This document shows, piece after piece, positions 1 through 58,469 of a DNA stretch of 58,469 nt. The DNA lies in contig NZ_JAHESF010000043.1 in NCBI RefSeq assembly GCF_018598225.1, forward strand, positions 1-58,469. The letters are read 5' to 3'. The translations under genes were made by a program, and so were the position numbers. Below the pieces are notes generated by a model. That model had not been told where the DNA came from. It did not search any database and was given only the letters and a program-made list of their open reading frames with translations. Numbering within the stretch: position 1 is the first letter of the stretch; each line of letters opens with the position of its first letter. The DNA is from Chryseosolibacter histidinae (GTDB taxonomy: Bacteria; Bacteroidota; Bacteroidia; Cytophagales; Cyclobacteriaceae).

Positions 1-653
1 GTTTTTTGTGAATCGTAGAGCATGGCGATCATCGTGGAGAAAGCAAGCTCGTCTGTTCCGGAAACATTCAACTTAGGATTATAGGTCCGGCACACTTTCA
101 GGTCTTCCTGGTGCTCGGCATCGGTTTCGAGGTTCACAAATCCTTCGTAAGCATCTCCCCTCAACGCGGCATCTGTATGCTCAATGGAATCATAAATGGA
201 AACATCACCGTATTTTTTTACCAGGGCCCTGGACTGCCACAGCTTTTCAGCCAGCACCATGGTTTGTGTTCCCTGCACCGCCGAAGCAAAGATCATGTTG
301 TTCAGCGTATCATAGGCCTGCGGACAATTGATGGAATCGCGCAAGCCACCATCACAGGCGAAAATGATATGGAGTGCGATCACCTTCGGCTTGAACTGGT
401 TCAGCGTCATGATCTGCCTGCCGATATCACCTCTTGACAGATAGCCGATGTTCACGATCACAATGTTGGTATCGATCGGAGGGTCTTCGCGAAGCTGGGA
501 GAAAGCAATATCGAAAAGCTCCATGTCTCCGAGGGCTTTACCCAATGGATCGAACGCGTTGAACATATTCAATTGTGTGATCCCTGATAAACCCACCAGG
601 ATACCGAATGTGAACAATGTGTTCAAAAAGCAGTGGAGCCAGAATTTGCGCAT
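1..653 (-). CDS. CHASE2-domain sensor protein, 3' end missing
   Basis: The reading frame starts at an ATG at 653 and stays open to the left edge, so about 217 N-terminal residues are visible. A hydrophobic segment (residues 8-25) is followed by an extracytoplasmic domain with the CHASE2 pattern: a start resembling FDIAFSQLRE, then DTNIVIVNIG and a helix leading to FKPKVIAL. CHASE2 is a periplasmic sensing module usually coupled to membrane helices and a cyclase, kinase or other output, none of which is inside this window. The gene lies 90 nt downstream of the PP-loop ATPase gene on the same strand, but its link to the B12 operon is uncertain. The family call rests on pattern only, and the output domain is unknown. 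Confidence 0.6.
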   Translation of the reverse strand, partial: MRKFWLHCFLNTLFTFGILVGLSGITQLNMFNAFDPLGKALGDMELFDIAFSQLREDPPIDTNIVIVNIGYLSRGDIGRQIMTLNQFKPKVIALHIIFACDGGLRDSINCPQAYDTLNNMIFASAVQGTQTMVLAEKLWQSRALVKKYGDVSIYDSIEHTDAALRGDAYEGFVNLETDAEHQEDLKVCRTYNPKLNVSGTDELAFSTMIAMLYDSQK

Positions 654-743
654 GTGAGGGGGGTGATAGTCAAGTAAAAATAAAGAATTAAACCCGGATT
701 TATGAACTGCCGTCATACCCGATCCGGCCTATCACCGCACCAT

Positions 744-1463
744 TCAGGGAAGCAGATCCTGAAAAAGGAACGTGGTCTCGATTTTTACCGGTGCTCCGGA
801 GGCATCGGCCTTATGATAGGTATAGGTTTTTTTCACCACCTCGCCCGCAACATACGATGCTGGTGTTTTAAAGATCGGTCCCTGGTACACAAACGTATGG
901 AACTCTCCGTTCTCGCCACACGGATCGACCTCCTCCGGCAATTGCCTGACGAATGCATCGTCTATGGTCTTTCCCATCTGGGCTGCTGAAAAATACTTCG
1001 CGTTGGCGGCGCAGATCAGTGTTTTAAAATCCGCATGAATAAAATCTGTGATCAGCTGCCGGGTGTCCTGTTTCCAAAGCGGAAAGATCCCTTGTAATCC
1101 TGAGCTTTTTAATAATTGTTCACGGAAGATCTTGAGGTCTTCGAGGAAGATATCGCCGAATACAACGGCATGGATATGCTCACGGATGCATTGCGTATAA
1201 AAATCCGACATCAGGCGTGTATAAGCGTCATGATCCTCAGAACCCTCGAGGTAGAGTTTCTGAAGCGGCAGACCAAGCGCTTCGGCCTGTCTTTCGATCA
1301 ATGTTTCGCGAACGCCATGCATGCCTACGCGTTTTGTTTCTTCATTGATCACCGTATGAAGGCTCACAACCTCGAATTCACGGGCCTGCAGCACCTTGTA
1401 TAAAGCAAAAGCGGAGTCTTTACCTCCGCTCCAGCTTATTGTTACTTTCTTTTTTGAATCCAT
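744..1463 (-). CDS. PP-loop ATPase, diphthine-ammonia ligase (Dph6)-like family
   Basis: A 239-residue protein of the adenine nucleotide alpha-hydrolase/PP-loop superfamily. The PP-loop SWSGGKDSAFALY is at residues 9-21, and the family motif VVFGDIFLEDLK follows mid-protein. Eukaryotic and archaeal relatives amidate diphthine on EF2, a substrate bacteria lack, so the bacterial role is unknown. I chose the ATG at 1463 because it puts the PP-loop near the N-terminus as in relatives; an upstream in-frame ATG at 1502 would add 13 unlikely residues. The start lies 44 nt inside the DUF5522 gene, so the two are probably translationally coupled. The position behind a cobalamin riboswitch, BtuB-like and BtuG-like genes suggests a B12-related job, which is inference. 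Confidence 0.8.
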   Translation of the reverse strand: MDSKKKVTISWSGGKDSAFALYKVLQAREFEVVSLHTVINEETKRVGMHGVRETLIERQAEALGLPLQKLYLEGSEDHDAYTRLMSDFYTQCIREHIHAVVFGDIFLEDLKIFREQLLKSSGLQGIFPLWKQDTRQLITDFIHADFKTLICAANAKYFSAAQMGKTIDDAFVRQLPEEVDPCGENGEFHTFVYQGPIFKTPASYVAGEVVKKTYTYHKADASGAPVKIETTFLFQDLLP

Positions 1464-1602
1464 AAGGACAATGCCGGCAACCGTTTTTGCAACAATAGCC
1501 ACGCTTTAAATGGTAGGCCGCGGTAAATACCATGAAGCCATTTTCCATGTAATAAAGCTTGTCTTCGTCGTCTTGCTTTTCGTTGCCGGTATTTTCTTTC
1601 AT
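1420..1602 (-). CDS. DUF5522 small cysteine-rich protein
   Basis: A 60-residue protein whose core matches the DUF5522 family: YYMENGFMVFTAAYHLKRGY followed by CCKNGCRHCPYGF, with four cysteines and a histidine in 12 residues (about 37-48). No function is known for the family; the Cys/His cluster looks able to bind a metal, which is inference. The ATG at 1602 is one base beyond the stop of the BtuG-like gene, and the 3' end overlaps the PP-loop ATPase gene by 44 nt in another frame. It is therefore an embedded member of the B12 operon and easily missed by gene finders. An in-frame ATG at 1746 lies inside the upstream gene and is not the start. Confidence 0.85.
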   Translation of the reverse strand: MKENTGNEKQDDEDKLYYMENGFMVFTAAYHLKRGYCCKNGCRHCPYGFKKESNNKLERR

Positions 1603-1603
1603 G

Positions 1604-2659
1604 TTACTTAAAAACAAAATTGTTCGGGCCGATGCCTGCGGTGAAAGTTCCCTTGGCTGATCCGGTCGTTGAATAAGTAAACACTGTTCCATTGCCCTGG
1701 AACGCCTTCGAATCGGCAACATACAGGATATCCGTTTCAGGATCAATGCCTATGCCGTAAAATGAAACGGCTGCCGATTCTGTAAGCAGGGGTGCCGAAG
1801 GTGCTGCTGTATCCGCAGTGTTAACACGATACACAGACTTGCCTTTATAGTAGAACAGCTGGTTGCCCGCTTTGTTGATCGCCAGGTTATCTGAAACATT
1901 TGTGTTGAGCTCGATGGTCTTGCTCACGGTGTTTGTGGCTGCATCGATCTGCACGAGCCTGCCGTTGTTCAAAGGATTGTAGTTGGCATCAGATCCGCCG
2001 CCGCAGATCACCCAGAGTTTGTTCTGGCTGTCTTTTACAAAAACGCCGGGTGAATCACCAACTTCCAGGGTCTGCACTACCTGGAGCGTAGCAGGATTGA
2101 TCACCGAAACAGTGTTGGTAAAATTATTGGAAACAAAAAGTTTACCATTGGCTTCTGCGATACCCTCAGCGCCATAGTCGGTAACAATGGTTCCGGTAAC
2201 AGTGTGGCTATCCAGATCCACAACCGAGACACGGCCCTTGTCTACGAAGCTTACCCATTCAGTCACGTATCCTTTGTTTCCAACAGTTATGAAGTAACGG
2301 GGAAGTTTGAGATCAGACAATGTGTAGCTCGCTTCAAAAGTATTGGCATCGACAACTTCCACTTTGTTGCTGTTGTTCACCACAACGTAGGCCATATCTC
2401 CCTTCACGGTCATAGACTGCACTACATCGCCCAGTATCCTGCCGGCATTCACGGCGCCGAAGAGATCGTTGCTGACCTCACCACTCGAGCGGTTGATAAA
2501 TGTGACAGAGCCGTCGGCATGCAAAAAGTTTCCTTCGTTCACAACGAAGACTCCATCTTCATAGGCGCCTTTGGGTGCGTTATCTTCATCGTCGCATGAG
2601 GCAATGGTAAACGACATCGCGGCCAGCAACGCAAACAAAAAAAATCTCGTGTTTTTCAT
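1604..2659 (-). CDS. BtuG-like surface beta-propeller lipoprotein (YncE/DUF5074 family)
   Basis: A 351-residue lipoprotein. The ATG at 2659 gives a signal peptide with lipobox IASC (Cys22), followed by the acidic run DDED. In Bacteroidota an acidic stretch right after the lipid-bearing Cys favours export to the outer face of the outer membrane. The mature part is a run of about 45-residue beta-propeller blades (VYVVNNSNKVEVVD-like; KLFVSNNFTNTVSVINPATLQVV) like YncE and DUF5074 proteins. In Bacteroides the related BtuG proteins bind cobalamin at the cell surface and sit on BtuB. Its place directly after a BtuB-like receptor and a cobalamin riboswitch supports the same role here. An in-frame ATG at 2725 lies inside the BtuB gene and gives no signal peptide. 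Function by homology of fold and context; ligand not proven. Confidence 0.8.
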   Translation of the reverse strand: MKNTRFFLFALLAAMSFTIASCDDEDNAPKGAYEDGVFVVNEGNFLHADGSVTFINRSSGEVSNDLFGAVNAGRILGDVVQSMTVKGDMAYVVVNNSNKVEVVDANTFEASYTLSDLKLPRYFITVGNKGYVTEWVSFVDKGRVSVVDLDSHTVTGTIVTDYGAEGIAEANGKLFVSNNFTNTVSVINPATLQVVQTLEVGDSPGVFVKDSQNKLWVICGGGSDANYNPLNNGRLVQIDAATNTVSKTIELNTNVSDNLAINKAGNQLFYYKGKSVYRVNTADTAAPSAPLLTESAAVSFYGIGIDPETDILYVADSKAFQGNGTVFTYSTTGSAKGTFTAGIGPNNFVFK

Positions 2660-2675
2660 AGGGGATATATAGGTG

Positions 2676-4604
2676 TTAAAAATTGAATAAAAGACTGATG
2701 GCATAATTCCTTCCTGGCATGGCATGGTTCTTCAGGTTCTCGTAGTACACATCTGCGAGGTTCTTCGCGTCGATCTTTGCTTCTGCCGACCATTTGCCGA
2801 AGGTTTGTTTTTTACCGACGGAGAGATCGAGGAGTCCGTAGGCTTTCAGGGCCTGGTAATCTACATTGTCCAGGTTGCTGTGACGCAAACCCGTGTACTG
2901 ATAACGGATCTCGAGCTTCCAGTTCGAATGAGCTGACATTGACGCGAAGGCATTGGCGCTGTGCAGCGGCACATAGGGCAGCTGGTTGTTATTCTGGTCT
3001 GCCGATATGCCTTTTTTATTGAGCGATTGTGTGAGGCTGTACGAAGCTCCTCCGGCCACCTTCACACGTTGCGACACATTTTCTGCGCGCAATGAAAGTT
3101 CAGTGCCTCGTACATTCACTTTTTGAAGATTGGAGGGCGTCCACGTTCCAATGGGCCAAAGATCATCGTTAACAGCAGGCATCCACACGATCATCTCATC
3201 TATCCACGACTGATAGTAGGTAGCATCGATCTTGACCATGGCATTTCTGAATTTCTCAGACCACATGACGCCACCTTCAGCGTGAACGGCCTTCTCAGGT
3301 TTGATGAGCGGATTGCCTCCGGGAATATAGTAGCGCTCGTTGAAGGTTGGCACCCTGAATCCCCGCGACGACAACGCACGAACAGTGAGTTGGCTTTTCT
3401 CCGTCTTACGCAGGTGTACTTCTGTTCCCACAGAGGGCGAGAGCGGGGCATAATGCTGGTCGAAAAATGACTGACGAATGTTAACATTAATGGTCCACGG
3501 AGCCGCTATCGCATACCGGTAAGAAGCAAAGGCATCGTAACGCGATTCGCCGAGATGATCGTATTCTACTGATGTTGCTGAATAATGATTGTAGTTGATG
3601 CCAAAACGCAGGTTGCTGCGGGCGCCGAGTGGCTTGTCTGCATTCGCCTGAATCGCGAGCAGGCCGGTGCGCACGGTGCTTGGCTCATCATCCGTATACT
3701 CCTGATTGGCTGATACATATGCCGCGGTTGCATGGATCACTGCCCACGCAGCATCGTTGTTATAATTAAGCGCAGCACGGAGATTACGATCCTCGATGGT
3801 TTCATTCGCCAGATCGTTGGTGACGGCGGGTTGGATCTCGCGGAAGTTGTCGGTATACATCAGCTCCGCTGAGAGTGTCTGCCTCGCCGAGAGTTTGACG
3901 TACACCTGCTGATCGAAACCGGTATTGGTAACCGATGCATGAGACTGTTTTTTACGATGGCCTATCGCGGGCGCATCGTAAGAAAAATCGTTGCGGATAT
4001 AGGCGCGATAAACTTTTGTACGAAAATGCAATCGCTCATTTCCGTACGACGCTTTTATTCCGGTGGCCGACCTTCCGAAGCTCCCAACCTGTTGATAGAG
4101 TCCTGCATGAAAAGTTTTTCCGAACACAGGAGCAGCTTGTCCCATCATCACACTTCCACCAATAGCATCGCTGCCATAGAGTGAACTGGCCGTGCCATAA
4201 TGCAGGGTGGCTTCATCGAAGAGAAAGAGCGGGATGAGCGAAAAATCTGTTTGACCGAGCGTAGGTGAATTTATATTGACGCCATTCCACAGCACGGCTG
4301 TCTGCGAAGCGTTGGTGCCACGCAATGAGATAGTGGTGAGCTGGCCGTTGCCATATGTTTTCAGGTAAAGCGATGCTTCGCCAATGAGCCCGTCGGCCAG
4401 TGTAGACACATTTTCACCCGAGACGATCCTCTGTACTTTCGCTCCGGTAGCGTAAGACGTAACAGGCAGGCCGTACACCACCACCTCTTTGAGGTAAGTA
4501 GTATCTCTCTCCTGCGCGAACGCCACGGACGCCGCCAGGCAAAGGCCGGCAAGCCATAAAAATGATCTCATCACTTTGAATAGAAGATGTTTAACTTCAT
4601 TCAA
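2676..4604 (-). CDS. btuB: TonB-dependent outer-membrane receptor, BtuB-like
   Basis: A 642-residue TonB-dependent receptor predicted to carry cobalamin across the outer membrane. After the signal peptide (ending near VAFAQ), a TonB-box-like start (LKEVVVYG) leads into a plug domain with SLRGTNASQTAVLWNGVNIN and LYGSDAIGGSV. It then continues as a 22-strand-type barrel ending in ...YAISLLFNF with the terminal aromatic residue typical of outer-membrane proteins. The ATG at 4571 would also give a good signal peptide (MRSFLWLAGL...) and may be the true start. The gene lies about 95 nt downstream of the B12 box of the riboswitch, and 16 nt separate it from the BtuG-like gene. The B12 substrate is inferred from the riboswitch and neighbours. 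Confidence 0.85.
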   Translation of the reverse strand: MNEVKHLLFKVMRSFLWLAGLCLAASVAFAQERDTTYLKEVVVYGLPVTSYATGAKVQRIVSGENVSTLADGLIGEASLYLKTYGNGQLTTISLRGTNASQTAVLWNGVNINSPTLGQTDFSLIPLFLFDEATLHYGTASSLYGSDAIGGSVMMGQAAPVFGKTFHAGLYQQVGSFGRSATGIKASYGNERLHFRTKVYRAYIRNDFSYDAPAIGHRKKQSHASVTNTGFDQQVYVKLSARQTLSAELMYTDNFREIQPAVTNDLANETIEDRNLRAALNYNNDAAWAVIHATAAYVSANQEYTDDEPSTVRTGLLAIQANADKPLGARSNLRFGINYNHYSATSVEYDHLGESRYDAFASYRYAIAAPWTINVNIRQSFFDQHYAPLSPSVGTEVHLRKTEKSQLTVRALSSRGFRVPTFNERYYIPGGNPLIKPEKAVHAEGGVMWSEKFRNAMVKIDATYYQSWIDEMIVWMPAVNDDLWPIGTWTPSNLQKVNVRGTELSLRAENVSQRVKVAGGASYSLTQSLNKKGISADQNNNQLPYVPLHSANAFASMSAHSNWKLEIRYQYTGLRHSNLDNVDYQALKAYGLLDLSVGKKQTFGKWSAEAKIDAKNLADVYYENLKNHAMPGRNYAISLLFNF

Positions 4605-4689
4605 AGCCTGCGTTAAAAGTGATGTGTAGCGAGATGCCGAAGGATCAGACTACAACCTCAGCCTTTCACCCGAAAGCTCTGATTACCTA

Positions 4690-4935
4690 AAGGATATAAG
4701 GCAGGTCTCCTGGCTCTCCACATTGCTGGCGCCTTCCCATACGCCCCGGTAATTTTTCCGGCGACGAAACAGTGGCATTAAGATGGCCAGCAACAAAACG
4801 TGGATCACAGTTGCGGGGACAGCTCCGGAATCTCTGATGCAATTCAGGTTCACCGGTATTCCCTTTTAATTCTCTGCCAGATGACCCGGCAGAAAAACCG
4901 TATTTCCGGGAACAAACATAAGCTACCGGGTGCTC
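4690..4935 (-). promoter_or_regulatory. Cobalamin riboswitch
   Basis: Read on the minus strand, the conserved core elements appear in order: GGGTGCTC-like 5' helix (about 4925), AAAAGGGAA (around 4865), CCGGTGAA (around 4855), the core GAGCTGTCCCCGCAACTGT (around 4812-4830), and the B12 box AGCCAGGAGACCTGCC at 4700-4715. These define the adenosyl/methyl-cobalamin aptamer class. It lies in the leader of the BtuB-like gene and should switch the operon off when B12 is plentiful. Outer limits are approximate. Confidence 0.95.
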
Positions 4936-4986
4936 AAATACAAGAAGTGTGAGACAACGTATTTATTACTTCGATTTAAGGGTTGA

Positions 4987-5098
4987 GTCGACGGTCCACC
5001 GTCCACAGCAGGAGTGCAAAGTCGTCGGACCACTGACTTGCGCGCAGGTCAGTGCGCAGTGGTCTGACGACTACCTCCCTCGGCCGTGGACCGTCGAC
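4987..5098. repeat. Nested imperfect inverted repeat (two-layer hairpin)
   Basis: An outer pair of perfect 13-bp arms (4987-4999 and 5086-5098) encloses an inner pair of 15-bp arms (5021-5035 and 5057-5071, one mismatch). The centre contains TGCGCGCA. The words GTCCAC/GTGGAC recur several times on the flanks, and the right side continues to 5118. It fills the gap between the B12 riboswitch and the divergent btuF-like gene. A related word string occurs at 24783-24817. Confidence 0.85.
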
Positions 5099-5132
5099 GG
5101 TGGACTGTGGACTATTTACTATTATTGCGTTC

Positions 5133-6272
5133 ATGAAACACTTCTCCATTCCTCTTCTGCTCATGCTGCTCTGCCTGGGTTGCAAACAAAAAGACACAGC
5201 GCAATCCGCAGTTTCAACACCCGGCCCGACATCACTAAACCTGCGGTATGCTGAAGGTTTTAAGATGTCGCTGCTCGGCAACAGCAAACTGGTGGAGGTT
5301 ACATATCCTTATCAGGGCGCCACATCGGGTTACAAATACCTGCTGGTGCCGCGTGGCGAAGCTGTACCTGAGCACGAGCCTGATACGCGGGTGATCTTTA
5401 TTCCACTGCGCAGCATCGTTTGCACGTCCACCACACACATTCCGCTGCTGGATTACCTGGACGAGACCGACAAGCTCGTAGGATTCCCTACCACCGACTA
5501 CATCAGCTCTGAAAAAATGCGCAAGCGGATCGATGAAGGAAAGATCCAGGAGCTTGGCATCGATAAAGGATTGAATCTTGAACGACTTGCATCGCTCAAA
5601 CCCGACGTGGTGATGGGCTACACCCTGAGCAGCGATTACGGCCAGCTGAAGAAAGTAGAAGATCTTGGTGTGCCCGTGATCGTCAACGCCGAGTACCTTG
5701 AAAAACATCCGTTGGGAAGAGCCGAGTGGATCAAGTTCATGGCGATGTTCTTCAACAGGGAGAAGATGGCGGACTCTCTTTTCGTGGAGATTGAAAAAAA
5801 TTATCTGGAGACACAAGCGTATGCCGACACCACCAAACGAAAGCCAACTGTTCTCAGTGGTATTGTGTATGGCGATGCGTGGTTCCTTCCCGGTGGCCAG
5901 AACTATGCTTCGAAGCTGCTCAAGGACGCCGGCTGCAACTACCTGTGGGGAGAAGATCCATCACACGGGTATCTCGAGCTCAGCTTCGAATCGATCTACG
6001 AAAAAGCACGGAATGCCGACCTCTGGATCGGCGTGGCAACGTTCAGCTCACTCGAAGAGCTGAAGATGAAAGATCATCGCTATGCGAAGTTCAAGGCGTT
6101 CCAGCAAAAGCAGGTATACACTTACGATGCCCGCAAGGGTGCCAAGGGAGGAAGTGAATTTATGGAGCTGGGCTATCTGAGACCCGATATTATTTTGAAA
6201 GACCTTGTGAAGATCGCGCACCCGGAATTACTCCCGGACTACACGCTCTATTTTCACAAGAAACTGGAATAA
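5133..6272 (+). CDS. BtuF-like periplasmic substrate-binding lipoprotein
   Basis: A 379-residue ABC-transporter binding protein of the BtuF/FhuD (PF01497) type. The ATG at 5133 gives a lipoprotein signal with lipobox CLGC (Cys17). The first lobe has SIVCTSTTHIPLLDYL and DKLVGFPTTDY, then ASLKPDVVMGY, a long connecting helix, and the second lobe with EDPSHGYLELSFESIYEKARNADLWIG. The residues after Cys17 (KQKD) lack the acidic surface-export run seen in the BtuG-like protein, so a periplasmic location is likely. Divergence from the riboswitch operon makes B12 the probable ligand; iron-siderophore or heme remain possible. No permease or ATPase gene is inside the window. The riboswitch is on the other strand and does not control this gene. 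Confidence 0.8.
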   Translation: MKHFSIPLLLMLLCLGCKQKDTAQSAVSTPGPTSLNLRYAEGFKMSLLGNSKLVEVTYPYQGATSGYKYLLVPRGEAVPEHEPDTRVIFIPLRSIVCTSTTHIPLLDYLDETDKLVGFPTTDYISSEKMRKRIDEGKIQELGIDKGLNLERLASLKPDVVMGYTLSSDYGQLKKVEDLGVPVIVNAEYLEKHPLGRAEWIKFMAMFFNREKMADSLFVEIEKNYLETQAYADTTKRKPTVLSGIVYGDAWFLPGGQNYASKLLKDAGCNYLWGEDPSHGYLELSFESIYEKARNADLWIGVATFSSLEELKMKDHRYAKFKAFQQKQVYTYDARKGAKGGSEFMELGYLRPDIILKDLVKIAHPELLPDYTLYFHKKLE

Positions 6273-6274
6273 GG

Positions 6275-6357
6275 AAAAGAATATAGCATTAGGAGTTAGA
6301 ATTAGCATAGGGAACCCAGCATCATTCTACATGCTAAATTCTATATTCTAAATTCTT
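6275..6357. terminator. Long imperfect hairpin between convergent genes
   Basis: AT-rich words such as GAATATAG, ATTAG and AATTAGCAT on the left recur inverted on the right (ATGCTAAATTCTATATTCT), with a loop near 6312-6330. It sits between the convergent btuF-like and rhodanese genes and could end transcription from both sides. One of the family of word-repeat spacers in this window. Confidence 0.55.
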
Positions 6358-6359
6358 CT

Positions 6360-7736
6360 TTACACTGGTACCTCTTCGCTTACGATCGGCAAGCCTGCTT
6401 TCTGCATGGCACCGAAGCCTCCGTAAACATTGATCAGGTTGCTGAATCCTTTGTTCTTCATGATGGAGATAGCCGTCATCGAACGATAGCCACCGCCACA
6501 GTGAACGATAAAGGGTTTGCTCTTATCGAGGGTTTCGAGGTTGTTCGGGAATTCGGACAACGGCAGGAACGAGGCATCTTTCAAATGGCTGATGTTCCAT
6601 TCACCATGTTTGCGCACGTCGAGCACGGCAACATCACTGTTCGTTGCATCTTTCATCTCATCTGCCGTAATGCTCTTCACGGTCTCGGGTTTCTCATCCC
6701 ACGCGGCTACACCACCGGCGAGGTATCCGATCACGTTCTCGTAACCAACGCGGGCCAGACGAAGCACCGACTCCTGCTCCTTACCTGCTTCGGTGACCAA
6801 CACCAGTTTTTTATTGATATCGATCAGGGTGCCCACCCAAACGGCAAACTGTCCGTTGAGGCCTATGTTGATCGCGCCGGGAATGAATCCTTTTTCAAAA
6901 TCATCGGCGGTGCGGGTATCGAGAATGATGGCGCCTTCTTTCACGGCCTTCCTGAACTGATCAACCGATAAAGGTTTTGTGTTCTCACTGATGATCCTTT
7001 CAAGCGGATCATAACCTTCTTTGTTGATCCGTGCATCCTCATAAAAATACTGGGGAGGAGGAAGAATACCTTCGGTCACTTTTTCGATGAACGCGTCCTT
7101 GCTCATATCTTTCAGCGCGTAGTTCAGCTTCTTCTGTTCGCCGATGGTGGAGAAAGTTTCCTTGCCGATATTTTTTCCGCAGGCTGAGCCAGGTCCGTGG
7201 GCGGGATAAACGATCACATCGTCAGGCAGGGTCTTGATCTTTTTGTTGAGCGATTCATAAAGCATGCCAGCCAGCTCTTCCTGGCTCATCACACCATCGA
7301 GCAGGTCGGGTCTTCCCACGTCGCCCACAAACAAAGTATCGCCCGTAAAGATGGCGTGCTCTTTTCCATTCTCATCGATCAGCAGGTAGCACGAAGATTC
7401 AGGTGTATGTCCGGGAGTATGAAGCACTCTTATTTTTACTTTTCCCAGCACAAACTCCTCACCATCCTTCGCGTTGTAGACCTTGTATTGGGTTTGGGCA
7501 TGAGGTCCGTAGACAATGGGTGCATTCACTTTGCGTGAAAGGTCGATATGGCCCGATACAAAATCGGCATGGAAGTGGGTTTCGAAAACATATTTGATGC
7601 TGGCACCCCTTTTTTCTGCCAGTGCCGTATAAGGTTCAGTCTCCCGCAAAGGATCGATGATCGCCGCCTGGCCTTCGGATTCGATGTAATAGGCTGCTTC
7701 TGCCAGACAGTTTGTATAAAGTTGTTCAATGTACAT
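6360..7736 (-). CDS. Persulfide dioxygenase-like MBL-fold protein with two rhodanese domains
   Basis: A 458-residue fusion. Residues 1-240 are a metallo-beta-lactamase-fold domain with the metal motif THFHADFVSGH (about 52-62), HTPGHTPESSCY and YPAHGPGS, as in ETHE1-type persulfide dioxygenases, which oxidise glutathione or other persulfides to sulfite. Two rhodanese domains follow. The first (about 258-350) has no active cysteine, with TEAGKE at the loop position. The second (about 360-450) has the loop HCGGGYRS with Cys413. Expected to be cytoplasmic and active in sulfide or persulfide detoxification, perhaps handing sulfane sulfur between domains. It is transcribed alone, convergent with btuF-like and divergent from the WG-repeat gene. 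Confidence 0.88.
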   Translation of the reverse strand: MYIEQLYTNCLAEAAYYIESEGQAAIIDPLRETEPYTALAEKRGASIKYVFETHFHADFVSGHIDLSRKVNAPIVYGPHAQTQYKVYNAKDGEEFVLGKVKIRVLHTPGHTPESSCYLLIDENGKEHAIFTGDTLFVGDVGRPDLLDGVMSQEELAGMLYESLNKKIKTLPDDVIVYPAHGPGSACGKNIGKETFSTIGEQKKLNYALKDMSKDAFIEKVTEGILPPPQYFYEDARINKEGYDPLERIISENTKPLSVDQFRKAVKEGAIILDTRTADDFEKGFIPGAINIGLNGQFAVWVGTLIDINKKLVLVTEAGKEQESVLRLARVGYENVIGYLAGGVAAWDEKPETVKSITADEMKDATNSDVAVLDVRKHGEWNISHLKDASFLPLSEFPNNLETLDKSKPFIVHCGGGYRSMTAISIMKNKGFSNLINVYGGFGAMQKAGLPIVSEEVPV

Positions 7737-7864
7737 TTTATCGGATTTTGGGGTGACCGGACCGGCGGCCGGATGAAGAACACCGGTTGTCGATTCGGGT
7801 ACTACGTTTGTCTTAAAAACACCACAAATTTTATAAAAATTCTCAGGATTTCATGAAGTGAATG

Positions 7865-7872
7865 TAACTTTG
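7865..7872 (+). promoter_or_regulatory. Bacteroidota -7 promoter box
   Basis: TAACTTTG matches the TAnnTTTG consensus. It ends 7 nt before the ATG at 7880, so the transcript would have almost no leader. No clear -33 TTG was seen. Confidence 0.5.
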
Positions 7873-7879
7873 CTTTCCG

Positions 7880-10045
7880 ATGGAGCGCGTGTGTCGTATT
7901 TTTTTATTTTACCTGGCCCTGCTAGCTTCCTCCGGCAAACTCTACGGCAATACCCTTCAGGCCTATTTCAGCAGTGTTAAAGGCGGCGATTTCAATGTAT
8001 TTGAAGAAAACGGGAAGGTAGGCTTGAAGAATGAGCAGGGCGAAGTGCTGATCCCGGCCCAGTATGAAGCTATTGGCTGGAGCAATGGCCAGTTCTCGCT
8101 TGTGAACAATGTTACCGGGTACCAGAGCCATGGGCAGTGGGGACTCATCAATATTCAGAACAACCGCATTACAAAACCGGAATACACAGATCTTTCACCC
8201 GGCGAAGGCTCCATGATCGTGGCCCGGAAAAAAATCCAAGGCACTGTTCGCATCCAGGCCGGCTGCATCAATACTTCGGGCAAGGAAGTCATCCCCTTTC
8301 AATACGACGGCCTGCGGATCACATCTTTCCGCGCCATTGTCTACCAGAAGAATGGACATCAGTTCAGGCATGGGCTCATTGATTTTGAGAACAAGCTGCT
8401 CATTCCCATCCAATATCAGAACATCTATCCATTGGGAAGCCTGCGCTACGGCGTGGAGAACTTCGATCATAAAACCGCTATTTTTTCAGAAGACGGCAAG
8501 CAGATCACCAGCTTCATGATCGACAGCCTCTCTACCTATAAAAAAGACTACGCCGTGGTTTACCAGAACCAGCGTCAGGGTCTGATCGACCGCCAGGGCC
8601 AGTTAAAGCTCGAGCCCACCTACCGTGAGATCAGGATCAACGACGACGGCAGCATCAGCGCGCGCCAGGCCGACGCCTGGTTGTGGCTCGATGGCGAGAA
8701 CAAACTGTTGAAACAGTTCAATGCCGATTCCATCACCGTGATCAGCGCAGACAGGCTCAAGGTACAGACGGGAGGACGATCACAGCTCACAGACCTGAAT
8801 TTTAATCCGGTGAATCCCCGGTTCTTTTCAAAGGTAGGATCATTCAAACACGGAAAAGCTTTTTTCAGGAACGACGGCCGCACCGGGATCATCGACCTGC
8901 AGGGCAACGTAATTATCAAGCCACTTTACAGCTCGCTTGTAATGGACCCTCCCTTTATCAGGGCATGCCTTCCAAAAGAGAACAATAACCGGTGGGTGGT
9001 GCTGGACTCAGCCGGCAAAGCGCTGACCGTAAAAAACTACGATCACATCGGCCCCTATAACGGGCGTTATTTTCCCGTAAAGCACCGCGGGTTCTGGGGA
9101 CTCATCGATCAAAACGGAAAAGAGGTCGTTGCCTGTGTTCACGACTCCATTGTGCAGCAGCATCAGGAGCGTGTTGTGGTCAAATTCAAGGGAAGTTATG
9201 GCATCATCAGCACGGAGGAGGATTGGATCGTGACGCCACAACCGAACCGGCTTCAATTGATCAGTGACGACCGTTATCTCGAGCTTGCGCCGAAAACAAA
9301 TTTTCTGAAATCTCCCGGCGGACAGATCATCTATTTCACCAACAACCCGTTCGAGCTCCGGAATGGTCACCTGCTGGAACATCTCCCTTCCGGCATCGTG
9401 TGGAAGATCGACATGAACGGCGTGATCGTTGACCGCTCCCTGCAGCCTGAAAATGTTGAAGAGGTGTTTCCTGAAAGCGAAGGCCTTCGGGCAATCAGGA
9501 AAGACGAGCGTTATGGCTTCATCGACAGTCGGGGAAGGCTGCGCATAGCCAACCGGTATGAAGATGTGAGGGCATTCAGCGGCACACTGGCGGCAGCGAA
9601 GATCAGGGGCAGGTGGGGATTCATCAATCACGAAGACAGGATCGCCATCCAACCCGTGTATGACGAGGTTTCCGCTTTCCGCGATGGCTTTGCCCTGGTG
9701 AAGCAGAAAAATCTTTTCGGTATTGTCGATACCAGTAGCAAGCTGCTGCTGCCCGTACGTTACGATAGCATCATCACCTTGCCTGGCAAAAGATTCCAGG
9801 TACTGCAGAATGGCCTCTGGGGTTTGGCCGATGCCGCTGGCAAAATGATCATCAACCCCAAGTTCGACAGGATCACCGACCTGAACAACGGCTACGTCAT
9901 CATCCAGCGTGAAGGCAAATTCGGATTGCTCAATCTCCACGGCGTCAGCACCATTCCTCAGATCTACGACGGCCTCATCTATGACACCCACCACGGTCAT
10001 TATATCGCCCTGAAAAAGGCTGTGTGGGAAGTGATGAAATTTTGA
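7880..10045 (+). CDS. Secreted WG-repeat protein
   Basis: A 721-residue protein with a signal peptide (residues 1-23) and then about 13 WG repeats to the end. Typical units read GQWGLINIQ...PEYTDL, FWGLIDQNGKEVV, RWGFINHEDRIAIQPVYDEV and LWGLADAAGKMIINPKFDRI. WG repeats form beta-rich solenoid or propeller-like folds, and their role is mostly unknown; surface or periplasmic binding is plausible. The start is fixed because the next Met would remove the signal peptide. It is a single-gene unit ended by a strong terminator at 10083. Middle repeats (around residues 260-330 and 470-520) are eroded. No enzyme motif was seen. Confidence 0.88.
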   Translation: MERVCRIFLFYLALLASSGKLYGNTLQAYFSSVKGGDFNVFEENGKVGLKNEQGEVLIPAQYEAIGWSNGQFSLVNNVTGYQSHGQWGLINIQNNRITKPEYTDLSPGEGSMIVARKKIQGTVRIQAGCINTSGKEVIPFQYDGLRITSFRAIVYQKNGHQFRHGLIDFENKLLIPIQYQNIYPLGSLRYGVENFDHKTAIFSEDGKQITSFMIDSLSTYKKDYAVVYQNQRQGLIDRQGQLKLEPTYREIRINDDGSISARQADAWLWLDGENKLLKQFNADSITVISADRLKVQTGGRSQLTDLNFNPVNPRFFSKVGSFKHGKAFFRNDGRTGIIDLQGNVIIKPLYSSLVMDPPFIRACLPKENNNRWVVLDSAGKALTVKNYDHIGPYNGRYFPVKHRGFWGLIDQNGKEVVACVHDSIVQQHQERVVVKFKGSYGIISTEEDWIVTPQPNRLQLISDDRYLELAPKTNFLKSPGGQIIYFTNNPFELRNGHLLEHLPSGIVWKIDMNGVIVDRSLQPENVEEVFPESEGLRAIRKDERYGFIDSRGRLRIANRYEDVRAFSGTLAAAKIRGRWGFINHEDRIAIQPVYDEVSAFRDGFALVKQKNLFGIVDTSSKLLLPVRYDSIITLPGKRFQVLQNGLWGLADAAGKMIINPKFDRITDLNNGYVIIQREGKFGLLNLHGVSTIPQIYDGLIYDTHHGHYIALKKAVWEVMKF

Positions 10046-10082
10046 AGAACAAGGCATCACATTCCAAGCCAGGACATAAATG

Positions 10083-10107
10083 AAAAAGGGGCCAAGGCCC
10101 CTTTTTT
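10083..10107. terminator. Bidirectional rho-independent terminator
   Basis: A perfect 11-bp stem (AAAAAGGGGCC and its complement) around a 2-nt centre, flanked by A and T runs, so it serves both the WG-repeat gene and floA, which converge here. Confidence 0.92.
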
Positions 10108-10124
10108 ATAACGATCAAAATGTT

Positions 10125-11108
10125 CTATTCCTTCTTCGTAGCCCCCGACTGTCCTGATCCTGAAATGGCCTGGCGCATGCCGGTGTCGGCCTGTACGTTC
10201 TGCATCTTGTAATAATCCATCACACCCAGGTTGCCTTTCACAAACGCATCGGAGATGGCTTTGGGGATCTCTGCTTCGGCTTCGATCACCTTGGCGCGGG
10301 CTTCCTGTGCCTTGGCCTTCATTTCCTGCTCGAGCGCTACTGCCATCGCTCTGCGCTCTTCGGCACGGGCTTCGGCAACTTTCAGATCGGCAGAAGCCTG
10401 GTCGATCTGAAGCTTGGCACCGATGTTGGCACCTACGTCGACGTCAGCAATATCGATGGAAAGAATTTCAAATGCTGTGCCGGCATCGAGACCCCTCGAA
10501 AGCACAAGCTTGGAGATCTTGTCAGGACTTTCCAGCACTTCTTTATGAGATTTGGCAGAACCGATAGATGACACGATACCTTCACCAACGCGTGCGAGAA
10601 TGGTATCTTCACCTGCACCACCCACCAGCTGGGCGATGCTGGCACGTACGGTAACACGCGCCACGGCGATCAGCTGAATACCATCGGCAGCCACTGCGGC
10701 AACTTTAGGTGTTGTGATCACTTTCGGGTTTACAGAGATCTGCACTGCCTGGAACACATCGCGGCCGGCAAGGTCGATCGCCGTGGCCTGCTTGAAGCTC
10801 AGGTTGATGTTTGCTTTGTCGGCCGAGATCAGCGCGCGGATCACGTTGGGTACATTACCACCTGCCAGGTAGTGGGTCTCCAGCTCGTTGGATGAGATCT
10901 GAAGGCCCGCCTTCGTTGCTGTGATCAGCGAGTCGACCACAACCCGCGGCGGCACTTTCCGGATACGCATAAAGACGAGGTCGAACAGACCCACCTTTAC
11001 ACCGGAGAACAAAGCCGTGATCCAGAGGTTTACGGGTACGAAATACAGGAAAATGAAAAAGAGGATGATACTGCCTAAGACGAGAATGAGTGGCGCTACG
11101 CTTTCCAT
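10125..11108 (-). CDS. floA: Flotillin-like protein FloA
   Basis: A 327-residue membrane-anchored flotillin-like scaffold of the FloA (YqfA) family. One N-terminal membrane hairpin region (about 5-50) is followed by an SPFH-type domain containing [36 protein letters not shown], the family's long Ala/Glu-rich coiled coil (about 225-290), and a C-terminal [16 protein letters not shown]. Flotillins organise membrane microdomains and help assemble membrane complexes. The gene follows nfeD by 9 nt on the same strand, the classic pairing of NfeD-type and flotillin genes. Length agrees with the family. Confidence 0.95.
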
Positions 11109-11117
11109 GATATAAAT

Positions 11118-11588
11118 TTAGTTAATGGGTTCTACGATCACCTGGTGAGACAGGATCTGGGTGATCCGGACGCGTATACCACTCTCCACATAATCTCCGG
11201 ACGTCTTTACTTCAAATTGCTGATGCTGAAATTCCGCTTTGCCAATGGGGCGCAGGGTTGAAACAGTTACACCTTCATCGCCAACCTGCAGGGCAGCCAG
11301 CATGCCTTCGTTGACCTTGCTGTCGATGGCGGTCTTCAATGAAAATTTCGTCCATGAGCCTGCCCTGAAACTGTAAAAGAGCGCAAAAAGCGTGGTGACA
11401 GACATCCCCAGCAGAATGTAAAAACCTACGTCTGCGCCAAAATGTTTGTAGCTGATCACGATGCCTGCTACTGAAAAAATAAATCCCAGCAATCCCACCA
11501 CGGTGGTACCTGGAATAAACACCAGCTCTACGATGATGAGCGAAAGCCCGATCACGAGCAGGGCGATGATGATGATCCACATGAGCAT
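11118..11588 (-). CDS. NfeD-like membrane protein
   Basis: A 156-residue protein with three hydrophobic segments (about 2-24, 27-47 and 54-72) and a C-terminal beta-rich OB-type domain (about 80-156). The domain contains VGDEGVTVSTLRPIGKAEF and a final GIRVRITQI...VIVEPIN, the pattern of short NfeD proteins. These lack the protease domain of long NfeD and work with the flotillin encoded next to them. The gene heads a two-gene unit with floA and lies 54 nt downstream of proS on the same strand. Confidence 0.9.
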   Translation of the reverse strand: MLMWIIIIALLVIGLSLIIVELVFIPGTTVVGLLGFIFSVAGIVISYKHFGADVGFYILLGMSVTTLFALFYSFRAGSWTKFSLKTAIDSKVNEGMLAALQVGDEGVTVSTLRPIGKAEFQHQQFEVKTSGDYVESGIRVRITQILSHQVIVEPIN

Positions 11589-11642
11589 AATTTCAGATCA
11601 GATCAAAAATAGTCAATAATCAGGACTTCACTGTGCAAATGA

Positions 11643-13121
11643 TCAATAGGCCCTGGCAAACAGTACGCGTTTGTTAGACGGCTTGCCGGAGTATACACAC
11701 TTGCCAGCTTCTTCTTTCACATCCAGCGGGATGCAGCGGATGGTGGCTTTGGTCTCTTCTTTAATGGCTGCCTCTGTTTCAGGGGTGCCGTCCCAGTGCG
11801 CCGATACGAAGCCGCCTTTTTCATCGAGCACTTTTTTCAGCTCGTCGTAGGTCTCAACTTTCGTAATGTGCTCATTCCTGTATCCGAGGGCACGCTGATA
11901 GATCGATTGCTGAATATCATCGAGCAACCTGGGAACAGCCGCAGAAACTTCATCGAGCTTCATCACCTGTTTCTCTTTCGTATCGCGTCTGGCCACTTCA
12001 ACGGTGCCGTTCTCGAGATCACGCGGCCCGATGGCAAGGCGCACAGGCACACCCTTCAGCTCCCACTCGGCAAACTTGAATCCTGGCTTGTGCGTGTCGC
12101 GGTTATCGAACTTCACAGCGTAGCCCTGCTTGCGCAGCGCGGCTGAGATCTGGTCTACTTTTTCAGTGATCTTTTTCAGCTCCTCGTCACTTTTGAAGAT
12201 CGGAACGATTACCACATGGATCGGGGCCAGCTTGGGCGGCAGCACGAGGCCGTCGTCATCAGAGTGGGCCATGATCAGCGCTCCCATCAGGCGTGTGCTT
12301 ACACCCCACGATGTTCCCCACACATCTTCCAGCTTGCCTTCCTTGCTGGTGAACTTGACGTTGAAAGCTTTTGCAAAATTTTGTCCCAGGAAGTGTGATG
12401 TTCCTGCCTGCAGCGCTTTTCCATCCTGCATCATAGCCTCGATGCAGTAGGTATCCACGGCGCCGGGGAATCGCTCGCTGTCCGTCTTTCTGCCTTTGAT
12501 CACGGGCATGGCCATGAAGCTTTCGGCAAACTCGGCATACACATCGAGCATCTGCACCGTCTCGCGTACAGCTTCATCGGCGGTAGCGTGGGCGGTGTGC
12601 CCTTCCTGCCAGAGGAATTCTGCCGTGCGCAGGAACAGGCGCGTGCGCATCTCCCAGCGAACCACGTTAGCCCACTGGTTGACGAGGATGGGCAGGTCAC
12701 GGTATGACTGGATCCATTTTTTATAAGTATTCCAGATGATGGCCTCACTGGTCGGCCGCACCACCAGCTCCTCTTCCAGCTTCGCCTCCGGATCAACCAT
12801 CAGTTTGCCTTTGTGCTCAGGATCGGTCTTCAGGCGGTAGTGCGTCACGATGGCGCATTCCTTGGCAAAGCCTTCTGCGTTCTTCTCTTCAGCTTCGAAG
12901 AGGCTCTTTGGTACAAACAAGGGGAAGTAGGCGTTGGAATGCCCGGTGTCTTTGAACATTTTATCCAGCGCCTGCTGCATCTTCTCCCAGATGCTGTATC
13001 CGTAGGGTTTTATCACCATACAGCCGCGAACCTCGGAGTGTTCAGCCAGGTCTGCCTTCTTTACTAACTCATTGTACCACAAGGAGTAATCTTCGTTTCG
13101 AGCAGGTATCTCTTTGCCCAT
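11643..13121 (-). CDS. proS: Prolyl-tRNA synthetase
   Basis: A 492-residue class II synthetase of the short type shared with archaea and eukaryotes, lacking the editing insertion of the long bacterial form. Visible motifs: [19 protein letters not shown], motif 2 around [24 protein letters not shown], and motif 3 region [25 protein letters not shown], followed by an anticodon-binding domain with [16 protein letters not shown], then the C-terminal extension ending in FARAY. I start it at the ATG at 13121 ([12 protein letters not shown]); an ATG at 13163 would lie upstream of the predicted transcription start. A TAnnTTTG box is at 13161-13168. Confidence 0.96.
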
Positions 13122-13160
13122 ACTGGTATAATTATTGCGTATAACCGTTTTACTGAACGG

Positions 13161-13168
13161 CAAATATA
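13161..13168 (-). promoter_or_regulatory. proS promoter -7 box
   Basis: On the minus strand TATATTTG matches TAnnTTTG. A transcription start near 13155 would give a leader of about 35 nt and would support the ATG at 13121. Confidence 0.55.
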
Positions 13169-13348
13169 ATCGGGATTCTCAGGATTTAAGGCTTGTCTGA
13201 TCAATGATCTTTGCAACCGGCGATTTTGATCTTTGGCCGCCCATCCCCGGAATCAAAAAATCATGATTATATTTCGTAGTTTAGAGAATACTTTTTAGGC
13301 GAATATCGTTAACGTATTTAACAGCTAATAACAGCTAAATCACACGCT

Positions 13349-14491
13349 ATGAAAATCAAGGTCATTCTATCGGTTCTTATACTGCTCATGGGAGTTGGCG
13401 GTGTATTCGCGCAGGTTGAGCAGGACGACATGTACTTCAACTCGAAAGACCGGGCGAAGCTCCGCGCAGCGCAGAAGACCAGTGAGCTAGCTTACGCATC
13501 CGCTAAAAAAACCAAAGCGTCCGAGCCGGCGGAAGAGAATTTCAATCCCACCGACAGCTACTCTGCCCGCAACGTGAATCCGGAATATACTTCGCGCTCA
13601 CATTCGCAAACGGCCAAGGAAGACGACGAAGATTATTTCGTAAGCAACTACCAGTACAACCAGCGCAGCCAGTACAATAACTGGAATAACAACTTTAACA
13701 ACTGGTATGGCAACTCATGGTATGCTCCCAACTACTTCGGTTCCGGCATCAATTCATGGAACAGCCCTTATTACGGATCGTACTACGACGCCTGGGGAAG
13801 CCCCTGGTCCAACCCTTATTATCAGTCAGGCTGGTCTGGCTCATTTAGCTACTATATGGGCAACTCATGGAACTACGGATGGAATATGGGCTTTGGTAAC
13901 TGCTGGAGCTGCAATTCTTACTACAACAACCCCTGGGCATGGAATCCTTATTACGGATATTCATCTTACTGGAACTCTCCCTACTATAGCAACTTTGGAT
14001 GGGGCGGAGGCTATGGCTACTATCCTACCCGTGTGGTTGTAGTGGAATCCGGAGACCGCATCAATCACTCTTATGGCAAGCGTCCGCTCCGTGGAAGCAA
14101 TATGGTGACGGATCGCAGCAACGCTTCCAGGTCAAGGACAGGTATGGTGAGAACTTCCGGAGACGATGTTACCAACGGACGGGTTTCAAACAGCGGCCGT
14201 ACGCAGAATGAATACTACAACCGCTCGTGGAGATACAACGGTTCAAATTCAGATTACTCAGCGCCCGCCAATACACGGAGCAGTACGCAAAACAACCGCT
14301 CGAGCTCATGGGGCAACAGCAACAATTCCTGGAATAATAGCAACAGCAATAATTCCTGGAACAACCGTAGCTCCGATTATTCAGCACCGTCCCGCAGCAG
14401 CAGTTCATTTGGAAACAGTGGAGGCGCTACCAGGAGCCATTCTTCAGGATCGGGAGGAGGAAGTAACGGCAGAAGCAGGGGTAGAGATTAA
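13349..14491 (+). CDS. Secreted Tyr/Trp/Asn-rich low-complexity protein
   Basis: A 380-residue protein of unknown function. A signal peptide (1-21, ending VFAQ) precedes a charged stretch (22-98). Then comes an extraordinary segment (about 101-226) dominated by Tyr, Trp, Asn, Ser and Gly, with repeated NSW, SPYY, NPYY and WN words and two Cys (CWSC). Residues 227-280 are more basic, and the tail (280-380) is Ser/Asn/Arg/Gly-rich with repeated NNSWNN and SDYSAP and a Gly-Ser-Arg end. The composition suggests a disordered, self-associating or surface-adhesive protein; that is inference. It is cotranscribed with the FadL-like gene (21-nt gap). No recognised catalytic domain. Confidence 0.85.
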   Translation: MKIKVILSVLILLMGVGGVFAQVEQDDMYFNSKDRAKLRAAQKTSELAYASAKKTKASEPAEENFNPTDSYSARNVNPEYTSRSHSQTAKEDDEDYFVSNYQYNQRSQYNNWNNNFNNWYGNSWYAPNYFGSGINSWNSPYYGSYYDAWGSPWSNPYYQSGWSGSFSYYMGNSWNYGWNMGFGNCWSCNSYYNNPWAWNPYYGYSSYWNSPYYSNFGWGGGYGYYPTRVVVVESGDRINHSYGKRPLRGSNMVTDRSNASRSRTGMVRTSGDDVTNGRVSNSGRTQNEYYNRSWRYNGSNSDYSAPANTRSSTQNNRSSSWGNSNNSWNNSNSNNSWNNRSSDYSAPSRSSSSFGNSGGATRSHSSGSGGGSNGRSRGRD

Positions 14492-14512
14492 CCGCATCAT
14501 CTAATTGTTTTT

Positions 14513-16060
14513 ATGTCAAGAAAAATTTTCAGGATCGCCCTGACAGCTCTTGTATTGCTTAATTTTTCCGTTGCGTTTGCACAAGACTACGCAGAAACCG
14601 CGTTGCTCTTCAGCAGGACAAGGCCCGCCGGCAGCGCCCGCATCCAGGCACTGGGTGGAAGCCAGATAGCACTGGGTGGTGATTACAGCTCAGGCCTCTC
14701 CAACCCCGCCGGCCTGGGAATGTTCAACCGCTCCGAGTTCACCTTCAGCACGGGCCTTAGCTCGCACAATACCTCAGCGAATTATTTCGGCAATTCCACT
14801 GACGATAACCGCACGGTGTTCAACATTCCCGGTCTCAGCCTCGTGTGGCACATGCCTAAAGACAACGGCGCTTTTTTGGGCGGATCGTTCGGCATCAGCT
14901 TCTCACGTATCAACGACTTCAACAACGCTACGCTTTACAGCGGAAAGAATGACGACAGCTCTATCATCGATTATTTTATCGATCAGGCTTTTGGCCAAAC
15001 CACCGATCAGTTTAAGGAAGGAGGCCGTCATTACAACAGCCCTACAGGACTTGCTTATTACAATTACCTCATCGGAGCGAAGTCGATCCTGGATCCGCCC
15101 GGACCGAATGACGAATACTTTACCGATGCAGGATACCCTGATAAACAGCAGGAAGAGATCCTGGTGAAAGGGGCCTCCAATCAATGGACATTCTCTTACG
15201 GTGCCAACATTTCGGATAGATTCTTCTTCGGCGCCGGCGTTGGGATAGCATCTATCCGGTACAAATCCCAGAAGACATTTACCGAAGATTTTTTACCCGG
15301 CAACCCGAACGATCAGGATACCCTGTACTACCTTCAATTGAATGAAAACCTCGACATCCGCGGCTCAGGCGTGAACGCAACCTTCGGGGCTATTGCCAGG
15401 CCTTTGGACTTTCTGCAAATAGGCGTATCGTTTGTGACGCCAACATTTTACAGCATCTCAGAGACCTACAGCGCTTCCATGGGCACACGGTGGGATAACT
15501 TCGATTACTTCGGCGACGGTAAAGAGATCCTGGGCGACAACGTCAACGATCCTGACCGTCCGCATACCGATGTCGTGACTTCAGATTACAACCTTACCAC
15601 ACCGCTGAAGTTCAATGCGGGTGTTGCATTCATATCCAAATATGGATTTATCTCCGGCGACATCGAGATGGTCAATCCCGCGAAAGCGAAGTACACATCA
15701 GACACGCCGGGTATAACTTACACAGACGAGAATGGAAGCATTCGCCGTAACTATGAACCCGTGATCAACTACCACATCGGTGCCGAGTTCAGATACGAGA
15801 TCTACCGGGTACGCGCCGGATACGGTGTGCTCGCCAATACATACCGCAATAACATCACCTCCAACAACCAGATCACGTCGATCAGCGGTGGCGTGGGCAT
15901 CCGCACCAAAGATTTTTCTATCGATTTTGCCCTGGTGAACAGCAGCAGCAAAAGATACGATTACCAGCCTTACACTTTCTTCGATGGATCAGGCCCGGCA
16001 GCCTCGCTGAAAAACCGGTCGATGATGGGGATGCTTACGTTTGGGTTTACGATAGAGTAG
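14513..16060 (+). CDS. OmpP1/FadL-family outer-membrane protein
   Basis: A 515-residue outer-membrane transporter of the OmpP1/FadL type, predicted to pass hydrophobic compounds. The signal peptide (1-23, ending AFAQ) is followed by the family start ARIQALGGSQIALGGDYSSGLSNPAGLGMFNRSEF. Long alternating beta strands follow, ending MMGMLTFGFTIE with the terminal barrel strand. Bacteroidota members are often labelled hemin receptor or long-chain fatty acid transporter; the substrate cannot be read from sequence. It is the second gene of a unit with the aromatic-rich protein. A perfect hairpin at 16091-16126 follows it. Confidence 0.85.
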   Translation: MSRKIFRIALTALVLLNFSVAFAQDYAETALLFSRTRPAGSARIQALGGSQIALGGDYSSGLSNPAGLGMFNRSEFTFSTGLSSHNTSANYFGNSTDDNRTVFNIPGLSLVWHMPKDNGAFLGGSFGISFSRINDFNNATLYSGKNDDSSIIDYFIDQAFGQTTDQFKEGGRHYNSPTGLAYYNYLIGAKSILDPPGPNDEYFTDAGYPDKQQEEILVKGASNQWTFSYGANISDRFFFGAGVGIASIRYKSQKTFTEDFLPGNPNDQDTLYYLQLNENLDIRGSGVNATFGAIARPLDFLQIGVSFVTPTFYSISETYSASMGTRWDNFDYFGDGKEILGDNVNDPDRPHTDVVTSDYNLTTPLKFNAGVAFISKYGFISGDIEMVNPAKAKYTSDTPGITYTDENGSIRRNYEPVINYHIGAEFRYEIYRVRAGYGVLANTYRNNITSNNQITSISGGVGIRTKDFSIDFALVNSSSKRYDYQPYTFFDGSGPAASLKNRSMMGMLTFGFTIE

Positions 16061-16090
16061 TTGGGTAGACAGTTCCAGGTTTCAGGTTAG

Positions 16091-16126
16091 AAGTTTAAAG
16101 TTGAGGGACCCAACAACTTTAAACTT
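16091..16126. terminator. Perfect 13-bp hairpin between convergent genes
   Basis: Arms AAGTTTAAAGTTG (16091-16103) and its exact complement (16114-16126) with a 10-nt loop. Further copies of the AAACTTTAAA word follow to 16140. It lies between the convergent FadL-like gene and aroK. There is no simple T run directly after the stem, so termination is likely but not certain. Confidence 0.6.
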
Positions 16127-16151
16127 TAAATTTCAAACTTGCCTCTGACGA

Positions 16152-16646
16152 CTACATACGCAACGCCTTCAGTACAGCTTGAAGATCGGCTTTCTGTAAC
16201 ACAACGCTCGCTTTCTGATAAACCGGCAACCGGTTCTGCCGGATAGTGGTGAGCCTGTTTCTCAGCTCTGTTTCGTCAGCAGTTTGAAGCAACGGCCGGC
16301 CCGATTTCTTTTCTGTACGCTTCACCAACTCGTCTATAGACTCGTCTAGAAAAATGCTGATGCCGGTGGCGTTGATCGCTTGAATCCCATCAAAAAAACA
16401 GGGAGCGCCTCCACCGGTGGCCATCACAAAACTTTTTGCGGAGGCAGCCCACTCGTGCAGCAACGCTGACTCAACCTGGCGGAAGTACGGCTCTCCATGC
16501 TGCGAGAATATTTCGGGAATAGACTTTTGCTCACGGGCTTCGATCTTTTCATCAAGGTCTACAAACTCCATCGCCAGGTGTGCAGCAACTTCTCTTCCCA
16601 GCGTCGTTTTGCCGGAACCGGGCATGCCGATGAGATAAATTTTCAT
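16152..16646 (-). CDS. aroK: Shikimate kinase
   Basis: A 164-residue kinase that phosphorylates shikimate on the way to chorismate and the aromatic amino acids. The Walker A GMPGSGKTT is at residues 8-16. The shikimate site follows: FVDLDEKIE, then EPYFRQVESALLHE with the conserved Arg, and MATGGGAPCF with the conserved GGG. The lid region has RTEKKSGRPLL, and length matches the family. It is the last gene of the minus-strand unit DUF1599-DoxX-aroK, 34 nt after DoxX, and the gap carries two copies of a 9-bp word. Confidence 0.95.
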   Translation of the reverse strand: MKIYLIGMPGSGKTTLGREVAAHLAMEFVDLDEKIEAREQKSIPEIFSQHGEPYFRQVESALLHEWAASAKSFVMATGGGAPCFFDGIQAINATGISIFLDESIDELVKRTEKKSGRPLLQTADETELRNRLTTIRQNRLPVYQKASVVLQKADLQAVLKALRM

Positions 16647-16677
16647 AGCTGCGAGTGGGCGAGTTACGAGCTGCGAG
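16647..16677. repeat. Two copies of AGCTGCGAG in a spacer
   Basis: AGCTGCGAG occurs at 16647-16655 and 16669-16677, with the near-match GGGCGAG and TTACGAG between. A third copy is at 24100-24108 after the WD40-caspase gene. Part of the spacer word-repeat pattern. Confidence 0.7.
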
Positions 16678-16680
16678 ATG

Positions 16681-17793
16681 TCAGTTGATCAATTGCAAAA
16701 CTTCGTCGGCAGTGGGCGTATCGTTGTGGTGCCACATGCCCTTTACGTTTCCGTTTACCCAGAGTGTAATGCCGGGATTAGATCTCACAATGGTCTTGAG
16801 CACGGTGGCATCCGCATAATAGTAAGGAAAAGCAAGCTGGTGCTCATGCCTGAACGCTTCGAATGCCTCTCCGCCGGATGCCGTGAGCGCCATCACGTCC
16901 ACTTTTCCTTCCAGTGCTTTCGCGAGGTCACGGATCTTGTCAATGTTGCTGGCGGACGCAGCCGATACGTCATAGATAATGATGAAAAGTTTATTGCCTT
17001 CAAATGCCTGCTGGGTCACGTCCTCACCTTCAACGCTGGTGACCGCGAAGTCTGTGATCTTGGCCTTGGTCTTGTCTTCGTTGGTCTGGCGCACGCTCTG
17101 ATACTTGTACAGCGTGGTATCCATCAGGTATTTCTCCGAGTGCACTTCTTCACCATTATCTTTCCGGATGAACACATATTCAAAAACGGGTTGTTCGGCC
17201 GGTTGCATCTGCTGCGGAATGTTGTTGCCGATCTTATAGGCCCTGAAGTCGATGAACGGCAGGTGCCTGATGGCGTAGACACCGAGAAAGAAGCTGATCA
17301 GTGTAACAGCACCTACCACGGCATGGCCTTCCAGGGTTCTGAGCGCAGGCTGATAATGTTTTCTGTACCAGAACAGGTGCAGCACGAACACCATCAGCAC
17401 CACATCTTTGGTGAACGATTCCCATGGGGTGAGCTTGATAGCATCACCGAAACATCCGCAGTCTGTTACTTTATTGAAATAAGCCGAGTAGAACGTGAGG
17501 AAAGTAAAGAATATCATGAGGGCCAGCAGCACCACGGTGGTCACTTTCATGCGGTAATAAATGAGCACGGCAACACCCAGCACGATCTCCAGCACTACGA
17601 GGATCATGCCGATCTCCAGCGCGTAGGGGATCAGGTAATGAAAGAATGATCCGAAGTCTTCGGCAAAAACTTCGAAATACTCTTCCATTTTGATCTTGGT
17701 ACCTACCGGATCGTTGAGCTTGATGAGCCCCGAAAAGATAAAAAGGATACCGATGAAGAATCTTGAGAACTGATCTGCGATTTTTCTGAACAT
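16681..17793 (-). CDS. DoxX/MauE-type membrane protein with thioredoxin-like C-terminus (BT_3928 family)
   Basis: A 370-residue inner-membrane protein. The N-terminal part (about 10-150) has four membrane segments with FIGILFIFSGLIKLNDPVGT and the paired cysteines DCGCFGD, typical of DoxX/MauE proteins. Another membrane segment (about 175-190) leads to an extracytoplasmic thioredoxin-like domain (about 250-370: LFIIIYDVSAAS..., VNGNVKGMWHHND) that lacks a CxxC. Function unknown; redox transfer at the membrane is suggested by the Cys pair. It follows DUF1599 by 4 nt and precedes aroK. The DUF1599-BT_3928 pair next to folP is common in Bacteroidota. Confidence 0.85.
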   Translation of the reverse strand: MFRKIADQFSRFFIGILFIFSGLIKLNDPVGTKIKMEEYFEVFAEDFGSFFHYLIPYALEIGMILVVLEIVLGVAVLIYYRMKVTTVVLLALMIFFTFLTFYSAYFNKVTDCGCFGDAIKLTPWESFTKDVVLMVFVLHLFWYRKHYQPALRTLEGHAVVGAVTLISFFLGVYAIRHLPFIDFRAYKIGNNIPQQMQPAEQPVFEYVFIRKDNGEEVHSEKYLMDTTLYKYQSVRQTNEDKTKAKITDFAVTSVEGEDVTQQAFEGNKLFIIIYDVSAASASNIDKIRDLAKALEGKVDVMALTASGGEAFEAFRHEHQLAFPYYYADATVLKTIVRSNPGITLWVNGNVKGMWHHNDTPTADEVLQLIN

Positions 17794-17797
17794 CTTG

Positions 17798-18337
17798 TTA
17801 TGCTTTCAATTTTATCAATGCAAAAACGGAATAGTTGATCATATCCTGGTAGTTGGCCTTTACGCCTTCGCTCACCAGCGTCTTGCCCGCGTTATCTTCG
17901 ATCTGTTTCACGCGCAGGAGCTTCATCAGGATGATATCGGTGATGGAGGTCACCCGCATCTCGCGCCAGGCTTCCCCGTAGTCGTGGTTCTTGTTTTGAA
18001 GCAGGTCGAACGTTTCCTGAACCGCTTTGTCGTAATGTGCTTCCAGCTCCTCGAACTTCAGGTCCATCTGCTGCGATGCTTCCAGCTCCATCTGTATAAG
18101 GGCTATGATGCAATAGTTGATGATGCCTACAAACTCGTCTTTCACCGGGTCGCCTACTTTCTGCACACCTTTTTCCTGGATGCTGCGGATGCGTTGGGCT
18201 TTGATGAAGATCTGGTCTGTAATGGAGGGCAACCGCAAAATGCGCCAGGCAGTTCCATAATCGCGGGTCTTCTTTTCAAACAGGGCTTTGCAGGTGGCAA
18301 TTACCTCTTTATATTCGACAGCAGTTTTCTCGACCAT
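17798..18337 (-). CDS. DUF1599 (nucleotide modification associated domain 1) protein
   Basis: A 179-residue protein with two copies of the DUF1599 unit. The first (about 10-85) has LFEKKTRDYGTAWRILRLPSITDQI and FIKAQRIRSIQ. The second (about 100-175) has LLQNKNHDYGEAWREMRVTSITDII and LMKLLRVKQIE. The repeated DYGxAWRxxRxxSITD core is the most conserved part and resembles all-alpha nucleotide-binding folds; its biochemical role is unknown. The ATG at 18337 leaves only 11 nt to the divergent folP start, so each promoter must overlap the other gene. In-frame codons upstream (to 18382) lie inside folP. Confidence 0.85.
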   Translation of the reverse strand: MVEKTAVEYKEVIATCKALFEKKTRDYGTAWRILRLPSITDQIFIKAQRIRSIQEKGVQKVGDPVKDEFVGIINYCIIALIQMELEASQQMDLKFEELEAHYDKAVQETFDLLQNKNHDYGEAWREMRVTSITDIILMKLLRVKQIEDNAGKTLVSEGVKANYQDMINYSVFALIKLKA

Positions 18338-18348
18338 AATTCTGAACG

Positions 18349-19209
18349 GTGCAAAATACAGGATTTTCAACAAACAAAACACTCAACATCAACGGCCGGC
18401 TGATTAATCTTGATACCCCCAGGATCATGGGCATCATCAATGTTACCCCAGACAGCTTTTACAGTGGCAGCCGCGTGCAAACAGAAACGCAGGTCCTGCA
18501 ACAGGCCGGGAAAATGCTGGCAGAGGGAGCAGACCTGATAGACGTGGGTGGCTACTCTACCAGGCCCGGGGCAAAAGACGTCAGCGCCGATGAAGAAACT
18601 GACCGCGTGCTTCAGGCCATTCGGGCCATCGTTAAACATTTTCCGCAGGCAGCCATTGCTGTGGACACCTTCAGGAGCAGTGTTGCCAGGGCTGCCATCA
18701 GTGAAGGTGCCGGCGTGATCAACGATATTTCCGGCGGCGAGCTCGACCCCGACATGTTTCAGACCGTTGCCGCCCTCAAAGTACCTTACATACTGATGCA
18801 CATGCGGGGCGATCCGCAGACCATGGCAGGCCTCACACAATATGTGAACCTGGTGCAGGAGATCATCGGCTATTTTCACCAAAAGATCTTCGCCCTTACC
18901 GCGCTTGGGGTGAAAGACATCCTCATCGATCCCGGCTTCGGCTTTGCCAAAACAAGGGAACAGAATTTTCAGCTTCTCAATCACCTGGCCGATCTGCAGA
19001 TCACGGGCCGTCCTGTGATTGCCGGCCTCTCCCGCAAATCGATGGTGTGGAAAACGCTCGGTATCAAACCCGAAGAAGCCCTGAACGGAACTTCAGCCCT
19101 GCATGCCGTTGCGCTTATGAACGGTGCCAACATACTGCGGGTGCACGATGTGAAGGAATGTGCAGAGGTCATCAGGCTGATCGGCGCGTTGAGAAACAAT
19201 CCCGGCTGA
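18349..19209 (+). CDS. folP: Dihydropteroate synthase
   Basis: A 286-residue enzyme that joins para-aminobenzoate to 6-hydroxymethyl-dihydropterin pyrophosphate in folate synthesis, and the target of sulfonamides. Motifs: MGIINVTPDSFYSG, DVGGYSTRPGA, AVDTFRSSVA, GAGVINDISGG, PYILMHMRGDP, DILIDPGFGFAKT and AGLSRKSM. The start is a GTG at 18349; the next Met (about 18427) would delete the first strand, so the GTG or a nearby non-ATG codon is used. The divergent DUF1599 gene begins 12 nt away. cdaA follows after 129 nt with its own promoter. Confidence 0.95.
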   Translation: MQNTGFSTNKTLNINGRLINLDTPRIMGIINVTPDSFYSGSRVQTETQVLQQAGKMLAEGADLIDVGGYSTRPGAKDVSADEETDRVLQAIRAIVKHFPQAAIAVDTFRSSVARAAISEGAGVINDISGGELDPDMFQTVAALKVPYILMHMRGDPQTMAGLTQYVNLVQEIIGYFHQKIFALTALGVKDILIDPGFGFAKTREQNFQLLNHLADLQITGRPVIAGLSRKSMVWKTLGIKPEEALNGTSALHAVALMNGANILRVHDVKECAEVIRLIGALRNNPG

Positions 19210-19323
19210 TCCCTTCATTGTTCTAACCTGCAGCTGGCAGAGAAGAATCCCCGCTTCAGAAAACAAAATGGTGATTCTTCGATAGTGCTCCTGCAGGATG
19301 ACGGATTTTAGAGACACCCTTAT

Positions 19324-19331
19324 TACATTTG
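19324..19331 (+). promoter_or_regulatory. cdaA promoter -7 box
   Basis: TACATTTG matches TAnnTTTG and ends 7 nt before the cdaA ATG at 19339, predicting a leaderless or nearly leaderless transcript. Confidence 0.55.
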
Positions 19332-19338
19332 CTTAAGC

Positions 19339-20190
19339 ATGATATTTCTTTTCAGGATCGGATTTTTGGAGGTAAGCTGGGTAGACCTTATTGACATTGC
19401 ACTGGTCAGCGTTCTGTTGTATCAGATCTACAAACTTATTCGCGGTAGTATTGCCGTCAATATCTTTCTCGGCATCCTTGCGCTGTATCTGATCTACCTG
19501 ATCGTGAGGGCGGCCCAGATGGAGCTGCTGGCCACCATTCTCGGGCAGTTCATGGGCGTTGGCGTGCTGGCCATGATCATTCTTTTTCAACCCGAGATCA
19601 GAAAATTCCTGCTGGTGATCGGCCGGGGCACAGAGTTCAGGGAAAACATCTTTAAAAGTATCTCCAATTGGCGCAGCAGCTATCACGATGAGTTCGACAT
19701 TCACCAGGTGATCGAAGCCGCCAAAACACTGAAGGCCACCAAAACCGGCGCTTTGATCGTTTTCTCACGCGATGTTGAGCTGAAATTTTACGTGGAGACG
19801 GGCGACCCCCTCAACGCCCAGGTTACCAAACGCCTGCTGCTTTCGATCTTCAACAAGAACAGCCCGCTTCACGATGGCGCCGTGATCATCTATAAAGGAA
19901 GGATCAAAGCGGCCCGTTGCATCCTGCCTGTCAGCGAGAACGACCACCTCCCCGCACATTTCGGATTGAGGCACCGCGCTGCCGTGGGCATGTCTGAAAA
20001 CACTGACACATTGGTGCTCGCCATATCGGAAGAAACAGGGCGCCTGATCCTGGCCAGGAACGGAAAATACCTCAGGGGACTCAAGCTCAAACAAGTGGAG
20101 CAGCGCATCGTGGATTATCTGCATAAGGCTGAACCCGCAAACTGGGAAGAGATACCACAGGAGGAAGCTGAAAGCGAATCACGCCTCTAA
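19339..20190 (+). CDS. cdaA: Diadenylate cyclase CdaA
   Basis: A 283-residue membrane-bound enzyme that makes cyclic di-AMP from two ATP. Three membrane segments (about 12-30, 36-56 and 62-82) precede the DAC domain (about 110-270). The catalytic motifs HDGAVII (DGA) and LRHRAAVG (RHR) are both present, followed by SEETGRLILARNG. Cyclic di-AMP controls potassium balance and envelope stress. The placement downstream of folP is widespread in Bacteroidota. Its 3' end overlaps the convergent mgtC-like gene by 4 nt, so no terminator can lie between them. Confidence 0.95.
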   Translation: MIFLFRIGFLEVSWVDLIDIALVSVLLYQIYKLIRGSIAVNIFLGILALYLIYLIVRAAQMELLATILGQFMGVGVLAMIILFQPEIRKFLLVIGRGTEFRENIFKSISNWRSSYHDEFDIHQVIEAAKTLKATKTGALIVFSRDVELKFYVETGDPLNAQVTKRLLLSIFNKNSPLHDGAVIIYKGRIKAARCILPVSENDHLPAHFGLRHRAAVGMSENTDTLVLAISEETGRLILARNGKYLRGLKLKQVEQRIVDYLHKAEPANWEEIPQEEAESESRL

Positions 20191-20831
20191 TAGTTAAAAC
20201 TTTTTACAAGCTCGCACCGGCTCAGGAACGACATAAAGCTTGCCAGGTTTTTTTCCTTACCCACCACATCATACTGGTAAAGCGCCCGGTTGTCTTTGCG
20301 GAACTCTTTCTTCCTGTAATATTTAAGCGTGAGCGTTCTCATCTGGTCTTCAATGAGCTCTATTTTGTTGTTGGAATACTCGAGCGTGAGGTGCAGCTCG
20401 ATGGTCCTGTTCAGCACACGAAAGAAAAACTGCTGCAGGTATCCAAAGCCCGTGAGCACTATGAACGTGAGCGCCATGCTGTAGAAGGCCAGCGCATATT
20501 CACCCGCACCCACTGCCATGCCGAGCGCTGCGGCCACCCATATGGTGCTGGCGGTGGTCAGACCCGAGATGGTGAGCCCCTCACGCATGATGGCCCCGGC
20601 ACCGAGAAAGCCGATACCCGTTACGATGTTGGCCGCCACCCGCGAAGCCCCCATCGCGTCGCCGATCTTCGATGAAAGGATCGTAAAAAGCGTCGAGCCC
20701 AGGCAGATCAGGATGATGGTGCGCAGGCCCGCGGACTTGTTGCGGTATTCGCGCTCGCCACCGATAATGATTCCAATAACAATGGATATGATTAGCTTTG
20801 TCAATATTTCTTTTACTTCTTCCCCCGGCAT
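20187..20831 (-). CDS. MgtC/SapB-family membrane protein
   Basis: A 214-residue protein with the MgtC N-terminal membrane domain: GIIIGGEREYRNKSAGLRTIILICLGSTLFTI, then IVTGIGFLGAGAIMREG and ISGLTTASTIWVAAALGMAVGAGEYALA (about five membrane segments to residue 135). A small C-terminal soluble domain (140-214) rich in Lys and Glu follows. MgtC proteins modulate membrane ATPases or adapt cells to low magnesium; the role in this group is unknown. I use the ATG at 20831 because MPGEEVKEILTK leads straight into the first helix; the ATG at 20855 is the alternative. Tail-to-tail overlap with cdaA by 4 nt. Confidence 0.85.
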   Translation of the reverse strand: MPGEEVKEILTKLIISIVIGIIIGGEREYRNKSAGLRTIILICLGSTLFTILSSKIGDAMGASRVAANIVTGIGFLGAGAIMREGLTISGLTTASTIWVAAALGMAVGAGEYALAFYSMALTFIVLTGFGYLQQFFFRVLNRTIELHLTLEYSNNKIELIEDQMRTLTLKYYRKKEFRKDNRALYQYDVVGKEKNLASFMSFLSRCELVKSFNY

Positions 20832-20866
20832 AAGATCATAAGAGGTAAAGATCAACCTTCGTTATC

Positions 20867-23800
20867 ATGAACAAATTCATACCAATGCTGCTGCTCGCCC
20901 TGGCGTGGCAGTCGTCTGCCCAAACGCTTGAGACCGTGATACAAAAAGGCCATGAGCTGGCAGTAGTGGCCATTGCCGTAAGTCCTGACAGCGCTTTCAT
21001 TGCCACGGCAAGCAAAGACAAGTCTATCAAGTTGTGGGAAACCCGCACAGGCCGCGAAGTGAGAAGTTTTCTCGGTCACGAGATGACGGTCTCGAACATC
21101 ACCTTTTCACGCGACGGTAAATGGTTGCTTTCCGGCAGCTATGATAAGACCGTAAGGATCTGGGACGTTGCCACAGGCAAAGCGCTGCACACCATGGTCA
21201 CCGAAGATATTATTACCGATGTGGTGATGGATCCCCGCATGAAATTTTTTGTGGCCGCGGGATACAATCGCTCCGGCGACCAGGATTCAGCAACGGTGTT
21301 CGACCTAAGAACACGACAAAAGATCGTGAGGCTTCCCGTCAACGCAGACGAAAGCCGCGGCTTCGGTGTCACACTCGCCATCAGCCCTGACGGCCAGTGG
21401 CTGGGATCGGGTGAAGACAACCGCCTGATCAATATTTACAAAACAGCTTCCTGGCAGAAGGTGCACACCTTTCAGTATGAACAAGGCTGGTGCGGCGGAT
21501 GTGCCACTATGCTCACCTTCAGCCCTGACAGCAAGTCTGTGTTTATGGCTTCGCATAATGGCCCCCTCAGGAAATATGACCTGGCCGATGGAAAACTGCT
21601 GAAGGTGTACGAAGAAAAAACGGAAGACCTTACGGGAATTGCTGTTAGCCCCGATGGCAAATGGGTGGCCCGCACCACCGAAAAAAATGCCATGGTGTGG
21701 GAAGAAGCATCGGGGAGGATGGTGGCCACGCTGCCGGCAGAAGAGAAGGCAGAATTTCACAGAACACAGTTCACGCTCGACAGCAAAGAACTGTTGCTGA
21801 CGTCTGACAACAACACGGCCTTCGCATGGAACTACTCCACGCAAAAGAAAACACTGGTCCTTACCGGGTTCCTCAACTCACGCGACCAGGGCGGTTTGAA
21901 TTACGATCCGAATTTTTACTGGCAGTCGGCCATCGCCAAATATGTACGGCTGAAGAATAACCTGCTCATCTCCAGAGACGGGAAAACACTGATCAAGGGC
22001 AAGTTCGGAACGAAAGTAAAACAATGGAACATCGCCAGCGGCAAAGCCGTGATGGAATTTGTGGGCCATAAGAAAGCTGTGCTCTGCTACGACCTGTCTG
22101 CCGACGGAAAAAAACTCCTGACCGGTGGCGGCGATGGCAGGATCATTCTCTGGGACATGCAAACGGGCGATTCTTTAAAAGTGATCGAAACCTATCGCGA
22201 GCCCATCTTCGACATACACTTCAACAGCGACGAAACACTCGTAGCCTCCTCGAGCTGGGACGCTACCATGAAGATCCATAATTTGGAGTCGGGCAAGCTG
22301 CTTACCTACATCGAGTTTGAAAGTTATGCGGCTTACAACATCCTGCTCCATCCGAACGATCTCTATCTGGTTGCCGCGCGTCTCGACAACTCACTCCAGC
22401 TTTACGAGATCGACACAAGAGCAGTGGTAAGAAATTTTGTAGGGCACACGGACGTGATCTCGTCGATCCGCTTCAGCAACGATCAGCAAACATTGATGAG
22501 CACCAGCTGGGATGGCAGCATTCGCCTGTGGGATGTGGGCACAGGACTGATGACCAAAAAATTAAAAGGGCATCGCGGGGCCGTGCTCACGGCTGTATTC
22601 AGCGCCGATGGAAAATACATTTATTCGGCAGGTGCCGACCGCGTGGTCCGAGTGTGGGACCCCGCTACCTCTAAAACCGTAAGAACCTTCGAAGGACACA
22701 AAGCCGAAGTTACCTCGCTGCTGTTCAGCCCCGACAACCGGATGCTTATCAGCCACAGCGTAGACGGCGTAACCAAGTTCTGGGACATCGCTTCGGGGCA
22801 GGAATTCTTCGAGCACATTCACCTGGGCGAAGCAGACTGGATGGTGAAGAACCCTGACGGATATTTCAACGGAACGGATGATGCGCGCAAGTACATTCAT
22901 TTTGTGAGCGGGCTGAAGACCTATTCTGTAGACCAGTTCTTCCAGGAGTTCTACAGGCCCGACCTGTTGCCCAGGATCTTCCAGAACAGGGGCGGCGGCT
23001 CTGATTTGAAAGGCATCCAGGGAAAATTGTCAGATTCACCGCCGCCAACAGTGAAGGTGGCCGTGCTTCAGACAGCACCCGGAAAGGCAGACGTATTGGT
23101 TCGGGTAACGGACAACGGCAGCGGTGTTGCCAGTCTCAAGGTTTATCACAACGGAAAAAGCGTTGCGCTCGATCCTGCGGCGCTGAAGCTTCCCTCGGGC
23201 AAAGGGCAGACCTTTACACTCAAACATCCTGTAGACCTGGTGGGCGGATCCAACACGTTCACGGCAACGGCGAGCAACAAAGACAGGCTGGAGTCAGATC
23301 CGCAGAGCGCCGAGATCTTTTCAGACCATGCGTCGAAGAGCAGCACCTGTCATGTGCTGGCTGTTGGCATCAACCAGTATAAAAATCCGCGCATGAGCCT
23401 GAACTATGCCAAGCCCGATGCGGCTTCGTTCAGCAAGGTGATGGATGAAAAGGGTGTGAACCTCTTTAAATCGATCGAGCTTTATACACTTTACGATGAG
23501 CAGGCTACACGCGACCAGATCCTGTCGAAGCTTGACGAGCTGGCGGCAAAAATAAGTCCTGAAGATGTGTTCATCTTTTATTATGCAGGGCATGGCAGCA
23601 TGGTAGACAACCAGTTCTACTTTATTCCCACAGAAACATTGCGGCTCTATGACGCCTCTTCCCTGAACCGTGAGGCGATCGAGGCGGCAACCTTACAAGA
23701 GAAATTCAGCCGGATCAGGGCGCTGAAACAGTTGATCATTATGGATGCGTGTCAGTCGGGCGGATCGGTTGAGTTGCTGGCCAACAGGGGGGCCAGTGAA

Positions 23801-24100
23801 GAGAAGGCCATCGCGCAGCTCTCAAGAAGCGCGGGCATCCACGTGATGGCCTCTGCCGGCAGCGAGCAGTTTGCCGCCGAGTTCACAGAGCTTGGTCATG
23901 GGCTTTTTACTTATGTGCTCATCCGCGCGTTGCAGGGTGAGGCTGACGGAGCACCCAAAGACGGAAAGGTTACAATCTACGAGCTAAAATCATTCATAGA
24001 TGACCAGGTGCCCGAGATCACCCGCAAGCTGAAAGGAAAACCGCAGTACCCGTATACTTTTTCGCGGGGACAGGATTTTCCCGTAGTGATAGAAGAATAA
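20867..24100 (+). CDS. Secreted WD40-repeat protein with C-terminal caspase (C14) domain
   Basis: A 1077-residue protein with a signal peptide (1-18, ending SSAQ). WD40 repeats fill about residues 25-650 (units such as FSRDGKWLLSGSYDKTVRIWD and FSADGKYIYSAGADRVVRVWD), probably two propellers. A linker with an Ig-like segment (about 700-810: DVLVRVTDNGSGVASLKVYHNGKSV) follows. The caspase-fold domain (about 825-1075) keeps the catalytic pair: His909 in YYAGHGSM and Cys962 in DACQSGG. This is metacaspase/orthocaspase-like and should cleave after basic residues. A signal peptide puts the protease outside the cytoplasm, so cell-envelope processing is more likely than intracellular death. It stands alone, divergent from mgtC. 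Confidence 0.9.
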   Translation: MNKFIPMLLLALAWQSSAQTLETVIQKGHELAVVAIAVSPDSAFIATASKDKSIKLWETRTGREVRSFLGHEMTVSNITFSRDGKWLLSGSYDKTVRIWDVATGKALHTMVTEDIITDVVMDPRMKFFVAAGYNRSGDQDSATVFDLRTRQKIVRLPVNADESRGFGVTLAISPDGQWLGSGEDNRLINIYKTASWQKVHTFQYEQGWCGGCATMLTFSPDSKSVFMASHNGPLRKYDLADGKLLKVYEEKTEDLTGIAVSPDGKWVARTTEKNAMVWEEASGRMVATLPAEEKAEFHRTQFTLDSKELLLTSDNNTAFAWNYSTQKKTLVLTGFLNSRDQGGLNYDPNFYWQSAIAKYVRLKNNLLISRDGKTLIKGKFGTKVKQWNIASGKAVMEFVGHKKAVLCYDLSADGKKLLTGGGDGRIILWDMQTGDSLKVIETYREPIFDIHFNSDETLVASSSWDATMKIHNLESGKLLTYIEFESYAAYNILLHPNDLYLVAARLDNSLQLYEIDTRAVVRNFVGHTDVISSIRFSNDQQTLMSTSWDGSIRLWDVGTGLMTKKLKGHRGAVLTAVFSADGKYIYSAGADRVVRVWDPATSKTVRTFEGHKAEVTSLLFSPDNRMLISHSVDGVTKFWDIASGQEFFEHIHLGEADWMVKNPDGYFNGTDDARKYIHFVSGLKTYSVDQFFQEFYRPDLLPRIFQNRGGGSDLKGIQGKLSDSPPPTVKVAVLQTAPGKADVLVRVTDNGSGVASLKVYHNGKSVALDPAALKLPSGKGQTFTLKHPVDLVGGSNTFTATASNKDRLESDPQSAEIFSDHASKSSTCHVLAVGINQYKNPRMSLNYAKPDAASFSKVMDEKGVNLFKSIELYTLYDEQATRDQILSKLDELAAKISPEDVFIFYYAGHGSMVDNQFYFIPTETLRLYDASSLNREAIEAATLQEKFSRIRALKQLIIMDACQSGGSVELLANRGASEEKAIAQLSRSAGIHVMASAGSEQFAAEFTELGHGLFTYVLIRALQGEADGAPKDGKVTIYELKSFIDDQVPEITRKLKGKPQYPYTFSRGQDFPVVIEE

Positions 24101-24242
24101 GCTGCGAGCAATGAGCCGCCAGTTTCCAGCAGTTGCGGTTTTCCTCGATGCGGCTCGCGACTTTAAAAAGCGGCACGAGGGTTGTATAACATTTTAAAAA
24201 ATAAATCGTAAATTAGTTTAACACCAACCTGATGCAACACAC

Positions 24243-24698
24243 ATGATGGTAGAAGCGAACCCCGTAAAATTTTATCTGGCGAAGTTTTTTTTCCTCGGCT
24301 TTTCTTTTGTTCAGTGGCTGGTAGCCACTACGATATTGATGCGCTTTGGCTTCGACAGCAAGAATTTTTTTACGGCGCTCGTGTTCATCACACTGGGACT
24401 CATCTTCTTTTTGATCTTCCTGCTCATCAGCGACAAGATCAAACGGGTGGCCGTCGGCAAGAACAAGATCGTGGTGATCGAAGGCGATAAGAACATGCGC
24501 TTCGACTGGCCTGAAGTAAAATCACTGAAGCTCATCCCCTACTTTAACGTCTACAAGCTCAAGATCAGGGGCAAGCGCAACCCGATCTATTTTTTTCCTT
24601 CGAAGAACGTTGATCCCGCTTTCGGCTTACTGGCCAAAGACACCTCCAGAATGGGCGAGATCGTGCAAAAGAAGAAAAAGGATTTCGGCATCAAATAA
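24243..24698 (+). CDS. Small membrane protein of unknown function
   Basis: A 151-residue protein with two membrane segments (about 10-34 and 43-64) and a cytoplasmic C-terminal part (66-151). The latter resembles a PH-like beta domain: KIVVIEGDKNMRFDWPEVKSLKLIPYFNVYKLKIRGKRNPIYFFPS. The arrangement of short helical hairpin plus PH-like domain is common among uncharacterised bacterial membrane proteins. Two ATG codons in tandem (24243 and 24246) are possible starts. I do not recognise the family. It follows the caspase gene by 142 nt and converges with kbl. Confidence 0.75.
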   Translation: MMVEANPVKFYLAKFFFLGFSFVQWLVATTILMRFGFDSKNFFTALVFITLGLIFFLIFLLISDKIKRVAVGKNKIVVIEGDKNMRFDWPEVKSLKLIPYFNVYKLKIRGKRNPIYFFPSKNVDPAFGLLAKDTSRMGEIVQKKKKDFGIK

Positions 24699-24782
24699 AA
24701 CGTGGAATTCTTTTCCCGCCATGGGGAAGAGCAAATGCGACACCGATTTCGCGGGGTAAACCTTTACCACTGGGAAATACTG

Positions 24783-24817
24783 CCGTGGACCGTGGACTAT
24801 CGACTGTGCACTATTTA
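24783..24817. repeat. Dispersed copy of the GTGGAC word repeat
   Basis: The run starting CCGTGGACCGTGGACTAT and ending CGACTGTGCACTATTTA closely matches 5084-5118 upstream of the btuF-like gene: both begin CCGTGGACCGT and end in GACTGTGnACTATTTA. Here it reaches into the kbl stop codon. Confidence 0.75.
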
Positions 24818-26004
24818 AGCACCTTCAGCTCTTTTCCCACTTCTGTAAAGGCTTTGATAGCACGATCGAGATGATGCCTGTCATGCGCTGCGGAGATCTG
24901 CACGCGGATGCGGGCCTGTCCTTTGGCTACCACCGGGTAAAAGAACCCGATCACGTAAATGCCTTTCTCCAGTAATTTTTCTGCAAACTGCTGGGCCAGC
25001 GGAGCTTCGTACAGCATAATGGGAACAATGGGGTGCTCTCCCGGCTTGATGTCGAAGCCGGCCTTCGTCATTTCTTCACGGAAATATTTTGTGTTCTGCT
25101 CGAGCTTGTCGCGCAATGCCGTGGTCTCCGAAAGCATGTTGAAAACTTCGATGGAAGCGCCAACAATGGAAGGTGCCAGCGTGTTGGAGAACAGGTAGGG
25201 CCTTGAGCGCTGACGCAGCATTTCAATGATCTCTTTTTTTCCGGCAGTGAATCCACCAGAGGCGCCACCCAGTGCCTTGCCCAGTGTGCCGGTGATGATG
25301 TCTACCCTGCCCATGACATTCCGGTATTCGGGCACACCCCTCCCGGTTTTTCCGATGAAGCCCGTGGAGTGACATTCGTCAGTCATCACCAGTGCCTCGA
25401 AACGATCGGCAAGGTCGCAGATCTGATCCATCCTGGCGATGGTACCATCCATGGAGAACGCACCATCCGTCACAATGATCATTTGTTTTGCCCCGGCCGC
25501 CCTGGCATCCTGGAGCTGCTTCTCAAGGTCGGCCATGTCGTTGTGCTTGTAGCGGTAACGCATCGCCTTGCAGAGTCGCACGCCATCAATAATAGAGGCG
25601 TGGTTCAGCTCATCGGAGATAATGGCATCTTCCGCACCGAACAACGGTTCGAATACACCACCGTTGGCATCGAAAGCCGCCGCATAAAGAATGGTGTCAT
25701 CCATGCCCAGGAAGTCGGAGATCTTCTTTTCAAGCTCCTTATGAATATCCTGTGTGCCACAGATAAACCGCACTGACGACATGCCGAAGCCGTGCGTATC
25801 GATGGCATGTTTGGCAGCGGCAATTACCCTGGGATGTGAAGAAAGCCCGAGGTAATTGTTTGCGCAGAAATTGATAACTTCTTTTCCGTTGGTCTGGATA
25901 TCAGCGCCCTGTGGCGTAGTGATGATCCTTTCTTTCTTAAATAATCCGGCTTCGCGGATATTATTCAGTTCCTTTTCTAAAACGGGTTGAAGTTTTTTAT
26001 ACAT
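24811..26004 (-). CDS. kbl: Glycine C-acetyltransferase (2-amino-3-ketobutyrate CoA ligase)
   Basis: A 397-residue PLP enzyme that splits 2-amino-3-ketobutyrate with CoA into glycine and acetyl-CoA, the second step of threonine catabolism. Motifs: [63 protein letters not shown] and the PLP-lysine region [17 protein letters not shown]. The start is the ATG at 26004 ([13 protein letters not shown]); the frame stays open upstream to 26130, but that lies inside the preceding gene. It follows a small gene by 4 nt, and the threonine dehydrogenase gene is divergent, completing the pathway. Confidence 0.96.
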
Positions 26005-26008
26005 GGTC

Positions 26009-26320
26009 TCAGTTGAATTTCGGTTTTGGTTTAATGACGGGTTTACCAGGCTTTGCAGGTGATGGCGCTGATGCCGGTGCAGCTGGTGTATCCGGAGTTT
26101 TTTCAACAGCTTTTTCAACAACCTTCGCAACAGGCTCCTTCAGCGGATATTTTCGCCTTACGGGATTGATGAGGTTCAGCTTCTGAACGGTAAAGCTGTT
26201 AACATGCATCTGCTCGAATTCTTTTTTCCACACCTCGAACAGCGCCGGCTCAGCCGCTGAAAAGGCCGGGCCATCTATTTTTTTGCCGATCAGATATTCT
26301 TCAAAATTCACAGGCCCCAA
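26009..26320 (-). CDS. Small hypothetical protein upstream of kbl
   Basis: A 103-residue protein of unknown function. The N-terminal half ([36 protein letters not shown]) is ordered and acidic/aromatic. The C-terminal third is Ala/Pro/Lys-rich (residues 70-103) and likely disordered. The start is non-ATG: TTG at 26320 or, more likely, GTG at 26311, because the TTG overlaps a TATCTTG promoter-like box. It is cotranscribed with kbl (4-nt gap), so it may be linked to threonine catabolism, but nothing in it shows an enzymatic role. Confidence 0.7.
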
Positions 26321-26326
26321 GATAAA

Positions 26327-26472
26327 CCAGGATTTACAGGATTTACAGGATTAATGCAGGATTATTGGATTTCAGGATGAGCAGGTTGAATGCATTTTAT
26401 CTACCGTCTCTATATACTTTAAGTACAACATCACGTTAATCCTGTTAATCCTGAAAATCCAGTCAATCCTGG
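26327..26472. repeat. Imperfect inverted repeat of ACAGGATT words
   Basis: The left arm (26327-26354) repeats CAGGATTTA and CAGGATTAA. The right arm (26436-26472) has the inverted words TTAATCCTG twice, then GAAAATCC and CAATCCTGG. The spacer between kbl-side and tdh-side genes (divergent) is thus mostly a long imperfect hairpin. Confidence 0.8.
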
Positions 26473-26562
26473 TCATTTATTGTGCGAAGGGGACAAAAGG
26501 CAAAATAAAAATCGGTCTGAATTTTAATAGCCTATTCCTGATTAATTTGCCGGCACAACAGC

Positions 26563-27525
26563 ATGAAAAAACAAAAGATTCTGGTTATCGGAGCCGGAGG
26601 ACAACTTGGCTCGGAGCTTACACAAGGCCTGTGGCGTCTTCATGGTAAGGAAAACGTAGTGGCCACTGATATTAAAGAACCGCAGGGCATTCTGAGCCAG
26701 GGACAGTTCGAGATCCTTGACGTGCTGAAACAAAAAGCATTGTTCGAGTTCATCCAAAAAAACAACTTCACGCAGATCTATCACCTGGCGGCTGTATTGT
26801 CGGCCACGGGAGAAAAGAATCCGAAGTTTGCCTGGAGCCTGAACATGGATAGCCTGATCTCCGTGCTGGACGCTGCTGTTGAATACAAGATCGAAAAAGT
26901 TTATTGGCCAAGCTCCATCGCTGCCTTCGGGCCCACAACACCCAAAGACCACACGCCGCAAGACACAGTGATGGATCCCACCACCATCTACGGTATCTCC
27001 AAGCAGGCGGGTGAACGCTGGTGCGACTGGTATTTCAGAAAACATGGCGTGGATGTGAGAAGCCTGCGCTACCCCGGACTCATCGGCTACAAGACCAAAC
27101 CCGGCGGCGGTACCACAGACTATGCCGTAGATATTTTTTTCAAAGCACTCGCCGATAAGAAATACGAATGCTTCTTAAAACCCGACACCTACCTGCCCAT
27201 GATGTACATGGATGATGCGGTGAAGGCAACCATCGACCTGATGCAGGCGCCCGCGGAGAAAGTGAAGGTGCGATCGAGTTATAACATTTCTGCCATGAGC
27301 TTTTCACCGGCAGAGATCGCTGAAGAGATCAAGAAGCACATTCCCGAATTCACGATTACCTACCAGCCGGATTTCAGGCAGGCCATTGCAGACTCATGGC
27401 CAAGGTCCATCGACGATTCTGCCGCCCGCAAAGACTGGGGCTGGCAACCTTCCTTCGGGCTGCAGGAAATGACAAAGGAAATTCTGTTGAACCTGCAAGA
27501 ATTACCAGCCCTGGTTCACAATTAG
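26563..27525 (+). CDS. L-threonine 3-dehydrogenase, SDR (epimerase-like) type
   Basis: A 320-residue NAD-dependent enzyme of the extended short-chain dehydrogenase family. The Rossmann glycine motif is GAGGQLGSEL (residues 9-18), then YHLAAVLSATGEKNP, SSIAAFGPTTP, and the catalytic Tyr-Lys pair in YGISKQAGERW. The YPGLIGYKTKPGGGTTDYAVDIFF segment is characteristic of epimerase-like threonine dehydrogenases. It oxidises threonine to 2-amino-3-ketobutyrate, the substrate of the divergently encoded Kbl. A general sugar epimerase is less likely given that neighbour. It is followed by an 11-bp tandem repeat at 27583. Confidence 0.88.
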   Translation: MKKQKILVIGAGGQLGSELTQGLWRLHGKENVVATDIKEPQGILSQGQFEILDVLKQKALFEFIQKNNFTQIYHLAAVLSATGEKNPKFAWSLNMDSLISVLDAAVEYKIEKVYWPSSIAAFGPTTPKDHTPQDTVMDPTTIYGISKQAGERWCDWYFRKHGVDVRSLRYPGLIGYKTKPGGGTTDYAVDIFFKALADKKYECFLKPDTYLPMMYMDDAVKATIDLMQAPAEKVKVRSSYNISAMSFSPAEIAEEIKKHIPEFTITYQPDFRQAIADSWPRSIDDSAARKDWGWQPSFGLQEMTKEILLNLQELPALVHN

Positions 27526-27582
27526 ACCTGGCACGCCAGCTCGTTCATGGATTTTATTATGGATTGTTCCGTCTCTTAGCTT

Positions 27583-27625
27583 AGACTCAGGGAAGACTCA
27601 GAGAAGACTCAGGGAAGACTCAGAG
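27583..27625. repeat. Four-copy 11-bp tandem repeat
   Basis: Units AGACTCAGGGA, AGACTCAGAGA, AGACTCAGGGA and AGACTCAGAG alternate G/A, so the true period is 22 bp twice. It lies in the 198-nt gap between the convergent threonine dehydrogenase and T9SS cargo genes. The rest of that gap shows nothing clear. Confidence 0.9.
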
Positions 27626-27723
27626 CATCTTTGCCAGTATTTTGGCCATTTTCAGGCGCGGGATGGACTATCTTATTATTTCCAGCCCATGAATGGCACC
27701 TTAGTCCGATGAACTCCTGTTGC

Positions 27724-28905
27724 CTAGTTCTTTACGATCACCCTTGAAACTTCCTTAAAGTCTGCGGAGACATAAGACACCAGGTAAACACCGGGCTGCA
27801 GCTTATTCTCAAAGGCGATCTTTCCATCGAAGTTGTTCACGGCGAAGTGCAGAATATCAACACCCAACGCGCTGCTCACCACGATGTAGTCATCCTCGGC
27901 AGGGCGGAAATTTGTCTGCACCTGGAAGCTGTTTCCGGATGACGGATTGGGATAGACCGTCATGTGTTTGCTGCCATTGAACTTCACGAGCTCCAGGCCT
28001 AAAAATTCGAATGTGTTATCGAGGTCTACGGACTTCAGTCGGTAATAATTGAAGCCCAGCAACGGAGCCTTGTCTGTAAAAGAATAGCTCGTTTCTATAT
28101 TGTCGGTATCGGCACCTGAACCAGCTACCTCACCGATGTCTTGAAAATCGATGCCATTGTCTGAACGCTGGAGTACGAATTTCAAAAGATTTTTTTCGGT
28201 GGTGGTGGTCCACGAGAGATTTACGGCTTCACTTTCAGCGGCCGCCGCGAAATTCAACAATTTCACAGGCAACGTTCCATCATATCCGCCCTGATAGTAG
28301 CCGGTAGGGCCTTTAAAACCGCCTGTGGGCTCACAATAAGGACTGCCGTTATAAGCACACTTGCCTGAATTGGTACCGCCACAGCTGTTGCATGTGCCGT
28401 TACCTTTCATGATTTCCTCACCACAGATGCTAAGCCTGTCTGAACCGGTATCGCCAACATCTACCAGGCCCCCTGTTCGTACGGCAAGCGTATAATTACA
28501 GCCGGGATCTCCGGTACCAAGCGTAAGCTTAGCTGAAATATTGATACGGCCGCCATTCATGACAACAACATTCGCATTAATGGTCACGCCGGCAACGATA
28601 TTCACCGTACCATAAACTTCCATCTGCGTGCCAGTCCAGGTATCATCAACTGAATTGAAATAAACGGTTGTTCCGGCAGGAATTCTTAAGATGCTTTTGG
28701 TGCTGGCATTGCCGCCCTCTGAACAGGTCGCACCTGGGTTGTTCCAATAATATGGACTTGGGTTCGTCACGGTACAGACGGTTTGCCCAAACGATACGGA
28801 CGCGATTAATACCATTAATCCCAGTCCAACAATAGCACTTCTTTTCACGGACACAGGCCCCAACTTATTCTTTCCTACTGTCAAAATTACGTCTAATGCG
28901 CTCAT
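27724..28905 (-). CDS. Secreted protein with type IX sorting domain
   Basis: A 393-residue exported protein. The ATG at 28905 gives a signal peptide preceded by about 21 polar residues (hydrophobic core VGLGLMVLIASVSFGQ); GTG codons closer to the core are alternatives. Residues 45-200 are beta-rich and Gly/Asn/Cys-rich (several Cys, e.g. CNSCGG, KCAYNG, YCEPTGG), perhaps an adhesin-like or right-handed beta domain. Residues about 210-310 look like a fibronectin III-type domain (NLSWTTTTEKNLLKFVLQRSDNG). The end (about 320-393) is a T9SS type A sorting domain: YPNPSSGNSFQV ... GVYLVSYVSADFKEVSRVIVKN. Its export would need SprA, encoded at 44607. A LacI-type palindrome lies 51 nt upstream. Confidence 0.88.
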   Translation of the reverse strand: MSALDVILTVGKNKLGPVSVKRSAIVGLGLMVLIASVSFGQTVCTVTNPSPYYWNNPGATCSEGGNASTKSILRIPAGTTVYFNSVDDTWTGTQMEVYGTVNIVAGVTINANVVVMNGGRINISAKLTLGTGDPGCNYTLAVRTGGLVDVGDTGSDRLSICGEEIMKGNGTCNSCGGTNSGKCAYNGSPYCEPTGGFKGPTGYYQGGYDGTLPVKLLNFAAAAESEAVNLSWTTTTEKNLLKFVLQRSDNGIDFQDIGEVAGSGADTDNIETSYSFTDKAPLLGFNYYRLKSVDLDNTFEFLGLELVKFNGSKHMTVYPNPSSGNSFQVQTNFRPAEDDYIVVSSALGVDILHFAVNNFDGKIAFENKLQPGVYLVSYVSADFKEVSRVIVKN

Positions 28906-29280
28906 ATGCTGCCGGTTACGATAAATATGTTTAAACAAACGATTGAACGGCTGTATGCAAACGTTTGCAAAAAGTTTGCTCCTCTGACTGATTTTTAAAA
29001 ATCCGTTTTTCCCTGAGATCCATTCTAACCGCATATCTTGATCGTTTGCAGCATGAATTGCAATAAGTTCACCAGTATGCATAAACCGTTTGGAAGGGCT
29101 AAAAAAGCAACTTTTATCGTGAACCGATATCCAGATTTGGGACAAAATGGAAATATTATATCATATTGGCATAATTTCTTCGGGTAAGGGTATCCCTGAG
29201 ACCGAGGTGTTCTTTCTTGCCCAGGGGCGCTTGAGTCTTTGGCAAAACCTCATAAGTTGCAGCCCCAACAATATCTACCG
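28906..29280. other. Divergent intergenic region with operator-like palindrome
   Basis: 375 nt between the T9SS cargo gene and the crotonase gene. I see no gene. It holds a 14-bp perfect palindrome at 28956-28969, a second TTTGC word at 28975, and another GTTTGCAGCATGAATTGCAA stretch near 29044. The part near 29140-29180 is AT-rich and may hold promoters. Confidence 0.6.
28956..28969. promoter_or_regulatory. LacI-family operator-like palindrome
   Basis: TGCAAACGTTTGCA is a perfect 14-bp palindrome with a central CG and fits the LacI-family consensus TGnAAnCGnTTnCA. It lies 51 nt before the start of the T9SS cargo gene. No LacI-type regulator gene is in the window. Confidence 0.6.
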
Positions 29281-30057
29281 ATGTCTTTACTGAAAACACA
29301 ACAAACCAACGGGATCCTTACTGTAACCATCTCCCGCCCCGATGCCCTCAACGCCCTGAATAGTGAGGTAATGAACGGTCTCCAGAAGATCATGCATGAC
29401 GTGTATCAAAATGCCGGCATCAGGGGCATGATCCTTACCGGTGAAGGCGAAAAAGCATTTGTTGCCGGGGCAGACATCAGGGAACTGGCTGCCTTGAGCC
29501 AACAGCAGGCGCTGGAGCTGGCTCAGAAAGGACAAAAGCTGTTCAAATCCCTGGAAGACTGTGATAAGCCGGTGATCGCCGCCGTAAACGGATTTGCCCT
29601 CGGGGGTGGCTGCGAGCTGGCCATGGCGTGTCACATGCGCCTTGCTACAGAAAATGCGCGGTTCGGTCAGCCCGAAGTAAACCTGGGCATCATTCCCGGG
29701 TATGGCGGTACGCAGCGACTCACCCAGCTGGTTGGCAGGGGCAAAGCACTGGAGCTAATGCTCACGGCCGATATTATAACAGCGCAGGAAGCCAAGAACC
29801 TTGGCCTGGTAAATCATGTTGTTGCTACACGCGATGAGCTGATGGCGCTGGCCGAAAAGATCATGACGAAGATCTTAAGCAAAGGTCCCCTGGCCGTGGC
29901 CAACGTGATCAAAAGTGTAAATGCCGGATTCAGCTTTGAATCGGAAGGGTATGCTGCTGAAGCCACACATTTTGGCGAATGTGCCGCTACCGGCGATTTT
30001 AAAGAAGGGACTGCCGCATTCCTGGAAAAAAGGCAGCCCGTGTTCAAAGGAAAATAA
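29281..30057 (+). CDS. Enoyl-CoA hydratase/crotonase
   Basis: A 258-residue crotonase-fold enzyme that hydrates trans-2-enoyl-CoA in fatty acid oxidation or a related pathway. The oxyanion-hole segment is FVAGADIRELAAL. Both catalytic glutamates are present: in GGGCELAMACHMRLA and in FGQPEVNLGIIPGYGGTQRL, 20 residues apart as in rat enoyl-CoA hydratase. The ATG at 29281 is the usual start; one at 29239 would add 14 unlikely residues. It precedes the flippase gene by 62 nt on the same strand. Short-chain substrate preference is probable but not readable. Confidence 0.93.
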   Translation: MSLLKTQQTNGILTVTISRPDALNALNSEVMNGLQKIMHDVYQNAGIRGMILTGEGEKAFVAGADIRELAALSQQQALELAQKGQKLFKSLEDCDKPVIAAVNGFALGGGCELAMACHMRLATENARFGQPEVNLGIIPGYGGTQRLTQLVGRGKALELMLTADIITAQEAKNLGLVNHVVATRDELMALAEKIMTKILSKGPLAVANVIKSVNAGFSFESEGYAAEATHFGECAATGDFKEGTAAFLEKRQPVFKGK

Positions 30058-30119
30058 AAGCATGGATCTTACTTCACGTCGTTTTTGCAGCAATACATTT
30101 CTAAACTACCACTACAGGC

Positions 30120-31562
30120 ATGGGTAAGATAAAACGCCTTGCCGGCGAGACCGTGCTGTACGGCTTCGGGAGCATCGTTCCGCGGTTCCTGAATTTTTTG
30201 CTGGTGCGTTTACACACCGATGCTTTTGTTCCTGAAGAATATAGTGTTATCACCAAGCTGTTCGCTTACGTAGCCGTGATCAATACACTTTTTATGTTCG
30301 GCATGGAGACGGCTTATTTCCGCTTTGCCAACAAACCCGGCGCCGACGAAAAAAAGGTCTTCAACATTACCCTCACCGTTGTGATCGCCATCAGCACACT
30401 GCTGTCGCTGATCATCGTTTTGATGGCAAAACCGATCGCTGGATTTCTCGACATTGCTTCAAGGCCCGACCTGGTGATCTGGCTGGCGCTGATCATGTTC
30501 ACCGATGCCGTGGTGGCCATTCCTTTCGCCCGGCTGCGGCTGCAAAAAAAAGCGATCAAGTTCGCCTTCGGCAAGGTCTTCAACATCATCATCTATGTAG
30601 GCCTCAACGTCTACTTCCTCAAGCTCATGCCCGGCGACACCCGCGATGTGGGATGGGTGGTGCTGGCCAACCTGATCGCCAACACTTTTTATATTGTCTT
30701 CTTCGCCAGGTCGCTGCTGTCATGGCGCCCGTTGTACGACCGCCAGCTTTCACCCGAGACTTTACGGTATGCCTACCCGGTGATGCTGACTGGCCTGGCG
30801 GGTATCACCAACGAGATGTTTTCAAGGATCACCCTGGAGAACTGGTTGCCGGAAAATTTTTATGCGGGCAAAAGCACTGAATTCGCGCTCGGGATCTTTG
30901 GCGCGGCCTATAAGTTTGCGGTGCTCATGAACCTGGCCATCCAGGGATTCAGGTACGCAGCGGAGCCATTTTTCTTTTCCAATGCCGCTGAGAAAAATTC
31001 TCCCCAACTTTTTGCCAGGGTAAACCACTATTTTATCATCGTATGCTGCATACTGCTGATCGGTGTTTCCATTAACCTCGATATTTTAAAATATTTCCTG
31101 GCGAAGCCCGCCTATTGGGAAGGACTGCACATTGTTCCGGTCCTGCTGTTGTCTTATCTCCTGCTGGGAGTCTATTATAATTTCTCGGTGTGGTTCAAGC
31201 TTACGGACCGGACTTATTACGGCACCATTATCACCATCGGCGGAGCCATCATCACCGTGGTAGCCAACTACCTCCTGATACCCATCGCGGGTTACGAAGG
31301 CAGCAGTTGGGCAGCCCTGCTGTGTTACCTGGGCATGACGGTGGCCTGTTACGTGCTCGGTCAGAAATTCTATCCTATTCCGTATGATATCGCAAAATCG
31401 GTGGCCTACATTGTAGTTACCCTGCTGATCGTATATGGTGTTAATGCGATAGAAATAGAGGATCAACTCGTGGCCACGGGTTTTCATGCCCTGGTTATTG
31501 GCATCTATCTCGCGGGTATTTACCTGCTCGAAAGGAAACAATTTGTGAAAAAGCGGGCGTGA
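30120..31562 (+). CDS. Polysaccharide flippase (Wzx/MATE-like)
   Basis: A 480-residue integral membrane protein with about 12-14 membrane segments and no signal peptide. The N-terminus LAGETVLYGFGSIVPRFLNFLLVRLHTDAF is typical of the oligosaccharide flippase family, which moves lipid-linked glycans across the inner membrane. The middle has the conserved GITNEMFSRITLENWLPEN and FRYAAEPFFFSNA segments. It begins a plus-strand run with a sugar nucleotidyltransferase and envelope genes, consistent with surface polysaccharide or lipid-linked glycan synthesis. The exact glycan is unknown. Confidence 0.88.
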   Translation: MGKIKRLAGETVLYGFGSIVPRFLNFLLVRLHTDAFVPEEYSVITKLFAYVAVINTLFMFGMETAYFRFANKPGADEKKVFNITLTVVIAISTLLSLIIVLMAKPIAGFLDIASRPDLVIWLALIMFTDAVVAIPFARLRLQKKAIKFAFGKVFNIIIYVGLNVYFLKLMPGDTRDVGWVVLANLIANTFYIVFFARSLLSWRPLYDRQLSPETLRYAYPVMLTGLAGITNEMFSRITLENWLPENFYAGKSTEFALGIFGAAYKFAVLMNLAIQGFRYAAEPFFFSNAAEKNSPQLFARVNHYFIIVCCILLIGVSINLDILKYFLAKPAYWEGLHIVPVLLLSYLLLGVYYNFSVWFKLTDRTYYGTIITIGGAIITVVANYLLIPIAGYEGSSWAALLCYLGMTVACYVLGQKFYPIPYDIAKSVAYIVVTLLIVYGVNAIEIEDQLVATGFHALVIGIYLAGIYLLERKQFVKKRA

Positions 31563-31618
31563 TTTTTTAGCAGCTACTGGTCGTTGTTTCCGACAACCAA
31601 TAACTGAAGACAAATCAC

Positions 31619-32623
31619 ATGAACATCATTATCCCCATGGCCGGGCTTGGCAAAAGGCTGAGACCGCATACCCTTACAATTCCCAAACCTCTGCTTCCCA
31701 TTGCCGGCAAACCCATTGTACACCGCCTGGTAGAAGATATTGCGAAGGTCTGTCCTGAAAAAATAGATGAGATCGGTTTTATCATTCACCCTTCTTTCGG
31801 TAAGGAAGTGGAAGAGAGTCTGAAAGGCATCGCTGCTGAAGTGGGCGCCACGGGAAGCATCTTTTATCAGACAGAGGCGCTGGGCATCTCGCATGCCTTG
31901 CTGTTCGCGAAGGAATTGTTCAAAGGCAAGGTGATCGTTGCCTTTGCCGATACATTGTTCAAGGCAGATTTCAGACTCGATACTTCAAAAGACGGCATCA
32001 TCTGGGTTCAGCAGGTAGACGACCCGTCGCAGTTTGGCGTGGTGCGGCTGAACGACAAGAACGAGATCATCGAGTTTGTCGAAAAGCCTTCAACTTTTGT
32101 TTCGGACCTTGCCATTATCGGCATCTACTTCTTCAAGAACGGCGAAGCGCTGGCTGCCGAGATGCAATACCTCATCGACAACGACATCAAGGAAAAAGGT
32201 GAATACCAGTTTACCACGGCGTTGCAGAACCTGAACAAAAAAGGCGCGAAGTTTACGCCGGGGCGCGTGTCAGAGTGGCTCGATTGCGGCAACAAGAACG
32301 TGACGGTGCAGACCAACCAGCGCTACCTGGAGTTCATCAAGGGTGAGAAGCTCGTTTCGCCCAAAGCACGGCTCAACAATGCCGTGATCATCCCTCCCTG
32401 TTTCGTGGGCGATGAGGCGGTGATCGAAAATTCCGTGGTCGGACCCTACGTTTCAATAGGCAGGAATTCTCACATAAAAGACAGCCGGATCATCAATTCT
32501 ATCATCCAGACCAATAGTAAAGTTTCACAGGCCGTATTGGAAAATAGTATGTTGGGGAATTTCGTTAATTTTGAGGCCAGACCGCTCGACTTGAGCGTTG
32601 GAGATTTTAACACCATTACCTGA
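31619..32623 (+). CDS. Sugar-phosphate nucleotidyltransferase
   Basis: A 334-residue enzyme with an N-terminal nucleotidyltransferase domain: MNIIIPMAGLGKRLRPHTLTIPKPLLPIAGKPI has the GxGxRLRP...KPL signature. Later come FADTLF (metal Asp), QFGVVRLND, VEKPSTFVSDLAIIGIYFF and SEWLDCGNK. A left-handed beta-helix tail (about 250-330) with hexapeptide-like VVGPYVSIGRNSHIKDS repeats follows. It should join a sugar phosphate to a nucleotide for glycan assembly; the sugar is not readable. 57 nt after the flippase gene and 1 nt before the TPR gene. Confidence 0.9.
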   Translation: MNIIIPMAGLGKRLRPHTLTIPKPLLPIAGKPIVHRLVEDIAKVCPEKIDEIGFIIHPSFGKEVEESLKGIAAEVGATGSIFYQTEALGISHALLFAKELFKGKVIVAFADTLFKADFRLDTSKDGIIWVQQVDDPSQFGVVRLNDKNEIIEFVEKPSTFVSDLAIIGIYFFKNGEALAAEMQYLIDNDIKEKGEYQFTTALQNLNKKGAKFTPGRVSEWLDCGNKNVTVQTNQRYLEFIKGEKLVSPKARLNNAVIIPPCFVGDEAVIENSVVGPYVSIGRNSHIKDSRIINSIIQTNSKVSQAVLENSMLGNFVNFEARPLDLSVGDFNTIT

Positions 32624-32624
32624 T

Positions 32625-34388
32625 TTGAAATTGCGCAGCATCCATAATCTGATCATTCTGCTTCTGGCGATCGGTATCCTGTCGCCCGCCTCAACGTATG
32701 CGCAACGGAAAAAGAGACCCGAAGACTCGCCCCAGGGCCTGAGACTGAGGGAAGCCGAATTTTACTTTACGGAAGGTGAAAAGTTCTTCATCCTGGAAGA
32801 TTACGCCAAAGCGTTGTTGTACTATCAGCGGGCCCTGGAGATCAATCCCGAAAATGCCACCGTGCATTATAAGATCGCGGATGTGCTGGCCAGGAGCAAC
32901 AAGCAGGACGACCTGCTGAAGGCTTCGCTGAGCATAGAGACCGCCGTGAAGCTGTACAAAGGCAATAAGTACTTCTACCTGCTGGCCGCCAGCATCTACA
33001 ACAGCCTCGCCAAATTCGACAAGGCAGCCGAAGCCTACGAGACGATGATCAGCGAAGTGAAGGGCACTGAAGAATATTTATACGAGCTGGCTGCCGTATA
33101 TCAGTACGCGAACAGGCCCAATGATGCCATTAAAACTTATACGCGGGCAGAGAATATCTTCGGCGTGAACGAGACGTCGTCTTTGCAGAAGATCAGGCTC
33201 TACCTGGAAGACGGGAGCATCAAAGAGGCCCTGGCGGAGGGTGATAAGCTTATCAATACTTTTCCGGAAGAGGAACGTTTTGTGATGTCGTTCACAGAGC
33301 TGCTCTCACAGAAAGGACTTCGCGACCAGGCGATCCAGTACCTGGAGAAATTCGCGGCTGCAAATCCCGGCGCCGGCAATGCCAAAATGCTGCTGGCGGG
33401 TTTCTACCGCGATACACAGCAGGAACAGAAGGCAAGGCCGCTGCTCACAGCCCTCTTCAGCGATCCCTCGGTGGATGTTTCGAGCAAGATCATCATCCTG
33501 GGTGCTTACAATGCCGAGCTGCACCAGCTCAAGACCAAAAATCTTTCAGATCCTGATAAGGAAGCGTTTGCCATCAGCCTTTACGAAAAGTTACTGTCCA
33601 GCAATCCTGAGAACACCAATGTGCACATTGTTGGCGGCGACCTTTACCTGTCCACCGGCCGGAACAGGGAAGCGCAGAAGGCATACCTGAAAGCCGTAGA
33701 CCAGGGCGAGGTGAGCTTCGAGGTATGGGAAAACCTGCTTTACCTGGAAACACAGCTCGAGCAGTGGGACAACGTTGTCAAACATGCTGAAACAGCGCTG
33801 GAGATTTTCCCTAACCAGGCCATGATCCATTACTTCAATGGTTATGCTTTCATGCGCAAGCATCAGTATCCTGAAGCAGTCGCTTCGTTCGAGCAGGCCA
33901 AAAAGCTGGCGGCTTCTAACGCGCAGCTGGTGGCGGAGATCAACGGCATGCTGGGCGACTCCTATAACGCCACAAAAGATTATGTGAAGTCAGACAAGGC
34001 TTACGAAGATGCGCTGGCCACTGACCCTGACAACGCCACGTTGCTGAACAACTACAGCTATTACCTGGCCCTGCGCAAAGAAAACCTCGAAAAAGCTGAA
34101 AAAATGTCAGCTACATTGGTTAAAAATAATCCGGATAATCCTACCTTTCTTGATACCCATGCGTGGGTGTTGTATGTTCGCCAGAAATACAAAGAGGCGA
34201 GAAAGTTCATTGAGCGGGCCATCAGCACCGGGAAAGCCAATGCATCACACTTTGAACACTACGGCGACATATTGTACCAGCTCGGAGATGTTGACAATGC
34301 GGTGATACAGTGGGAAAAAGCGCGTGGGATGAACGCTAAAAGTGAAATTCTCAACAAAAAAATAGCCAATCGAAAAATCTATGAATAA
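32625..34388 (+). CDS. Tetratricopeptide-repeat protein, exported
   Basis: A 587-residue TPR protein. The start is a TTG at 32625, one base after the upstream stop, which gives a clean signal peptide (MKLRSIHNLIILLLAIGILSPASTYAQ in two stretches); a TTG at 32598 would add 9 residues. About 11-13 TPR units follow, e.g. EDYAKALLYYQRALEINPENATVHYKIADVL, KSDKAYEDALATDPDNATLLNNYSYYLA and YKEARKFIERAISTG. TPR arrays serve as protein-protein scaffolds, here probably periplasmic. It overlaps DUF4292 by 8 nt. The TPR-DUF4292-EnvC order recurs in Bacteroidota, suggesting a joint envelope role. Confidence 0.9.
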   Translation: MKLRSIHNLIILLLAIGILSPASTYAQRKKRPEDSPQGLRLREAEFYFTEGEKFFILEDYAKALLYYQRALEINPENATVHYKIADVLARSNKQDDLLKASLSIETAVKLYKGNKYFYLLAASIYNSLAKFDKAAEAYETMISEVKGTEEYLYELAAVYQYANRPNDAIKTYTRAENIFGVNETSSLQKIRLYLEDGSIKEALAEGDKLINTFPEEERFVMSFTELLSQKGLRDQAIQYLEKFAAANPGAGNAKMLLAGFYRDTQQEQKARPLLTALFSDPSVDVSSKIIILGAYNAELHQLKTKNLSDPDKEAFAISLYEKLLSSNPENTNVHIVGGDLYLSTGRNREAQKAYLKAVDQGEVSFEVWENLLYLETQLEQWDNVVKHAETALEIFPNQAMIHYFNGYAFMRKHQYPEAVASFEQAKKLAASNAQLVAEINGMLGDSYNATKDYVKSDKAYEDALATDPDNATLLNNYSYYLALRKENLEKAEKMSATLVKNNPDNPTFLDTHAWVLYVRQKYKEARKFIERAISTGKANASHFEHYGDILYQLGDVDNAVIQWEKARGMNAKSEILNKKIANRKIYE

Positions 34389-35133
34389 GAGCCTTTGGTT
34401 CTTGGCCGTCACACTCATTGTGCTTGCAACCGGCTGCAGCAAAAAAGTGACCGCACCAACCGTCTCCACCCCAAAGACAACTTTAAACATTGAAGAGATC
34501 GATTTCGACTACTTTCAGGGGAAGGCCAGGATGATCCTCCGCGATGCCAACAAAGAACGTGAGGTAAAAGCCACCATCAGGGTAAGAAAAGACAGTGTGA
34601 TCTGGATGCAGTTCAACGTGATCGGTATCCAGGGCGGCAAAGCGCTCATCAATAAGGACTCCATTACCATTGTGAGCACCGTTGACAAAGAATATTATGT
34701 TTTCGACTACGCCGAGCTCTCCAAACGTTTCAACTTCAATATCAATTACGGCGTGATCCAGTCTGCCATGTTGGGCAACCCCATTATCGCCCGCTCAGGC
34801 AGCGACCAGGCCGTGCAGGAAAGTTCTATGTACCTGCTGAAACAACAAGTGGGCACCATCAACGTTGTCAATTATGTTAACGCTGCCAGCATGAAGATCG
34901 AAAAGGTGGAGCTGAAGGAAGGCAACAGCAGCAATTCACTGATCGTCAATTATTCAAATTTCCAGCCAGTGGGCGATAAGGTTTTCCCTTACAATGGAAC
35001 GATCAATCTTTTTTATAAGACCTTGTCGGGATTGCTGAACACGACCATCATTTTTGAGTACAACAAGGCAGAAGTGGGCACGCGTGAGCTCAAATTTCCA
35101 TTCAATATTCCGAAGCGATATGAACGCAGGTAG
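34381..35133 (+). CDS. DUF4292 lipoprotein
   Basis: A 250-residue lipoprotein with lipobox ATGC (Cys19). The mature part is beta-rich (FDYFQGKARMILRD..., ATIRVRKDSVIWMQFNVIGIQGGKALINKDSITIVSTVDKEYY...), resembling the half-barrel of LolA/LolB lipoprotein carriers. It matches the Bacteroidota-specific DUF4292 family, for which a LolB-like role has been suggested by fold; not proven here. Residues after Cys19 (SKKVT) are basic, so periplasmic-face anchoring is likely. Overlaps the TPR gene by 8 nt and the EnvC-like gene by 14 nt, so the three are translationally coupled. Confidence 0.88.
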   Translation: MNKSLWFLAVTLIVLATGCSKKVTAPTVSTPKTTLNIEEIDFDYFQGKARMILRDANKEREVKATIRVRKDSVIWMQFNVIGIQGGKALINKDSITIVSTVDKEYYVFDYAELSKRFNFNINYGVIQSAMLGNPIIARSGSDQAVQESSMYLLKQQVGTINVVNYVNAASMKIEKVELKEGNSSNSLIVNYSNFQPVGDKVFPYNGTINLFYKTLSGLLNTTIIFEYNKAEVGTRELKFPFNIPKRYERR

Positions 35134-36319
35134 GTGCAGGCTTTTTCTTCTCGTTTTCCTGGGCCTCTCCCTTTCTGTTTGTTACGCACAAAAAAAAACG
35201 AAGGCCCAGCTTCAGAAAGAAAAGCAGCAGAACATCGAGAAGATCAAGGAAGTAGAGAAGATCCTGGCGGAAACCTCCACAAAGAAGAAAAACTCCATCG
35301 GCGAGCTCAATGCGCTCAACCAGCGCGTGGTGGAGCAGGAAAACCTCATCAGCTCCATCAGAAGAGAGATCAATTTCCTGAACGAAGACATCGGTGAGAA
35401 CAACGACATTATCCAGGCCCTTCAGCAGGATCTGAAAAAGCTCAAGAAAGAGTATGCGGCCATGCTCTTTGCCGCACAAAAAGCCAACAACAGCACCACA
35501 CGACTCACTTTTTTATTTTCGGCAGGTTCGTTCGATCAGCTGGTGATGCGCCTCCGGTACATGGAGCAGTATGGTGAAACACGCCAGCTTCAGGCAGACC
35601 AGATAGAAAAAGTACAGGATGAGCTCGCGGGCCAGGTAAAACAGATCGAAAACCAGCGGGCAGAAAAGAACAAGCTGCTGCAGGATGGCGTCACCGAAAA
35701 TCAAAACCTGGCCGACCTGAAGAAAAAGCAGAGCAGCCTGCTGAAAGCGCTTGAAAAGGAGGAGAAGAAGCTGAAAAAAGACCTGGAAGAAACACGGGAA
35801 ACCATTGCCAAGCTCGATAAGATGATCGAATCCATCATCAAGGAGGAGATCGAGCGGGAGGCGGCGGCCGCAGCGGCGGCGGGCGCCCCCAAAGCCATTG
35901 CCCTGTCTTCGTCTTTTGAAGAGAACAAGAACAAGCTGCCCTGGCCGGTAGCGTCAGGCTTCATTTCACAGAAATTCGGCCTGCAGAACCACCCGGTGCT
36001 GAAAGGTGTGGTCACCAAGAATGAGGGGGTATTCATCCAGACCAAAGAAAATGAAAAAGTGAAATGTGTGTTCGAGGGCGAGGTGAGCTGGGTGGCCTTT
36101 GTGCCCAATGTAGGCTATACGGTGCTCATCAAACACGGCGAATACTTTACCGTTTATGCCGGGCTTAAAGATGTTTATGTAAAACAGGGCCAGAAAGTGG
36201 TGGTTGAGCAGGAAGTTGGAACGGTGATCTCGAACGTGGAAGGCATTTCACAGCTGCGTTTCCAGATCCGGAAGAACATCGAGCCCCTTGACCCGCAGAA
36301 TTGGCTGAGGAATATGTAG
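35120..36319 (+). CDS. EnvC-like degenerate LytM (M23) protein with coiled coil
   Basis: A 399-residue exported protein. The signal peptide (1-24, ending CYAQ) is followed by long coiled coils (about 28-130 and 170-250) and a LytM/M23 domain (about 275-399). The M23 zinc ligands are missing. The first His and Asp positions read NEGVFI, the YAHL site reads YAGL, and the LHFE site reads LRFQ. It is therefore very likely a non-cutting activator of cell-wall amidases, as EnvC is in E. coli. The start ATG lies inside DUF4292; the frame stays open upstream to 35054. It is followed by a 255-nt gap dominated by an inverted word repeat. Confidence 0.9.
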   Translation: MNAGRCRLFLLVFLGLSLSVCYAQKKTKAQLQKEKQQNIEKIKEVEKILAETSTKKKNSIGELNALNQRVVEQENLISSIRREINFLNEDIGENNDIIQALQQDLKKLKKEYAAMLFAAQKANNSTTRLTFLFSAGSFDQLVMRLRYMEQYGETRQLQADQIEKVQDELAGQVKQIENQRAEKNKLLQDGVTENQNLADLKKKQSSLLKALEKEEKKLKKDLEETRETIAKLDKMIESIIKEEIEREAAAAAAAGAPKAIALSSSFEENKNKLPWPVASGFISQKFGLQNHPVLKGVVTKNEGVFIQTKENEKVKCVFEGEVSWVAFVPNVGYTVLIKHGEYFTVYAGLKDVYVKQGQKVVVEQEVGTVISNVEGISQLRFQIRKNIEPLDPQNWLRNM

Positions 36320-36323
36320 TTGA

Positions 36324-36455
36324 CAGTTGACAATTAGACAATTGACAACGTTCTGGTTTGCAGATTCACGGGCAGGTTGTCAATTGGAGTTGAAGAAAAG
36401 CCCCCCGACCATTACTCCAGCCATTGTCAATTGCCATTTTGTCAATTGTCAACTG
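36324..36455. repeat. Long imperfect inverted repeat of TTGACAATT words
   Basis: The left arm (about 36324-36349) strings CAGTTGACAATTAGACAATTG with variants. The right arm (36423-36455) gives inverted copies, ATTGTCAATTGCCA and TTGTCAATTGTCAACTG. A smaller copy (GTTGTCAATTGGAG) is at about 36378. It separates the EnvC-like gene from tatA in a same-strand gap; tatA probably has its own promoter after it. Confidence 0.85.
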
Positions 36456-36574
36456 ATTTAAAAAATCGTTATAAATCATGGATTTTTTACCCTACTTTTG
36501 TTGTTCTGCATGGCATTCTATCGAAGCCTGTAGGAAGTCATCTAAAAAGCATTACTGAAATTAATTTTATTGAT

Positions 36575-36790
36575 ATGAAAGCGATACTGTTGTTTTTAGG
36601 CGGGGTCGGCATGCAGGAAATCCTTGTGATAGGCCTTTTCGTGCTTATCTTTTTTGGCGCGAAAAAAATTCCTGATTTCATGAAAGGCCTTGGAAAAGGT
36701 GTTCGTGAGTTCAAAGACGCTGTAAAAGACGTCAAGAAAGAAGTAGAGGACTCTACCAAAGAGGCTAACAAAATCGAAGAAGGAAGATAA
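36575..36790 (+). CDS. tatA: Twin-arginine translocase subunit TatA/TatE
   Basis: A 71-residue pore-forming subunit of the Tat system, which exports folded proteins. One membrane helix (about 12-30, QEILVIGLFVLIFFG) is followed by the FGAKKIPDF hinge and an amphipathic helix MKGLGKGVREFKDAVKD, then a charged tail. The ATG at 36575 agrees with Bacteroidota TatA N-termini (GGxGxQEI); frames open further upstream lack similarity. Its stop is immediately followed by the gatA start (0-nt gap). Confidence 0.93.
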   Translation: MKAILLFLGGVGMQEILVIGLFVLIFFGAKKIPDFMKGLGKGVREFKDAVKDVKKEVEDSTKEANKIEEGR

Positions 36791-38227
36791 GTGTTGAAAC
36801 CCTACGCTTCATTTCGAGACATCCGGAACGATCTGCAGCGAGGCTCCCTCTCCTGTCAGGATTTAGTCAGGCACCATCTCTCCAACATTCGTCAGAAAGA
36901 ACACCTCAATGCCTTTTTGAGTGTGTATGAGGCTGAAGCGTTGACCCGCGCAGCTGAAATAGACCAAAAACTTCAAAGTGGTAAGGCCGGCAAGCTCGCC
37001 GGTCTCGTGGTGGGCATCAAGGATGTGCTTGCCTATAAAGATCATCCCCTGCAGGGTGCCAGCAGGATCCTCGACGGATTCATCTCCCAATACAATGCTA
37101 CCGCAGTGCAGCGGCTGCTGGACGAAGATGCTATCATCATCGGCAGGCAGAACTGCGACGAATTTGCCATGGGCTCTTCGAACGAGAACTCGGCCTTCGG
37201 ACCGGTGAAAAACGACCTTGACAACACACGTGTTCCTGGAGGCTCGTCAGGAGGTTCGGCCGTGGCTGTCATGGCAGACCTTTGTCAGATCTCGCTTGGC
37301 TCCGACACGGGTGGCTCCGTAAGACAACCCGCCGCATTTTGTGGCGTTGTCGGACTGAAGCCCACCTACTCCAGGATCTCGCGTCATGGCCTCATCGCCT
37401 ACGGATCATCCTTCGACTGCATCGGCATCTTCGGCAAGTGTGTGGAAGATATTGCCCTCGTGTTGGAAGTGATCGCCGGCGCCGATGCGTATGACAGTAC
37501 CGTGTCGCAGAAACCTGTGCCGTTGTACAGCAGCGATCTCACCGCTGACAATAACAAATCTTATCGCATAGCTTACATACGTGAGCTTTCATCGGAAGGG
37601 CTTCAACCCGAGATCCGCGAAAATATTCTGGCAGCCATTAACCGGCTGAAGGCAGATGGATATACGGTTGAGGAAATCGATTTTCCGTTGATGGAGTACA
37701 TCCTTCCTACCTACTACATTCTCGCTACCGCCGAAGCGAGCTCCAACCTCTCGCGGTTCGACGGTGTAAGGTATGGTTACAGGAGTGACAAGACCACCGA
37801 TTTACATTCGATGTACAAAAAAACCAGATCAGAAGGTTTTGGAAAAGAAGTGCAACGAAGGATTTTATTAGGTACATTTGTATTGAGTGCTCGTTACTAC
37901 GATGCCTACTACACGAAGGCGCAGAAAGTTCGCAGGATCATCCGCGAAAAGACGAAGGAGATTCTCACTAAATACGACTTTATCGTAATGCCCATTACAC
38001 CCACTACGGCTTTTAAGCTGGGTGAGCATACCGATAATCCGCTGGAGATGTACTTGGCAGATCTTTTTTCCGTTCAGGCTAATGTGGTGGGTGTTCCCGC
38101 CATCTCGGTACCCTGCGGAAAAGACAGGAACGGGCTGCCCATCGGACTGCAAGTGATTGCGGATGACTTCGAAGAATCGAAACTTTTACATTTTTCAAAC
38201 ATTATCATGAAATCCGGCCAGGCATGA
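36791..38227 (+). CDS. gatA: Aspartyl/glutamyl-tRNA amidotransferase subunit A
   Basis: A 478-residue amidase subunit that releases ammonia from glutamine to convert Glu-tRNA(Gln) and Asp-tRNA(Asn) in the GatCAB complex. The Ser-cisSer-Lys triad is present as Lys77 (VVGIKDVL), Ser152 (PGGSSGGSA) and Ser176 (SDTGGSVRQPA). GLKPTYSRISRHGLIAYGSSFD follows. The start is GTG at 36791, directly after the tatA stop, with a TTG next to it as an alternative. It overlaps mltD by 4 nt (ATGA). gatB and gatC are not in the window. Confidence 0.96.
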   Translation: MLKPYASFRDIRNDLQRGSLSCQDLVRHHLSNIRQKEHLNAFLSVYEAEALTRAAEIDQKLQSGKAGKLAGLVVGIKDVLAYKDHPLQGASRILDGFISQYNATAVQRLLDEDAIIIGRQNCDEFAMGSSNENSAFGPVKNDLDNTRVPGGSSGGSAVAVMADLCQISLGSDTGGSVRQPAAFCGVVGLKPTYSRISRHGLIAYGSSFDCIGIFGKCVEDIALVLEVIAGADAYDSTVSQKPVPLYSSDLTADNNKSYRIAYIRELSSEGLQPEIRENILAAINRLKADGYTVEEIDFPLMEYILPTYYILATAEASSNLSRFDGVRYGYRSDKTTDLHSMYKKTRSEGFGKEVQRRILLGTFVLSARYYDAYYTKAQKVRRIIREKTKEILTKYDFIVMPITPTTAFKLGEHTDNPLEMYLADLFSVQANVVGVPAISVPCGKDRNGLPIGLQVIADDFEESKLLHFSNIIMKSGQA

Positions 38228-39663
38228 AAAAACATTTTTTAAACTTACTCTTCATCATTTTTTCAGCTCCCCTTACCTATGCACAGCTTGATTCTCTTGT
38301 AGTTGATTCACTCGAGGTTGCCGAGGCAGAAGAAGAGATCATGTACAAGGAAGACACGGCAGACTTCGTTTATTATTCACTGCCTGCAGACCTGGAATAT
38401 ATTCCCGGCGACGACAACCCCGCGCTGCTGCGCGACCGCCTGTACTGCATCCAGAAAAAAATCCCCCTGATCTACAACGATAAGGTGCACGCATTCATCA
38501 ACTACTTCACGGTAAAAGACCGTGAGTATACCCGCATGATGATGCGCAGGAAAAACCTCTATTTCCCCCTGTTCGAAAAATACCTCGCCAAATACAACAT
38601 GCCCGACGAGCTGAAATACCTCTCCATCATTGAATCGGGGCTGAACCCGAGGGCTATTTCAAGGGCAAGAGCGGTAGGCCTCTGGCAATTCATGTCGGCC
38701 ACCGGCAGATACTATGGCCTGCACAACGACTGGTATATTGACGAGCGTATGGATCCTGAAAAATCCACCGACGCCGCCTGCCGTTACCTGAGAGACCTTT
38801 ACAGCATGTTCCATGACTGGGAGCTGGCACTGGCCGCATACAACACCGGCCCGGGCAACGTAAAACGCGCCATCCGCAGGTCGGGCTACAAAAAAACGTT
38901 CTGGGAGATCTACGCCAACCTTCCGCGCGAGACCCGTTCTTATGTGCCCCAGTTCGTGGCCATCATCTACACCATGAACCATCTTGACGAGCACAACTTC
39001 ATCCACGAAGGTGAAGAGATGCTGGTACATTCCGATACCCTGAAGGTGAACAAGTTCCTGAACTTCGAAACCCTGGCCAGCCTCACCGGCGCCTGCGTTG
39101 ACGATCTGCAGAAGCTGAACCCTTCCATCCAGCGCAATGCCGTTCCTGAAACCGGAAAAAGTTTTGTGATCCACGTTCCACAGCAATCCAAAGGTATCCT
39201 TGACCTCAACCGTGTTGCCATTCTCGACTCGGCCTCCAAAGTGGGCAAAAAAGAGCTCGAGCTGCTGGCTAAAAATACCGCCGGAAGCACCTATGGCCGC
39301 GACCGTATTGTGTATAAGGTAAAAAGTGGAGACGTGCTGGGTTCAATCGCCATGCGCCACGGCGTAAAAGTAACGGACCTCAAAAAATGGAATAACCTGA
39401 AGAGCAATAACATCCGCAGTGGTCAGCGCCTCACCGTGTGGCTCAAACCGAGCCTTCGCAATACGGCGATCGCTTCCAGCAGTTCGGGCAGCAAAACGAA
39501 TCTCTCCATGTCGGGTTCCAAAACGTACACCGTGCAGCCCGGAGATACCCTGTGGGACATCACCAAAAAATTCGACGGCCTCACCATCGAAAAGATCAAA
39601 AGCCTGAACAAGCTCAGCAACAACAAGATCCAGGTAGGACAGAAGCTGATCGTAGGGATCTGA
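38224..39663 (+). CDS. mltD: Membrane-bound lytic transglycosylase MltD-like, with two LysM domains
   Basis: A 479-residue cell-wall enzyme that cleaves peptidoglycan with 1,6-anhydro formation. The signal peptide (1-20, ending TYAQ) precedes an SLT domain (about 115-240) with the catalytic Glu137 in SIIESGLNP and ARAVGLWQFMSATGRYYGL, then AALAAYNTGPGNVKRAI. Two C-terminal LysM modules bind glycan: YKVKSGDVLGSIAMRHGV (about 365-410) and YTVQPGDTLWDITKKFDG (about 434-479). It follows gatA with a 4-nt overlap, a conserved order in the phylum. Confidence 0.92.
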   Translation: MKKHFLNLLFIIFSAPLTYAQLDSLVVDSLEVAEAEEEIMYKEDTADFVYYSLPADLEYIPGDDNPALLRDRLYCIQKKIPLIYNDKVHAFINYFTVKDREYTRMMMRRKNLYFPLFEKYLAKYNMPDELKYLSIIESGLNPRAISRARAVGLWQFMSATGRYYGLHNDWYIDERMDPEKSTDAACRYLRDLYSMFHDWELALAAYNTGPGNVKRAIRRSGYKKTFWEIYANLPRETRSYVPQFVAIIYTMNHLDEHNFIHEGEEMLVHSDTLKVNKFLNFETLASLTGACVDDLQKLNPSIQRNAVPETGKSFVIHVPQQSKGILDLNRVAILDSASKVGKKELELLAKNTAGSTYGRDRIVYKVKSGDVLGSIAMRHGVKVTDLKKWNNLKSNNIRSGQRLTVWLKPSLRNTAIASSSSGSKTNLSMSGSKTYTVQPGDTLWDITKKFDGLTIEKIKSLNKLSNNKIQVGQKLIVGI

Positions 39664-39676
39664 TCGCGTAAAAAGT

Positions 39677-41338
39677 TTATTGGCGTTTCAGGAACAGCGT
39701 GAAGGTTGTTCCCTCGTCGATCCTGCTGTCGATCTCAATTCTGCCGCCCAGGGCCATCACCTGGGTCTTGACAAGGTATAATCCAAGCCCCTTGCCCTCC
39801 ACGTGAAAGTGGAAGCGCTTGTAGAGGTTGAAGATGCTGTCTTTATTTCGTTCAAGGTCAATACCCAGTCCGTTGTCACTGACCTCCAGCCTGAAAGTAA
39901 GGTCATCTTCGTGTTTCGACGCAACCCTGATCACAGGCACCCGGTGCGCATGCCGGTACTTGATGGCGTTGCTCAGCAGGTTATACAAAATGCTTTCAAT
40001 GTATGGAGGAAGTGAAAAGAATGTCTCCACTTCAAAATCTGTCTGCACTACCGCCCCGGTATCTCTGATCTCATATTCCAGCATGGCGATGACCTTGGCC
40101 AGCGTGGCGTTGAGATCCACAGCCGCCGTGAACATGGTGGCGCCGGGCTTCTGGGCTTCCAGGATAAAACCCTGGTCTTTGATCACATGATCGAGCTCAC
40201 CTGTTGACCGCACCATCATTTTAACGATCGAATTAGCCTCTGCCTGGCTCCGGGCATGATCGAGAATGGCTGACAGTCCGCTGAGCCTGGCCATGGGCGC
40301 CTTCAGGTTATGCGAAATAATGTAGGCGAATTGCTCGAGCCGGTTATTGTGCTCGATCAGCTCCAGGTTGGTTTTTTTCAGGTTTTGCGTTTGCCGGTCT
40401 ACCTCTACCTTCAGCTCATCGTGCCTGATGCGGATCTGCTCGTTTTGTTGTTCGATGATCTTTTGCGCTTTCTCCAGCTGCTGATTGCGGATACTGAGCT
40501 CGTTGCGCTGCTGTTCTATCTCATGTTGCTGTGACACGAGCTGTTCGTTGTGGGCGGCGATCTCTTCGTGCTGCGAGATGATCTCTTCGTTCTGGGTAAG
40601 GATCTCGCGCGTACGCTCATGCACCATCTGCTCGAGCTTGGCATTCTGCCCGGCTACGATCCTGTAGTTCTCTTCGTTCAGCTTTCGCAGCTGTTCAGAC
40701 AGGTTGAGGGCACGCGATGTATAGTAGGCCGTGTAGGCCATGGTGGGAATGGCGATCAGGAACAGGACGATCTGCATGAGGTAGCTGTTTCTCAGTGCCC
40801 TTGCGTACTCGGCTTGCGCTTTTTCGCTGATCCGTGTCTCGAATATATTCACACCGTCCGAAAAAGGTTTATAGGCGGCCCATGCGCGGTAGCCGGGGTC
40901 GGGCTCGAGCAGGTGGATAAAAGCGTCGAGGCGGCCGTTGACAAGTGCTTCCCGTTTCCGTGCCACAATGTCGTAATAGGCGTTAACGGAATCGCGCATC
41001 AGAAAAAATTGCCGCATCGGGAAACCGTGATGCGCAAGGCCTTCTTTCAGCTGACCGAATATCACTTCCTTTACCGCCACACAGCTGTCGGCAATAACCA
41101 GGTATTTTTTCTGCTTCACCAGCGCGTAACTCCGCAGCGACATGTCGAGCAGATGTAAGTTTCTGATGATTTCAACTGTATTCGACTTGATTTTTTCTGC
41201 CTCCTCGTGAAGGTGCTTGTTGTATTCTATCACCTGGCTATTGCGGTAAATGAGATAGATGTTGCCCACCAGCATAAGCCCGATCAGAAAAACGATACTG
41301 TAAATTGCATACCCCTTAAACCACTGCTGCGAACCCAT
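39677..41338 (-). CDS. Orphan sensor histidine kinase with CHASE3-like input and long coiled coil
   Basis: A 553-residue membrane kinase. Two membrane segments (about 10-29 and 188-210) flank a helical periplasmic domain (30-187) resembling CHASE3 (LHLLDMSLRSYALVKQKKYL). A Gln/Glu-rich coiled coil (about 222-330) with repeated EEI and HNEQL words leads to a HisKA-type helix with phosphoacceptor His343 (YIISHNLKAPMARL). The HATPase_c domain (about 430-553) has NLLSNAIKYRH, VSDNGLGID and GKGLGLYLVK. There is no receiver domain and no regulator gene beside it, so its partner is unknown. It converges with mltD (13-nt gap). Confidence 0.92.
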   Translation of the reverse strand: MGSQQWFKGYAIYSIVFLIGLMLVGNIYLIYRNSQVIEYNKHLHEEAEKIKSNTVEIIRNLHLLDMSLRSYALVKQKKYLVIADSCVAVKEVIFGQLKEGLAHHGFPMRQFFLMRDSVNAYYDIVARKREALVNGRLDAFIHLLEPDPGYRAWAAYKPFSDGVNIFETRISEKAQAEYARALRNSYLMQIVLFLIAIPTMAYTAYYTSRALNLSEQLRKLNEENYRIVAGQNAKLEQMVHERTREILTQNEEIISQHEEIAAHNEQLVSQQHEIEQQRNELSIRNQQLEKAQKIIEQQNEQIRIRHDELKVEVDRQTQNLKKTNLELIEHNNRLEQFAYIISHNLKAPMARLSGLSAILDHARSQAEANSIVKMMVRSTGELDHVIKDQGFILEAQKPGATMFTAAVDLNATLAKVIAMLEYEIRDTGAVVQTDFEVETFFSLPPYIESILYNLLSNAIKYRHAHRVPVIRVASKHEDDLTFRLEVSDNGLGIDLERNKDSIFNLYKRFHFHVEGKGLGLYLVKTQVMALGGRIEIDSRIDEGTTFTLFLKRQ

Positions 41339-41444
41339 AATTTATGATCGTTACAAGGAACTATACTACGGCTTATGCCTGGCCATTGTGCCCCGGGAAA
41401 GATGATTTAATTTCCCATGAGAGGATTTTGGGCTATTTTCATTA

Positions 41445-41458
41445 AATACGGGCGTATT
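41445..41458. promoter_or_regulatory. Palindrome in the histidine kinase-maeB spacer
   Basis: AATACG-GG-CGTATT, 6-bp perfect arms, lies between the divergent kinase and malic enzyme genes (215-nt gap). It could be an operator; nothing else marks it. Confidence 0.35.
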
Positions 41459-41521
41459 CACGGCTGATGCCTGCATTGCCGCACCCTATACAATTTAAAA
41501 AAATGTTTCCTATCCACTTAT

Positions 41522-41529
41522 TATCTTTG
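41522..41529 (+). promoter_or_regulatory. maeB promoter -7 box
   Basis: TATCTTTG fits TAnnTTTG exactly. It ends 24 nt before the maeB ATG, giving a leader of about 20 nt. No clear -33 TTG was seen. Confidence 0.55.
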
Positions 41530-41553
41530 ACACCTTAAAATCAATTTCCATAC

Positions 41554-43833
41554 ATGTCTATTAAAATTAGAAAGGAAGACGCCCTGAACTATCACATGCA
41601 GGGACAGCCAGGAAAGATCGAAGTTGTTCCCACCAAAGTACTCAGCTCTCAGATGGACCTGGCCCTGGCCTATTCTCCCGGCGTGGCGGAACCTTGCAAA
41701 GAGATAGCGATAAATAAAGAAGATGTGTACAAATACACGTCCAAAGGAAATCTGGTGGCCGTGATCTCCAATGGTACCGCCGTGCTCGGCCTGGGAGATA
41801 TCGGGCCCGAGGCATCCAAACCCGTGATGGAAGGAAAAGCCGTTCTTTTTAAAAAATATGCCGGCATCGACAGCTTCGATATCGAGATCGATGAGAAAGA
41901 CCCGGACGCCTTTATCAAGATCGTAAAAGCGCTGGAGCCCACGTTCGGCGGCGTGAACCTGGAAGACATCAAAGCACCCGAGTGTTTCAAGATCGAGACC
42001 GTGCTGCGGGAAAAAATGAACATCCCCATCATGCACGACGACCAGCATGGCACCGCCATCATCTCATGCTCTGCCCTGCTGAATGCGCTGGAGATCGTAG
42101 GCAAGAAGATCAGCGAGGTCAAGATCGTTGTGAACGGTGCCGGTGCCGCGGCCGTGAGCTGCACCAAGCTCTACATAGCGCTGGGGGCCAGGCCGGAAAA
42201 TATCATCATGTGCGACAGTAAGGGCGTGCTGAATAAAAGCCGCACCAACCTGGACGACATCAAAAAACAATTTGTTACCGACACCAAAGCCAACACTTTA
42301 CAGGAAGCCGTCAAAGGCGCCGACGTTTTCATCGGGCTTTCCATTGCAGACGCGCTCACCCCGCAAGACCTGCTGAACATGGCCAGTGATCCGATCGTAT
42401 TTGCGCTGGCCAATCCTGATCCCGAGATCGCCTACGACCTGGCCCGCAAAACCCGGCAGGACGCGATCCTGGCCACAGGCCGCTCCGATCATCCTAACCA
42501 GGTGAACAACGTGCTCGGCTTCCCCTACATCTTCCGTGGTGCGCTCGATGTACGCGCCACCGAGATCAACGAAGCCATGAAGCTTGCCGCCGTACATGCG
42601 CTGGCTACCCTCGCCAAAGAACCCGTGCCCGACATGGTGGTGAAAGCTTACGGCGCAGACAAGATCAAGTTCGGCCGCGATTACCTGATCCCCAAACCGC
42701 TAGACCCTCGCCTGATCACCACCGTGGCGCCAGCAGTTGCCAAGGCAGCCATCGACTCGGGCCTGGCCAAGAATCCCATCACCGACTGGGCCGCCTATCA
42801 CGACGAGCTGCAGAAACGCATCGGCATCGATCAGAAGCTGATGTCGCGCATCATCGACCGCGCCAAGAAAAATCCGAAGCGCGTTGTTTTTGCCGAAGCC
42901 ACGCACCATAAGATCCTGAAAGCAGCGCAGGTGCTCAAAGACGAAGGCATTGCCAAGCCCATCTTGTTAGGTAACCGTGCAGAGATCCTGCAGCTCATCG
43001 AAGATCACAAGCTCGACCTGCACGACTGCCCCATCATTTACCCGCGTGAAGAGAACGAAACCGTACAACGGTATGCCGAGGTGCTTTACAAGAAACGTCA
43101 GCGCAAGGGCATCACTTACCAGGATTGCGTTCGCCTCATGCGCGAAAGAAACTACTACGGATCGATGATGGTGGAGCTCGGCGACGCAGATGCGCTGGTA
43201 TCGGGGCTTACAAAAGATTATCCGAAGACCATCTCGCCTGCCCTGCAGGTGATCGGCGTGGCTGAGGGTGTGAACCGCGTGGCGGGCATGTACATCATCA
43301 CCAACAAAAAAGGCACCTATTTCTTCTCAGACACTACCGTGAACGTTGACCCCAACGCTGAGGAGCTCGCCCAGATCATCGAGCTCACGGCCCGCGGTGT
43401 AAAATTCTTCGACATGGAGCCGCGCATCGCCGTGCTGTCGTATTCGAACTTCGGCTCGTCCAAGGGAGAAGTTCCGGAGAAGAGCAGGGCCGCCGTGCAG
43501 CTGGCCAAGAAGAAGAATCCAAATCTCATTGTGGAGGGCGATATCCAGGCAAACGTGGCGCTTGACACCGAGATCCAGAATGAGACCTATCCGTTCAGCG
43601 CGCTGGCAAAAGAGGGCGCCAATACCCTTATCTTCCCCAATCTTTCTTCAGGAAATATTGCCTACAAGCTGCTGATGGAGATCGGCGGTGCAGAGGCTAT
43701 AGGTCCTATCCTGCTGGGCATGAAAAAGCCGGTTCACATCCTGCAGCTCGGAAGCTCGATCCGCGAGATCGTGAACATGGCCGCCATTGCTGTGGTGGAT
43801 GCCCAGCTCCACGACCAGAATGATCACCTCTAA
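41554..43833 (+). CDS. maeB: NADP-dependent malic enzyme with phosphotransacetylase-like domain
   Basis: A 759-residue MaeB-type fusion. Residues 1-430 are the malic enzyme that decarboxylates malate to pyruvate: [63 protein letters not shown] and [11 protein letters not shown] (the nucleotide site). Residues about 430-759 resemble phosphate acetyltransferase ([19 protein letters not shown] ... [25 protein letters not shown]). In this family that part usually acts as an acetyl-CoA-sensing regulatory domain. Followed by ruvA after 15 nt. Confidence 0.95.
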
Positions 43834-43848
43834 CCTTCGCGCAGGATT

Positions 43849-44442
43849 ATGATCGCTTTTCTGAAAGGAAGACTTGCCCATAAGGAGCCTACATTTGTGA
43901 TCATCGAGGTGAACGGGGTGGGCTACCATGTTAACATTTCGCTTCAGACGTACTCAGATATCAAAGAGCAGGAGAATATCCTGCTCTTTACACACCTTGC
44001 CATCCGCGAAGACGCCCACGTGCTCTTCGGGTTCAGCCATGAGGCCGAAAAGAAACTGTTCCAGCAGCTCATTTCGGTCAACGGCATAGGCCCGGGTACA
44101 GCTATTGTTATGCTTTCGTATATGAACAGCAACGAGCTCAAGACTGCCATTGTACAGGAAAACGCGGCAGCCCTCCAGGCGATCAAGGGTATTGGAGGAA
44201 AAACGGCACAACGGGTGATCATCGATCTAAAAGATAAGCTCAAAAAAGAGACCTGGGAAGAAAGCCAGCCAACGGTTTCTGCAGGTCCGCACAATACCTT
44301 GCGCAGAGAAGCGTTATCTGCTTTACTCACACTTGGTCTGCCCAAAGCAGTGGCGGAGAAAAGTGTGGATACCGTCCTGAAAAAATCAGGAAATACCATT
44401 ACCTTGGAAGATTTAGTCAAGCAAGCTCTAAAAAATGCATAG
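43849..44442 (+). CDS. ruvA: Holliday junction branch migration protein RuvA
   Basis: A 197-residue DNA-binding subunit of RuvAB. Domain I (1-63, MIAFLKGRLAHKEPTFVIIEVNGVGYHVNI) is an OB fold. Domain II carries two helix-hairpin-helix motifs (FQQLISVNGIGPGTAIVMLS and LQAIKGIGGKTAQRVIIDLKDKL). Domain III (about 150-197, LRREALSALLTLGLPKAVAEKSVDTVLK) binds RuvB. Tetramers hold the four-way junction while RuvB drives migration. The order maeB-ruvA-sprA is conserved in Bacteroidota. Confidence 0.97.
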   Translation: MIAFLKGRLAHKEPTFVIIEVNGVGYHVNISLQTYSDIKEQENILLFTHLAIREDAHVLFGFSHEAEKKLFQQLISVNGIGPGTAIVMLSYMNSNELKTAIVQENAAALQAIKGIGGKTAQRVIIDLKDKLKKETWEESQPTVSAGPHNTLRREALSALLTLGLPKAVAEKSVDTVLKKSGNTITLEDLVKQALKNA

Positions 44443-44447
44443 CTATT

Positions 44448-44503
44448 GATGTGTGGCGTTCTTGTGGTGCAGACCCGAAGATGAGAAGGTTTTGCCACGC
44501 ATC
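44448..44503 (+). other. Potential hairpin in the ruvA-sprA spacer
   Basis: GATGTGTGGC (44448-44457) can pair with GCCACGCATC (44494-44503), 10 bp with one G-T pair. GCAGACC and GGTCTGC inside and just beyond can pair too. The 164-nt spacer has no open gene; this may be a terminator remnant or a structured sprA leader. Confidence 0.4.
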
Positions 44504-44606
44504 AGATCTGTACATCCGTTGGTCTGCCGAAGCACCGGTCACCGAAGCCTTCGCGGAGTAACGGCCTAGAGCAGGCACATTTGTAAATTGATTAATTTAT
44601 AATTGA

Positions 44607-47600
44607 TTGGCCTTTACTACCCGGAAGAATTACCTCGCGACAACCCTAAGCCGTCTGCTTCTGGCATGGTTAGCATTCTTGCTTTTCCCTGAAGAGTCTT
44701 TTGCGCAGCAACGCGACACTACCCGGTATCAGCCCAGCAGAAGGCCGACGTTTCGCCCGTCAGACCGGTATGGCGATCCCTTCTCGAATACTACCACCGA
44801 ATCTCCGCTCTTCCTGAAAGATCCCAACAAGCTCAAGCTCGATGTTGAGATCGATACAGGCCAGAACTATACCATTTATGAAAAGATCGGCGACCTCAAC
44901 TACAGGCCCACCACCAGCATGTCGTTCGAGGAGTTCAAGCAATACCAGGACCGCCAGATCCTGAAAGAATACTGGCAGGGACGGTCGCGCGCCATGGATG
45001 GTGAGAGTGCCGTCAGTGGACGTGGATTCACCCCCAAGATCTTTGTGAGCCCGATCCTCGACCGCATTTTCGGGGGCAGTTATGTGGAGCTTGTACCCCG
45101 CGGCTTTGTGACCCTGGACTTCGGGGGATCGTTCCAGAAGATCAGCAACCCCGGCATGCCCATCCGCCAGCAACGCAACGGTGGATTTGAGTTTGACCAG
45201 CAAATCAACATGAGCGTGGTAGGCAAAGTGGGTGAGAAGCTTGCCGTCACCGCCAACTTCGACAACAACAACTCGTTCGATTTCCAGAACAACATGAAGG
45301 TGGAGTACACCGGTTTCAAGGAAGATATCCTGCAGAAGCTCGAGATCGGTAACGTAAGCCTTCCGCTGAACAACACCCTGATCCAGGGCGCGCAGAACCT
45401 TTTTGGTATCAAAGCCCAGCTGCAGTTCGGAAAACTGAACGTGACCACCATCGCTTCTACACAACGTGGTAAAGTTGAATCCATCGAGATCCCCGGCGGC
45501 AGCAGCGGGCAGGGAAGGCCGTTCGAGATCGTTGCTTCGGCCTACGACGAAAACCGCCACTTCTTTTTAAGCCATTTCTTCCGCGACAACTACCGCAAGT
45601 GGATCGCCAACCTGCCGCAGATCACTTCAGGCGTGAACGTTACCCGCGTGGAAGTGTACATCCTCAACCGGAACAACGATACCCAGACGTTGAGAAACGT
45701 TGTAGGTTTGATGGACCTCGGAGAAGCCAGGCGTATCTACAACTCCAACGTCAAATCCAGCGACCCCACCAAACCTGCCTTCAACAAAGCCAACACTTTG
45801 AATAGTGTATTTACCAGCGCAAGCCGGGTACCCGATAATGTCATTGCAAGTCTCACCGGTATGGGGCTTGCCAACGGCGTGGATTTTGAAAAAATAACAG
45901 GCGCCCGCAAGCTGAACCCTACAGAGTTTACCTTCCATCCGCAGCTCGGCTATATTTCGCTTACCCGCAAGCTGCAGAACGACGAAGCGCTGGCAGTGGC
46001 ATATGAGTACACCTACCAGGGACAACCGTTCAAAGTAGGCGAGCTCTCAGAAGATTATACCACACTCGAAGATGAAGAGATCATCTTCCTGAAGCTGCTT
46101 CGTCCCCGCAAGATCGCCATCCGCGGCGGCACAGACGGAAAGGGTCAGATCATTCCCACGTGGGATCTGATGATGAAGAACATCTACAACCTGAATGTAA
46201 ACCAGCTTGCCCGTGAAGGATTTCAGCTGCGTGTGATCTACAGGGACGACCGCACCGGTATTGACAATCCGCAGCTGCAGGAAGGGAGCACCACCCTGCG
46301 TGAACGGCAGCTCATCGAGATCTTCGGGCTCGACAAGCTGAACCCGGTGAACGATCCGCAGCGCGATGGCAACTTCGACTTTGTAGAGAACATCACCATC
46401 AACACGCAGACCGGGCTGATCATATTCCCTTATCTTGAACCTTTCCGGGAAGCCTTGCGCGAAGCTTTCAAAGGACAGAGCAACGAAGACTTCCTCATTC
46501 AGAAATATTCATACGACACCCTCTATCGCACCACCAAAGCCGACGCCGAGCTGTTTGCCACCAAGAACAAATTCTTCCTCATGGGGCAATACAACGCCGG
46601 GTCGTCGCGGGAGATCCTGATTCCGGGATTCGGCGTTTCTCAGAACTCGGTGAAGCTTTATGCGGGAGGCATGCCCTTACAAGAAGGCACCGACTACACG
46701 GTTGACTATACGTTCGGCAAGGTCACCATTCTCAACGAGAGCGTGCTGAGCTCCGGAAAAAACATCAGCATCCAGTATGAGCAATCCGATCCGTTTGCCT
46801 TCCAGACGCGAAGCCTGCTGGGCACACGCTTCGATTACAAGCTCAACGACGATGTGAACTTCGGGTCTACTTTCCTGTATTACAACGAGCGCCCGCTGAT
46901 CAGCCGCAACCAGATCGGAACAGAGCCCGCCCGTAACATGCAGTACGGCTTCGACTTCAACGTTCGTAAAGACAGTCGCCTGCTCACCAAGCTGGTCGAT
47001 GCCATTCCTATCCTACAAACCAAAGAGCAGTCGTCCATCAACTTCACGGGAGAGTTCGCGCAGCTGCTGCCCGGAACATCGAACATCATAGACGGAGAAG
47101 GCACGGGCTACATCGATGATTTCGAAAATACCGCCACGCCGTATTCACTGATGACCCCACTCAGCTGGAAACTGGCTGCCACACCTTACCTCGATACGCG
47201 GTTCAATCCTTACGGCGACATCAAAGACGTGCAGCTGAACGACAGGCGCGCCAAGCTGGCATGGTACCAGATCGATAACCAGTTCTATCGGCAGAATGGC
47301 CAGTTCAAAGCTGACAACATCAACGAAAAAGATTTGCAAAACCACTACGTTCGCGCGGTGGGACCACAGGAGATCTTTCCCTACTACCAGCGCCCGCAGC
47401 AGTTAGGCTTTCAGGCGATATTTGACCTGGCCTACTATCCTTCAGAGCGCGGACCGTACAATTACAACACACAGCTGTCAACATTCCAATCGCAACCCAC
47501 GCAGAACTGGGCCGGTATCACCACCGCCATCCGCACAGAGGTTGACTTCGATAAGGCCAATATCGAGTACGTTGAATTCTGGCTGCTCGATCCGTTCATC

Positions 47601-50600
47601 CAGGGCGACAACGGAAAAGTGATTGTAAAGGGACGCGAGGGTGAAAGGAACACTACCGGTGGAAAGCTCATCTTCCAGCTGGGTAATATTTCAGAAGATG
47701 TTGCCCGCGACACCAAACACGGTTTCGAGAACGGATTGCCGGCTACAGGAGAGCTTGAAACGGGAGCCACAAGGACCAATTGGGGTTATGTGACCAACCA
47801 GCAATACCTCACCAACGCGTTCGACGTTTCCGCCACGTCACGTGCCAACCAGGACGTGGGCCTCGATGGACTCCCGTCCAGCAAAGAAGCATCTTTCTTC
47901 ACCGGATTCCTTCAGTCTGTCAGCAGCTCCGCGCTTCCGGAAGAAACAAAACAGGCCATCCTGAACGACCCCTCCGGAGATGATTTCAAATATTTCCTCG
48001 GAAGCGAACACGACCGGAACAACGCACAGTTGCTGGAGCGTTACAAAAACTATAACGGTCTCGAGAACAACTCGCCGGTAAATAATGGCAACCAGGATAT
48101 CGCACGGTCAGCCACCCAGACGCCAGACAACGAAGACATCAATGCCGACAATACCCTGAGCGAGCTGGAAGAATATTATGAATACGATGTTGACCTGCTC
48201 CCGGGCCGGCAGGACGTTGGCGGAGAGTATATCGTAGACAAGATCGTTACGGCAAACAACTCGGCGAAAGAACCGGTGACATGGTATCTCTACCGCATTC
48301 CGGTGCGCGAGTTTGAAAGAAAGTTCGGTGGCATCACCGGGTTCAAATCTCTGCGGTATGCGCGTATGATCCTCACCGGGTTCTCACAACCTGTAGTGCT
48401 GCGTTTTGCAAACCTGCGGATGATCGGTAGCCGCTGGAGGAGATACCAGTCTGACCTGCGCGGGGGCGGATACGATGGCGATAAGGAACCTGAGTACAAC
48501 GACTTCACCGTCTCCGTTGTGAACCTCGAAGAGAACGGAGCCTATGAAGAGGGCAGCCCTACATCGCCCTACAGGATCCCGCCCGGCGTGCGCAGAGACA
48601 GGGATAACACTTCGTCGATATCACGGCAGCTCAACGAACAGGCCGTACAGGTTTGTGTAGACGATCTGAAAGACGACGACGCGCGTGCCATCTTCAAAAA
48701 TGTTTCTGTCGATCTCTTCAACTACGGCAGGGTGAAGATGTTCTTCCACGCCAACAGCGTTGCGCCCGACGATGAACTGCAAGGTTTTCTCAGGCTGGGT
48801 ACCGATTTCGAAGACAACTATTATGAGGTGGCGATCCCGCTGAAGATCACGGATCCCAACATTGTGGATCCTACCGCACGCGATGTGTGGCCCGAGGCGA
48901 ACGAGATCGATATAGACCTCAATGCACTGTATGCGTTGAAAGCCGAACGTGATCGTTCAGGCCTTGCCATCAACGAATCTTATCCGCGGGAGGGTGCCAA
49001 ACTGGTGGGCAAGCACCTCATCCGTATCGTAGGAAGGCCGGACCTCAGCAGCGTGCAGCTGATGATGATCGGTGTGCGGAATACAAAGTCTGACGACCAG
49101 CGTCCATACTCTGTCTGCTTCTGGGCCAACGAGCTGCGCACCACTGATTTCAATCGCACCGCCGGCTGGGCCGCGAGCACAACCATGAGCGCCAAACTTG
49201 CCGACTTCGCCACGGTTACCGGAGCGCTGCGCCATACCACCTTCGGATTCGGAAGCGTGAGCTCCAAGATTGGTGAACGGACCCGCGAAGAGACCACGGC
49301 TTACGATGTGTCGGCCAACGTAAACGTAGACAAGCTGCTTCCCGGCAACACCGGCATCAAGCTGCCCATGTTCGTGAGTTATGAAAACACAACCATCAAC
49401 CCGAACTATGACCCGGCCAACCCCGATATGAAGGTGGAGGCTGCGCTGCAATCGTTCGGCCCCGATGAGTCGGAAGAACGCGCCAACTTCAAAAAGCTGA
49501 TCCAGGACAGAACCACCCGGCGAAGTCTGAACTTTGTGAACGTGCGGAAGGTGAAAGTGAAGCCTGACGCCAAGACACACATCTACGATATTGAAAACCT
49601 GTCGTTCAGCTACTCCTACAGTGAGATGCTGCAAACCAATTATTTCACCAAAGAGAACCTGCTGCGGCAATACCGTGGGTCTGTTGCTTATAACTTCGCG
49701 CCGAAAGCCACCGGCATCGAGCCCTTCAAGAACTCCAAGGCGCTGCGCTCGCCGTACCTCAAGTTCATCAAGGATTTCAACTTCAGCCTGATGCCTTCCA
49801 ACATCTCGGTGCGCGGCGATCTTGACCGTTCATTCAGCAAGAAAGTTTACCGCAACGACGGAAGCTCCGGCGAGCAGCCCAATTACCTGAAGTACTTCAC
49901 GTTCAACAGGCAGTACAGTGTACGGTGGAATATTTCGCGTGGCCTCTCCTTCGAATACAACGCGCGCGCCAATGCCATTATCGACGAACCACAGGGTGAC
50001 CTTGATACGAAGGAAAAGAAAGACAGCGTGATCAACAATTTCAAGAACCTGGGCCGTATGAAAAACTTCGATCAGACGGCCACGGTCAATTACACTGTGC
50101 CGCTCGATAAGTTCCCGATCACGGATTGGCTGGGCGCAGAGTACCGCTACCAGGCCGGATACAACTGGAAAGCGGGCCCGGTGAACATCCCTGACTCCAT
50201 TGCCATTAAGAAGAACATACAGGATCTTCCTGATAACCTCGATTTCAAGAACACCATCCAGAACAGCCGCGACAACAACCTGACGGGAAAGATCGACCTG
50301 GTGAAGCTCTACAACAAGGTCAGGTTCCTGAAAGAGATCAACACGCCGCCGCGGCCACAAGCTGCTGCGAGACCACAACCCGGCAAACCAGCCCCGGCAC
50401 GACAGGAGCCACCCAAGGCCGACACGGTGAAAACAACACCGGCGCTTGTAAAAGGCATCTTCAGGCTGATCATGTCGCTTCGTTCCATCAACGGAACCTA
50501 CTCATTGACCGAGGGCACCATACTGCCGGGCTATGCGCAAACACCCAAATTCCTGGGCATGGATGAGCACTGGAAAGCACCGGGCTGGGGTTTCCTGCTG

Positions 50601-51857
50601 GGCAGCCAGGACCCGGAGATCCGCAAAGATGCCGCCAGGAACGGATGGCTTACCAGCTCACAGGAGCTGACAACACCTTTCAGTCAGGTAAGGAATGAGA
50701 CCATCACCCTGCGCGCCAACGTAGAACCTTCTACCGATTTCAAGATCCAGCTCGATGTGAAAAAGGAATCGACCACGTCTTATTCGGAGATCTTCCGGTA
50801 CGACTCGGCCATGTTTGCAAATGATCCCAATCCCCAGACCAACGGTTATTACTCATTGGGTCAGAGCCGCAATGGAAGTTACAAGATCTCATTCCTCTCC
50901 ATCGCAACGGCGTTCGATAACACCAACAACGATACACATTCGAACGTATTCGCGCAGTTCGAAAGAAATCTCACAGGAGTTCAGGAACGTTTCCGTAAAG
51001 TGATGGGCACAGGCGCACCGGAATATGATACCACATCGCAGGACGTGCTGATCCCCGCGTTTATCGCAGCCTACAGTGGCAAGGATCTGAACAGCGTAAG
51101 CCTTTCACCGTTTCCCAGGAGCCCGATGCCCAACTGGCGTGTAGACTATACGGGGTTAAGCAAGCTTGAAGCCTTCAAAAACATTTTTCAGTCCGTTACT
51201 GTTTCACACGGCTACCAGTCATCTTATTCGGTGATGGGTTATACCAACTCGCTTGACTCTACCCATACCCACAACCTGGAGATCAACAGGCCTGTTGAAG
51301 ATTACAACGAAACTTACTACGGTACTTATGACCCGGGCCTGCAAAGATACAATCCGGTTTACGTGATCAGCCAGGTGCTCATCTCCGAACAATTTGCGCC
51401 GCTGATCGGCGTGCAGGTGCGTACCAAGAACAGGCTCACGGCCAGCGCCCAGTACAAGACCAAACGCGATGTGGCCCTCAACATTTCCAACACGCAGATC
51501 ACCGAGCTCAACAGCAAGGATGTTACCATCGAGCTCGGGTATACCAAGAACAACCTCAGGCTGCCGTTCCGCGCCCAGGGCCGTACCATCGTGCTTAAAA
51601 ACGACGTGACGTTCCGCATGAATGTTACGGTGAGCGACAGCAAAACCATCCAGCGTAAAATTTCCGACCTCAACACCGTGACCAACGGCAACGTCAACTT
51701 CCAGCTGCGTCCCAACATCAGCTACGTGGTAAACCAGAAGCTTACGCTGCAGGGATATTTTGAGCGCACCGTCAACAAGCCGCAGATCACCAACTCGTAT
51801 CCGAGGGCTACCACACGTTTTGGTATCCAGGTGCGGTTCAGCCTGGCGCAATCTTAA
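44607..51857 (+). CDS. sprA: Type IX secretion/gliding outer-membrane translocon SprA
   Basis: A 2416-residue outer-membrane protein, the length of Flavobacterium SprA, which forms a 36-strand barrel that exports type IX cargo. The start is TTG at 44607: an in-frame TGA lies immediately before it, and a signal peptide (LLLAWLAFLLFP...SFAQQ) begins right after. Visible features: ...GSYVELVPRGFVTLDFGGSFQKISNPGMPIRQQRNGGFEFDQQINM, repeated LNV/NFGSTF barrel strands, a second SprA N-terminal-type module (around 780-1400), a Pro/Ala-rich insertion (about 1913-1945), and terminal beta strands ending RATTRFGIQVRFSLAQS. It should export the sorting-domain protein at 27724. It lies after ruvA and before gcvH, the conserved order. 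Confidence 0.97.
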   Translation: MAFTTRKNYLATTLSRLLLAWLAFLLFPEESFAQQRDTTRYQPSRRPTFRPSDRYGDPFSNTTTESPLFLKDPNKLKLDVEIDTGQNYTIYEKIGDLNYRPTTSMSFEEFKQYQDRQILKEYWQGRSRAMDGESAVSGRGFTPKIFVSPILDRIFGGSYVELVPRGFVTLDFGGSFQKISNPGMPIRQQRNGGFEFDQQINMSVVGKVGEKLAVTANFDNNNSFDFQNNMKVEYTGFKEDILQKLEIGNVSLPLNNTLIQGAQNLFGIKAQLQFGKLNVTTIASTQRGKVESIEIPGGSSGQGRPFEIVASAYDENRHFFLSHFFRDNYRKWIANLPQITSGVNVTRVEVYILNRNNDTQTLRNVVGLMDLGEARRIYNSNVKSSDPTKPAFNKANTLNSVFTSASRVPDNVIASLTGMGLANGVDFEKITGARKLNPTEFTFHPQLGYISLTRKLQNDEALAVAYEYTYQGQPFKVGELSEDYTTLEDEEIIFLKLLRPRKIAIRGGTDGKGQIIPTWDLMMKNIYNLNVNQLAREGFQLRVIYRDDRTGIDNPQLQEGSTTLRERQLIEIFGLDKLNPVNDPQRDGNFDFVENITINTQTGLIIFPYLEPFREALREAFKGQSNEDFLIQKYSYDTLYRTTKADAELFATKNKFFLMGQYNAGSSREILIPGFGVSQNSVKLYAGGMPLQEGTDYTVDYTFGKVTILNESVLSSGKNISIQYEQSDPFAFQTRSLLGTRFDYKLNDDVNFGSTFLYYNERPLISRNQIGTEPARNMQYGFDFNVRKDSRLLTKLVDAIPILQTKEQSSINFTGEFAQLLPGTSNIIDGEGTGYIDDFENTATPYSLMTPLSWKLAATPYLDTRFNPYGDIKDVQLNDRRAKLAWYQIDNQFYRQNGQFKADNINEKDLQNHYVRAVGPQEIFPYYQRPQQLGFQAIFDLAYYPSERGPYNYNTQLSTFQSQPTQNWAGITTAIRTEVDFDKANIEYVEFWLLDPFIQGDNGKVIVKGREGERNTTGGKLIFQLGNISEDVARDTKHGFENGLPATGELETGATRTNWGYVTNQQYLTNAFDVSATSRANQDVGLDGLPSSKEASFFTGFLQSVSSSALPEETKQAILNDPSGDDFKYFLGSEHDRNNAQLLERYKNYNGLENNSPVNNGNQDIARSATQTPDNEDINADNTLSELEEYYEYDVDLLPGRQDVGGEYIVDKIVTANNSAKEPVTWYLYRIPVREFERKFGGITGFKSLRYARMILTGFSQPVVLRFANLRMIGSRWRRYQSDLRGGGYDGDKEPEYNDFTVSVVNLEENGAYEEGSPTSPYRIPPGVRRDRDNTSSISRQLNEQAVQVCVDDLKDDDARAIFKNVSVDLFNYGRVKMFFHANSVAPDDELQGFLRLGTDFEDNYYEVAIPLKITDPNIVDPTARDVWPEANEIDIDLNALYALKAERDRSGLAINESYPREGAKLVGKHLIRIVGRPDLSSVQLMMIGVRNTKSDDQRPYSVCFWANELRTTDFNRTAGWAASTTMSAKLADFATVTGALRHTTFGFGSVSSKIGERTREETTAYDVSANVNVDKLLPGNTGIKLPMFVSYENTTINPNYDPANPDMKVEAALQSFGPDESEERANFKKLIQDRTTRRSLNFVNVRKVKVKPDAKTHIYDIENLSFSYSYSEMLQTNYFTKENLLRQYRGSVAYNFAPKATGIEPFKNSKALRSPYLKFIKDFNFSLMPSNISVRGDLDRSFSKKVYRNDGSSGEQPNYLKYFTFNRQYSVRWNISRGLSFEYNARANAIIDEPQGDLDTKEKKDSVINNFKNLGRMKNFDQTATVNYTVPLDKFPITDWLGAEYRYQAGYNWKAGPVNIPDSIAIKKNIQDLPDNLDFKNTIQNSRDNNLTGKIDLVKLYNKVRFLKEINTPPRPQAAARPQPGKPAPARQEPPKADTVKTTPALVKGIFRLIMSLRSINGTYSLTEGTILPGYAQTPKFLGMDEHWKAPGWGFLLGSQDPEIRKDAARNGWLTSSQELTTPFSQVRNETITLRANVEPSTDFKIQLDVKKESTTSYSEIFRYDSAMFANDPNPQTNGYYSLGQSRNGSYKISFLSIATAFDNTNNDTHSNVFAQFERNLTGVQERFRKVMGTGAPEYDTTSQDVLIPAFIAAYSGKDLNSVSLSPFPRSPMPNWRVDYTGLSKLEAFKNIFQSVTVSHGYQSSYSVMGYTNSLDSTHTHNLEINRPVEDYNETYYGTYDPGLQRYNPVYVISQVLISEQFAPLIGVQVRTKNRLTASAQYKTKRDVALNISNTQITELNSKDVTIELGYTKNNLRLPFRAQGRTIVLKNDVTFRMNVTVSDSKTIQRKISDLNTVTNGNVNFQLRPNISYVVNQKLTLQGYFERTVNKPQITNSYPRATTRFGIQVRFSLAQS

Positions 51858-51872
51858 CCTATCTGACCACAG

Positions 51873-51902
51873 CCCTTTGAGGGTTAAAAACCGCTCAAAG
51901 GG
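51873..51902 (+). terminator. Hairpin after sprA
   Basis: CCCTTTGAG (51873-51881) and CTCAAAGGG (51894-51902) form a 9-bp stem, and the loop GGTTAAAAACC adds four more pairs. No T run follows directly, so efficiency is uncertain. Confidence 0.6.
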
Positions 51903-51937
51903 TTGATCGAAGACCCGACAGGTATCAGGAATTTCCT

Positions 51938-51945
51938 TATTTTTG
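51938..51945 (+). promoter_or_regulatory. gcvH promoter -7 box
   Basis: TATTTTTG fits TAnnTTTG and ends 26 nt before the gcvH ATG at 51972, so gcvH can be transcribed separately from sprA. Confidence 0.5.
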
Positions 51946-51971
51946 GACCTTCATAAAAAAACTCATTAACC

Positions 51972-52346
51972 ATGAATATCCCCGACGGACTCAAGTACAC
52001 CAAAGACCATGAATGGATCAAAATTGATGGCAACACCGCCATTGTAGGCATCACTGATTTTGCACAGGGCGAGCTGGGCGATATCGTTTACATCGATATT
52101 ACCACTGTAGGCCAGGAAGTAAATGAGCATGAGGTGTTTGGAACCGTGGAGGCCGTAAAGACCGTGTCTGACCTGTTCATGCCGGTGTCGGGAAAAGTGC
52201 TGGAGGTGAACCCGTTGCTGGATGCCAGCCCGGAAAAGGTAAATGAAGATCCCTATGGCGAAGGATGGATGATCAAAATGGAGCTCAAAGGCTCTGTTGC
52301 CGGTCTTCTTTCAGCCGCCCAGTACAAGGAACTTATTGGAAAGTAA
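51972..52346 (+). CDS. gcvH: Glycine cleavage system H protein
   Basis: A 124-residue lipoyl-carrier protein that shuttles the aminomethyl group between GcvP, GcvT and the lipoamide dehydrogenase. The lipoylation Lys63 is in [16 protein letters not shown]; the N-terminal [35 protein letters not shown] and C-terminal [13 protein letters not shown] are characteristic. Its lipoyl group would be completed by LipA, encoded 105 nt downstream. GcvP is at 55752 in the same direction; GcvT is not in the window. Confidence 0.97.
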
Positions 52347-52366
52347 ATCGCTTTATTAGATGTGAG

Positions 52367-52418
52367 TCCCGATAGCGATCGGGATGAGACACACAGATTT
52401 TTCCCAGTCTGGTGTCTC
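52367..52418. repeat. Paired palindromes between gcvH and lipA
   Basis: TCCCGATAGCGATCGGGA (52367-52384) has 7-bp arms around AGCG. Directly after it, GAGACAC (52386-52392) pairs with GTGTCTC (52412-52418), extended by CAGA/TCTG. Flanking TTAGATGTGAG (from 52357) and TCTCATGTCTGAAATCTAA (to 52440) also match inverted. The gap is another example of the word-repeat hairpins. Confidence 0.8.
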
Positions 52419-52451
52419 CCTTCTCATGTCTGAAATCTAACCAATCGACCG

Positions 52452-53339
52452 ATGATCGAGCTGCCCGTAATCTCGCAGGAAGAGACCCGTAAGCGCAAAC
52501 CCGACTGGCTTCGTGTGAAGCTTCCCGTGGGACCCGATTACGCCAGGGTACGCAAGCTTGTGGACAATTATAAGCTTCACACCATTTGCGAGAGTGGCAA
52601 TTGCCCCAACATGGGCGAATGCTGGGGAGCCGGTACCGCTACTTTTATGATCCTGGGCAACGTCTGCACCCGCAGCTGCACGTTCTGCGCCGTAGCCACA
52701 GGCCGCCCTACCGAATACGATACAGAAGAACCCAAACGCGTTGCTGAAGCCATCAAACGTATGGAAGTGAAGCACGCGGTGATCACGTCTGTGAACCGTG
52801 ACGAGCTGAAAGACCGCGGCGCCGAGATCTGGTACCAGACGGTTGTTGAAACCAAGAAGATCAGCCCTGAAACAACCATCGAAACATTGATCCCCGATAC
52901 CAAGGGAAACTGGGAAGCACTCTATCGCATGATTGAAGGTGGCCAGGAAGTGGTTTCGCACAACATGGAAACAGTAAGCAGACTGTACCGGAATGTGCGC
53001 CCGCAAGCCAAGTACGAGCGAAGCCTCGAGCAGATCAAACGCATTCGCGAAGCGGGCAAAAGAACAAAGTCGGGTATTATGCTCGGCCTGGGCGAAACGA
53101 AAGAAGAAGTTTTTAAAGCCATGGATGATCTCGTTCAGCATGGCCTGCTCATCCTCACGCTCGGCCAGTACCTGCAGCCTACCAAACTTCACCACGAGGT
53201 GATCGAATTCATTCATCCCGATACATTTGAACTCTATCGTGAAGAAGGCCTGAAACGCGGCTTGAAATACGTGGAGTCAGGACCGCTCGTTCGCTCTTCG
53301 TATCACGCCGAGCGCCACGTGAACGTTCCGCTTGATTGA
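52452..53339 (+). CDS. lipA: Lipoyl synthase
   Basis: A 295-residue radical-SAM enzyme that inserts two sulfurs into protein-bound octanoyl groups. The auxiliary cluster cysteines are Cys46, Cys51 and Cys57 ([12 protein letters not shown]), and the radical-SAM cluster Cys72, Cys76 and Cys79 (CTRSCTFC). The C-terminal [11 protein letters not shown] holds the serine that ligates the auxiliary cluster. The usual RDDLxDGG motif reads [10 protein letters not shown]. The clear client in this window is GcvH. There is no lipB nearby. Confidence 0.96.
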
Positions 53340-53370
53340 TTTTTCCCGGCGCTTCAAAGCCCGCTTGACA

Positions 53371-53409
53371 GTTGCCATTGTGTAATGTGCTTCTCACATT
53401 GCTGGCAAC
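53371..53409 (+). terminator. Hairpin after lipA
   Basis: GTTGCCA (53371-53377) and TGGCAAC (53403-53409) pair, with inner AATGTG/CACATT extending the stem. It lacks a T run. The rest of the 247-nt gap to the small lipoprotein gene shows no gene. Confidence 0.45.
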
Positions 53410-53586
53410 CTGCTGCCGGTATTAAAAAATATTATTCGCTTATCCCATCCGTTGCAAAGGATTGCAATCTCTGTAATGCCGCTGATGTTTCCCCGGCACA
53501 ATAATTTTTTCTACAGTGCAATCAAAAATATTAACCGTTGCCTGAGACCAGGCAGCTAAAACTATGTTAAACTAAACTGTGAAAAA

Positions 53587-53790
53587 ATGAAAAAGCTCAT
53601 ATTCATTCTACTGGCTGCAGCTGCGATCAGTTGCGGCGACAGAAATAGCCGGTCAAGCGAACGAGAGAACGATGCTGACAACACCGAAACCGTTGAACCC
53701 GATACCACCGGAATGGAATCCGAAGCACCCGGTGTAGAAAGTGACACCACAAGAAGACAACAACAAAGTGATACACTGAACAATAAGTAA
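53587..53790 (+). CDS. Small lipoprotein
   Basis: A 67-residue lipoprotein with signal peptide and lipobox AISC (Cys16), then a highly charged, likely disordered mature part rich in Asp, Glu, Ser, Thr and Arg. There is no domain and I do not recognise a family. The mature peptide is mostly acidic (ERENDADNTETVEPDTTGME), as in small Bacteroidota entericidin-like or envelope lipoproteins, so surface or periplasmic anchoring is likely. It is transcribed alone and ended by a strong terminator at 53805. Confidence 0.75.
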   Translation: MKKLIFILLAAAAISCGDRNSRSSERENDADNTETVEPDTTGMESEAPGVESDTTRRQQQSDTLNNK

Positions 53791-53804
53791 GCGATCGCTT
53801 CAAT

Positions 53805-53835
53805 AAAAAAGCGGGTTGTTTTAACCCGCTTTTTT
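53805..53835 (+). terminator. Rho-independent terminator
   Basis: A run of A, then GCGGGTT and its complement AACCCGC around a 5-nt loop, then a T run. The A and T tracts lengthen the stem to about 13 bp, so it may work both ways. Confidence 0.92.
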
Positions 53836-53902
53836 ATTCTAATTTACTTCGTTCAGAAACCAATCGTTGAGTTCAGAATCAATCGTTGAGCCTCCCCTAC
53901 CC

Positions 53903-53978
53903 CTTCTGACTCCTAACTTCTGGCTCCTGACTTCTGGCTTCTGGCTCCTGACTTCTATTCTTACTCCTGGCTTCTTTT
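53903..53978. repeat. CTCCTGACTTCTGG word-repeat spacer
   Basis: About seven near-copies of CT(C/T)CTGACTTCTGG-type words run directly up to the stop of the M28 gene. Just before it, AATCGTTGAG occurs twice (around 53863 and 53881). The direct repeats are not evenly spaced, so this is not a CRISPR or a clean tandem repeat. Confidence 0.85.
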
Positions 53979-55475
53979 CTATTTAGCATCCGGCATAATC
54001 CGCTGCTCCCGATTAGCAATTTCCCAGGCAGTATAGAACACGCACTGTGCCCGTTTGGCCATCAGGTCGAATTCGATCTTGCTCACTTCGTCGCTGGGCT
54101 TGTGATAATCTTCGTGGATGCCGTCGAAGTAGAAGATGATGGGAATATTCTTCTTCGCGAAATTCCAGTGATCAGAACGATAGTACAGCCTGTCAGGGTG
54201 GTTCTGATCGTTGTAGGTGTAATCAAAGATCAGGTTGGTGTATGTTTTATTGGTGGCTTCGCTCAGCTTGTGAAGCTCGGTTGAAAGTTTGTCGGAGCCG
54301 ATCACATAAACATAAGGCGCGCTGTCTTTGTGCTGTGCATCGCGTCTGCCTACCATGTCGATGTTGAGGTCCACTACGGTTTTATCCAGCGGGAACACCG
54401 GATGTTCAGAATAATATTCAGATCCCAGCAGTCCTTTTTCTTCACCGGTAACGGTCATGAACAGCATACTTCTGCGTGGTCCCTTTCCGTCTTTTTTGGC
54501 TTGCGCGAAAATTTTGGCAAGCTCCATCACGGTTACAGTACCTGAGCCGTCGTCATCGGCGCCATTGTTGATGAGGTCGCCCTCGCCACTTTTCCTTTTG
54601 CCGATGTGGTCGTAGTGTGCTGTTACAATGATCAGCTCGTCTTTCTTGTCAATGCCTTCCAGGTAGCCCAGCACGTTGTCAGACTTCACGGTTTTTATTT
54701 CCATAGAAGTTTTATACACCAGGTTTCCGGGTTTCATTTTTTTCAAAGCGCCTTTTTTGGATTCTTCGGTGGCAGCCTTTGATAATTTTTCCATCGATGT
54801 GTTCATCAGCTTGGCAGCCACGTCGGGCGATACAAAGAACACGCCTCCGCTGCCGGGCTGCGGTTTGTTCAACGACAGGGCGCCGCCGGATAAATATCCT
54901 TTGAACTGCCCCAGCAGTTGTTTGAACGCTTCTGCATCGGTATTGTACAGCACGGTCATCTTGGCGCCTTTCTCGCGGGCGCGTGTGATCGGGCCTCTGA
55001 AGTTCTCTTCGGAATTCATCTGGATCATGACCGCCTTTCCGTCAACGCTCACCTGCTCAAAATCCTCCGGGCGGCCCTGGCCTGCAAAAACAAGCGGAAA
55101 CGTAACCTCTCCACCTGAATCGGCTGTGCCATAGTAGATCACATCCTCAAAATTTTTGAACTGGGTTGAACCAATTTTCACGTACGATTCTGCCGGAACA
55201 CTGGTATAGAGGGGTACCGGCTGATAATAGCTGCCGTTCAAGGGACCGGCAAGACCGAGTTCTTCGAAATGAGCGCTGATAAATGCCGCTGCCATCTTCT
55301 GGCCACGGGTTCCGGTCTCACGCCCTTCCATGGCATCTGACGCCAGAATTGACAAATATTCTTTCAGATCGGAGGGTACGATCTTGTTGCCGTATTGCTG
55401 GGCAACGGGGTCCTGGGCAAACAGGCCGTAACAGCACAAAATGCTCCAGGCAAATACACCAAGTTTTAATTTCAT
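53979..55475 (-). CDS. M28-family zinc metallopeptidase with PA domain
   Basis: A 498-residue exported aminopeptidase. The signal peptide (1-20, ending LFAQ) is followed by a PA (protease-associated) insert (about 105-225). The catalytic M28 domain has the zinc ligands and acid/base residues: TAHYDHIG (His287), NGADDDGSG (Asp307-309), TGEEKGLLGS (Glu345/346), NIDMVGR (Asp373) and HKPSDE (His458). It probably trims peptides in the periplasm or outside the cell. It stands alone on the minus strand, divergent from gcvP. Length and motif spacing fit M28B-type enzymes. Confidence 0.92.
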   Translation of the reverse strand: MKLKLGVFAWSILCCYGLFAQDPVAQQYGNKIVPSDLKEYLSILASDAMEGRETGTRGQKMAAAFISAHFEELGLAGPLNGSYYQPVPLYTSVPAESYVKIGSTQFKNFEDVIYYGTADSGGEVTFPLVFAGQGRPEDFEQVSVDGKAVMIQMNSEENFRGPITRAREKGAKMTVLYNTDAEAFKQLLGQFKGYLSGGALSLNKPQPGSGGVFFVSPDVAAKLMNTSMEKLSKAATEESKKGALKKMKPGNLVYKTSMEIKTVKSDNVLGYLEGIDKKDELIIVTAHYDHIGKRKSGEGDLINNGADDDGSGTVTVMELAKIFAQAKKDGKGPRRSMLFMTVTGEEKGLLGSEYYSEHPVFPLDKTVVDLNIDMVGRRDAQHKDSAPYVYVIGSDKLSTELHKLSEATNKTYTNLIFDYTYNDQNHPDRLYYRSDHWNFAKKNIPIIFYFDGIHEDYHKPSDEVSKIEFDLMAKRAQCVFYTAWEIANREQRIMPDAK

Positions 55476-55626
55476 GGGATTGCTCGTTTAAGGTTAATGC
55501 TCAAAACTAAACCGACTTTTGGGGATTTTTATCAATTCGAGCAGTTAAGTCCGGATTTTTTCAACGATCGGTAAAAACTGTTAAACGTTCTGCACTTTTC
55601 TCCTGTTAATTGTGTGTTAACTCAAT

Positions 55627-55634
55627 TACCTTTG
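55627..55634 (+). promoter_or_regulatory. gcvP promoter -7 box
   Basis: TACCTTTG fits TAnnTTTG. A GTTAA...TTAAC inverted repeat lies just upstream (about 55604-55620). The start would be near 55639, leaving a leader of about 110 nt before the gcvP ATG. Confidence 0.55.
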
Positions 55635-55660
55635 CGGCCAAGTTTTGCCCGGTTATGAGG

Positions 55661-55700
55661 ATTATAGCCTGAAATATGTTCGCCAGGCCATAATCAGGCT
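55661..55700 (+). promoter_or_regulatory. Alternative hairpins in the gcvP leader
   Basis: ATTATAGCCTG (55661-55671) can pair with CAGGCCATAAT (55684-55694). The AGCCTG part (55666-55671) can pair instead with CAGGCT (55695-55700). The two pairings exclude each other. No glycine-riboswitch core was seen, and the importance of this is uncertain. Confidence 0.35.
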
Positions 55701-55751
55701 GAATTTCCGCAAACCACACGTTTCACCAGATACTGAAATTCCCTACAATCG

Positions 55752-58469
55752 ATGAAAATAGATTCCCAGTACGCAGAAAAATTCGAATCCAGGCACATTG
55801 GACCCGACAGCCACCAGGTTGAAGAAATGTTAAAGGTGATCAAGGCAAAGTCGATCGATGAGCTTATCAGCCAAACCATACCCGCCGGCATCCGGCTGAA
55901 AAAACCGCTTGATCTTCCATCGGCTAAGTCTGAATTCGAATTTTTAAACGAGTTCAAAAAGCTGGCGTCCCGCAACAAAGTCTTTAAATCATACATAGGT
56001 ACTGGGTATTACAATACCATTACACCCGGCGTTGTTCTCCGGAACATTTTGGAAAATCCCGGGTGGTATACCGCTTATACCCCTTACCAGGCAGAAATTG
56101 CCCAGGGACGTCTCGAAGCGCTGATCAACTACCAGACCATGGTGATCGACCTCACAGGCATGCAGATCGCCAACGCTTCACTGCTGGACGAAGGCACCGC
56201 TGCGGCCGAAGCCATGCATCTTTTGTACGCATCGCGCAAAGCTTCGAAAAAGAACGCCCACAAGTTCTTCGTCGATCAGCATACTTTTCCGCAGACCATC
56301 GATGTTTTGAAAACCCGTTCTGCACCCATCGGTGTGGAGCTTGTGGTCGGCGACATCAGCAAAGCCGATATCACAGACCCTGACCTGTTCGCCATCTTCC
56401 TTCAGAATCCGGATAACAACGGTGCCGTGAAAGATCACACCTCGTTGATCAGCTCGGCCCACGAGAAAGATGTTTTTGTGGTAATGGCCGCAGACCTCAT
56501 GAGCCTGTTGCTGATCAAATCGCCCGGAGAGATGGGTGCCGATGTTGTGGTTGGCTCTTCGCAACGCTTCGGTGTGCCAATGGGATTCGGCGGACCGCAC
56601 GCAGCGTTCTTCGCCACCAAAGACGACTTCAAACGCCAGATGCCCGGCAGGATCATCGGTGCTTCGGTAGATGCTTCCGGCAACCCTGGTTACCGCATGG
56701 CGCTTCAAACCCGTGAGCAGCACATCCGCAGGGAAAAAGCAACTTCCAACATCTGTACCGCGCAGGTGCTGCTGTCAGTGATGGCCGGAATGTATGCCGT
56801 GTATCATGGCCCCGAAGGATTGAAAAAGATCGCCGGACGCATTCACGCCCTTGCAAAGTCACTGGAGACCGGTGTGAAAGCGCTGGGCCTCAAACAGGTG
56901 AACGAACACTTCTTCGATACCCTCAAAGTTGCTGTAACTGATAAAAAAGCTGTTGAGCGCGAAGCCACCAAACGTGAGATCAACTTCCGTTACTTCGCCG
57001 ATAACCACATCGGTATTTCGCTCGATGAGACCACCGCGGCGCAGGATATCAATGTTATTCTTGAAGTGCTGGGTGCTGCAGAAAATAAAAAGGTAACCGC
57101 CACATCACCCAACGGTCAGGAGCTCGGCTGGCCTGCATCATTGATCAGGAAGTCGGCGGTTCTCACACATCCCGTATTCAATACCCATCATTCTGAGCAC
57201 GAGATGCTCCGCTACATCAAAAGGCTGGAGAACAAAGATCTTTCCATGGTCCACTCCATGATCTCTTTGGGATCGTGTACCATGAAGCTGAATGCCACTG
57301 CGGAGATGATCCCTGTAACGTGGCCGGAGTTCGGAAACGTTCACCCCTTCGCGCCTGCAGACCAGGTGAAGGGTTACAGCGAGCTCACCACCAACCTTGA
57401 AAACTGGCTGAAAGAGATCACAGGCTTCACCGGTGTTTCCCTGCAGCCCAACAGTGGTGCCCAGGGAGAATACGCAGGCCTGATGGTGATCCGCGCTTAT
57501 CACCAGAGCCGCGGCGACAACCACAGGAATATTTCACTGATCCCGGCATCGGCACACGGCACCAACCCTGCCAGCGCCGTGATGGCGGGTATGGATGTAG
57601 TTGTAGTGAAGTCGGATGAAGAAGGAAAGATCGACGTTGCCGACCTCAAAGCAAAAGCGGAGCAGTATAAAGACAAGCTTTCGTGCCTGATGGTAACTTA
57701 TCCGTCAACACACGGTGTGTTCGAAGAGTCGATCACGGAGATTTGCGAGATCATCCACAAAAACGGCGGGCTTGTATACATGGATGGCGCAAACATGAAC
57801 GCCCAGGTAGGCCTTACCTCGCCGGCCAATATCGGTGCCGATGTATGCCACCTGAACCTGCACAAGACATTCTGTATCCCGCACGGTGGTGGTGGCCCCG
57901 GCATGGGACCGATCTGTGTCAACGACAAGCTCAAGAATTTCCTTCCCGGCCACGCCGTAGTAGCCACCGGAGGAAAAGACGCCATCCACGCTGTGTCAGC
58001 CGCACCGTGGGGCAGCGCCAGCATCCTCACCATCTCCTACGCATACATTGCCATGATGGGTGGTGATGGCCTGACCAACGCAACGAAATACGCGATCCTG
58101 AACGCCAACTACATCAAGGCAAGACTCGAAGGCCACTACAAGATCCTGTATACAGGAACCAATGGCCGTTGCGCGCACGAAATGATCGTAGACTGCCGCG
58201 ATTTCAAAAAAGCCGGCGTTGAAGTTGAAGATATCGCCAAACGCCTGATGGACTATGGCTTCCACGCTCCTACCGTTTCTTTCCCCGTAGCCGGAACGTT
58301 GATGATCGAGCCTACCGAAAGCGAGCCGAAGGAAGAGCTCGACCGCTTCATCGAGGCGCTGATCGAGATCAGGAACGAGATCAAAGAAATAGAAGAAGGG
58401 AAAGCCGACCGCGAGAACAATGTTCTCAAGAATGCGCCCCATACGGCAGCGGTGGTAACATCGGATAGC
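55752..58469 (+). CDS. gcvP: Glycine dehydrogenase (decarboxylating), 3' end cut
   Basis: 906 residues of the P protein, which decarboxylates glycine and passes the aminomethyl group to lipoyl-GcvH; the reading frame is open to the right edge and about 50-60 residues are missing. Domain 1 has [48 protein letters not shown] (two stretches), domain 2 the PLP Lys705 in [21 protein letters not shown] and SHGTNPAS-type motifs ([16 protein letters not shown]) bind PLP. It uses the ATG at 55752. A leader of about 110 nt contains a hairpin region. It works with gcvH at 51972. Confidence 0.97.

Follow-up and report, generated by a model that had tools for sequence, protein, structure and literature searches.

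Several intergenic gaps in the window (the 58,469-nucleotide stretch of Chryseosolibacter histidinae DNA analysed here) hold short words that are repeated with small changes and often return inverted. What are these repeats, and did they grow in place or arrive there? We compared the best direct and inverted self-match of each of eleven gaps with 200 dinucleotide shuffles, two long gaps being tested as 4927-5264 and 53880-53978 according to our gene boundaries. The earlier note had grouped all eleven as one style. Seven stood out clearly and two weakly (see the table), but 24100-24160 (direct score reached by 81/200 shuffles, inverted by 173/200) and 52357-52440 (181/200 and 12/200) did no better than shuffles. 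Its description of most gaps as inverted applies to five of the eleven; two clear gaps are direct only, and the rest are weak or null.

Table. Repeat features of the window, with the number of 200 shuffles whose direct and inverted scores reached those of the gap.
Gap	Direct; inverted	Feature	Strand	Description	Observation
4987-5118	0; 0 (clear)	4987..5006	.	Left arm, family GTCSACR (word GTCCACG)	Period-7 array; one of 105 inverted pairs
4987-5118		5084..5123	.	Right arm of the 4987 element, GTGGACY reading, 77-bp loop between	Inverted pairing, self-match
6275-6357	0; 2 (clear)	6278..6303	.	Left arm, AGAATTT / TTAGAAT words	Inverted repeats with 6337-6351
6275-6357		6323..6356	.	Right arm, ATTCTAA heptamers, also period 14	Self-match; fold z -3.4
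16060-16142	0; 0 (clear)	16072..16102	.	Left arm, GTTTNAR words	Period-7 array
16060-16142		16115..16140	.	Right arm, AACTTTA words	Self-match; fold z -3.0
16647-16677	1; 96 (weak)	16647..16677	.	9-bp word AGCTGCGAG twice in 31-bp gap	Direct only, weak
24783-24817	4; 186 (weak)	24783..24805	.	Lone short array of the dispersed family GTCSACR, GTGGACY reading	Direct only, weak
26327-26472	0; 0 (clear)	26325..26394	.	Left arm, CAGGATTTA words, period 9 then 11	Direct and inverted
26327-26472		26427..26476	.	Right arm, TTAATCCTG words	Inverted repeat; fold z -6.3
27583-27625	0; 181 (clear, direct only)	27583..27625	.	One-sided array, period 11 (AGACTCAGGGA)	Direct
36324-36455	0; 0 (clear)	36320..36349	.	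Left arm, TTGACAA/TTGACAG, begins right after stop codon	Self-match
36324-36455		36424..36455	.	Right arm, TTGTCAA	Self-match; fold z -5.9
53903-53978	0; 122 (clear, direct only)	53903..53956	.	One-sided array YTCTGRC, period 7 and 14	Direct

The paired element at 4984-5124 folds as RNA with z -6.7, and only 1/200 shuffles folds as well as the element at 16072-16140. The three one-sided window arrays that were tested fold no better than shuffles. By eye, the array at 53903 lies beyond an apparent classical terminator. Rfam matches in the window are confined to a cobalamin riboswitch.

Such repeats are widespread in the sampled part of the genome (G000). We examined 986 spacers from 1.65 of its 8.04 Mb. 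Near-repeats in these spacers peak at a lag of 7 (1983 versus 9 after shuffling), with further peaks at 14 and 21, and a coding control gave none at lag 7. Comparing spacers with shuffled spacers, a check that the earlier note had put forward, yielded 480 period-7 arrays against 20, and 302 of the 986 spacers (about a third) of this sampled part carry them. In a smaller sample of 858 kb, comprising 403 spacers between 40 and 500 bp long, the direct score was beyond all 100 shuffles in 115 spacers and the inverted score in 131, compared with 11 and 1 of 403 length-matched coding pieces. Searches of G000 with three reversed word patterns gave 0 matches. Two of the eleven window gaps are not above shuffles and our gene boundaries come from a home-made gene caller, as might be expected if the repeats were chance or gene-calling artefacts of low-complexity spacer DNA; against these counts that explanation is hardly credible, and we regard it as ruled out.

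The repeats are built from about a dozen dispersed families of degenerate heptamers, a single family occupying up to 61 spacers. The 6-12 bp words reported previously are real repeats, but they are mostly degenerate heptamers, with other periods at two window sites (9 at 26327 and 11 at 27583). They are not specific to each gap either, as most belong to the dispersed families. A 201-bp query from the 26325 element found 55 matches in its own genome, counting itself and counting arms apart. The idea of a shared architecture fared better: same-family neighbours within 200 bp formed 105 inverted pairs and 4 direct ones, and arm order was uniform inside each family in all 105 inverted pairs. In a typical element, about 2-4 degenerate heptamers form the left arm, followed by a loop and by a right arm made of the same heptamers inverted. 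The loop is poorly conserved and its usual length depends on the family (61-120 bp in 27/28 GTTRCCR elements, 2-37 bp in 13/14 RTACGAR elements). Matches of three family patterns rarely fall inside called genes (2/86, 1/66 and 0/43); an exception is a GTTRCCR pair within a 645-codon open frame of another genome, L293. The families combine the heptameric tandem unit and intergenic location of STRR/LSSR-type repeats with the inverted doublet of fixed arm order that marks REPIN/REP-RAYT elements. A universal unit GTNNNNR was considered and dropped: 8/11 G000 families fit it in the left-arm reading, but the seed had been chosen to start with GT, and most families of the sister species G002 do not fit.

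Could such elements have grown where they stand? The earlier note had suggested that slippage and strand switching extend hairpins within spacers, and 7-bp-step slippage followed by template switching could in principle build both an array and its inverted copy. The 7-bp period accords with this, and heptamer repeats in general have been linked to a proposed polymerase contact of 7 nt (cited in PMC4692102 and PMC4679880). Slippage predicts identical neighbouring units. In runs of exact units from seven families, one family of G002, [AG]AT[TC]TNA, was strongly enriched in them (36 observed versus 8.9 expected). However, they were depleted in four (GTCSACR 19 versus 36.5, GTTRCCR 21 versus 47.2, RTACGAR 15 versus 22.1, GCTNCAA 2 versus 10.6) and neutral in two (GTTTNAR 46 versus 45.3, GTRWYCR 15 versus 11.4), so slippage may have acted in some families. 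Local growth leaves unexplained the families common to up to 61 spacers, the uniform arm order, and the recurrence of a word with unchanged arm order in genera and families beyond this one. Taken together, these data make it an improbable origin. Adjacent variants were non-independent beyond all 1000 shuffles in 3/5 families; we do not count this as copied blocks of units, because the depletion of identical neighbours may explain the whole signal.

The recurrence of words elsewhere was examined with whole-genome pattern searches. Some words recur patchily elsewhere in the order, in different genera and even families, and their arm order is then unchanged. GTTRCCR has 294 matches in G000 and 21 in G365, and is present in 15/390 genomes of the order, its own included. 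GTCSACR has 312 matches in G000 and none in G001, G002 or G017. GCTNCAA has 84 matches in G002 and 20 in G365, which belongs to another family, with the same arm order in both; it is absent from G000 and G001, both of G002's genus. Pairs were typed among the matches listed (100/312, 94/170, 63/84 and 13/20). Among these, every facing pair stood in the expected order: 11/11 and 12/12 in G000 (3 and 2 of them already in the earlier sample), 5/5 in G002 (2 already in the sample) and 3/3 in G365, with 0 and 2 direct neighbours in G000, 4 in G002 and 0 in G365.

In G002, of the same genus as G000, we find period 7, inverted pairing and fixed arm order as in G000, but with other words. The earlier note held that its reading would be refuted if the corresponding gaps of close relatives had no such structure. 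Gap by gap this is largely the case, although the sister has equivalents made of other words in other gaps. Of 154 gaps orthologous between G000 and G002, 17 hold arrays only in G000, 11 only in G002 and 4 in both; the words differ in all four, and no gap of the 154 has a common word. Example orthologous gaps measure 173 versus -1, 136 versus 1 and 111 versus -4 bp, and the gap orthologous to the 16072 site measures 18, 13 and -8 bp in G002, G001 and G017. The words of the 26325-26476 element were not seen in orthologous gaps of 84, 70 and 78 bp, nor that of the 36320 element in those of G002 (134 bp) and G017 (221 bp). At 66% median protein identity, gain and loss of arrays cannot be told apart from this G000/G002 comparison. 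Hardly any arrays occur in the G001 and G017 samples (2 versus 2 and 6 versus 2 in shuffles).

Arrays occur in convergent (83/170), same-strand (175/621) and divergent (44/195) spacers, which bears out the claim that all orientations are used, with convergent gaps enriched over divergent ones (Fisher P = 1.8e-7). In 78/83 convergent gaps, no more than 15 bp separate the outer array edge from a stop codon. Intrinsic terminators are rarer in convergent gaps that bear arrays (8/76 versus 19/69 in array-free ones, P = 0.010, gaps of 40-400 bp). Most convergent gaps with arrays thus lack the compact G+C hairpin and trailing T run that mark an intrinsic terminator, and the arms of the elements are often far apart; as the earlier note held, plain terminators do not suffice.

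These positions raise the possibility that function came first, the hairpins being bidirectional terminators or 3'-end stabilisers drawn from a genome-specific lexicon, as uptake sequences of Neisseria and Haemophilus are re-used as terminators. By eye, an apparent classical terminator in one species has a word hairpin as its counterpart in another at the gaps orthologous to 10046-10124 and 24699-24810; at the 24783 site the gap of G002 holds a hairpin of another word and that of G001 an apparent classical terminator. However, neutral insertion with promoter avoidance would also lead to these positions, divergent spacers also carry them, the one-sided arrays fold no better than shuffles and the samples of two relatives nearly lack arrays. 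Selection on RNA wobble pairs was rejected, as G.U was not favoured over A.C in the transcribed direction (26 versus 27 in ++ gaps; 25 versus 20 on the other strand in -- gaps). We consider a functional origin unlikely, if somewhat less so than local growth. DNA uptake sequences also occur inside genes. We rejected that class for these repeats, which form about a dozen families rarely found in genes and not one word of about 1000 or more copies.

The reading we favour, at a probability of about 55%, is that these are REPIN-like non-autonomous hairpin elements with arms of heptamer arrays, perhaps usable as terminators. Movement is inferred: present in one species and absent from the next, the arrays behave as small DNA elements would. 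The whole unit, arms and loop, would be copied to new sites by some enzyme or by DNA exchange, and insertions would mostly persist only where no promoter is disrupted, which would favour gene 3' ends and convergent gaps. Once in place, the hairpins may act as bidirectional terminators or 3'-end structures, and single arrays would be decayed halves.

Several observations weigh against this reading of mobile hairpins. The longest repeat common to both flanks of the 105 elements was as in permuted flanks, although with uncertain boundaries a short target-site duplication could escape; the duplication expected of a MITE of a DDE transposon was thus not seen. Y1 transposases number 4, 4, 5 and 2 in G000, G001, G002 and G017 regardless of word load. 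Within flanks of about 1.5 kb on either side, arrays accompany 1/4, 0/4, 1/5 and 0/2 of these genes. With no Y1-array association in these four genomes, and no cognate RAYT gene flanked by the repeat, mobilisation by RAYT was rejected. REPs of the REP-RAYT system carry the end tag GTAG or CGTC; inspection by eye of the outer flanks of 46 elements, drawn from two families, showed no constant tag tetranucleotide. Loop comparison gave 37/1770 pairs scoring at least 14, versus 1 shuffled. After nested arrays were masked, 27 pairs remained versus 5, and across families 6/1225, near chance. Loops are thus mostly unalike, the signal of similarity across families is mostly lost, and our confidence in mobility is reduced. 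The closest loop copies are three within 4 kb on C34. In G000, own arms match worse than arms swapped within the family (1529 versus 1640; five families, 91 elements; 0/2000 and 0/3000 permutations). The effect persists when arms are trimmed to 21 or 14 nt, and simple copying would not lead one to expect it. No significant correlation of arm lengths accounts for this, and it is no general rule, since G002 shows the opposite tendency (258 versus 245.5, 20 elements).

A bolder proposal, which we consider less likely than not, is a class of mobile hairpin elements that end in tandem arrays and not in terminal repeats of fixed sequence. Each genome would carry many such families; they would pass between distant members of the order, as GCTNCAA in G002 and G365 may illustrate, turn over completely within a genus, and be spread by an enzyme or process not yet described. 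Bacterial heptamer repeats have been noted for years with no agreed reason for why they are seven long, intergenic and paired. About a dozen families with fixed arm order, and a sister with other words, provide many replicates of one process; sequencing close strains could separate local slippage from a moving unit. The set is also a source of candidate bidirectional terminators whose repertoire changes from species to species. The original observation is partly confirmed: it is real and widespread, but its description needs changing.

How do these families compare with known systems? The literature searched, which leaves out most subscription journals and so gives no proof, yielded no description of them in Cytophagales. 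Cyanobacterial STRR repeats likewise comprise several degenerate heptamer families in one genome, and in the trnL intron heptamers build the stem. TAACTGA direct repeats of Beggiatoaceae, some Cyanobacteria and five Bacteroidetes (MacGregor 2015, PMC4679880) are also intergenic heptamer arrays of patchy phylogenetic distribution; unlike ours they are one heptamer, mostly just upstream of start codons, and the main genome has 169 direct sets against a single inverted one. BrickBuilt, a MITE of Porphyromonas gingivalis (PMC4596501), is a minisatellite in a small intergenic inverted-repeat element, also in Bacteroidota. Its 23-nt unit has 19 copies, and the tandem repeat sits mid-element between small inverted ends, whereas here the inverted arms consist of the tandem repeats themselves. 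Uptake-sequence terminators of Neisseria and Pasteurellaceae (Kingsford et al. 2007, PMC1852404) likewise re-use a dispersed short word, closely spaced complementary copies of which stand at gene ends in a favoured arrangement. They rely on a single word, about 9-11 nt long and present in 1000 or more copies, not on many heptamer families in arrays with long loops. REPINs and REP doublets (Bertels and Rainey 2011, PMC3116915) are likewise extragenic inverted hairpin doublets with conserved arms, a less conserved spacer, several groups per genome and singlets read as remnants; our arms are tandem heptamers, not one REP, and have no consistent RAYT neighbour. The heptamers GGGAATC of Xanthomonas and GGGGA(C/T)T of Nostoc (Rehm et al. 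2015, PMC4692102) are degenerate, tandem and intergenic, few between divergent genes and often near stop codons, as here. Xanthomonas has 70 and 75 close pairs, "always" one per strand and convergent, that is, of fixed polarity. These repeats, in contrast, form one G-rich quadruplex-forming family, with few facing pairs in Nostoc, and most lie at the same gene junctions in two species, varying greatly in length and sequence; we find about a dozen coexisting families, a different set of words in a species of the genus and no shared word in orthologous gaps. Facing heptamer arrays are already published for Xanthomonas, and the families described here add multiple lexicons.

The earlier note had claimed that short words are repeated, mostly inverted into hairpins, in eleven gaps of the window. 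To place this claim against chance, we used an 858-kb sample of the Chryseosolibacter histidinae genome, G000 (the window, C60:1-58469, plus 800 kb, out of 8.04 Mb in 122 contigs), in which a home-made hexamer caller defined genes and left 403 spacers of 40-500 bp. A spacer was scored when its best direct or inverted self-match was reached by none of 100 dinucleotide shuffles. Direct matches passed in 115/403 spacers compared with 11/403 length-matched coding pieces, and inverted matches in 131/403 compared with 1/403. Of the eleven gaps, seven showed repeats clearly and two weakly; the other two did not rise above shuffles. Across 80 named Bacteroidota loci (421 spacers), z exceeded 4 for direct matches in 11 spacers and for inverted matches in 51. 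Hairpins of other words were also seen in two named Bacteroidota MAGs (L075:290-352 and L019:12628-12765).

The repeats have a period of seven. In 986 spacers of 20-1500 bp (209,535 bp in total, from 1.653 Mb of G000), lags 7, 14 and 21 gave 1983, 1788 and 868 near-repeats, compared with 9, 16 and 8 in one shuffle; every other lag from 3 to 40 gave at most 250. Period-7 arrays, that is, runs of one degenerate heptamer, numbered 480 (20 in one shuffle) and occupied 302/986 spacers. When consensus heptamers were clustered at one mismatch, up to rotation and strand, 14 clusters reached at least 5 spacers, part of which are surely splits of a single family.

Largest heptamer clusters in the 1.653-Mb sample of G000
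Cluster	Arrays	Spacers
ACAGTCC	79	61
AACCGGC	77	49
AAACTTT	76	56
ACCTCGT	49	35
AATCGGT	35	23
AATTGAC	25	20
AAGGAGT	22	20
AGATATG	20	17
ACCATGG	18	16

Most unit positions of the well-populated families are 80-100% conserved; one or two per unit vary between alternative bases, mostly A and G. Identical neighbouring units are avoided in 4/7 families tested, with no avoidance in the other 3. Matches to three family patterns rarely fell inside called genes (2/86, 1/66 and 0/43). Distinct from the heptamer arrays are further dispersed palindromic words like CCCGATAGCGATCGGG, a palindrome at window 52367-52384; the similar word GCTATCGGGA occurs in 17/509 spacers and GAAGGATCCC in 14/509.

Arrays of one cluster face each other. 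Same-cluster neighbours at most 200 bp apart in G000 comprised 105 inverted and 4 direct pairs, and the leading reading was uniform in every cluster (28/28, 19/19, 18/18, 14/14, 12/12, 4/4, 3/3, 2/2, 2/2, 2/2 and one single case). Since an inverted repeat is identical from both strands, a fixed arm order belongs to the element itself, whichever strand is read. Among the whole-genome pattern matches listed, 11/11 and 12/12 facing pairs in G000 stood in the expected order (5 of these 23 lie in the sample already used), as did 5/5 in G002, another genome of the genus (2 in the sample already used). Direct neighbours among the same listed matches numbered 0 and 2 in G000 and 4 in G002. The two-armed elements of the window fold better than shuffles in 5/5 cases (z -3.0 to -6.7), compared with 0/3 one-sided arrays tested.

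Loops are far less alike than arms in G000, and their usual length differs by family. With nested arrays masked, 27/1770 loop pairs scored at least 14 compared with 5 shuffled (unmasked, 37 and 1); between families the similarity was close to chance (6/1225 pairs, also masked). Nesting occurs, as certain loops contain arrays of another family. An element's own arms match worse than swapped arms in G000, which is not so in G002. Common in G000 loops are GTGCRGTGTT-like words and the words CTTCGAT / CGAAGCAC, with CGAAGCAC in 8/87 loops (0.4 expected, nested arrays unmasked). By eye, elements of the GTTRCCR family, including those at C34:120371, 123227 and 124361, carry GGATAGCCAGTT / GGATGGCCGGTT where arm meets loop, in most cases on a single side; such an asymmetric mark would confer direction on them.

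Arrays lie behind stop codons. They occupied 83/170 convergent, 175/621 same-strand and 44/195 divergent spacers. The convergent excess was strong at 40-200 bp (60/114, 76/330 and 5/73, respectively) and faded at 400-1500 bp (7/14, 27/63 and 20/51). The median distance from outer array edge to nearer stop codon was 2 bp in convergent gaps; in same-strand gaps, the medians were 10 bp to the stop codon upstream and 78 bp to the start codon downstream. Among convergent gaps of 40-400 bp, those with arrays had an intrinsic terminator less often (8/76) than those without (19/69; P = 0.010); same-strand gaps differed little (14/146 compared with 41/335). In the window, a cobalamin riboswitch (4683-4917, minus strand, 89 bits) has as neighbours the GTCSACR element at 4987 and a gene for a periplasmic binding protein (PF01497) that ends at 6272, and 20867-24100 (plus strand) encodes a long WD40-repeat protein of 1077 aa.

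We compared gaps in related genomes. The protein encoded at window 36791-38227 had its best matches among named genomes in Chryseosolibacter indicus (82%) and Dawidia soli (81%), in keeping with a place in Cytophagales, Bacteroidota. The spacer at window 16061 measures 91 bp in G000 compared with 18 bp in G002, 13 bp in G001 (the other congener) and -8 bp in G017 (same family); that at 26312 measures 251 bp compared with 84, 70 and 78 bp. By eye, the words of the 26312 spacer were not seen in its orthologous gaps in these three genomes. A comparison between 1.65 Mb from G000 and 0.88 Mb from G002 yielded 154 orthologous gaps. Of these, 122 had no arrays; arrays were confined to G000 in 17 and to G002 in 11, and 4 had them in both genomes. 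Four is no clear excess over the 2 expected under independence (21 x 15 / 154), and 0/4 shared a word. A few of the G002 "arrays" in this comparison are A-rich runs. G002 nonetheless has the same period, with 768 near-repeats compared with 5 shuffled, 149 arrays compared with 11 shuffled (in 85/522 spacers), 28 inverted and 6 direct neighbours, and a uniform arm order per family; its words differ from those of G000. Word-poor samples came from G017 (6 arrays compared with 2 shuffled, 212 kb) and G001 (2 and 2, 54 kb). By eye, the G002 gap orthologous to window 6273-6359 (L161, C1) holds hairpins of CCCTTCTCC / GGAGAAGGG and CCCCTCTCC / GGAGAGG type, then GGGGGTGAGGTG, where G000 has an ATTCTAA hairpin.

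Some words recur patchily across the order. About three consecutive GTTRCCR units, sought in 390 genomes of the order including G000, matched 294 times in G000 and at all in 15/390: G365 (another family) had 21, G286 12, G151 and G353 11 each, G130 10, G175 6 and the remainder fewer. The reversed control gave single matches in 2 genomes. Three further patterns were searched in 28 chosen genomes. GTCSACR matched 312 times in G000, 7, 4 and 3 times in three genomes of the family that belong to two other genera, and never in G001, G002 or G017; RTACGAR matched 170 times in G000, then 4 and 1 times elsewhere. GCTNCAA matched 84 times in G002, 20 in G365, and 0 in G000 and G001. Two facing arms were present in 5 of 11 foreign GTTRCCR loci fetched (L295, L297 and L298 by scan, L293 and L299 by eye), 5/5 in G000 order; the remaining 6 had one arm or none, one locus having masked letters. 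Among the matches listed, GCTNCAA facing pairs in G365 followed G002 order in 3/3. In L293 (G101), the compact facing pair around 1499-1563 lies within a gene rather than between genes, in frame in an open frame of 645 codons that also has a GPPGTGKT motif. This patchy distribution suggests transfer or repeated loss.

The simplest account of these data would be a copied unit resembling REPINs, because words are dispersed, arm order is fixed, whole elements are present or absent, and sharing is patchy. Whole elements would be copied to new sites, as REPINs are, and those behind stop codons may survive through promoter avoidance, to which a terminating role would add. No target duplication was found for G000 elements, nor was a link to RAYT, the REPIN transposase, and few loops are alike. 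Should loops not be copied, another process would have to spread the arms or keep them similar. The avoidance of identical neighbours and, in G000, the mismatch of own arms need explanation as well: slippage may remove perfect repeats, and hairpin nucleases perfect palindromes, which would favour imperfect versions.

Intergenic heptamer arrays, even "always" in facing pairs, are already published for Xanthomonas (PMC4692102). Our literature search found no description of this many families per genome, each with a fixed order, or of lexicon replacement within a genus. REPINs (PMC3116915) are the mechanistic analogue of the heptamer hairpin elements.
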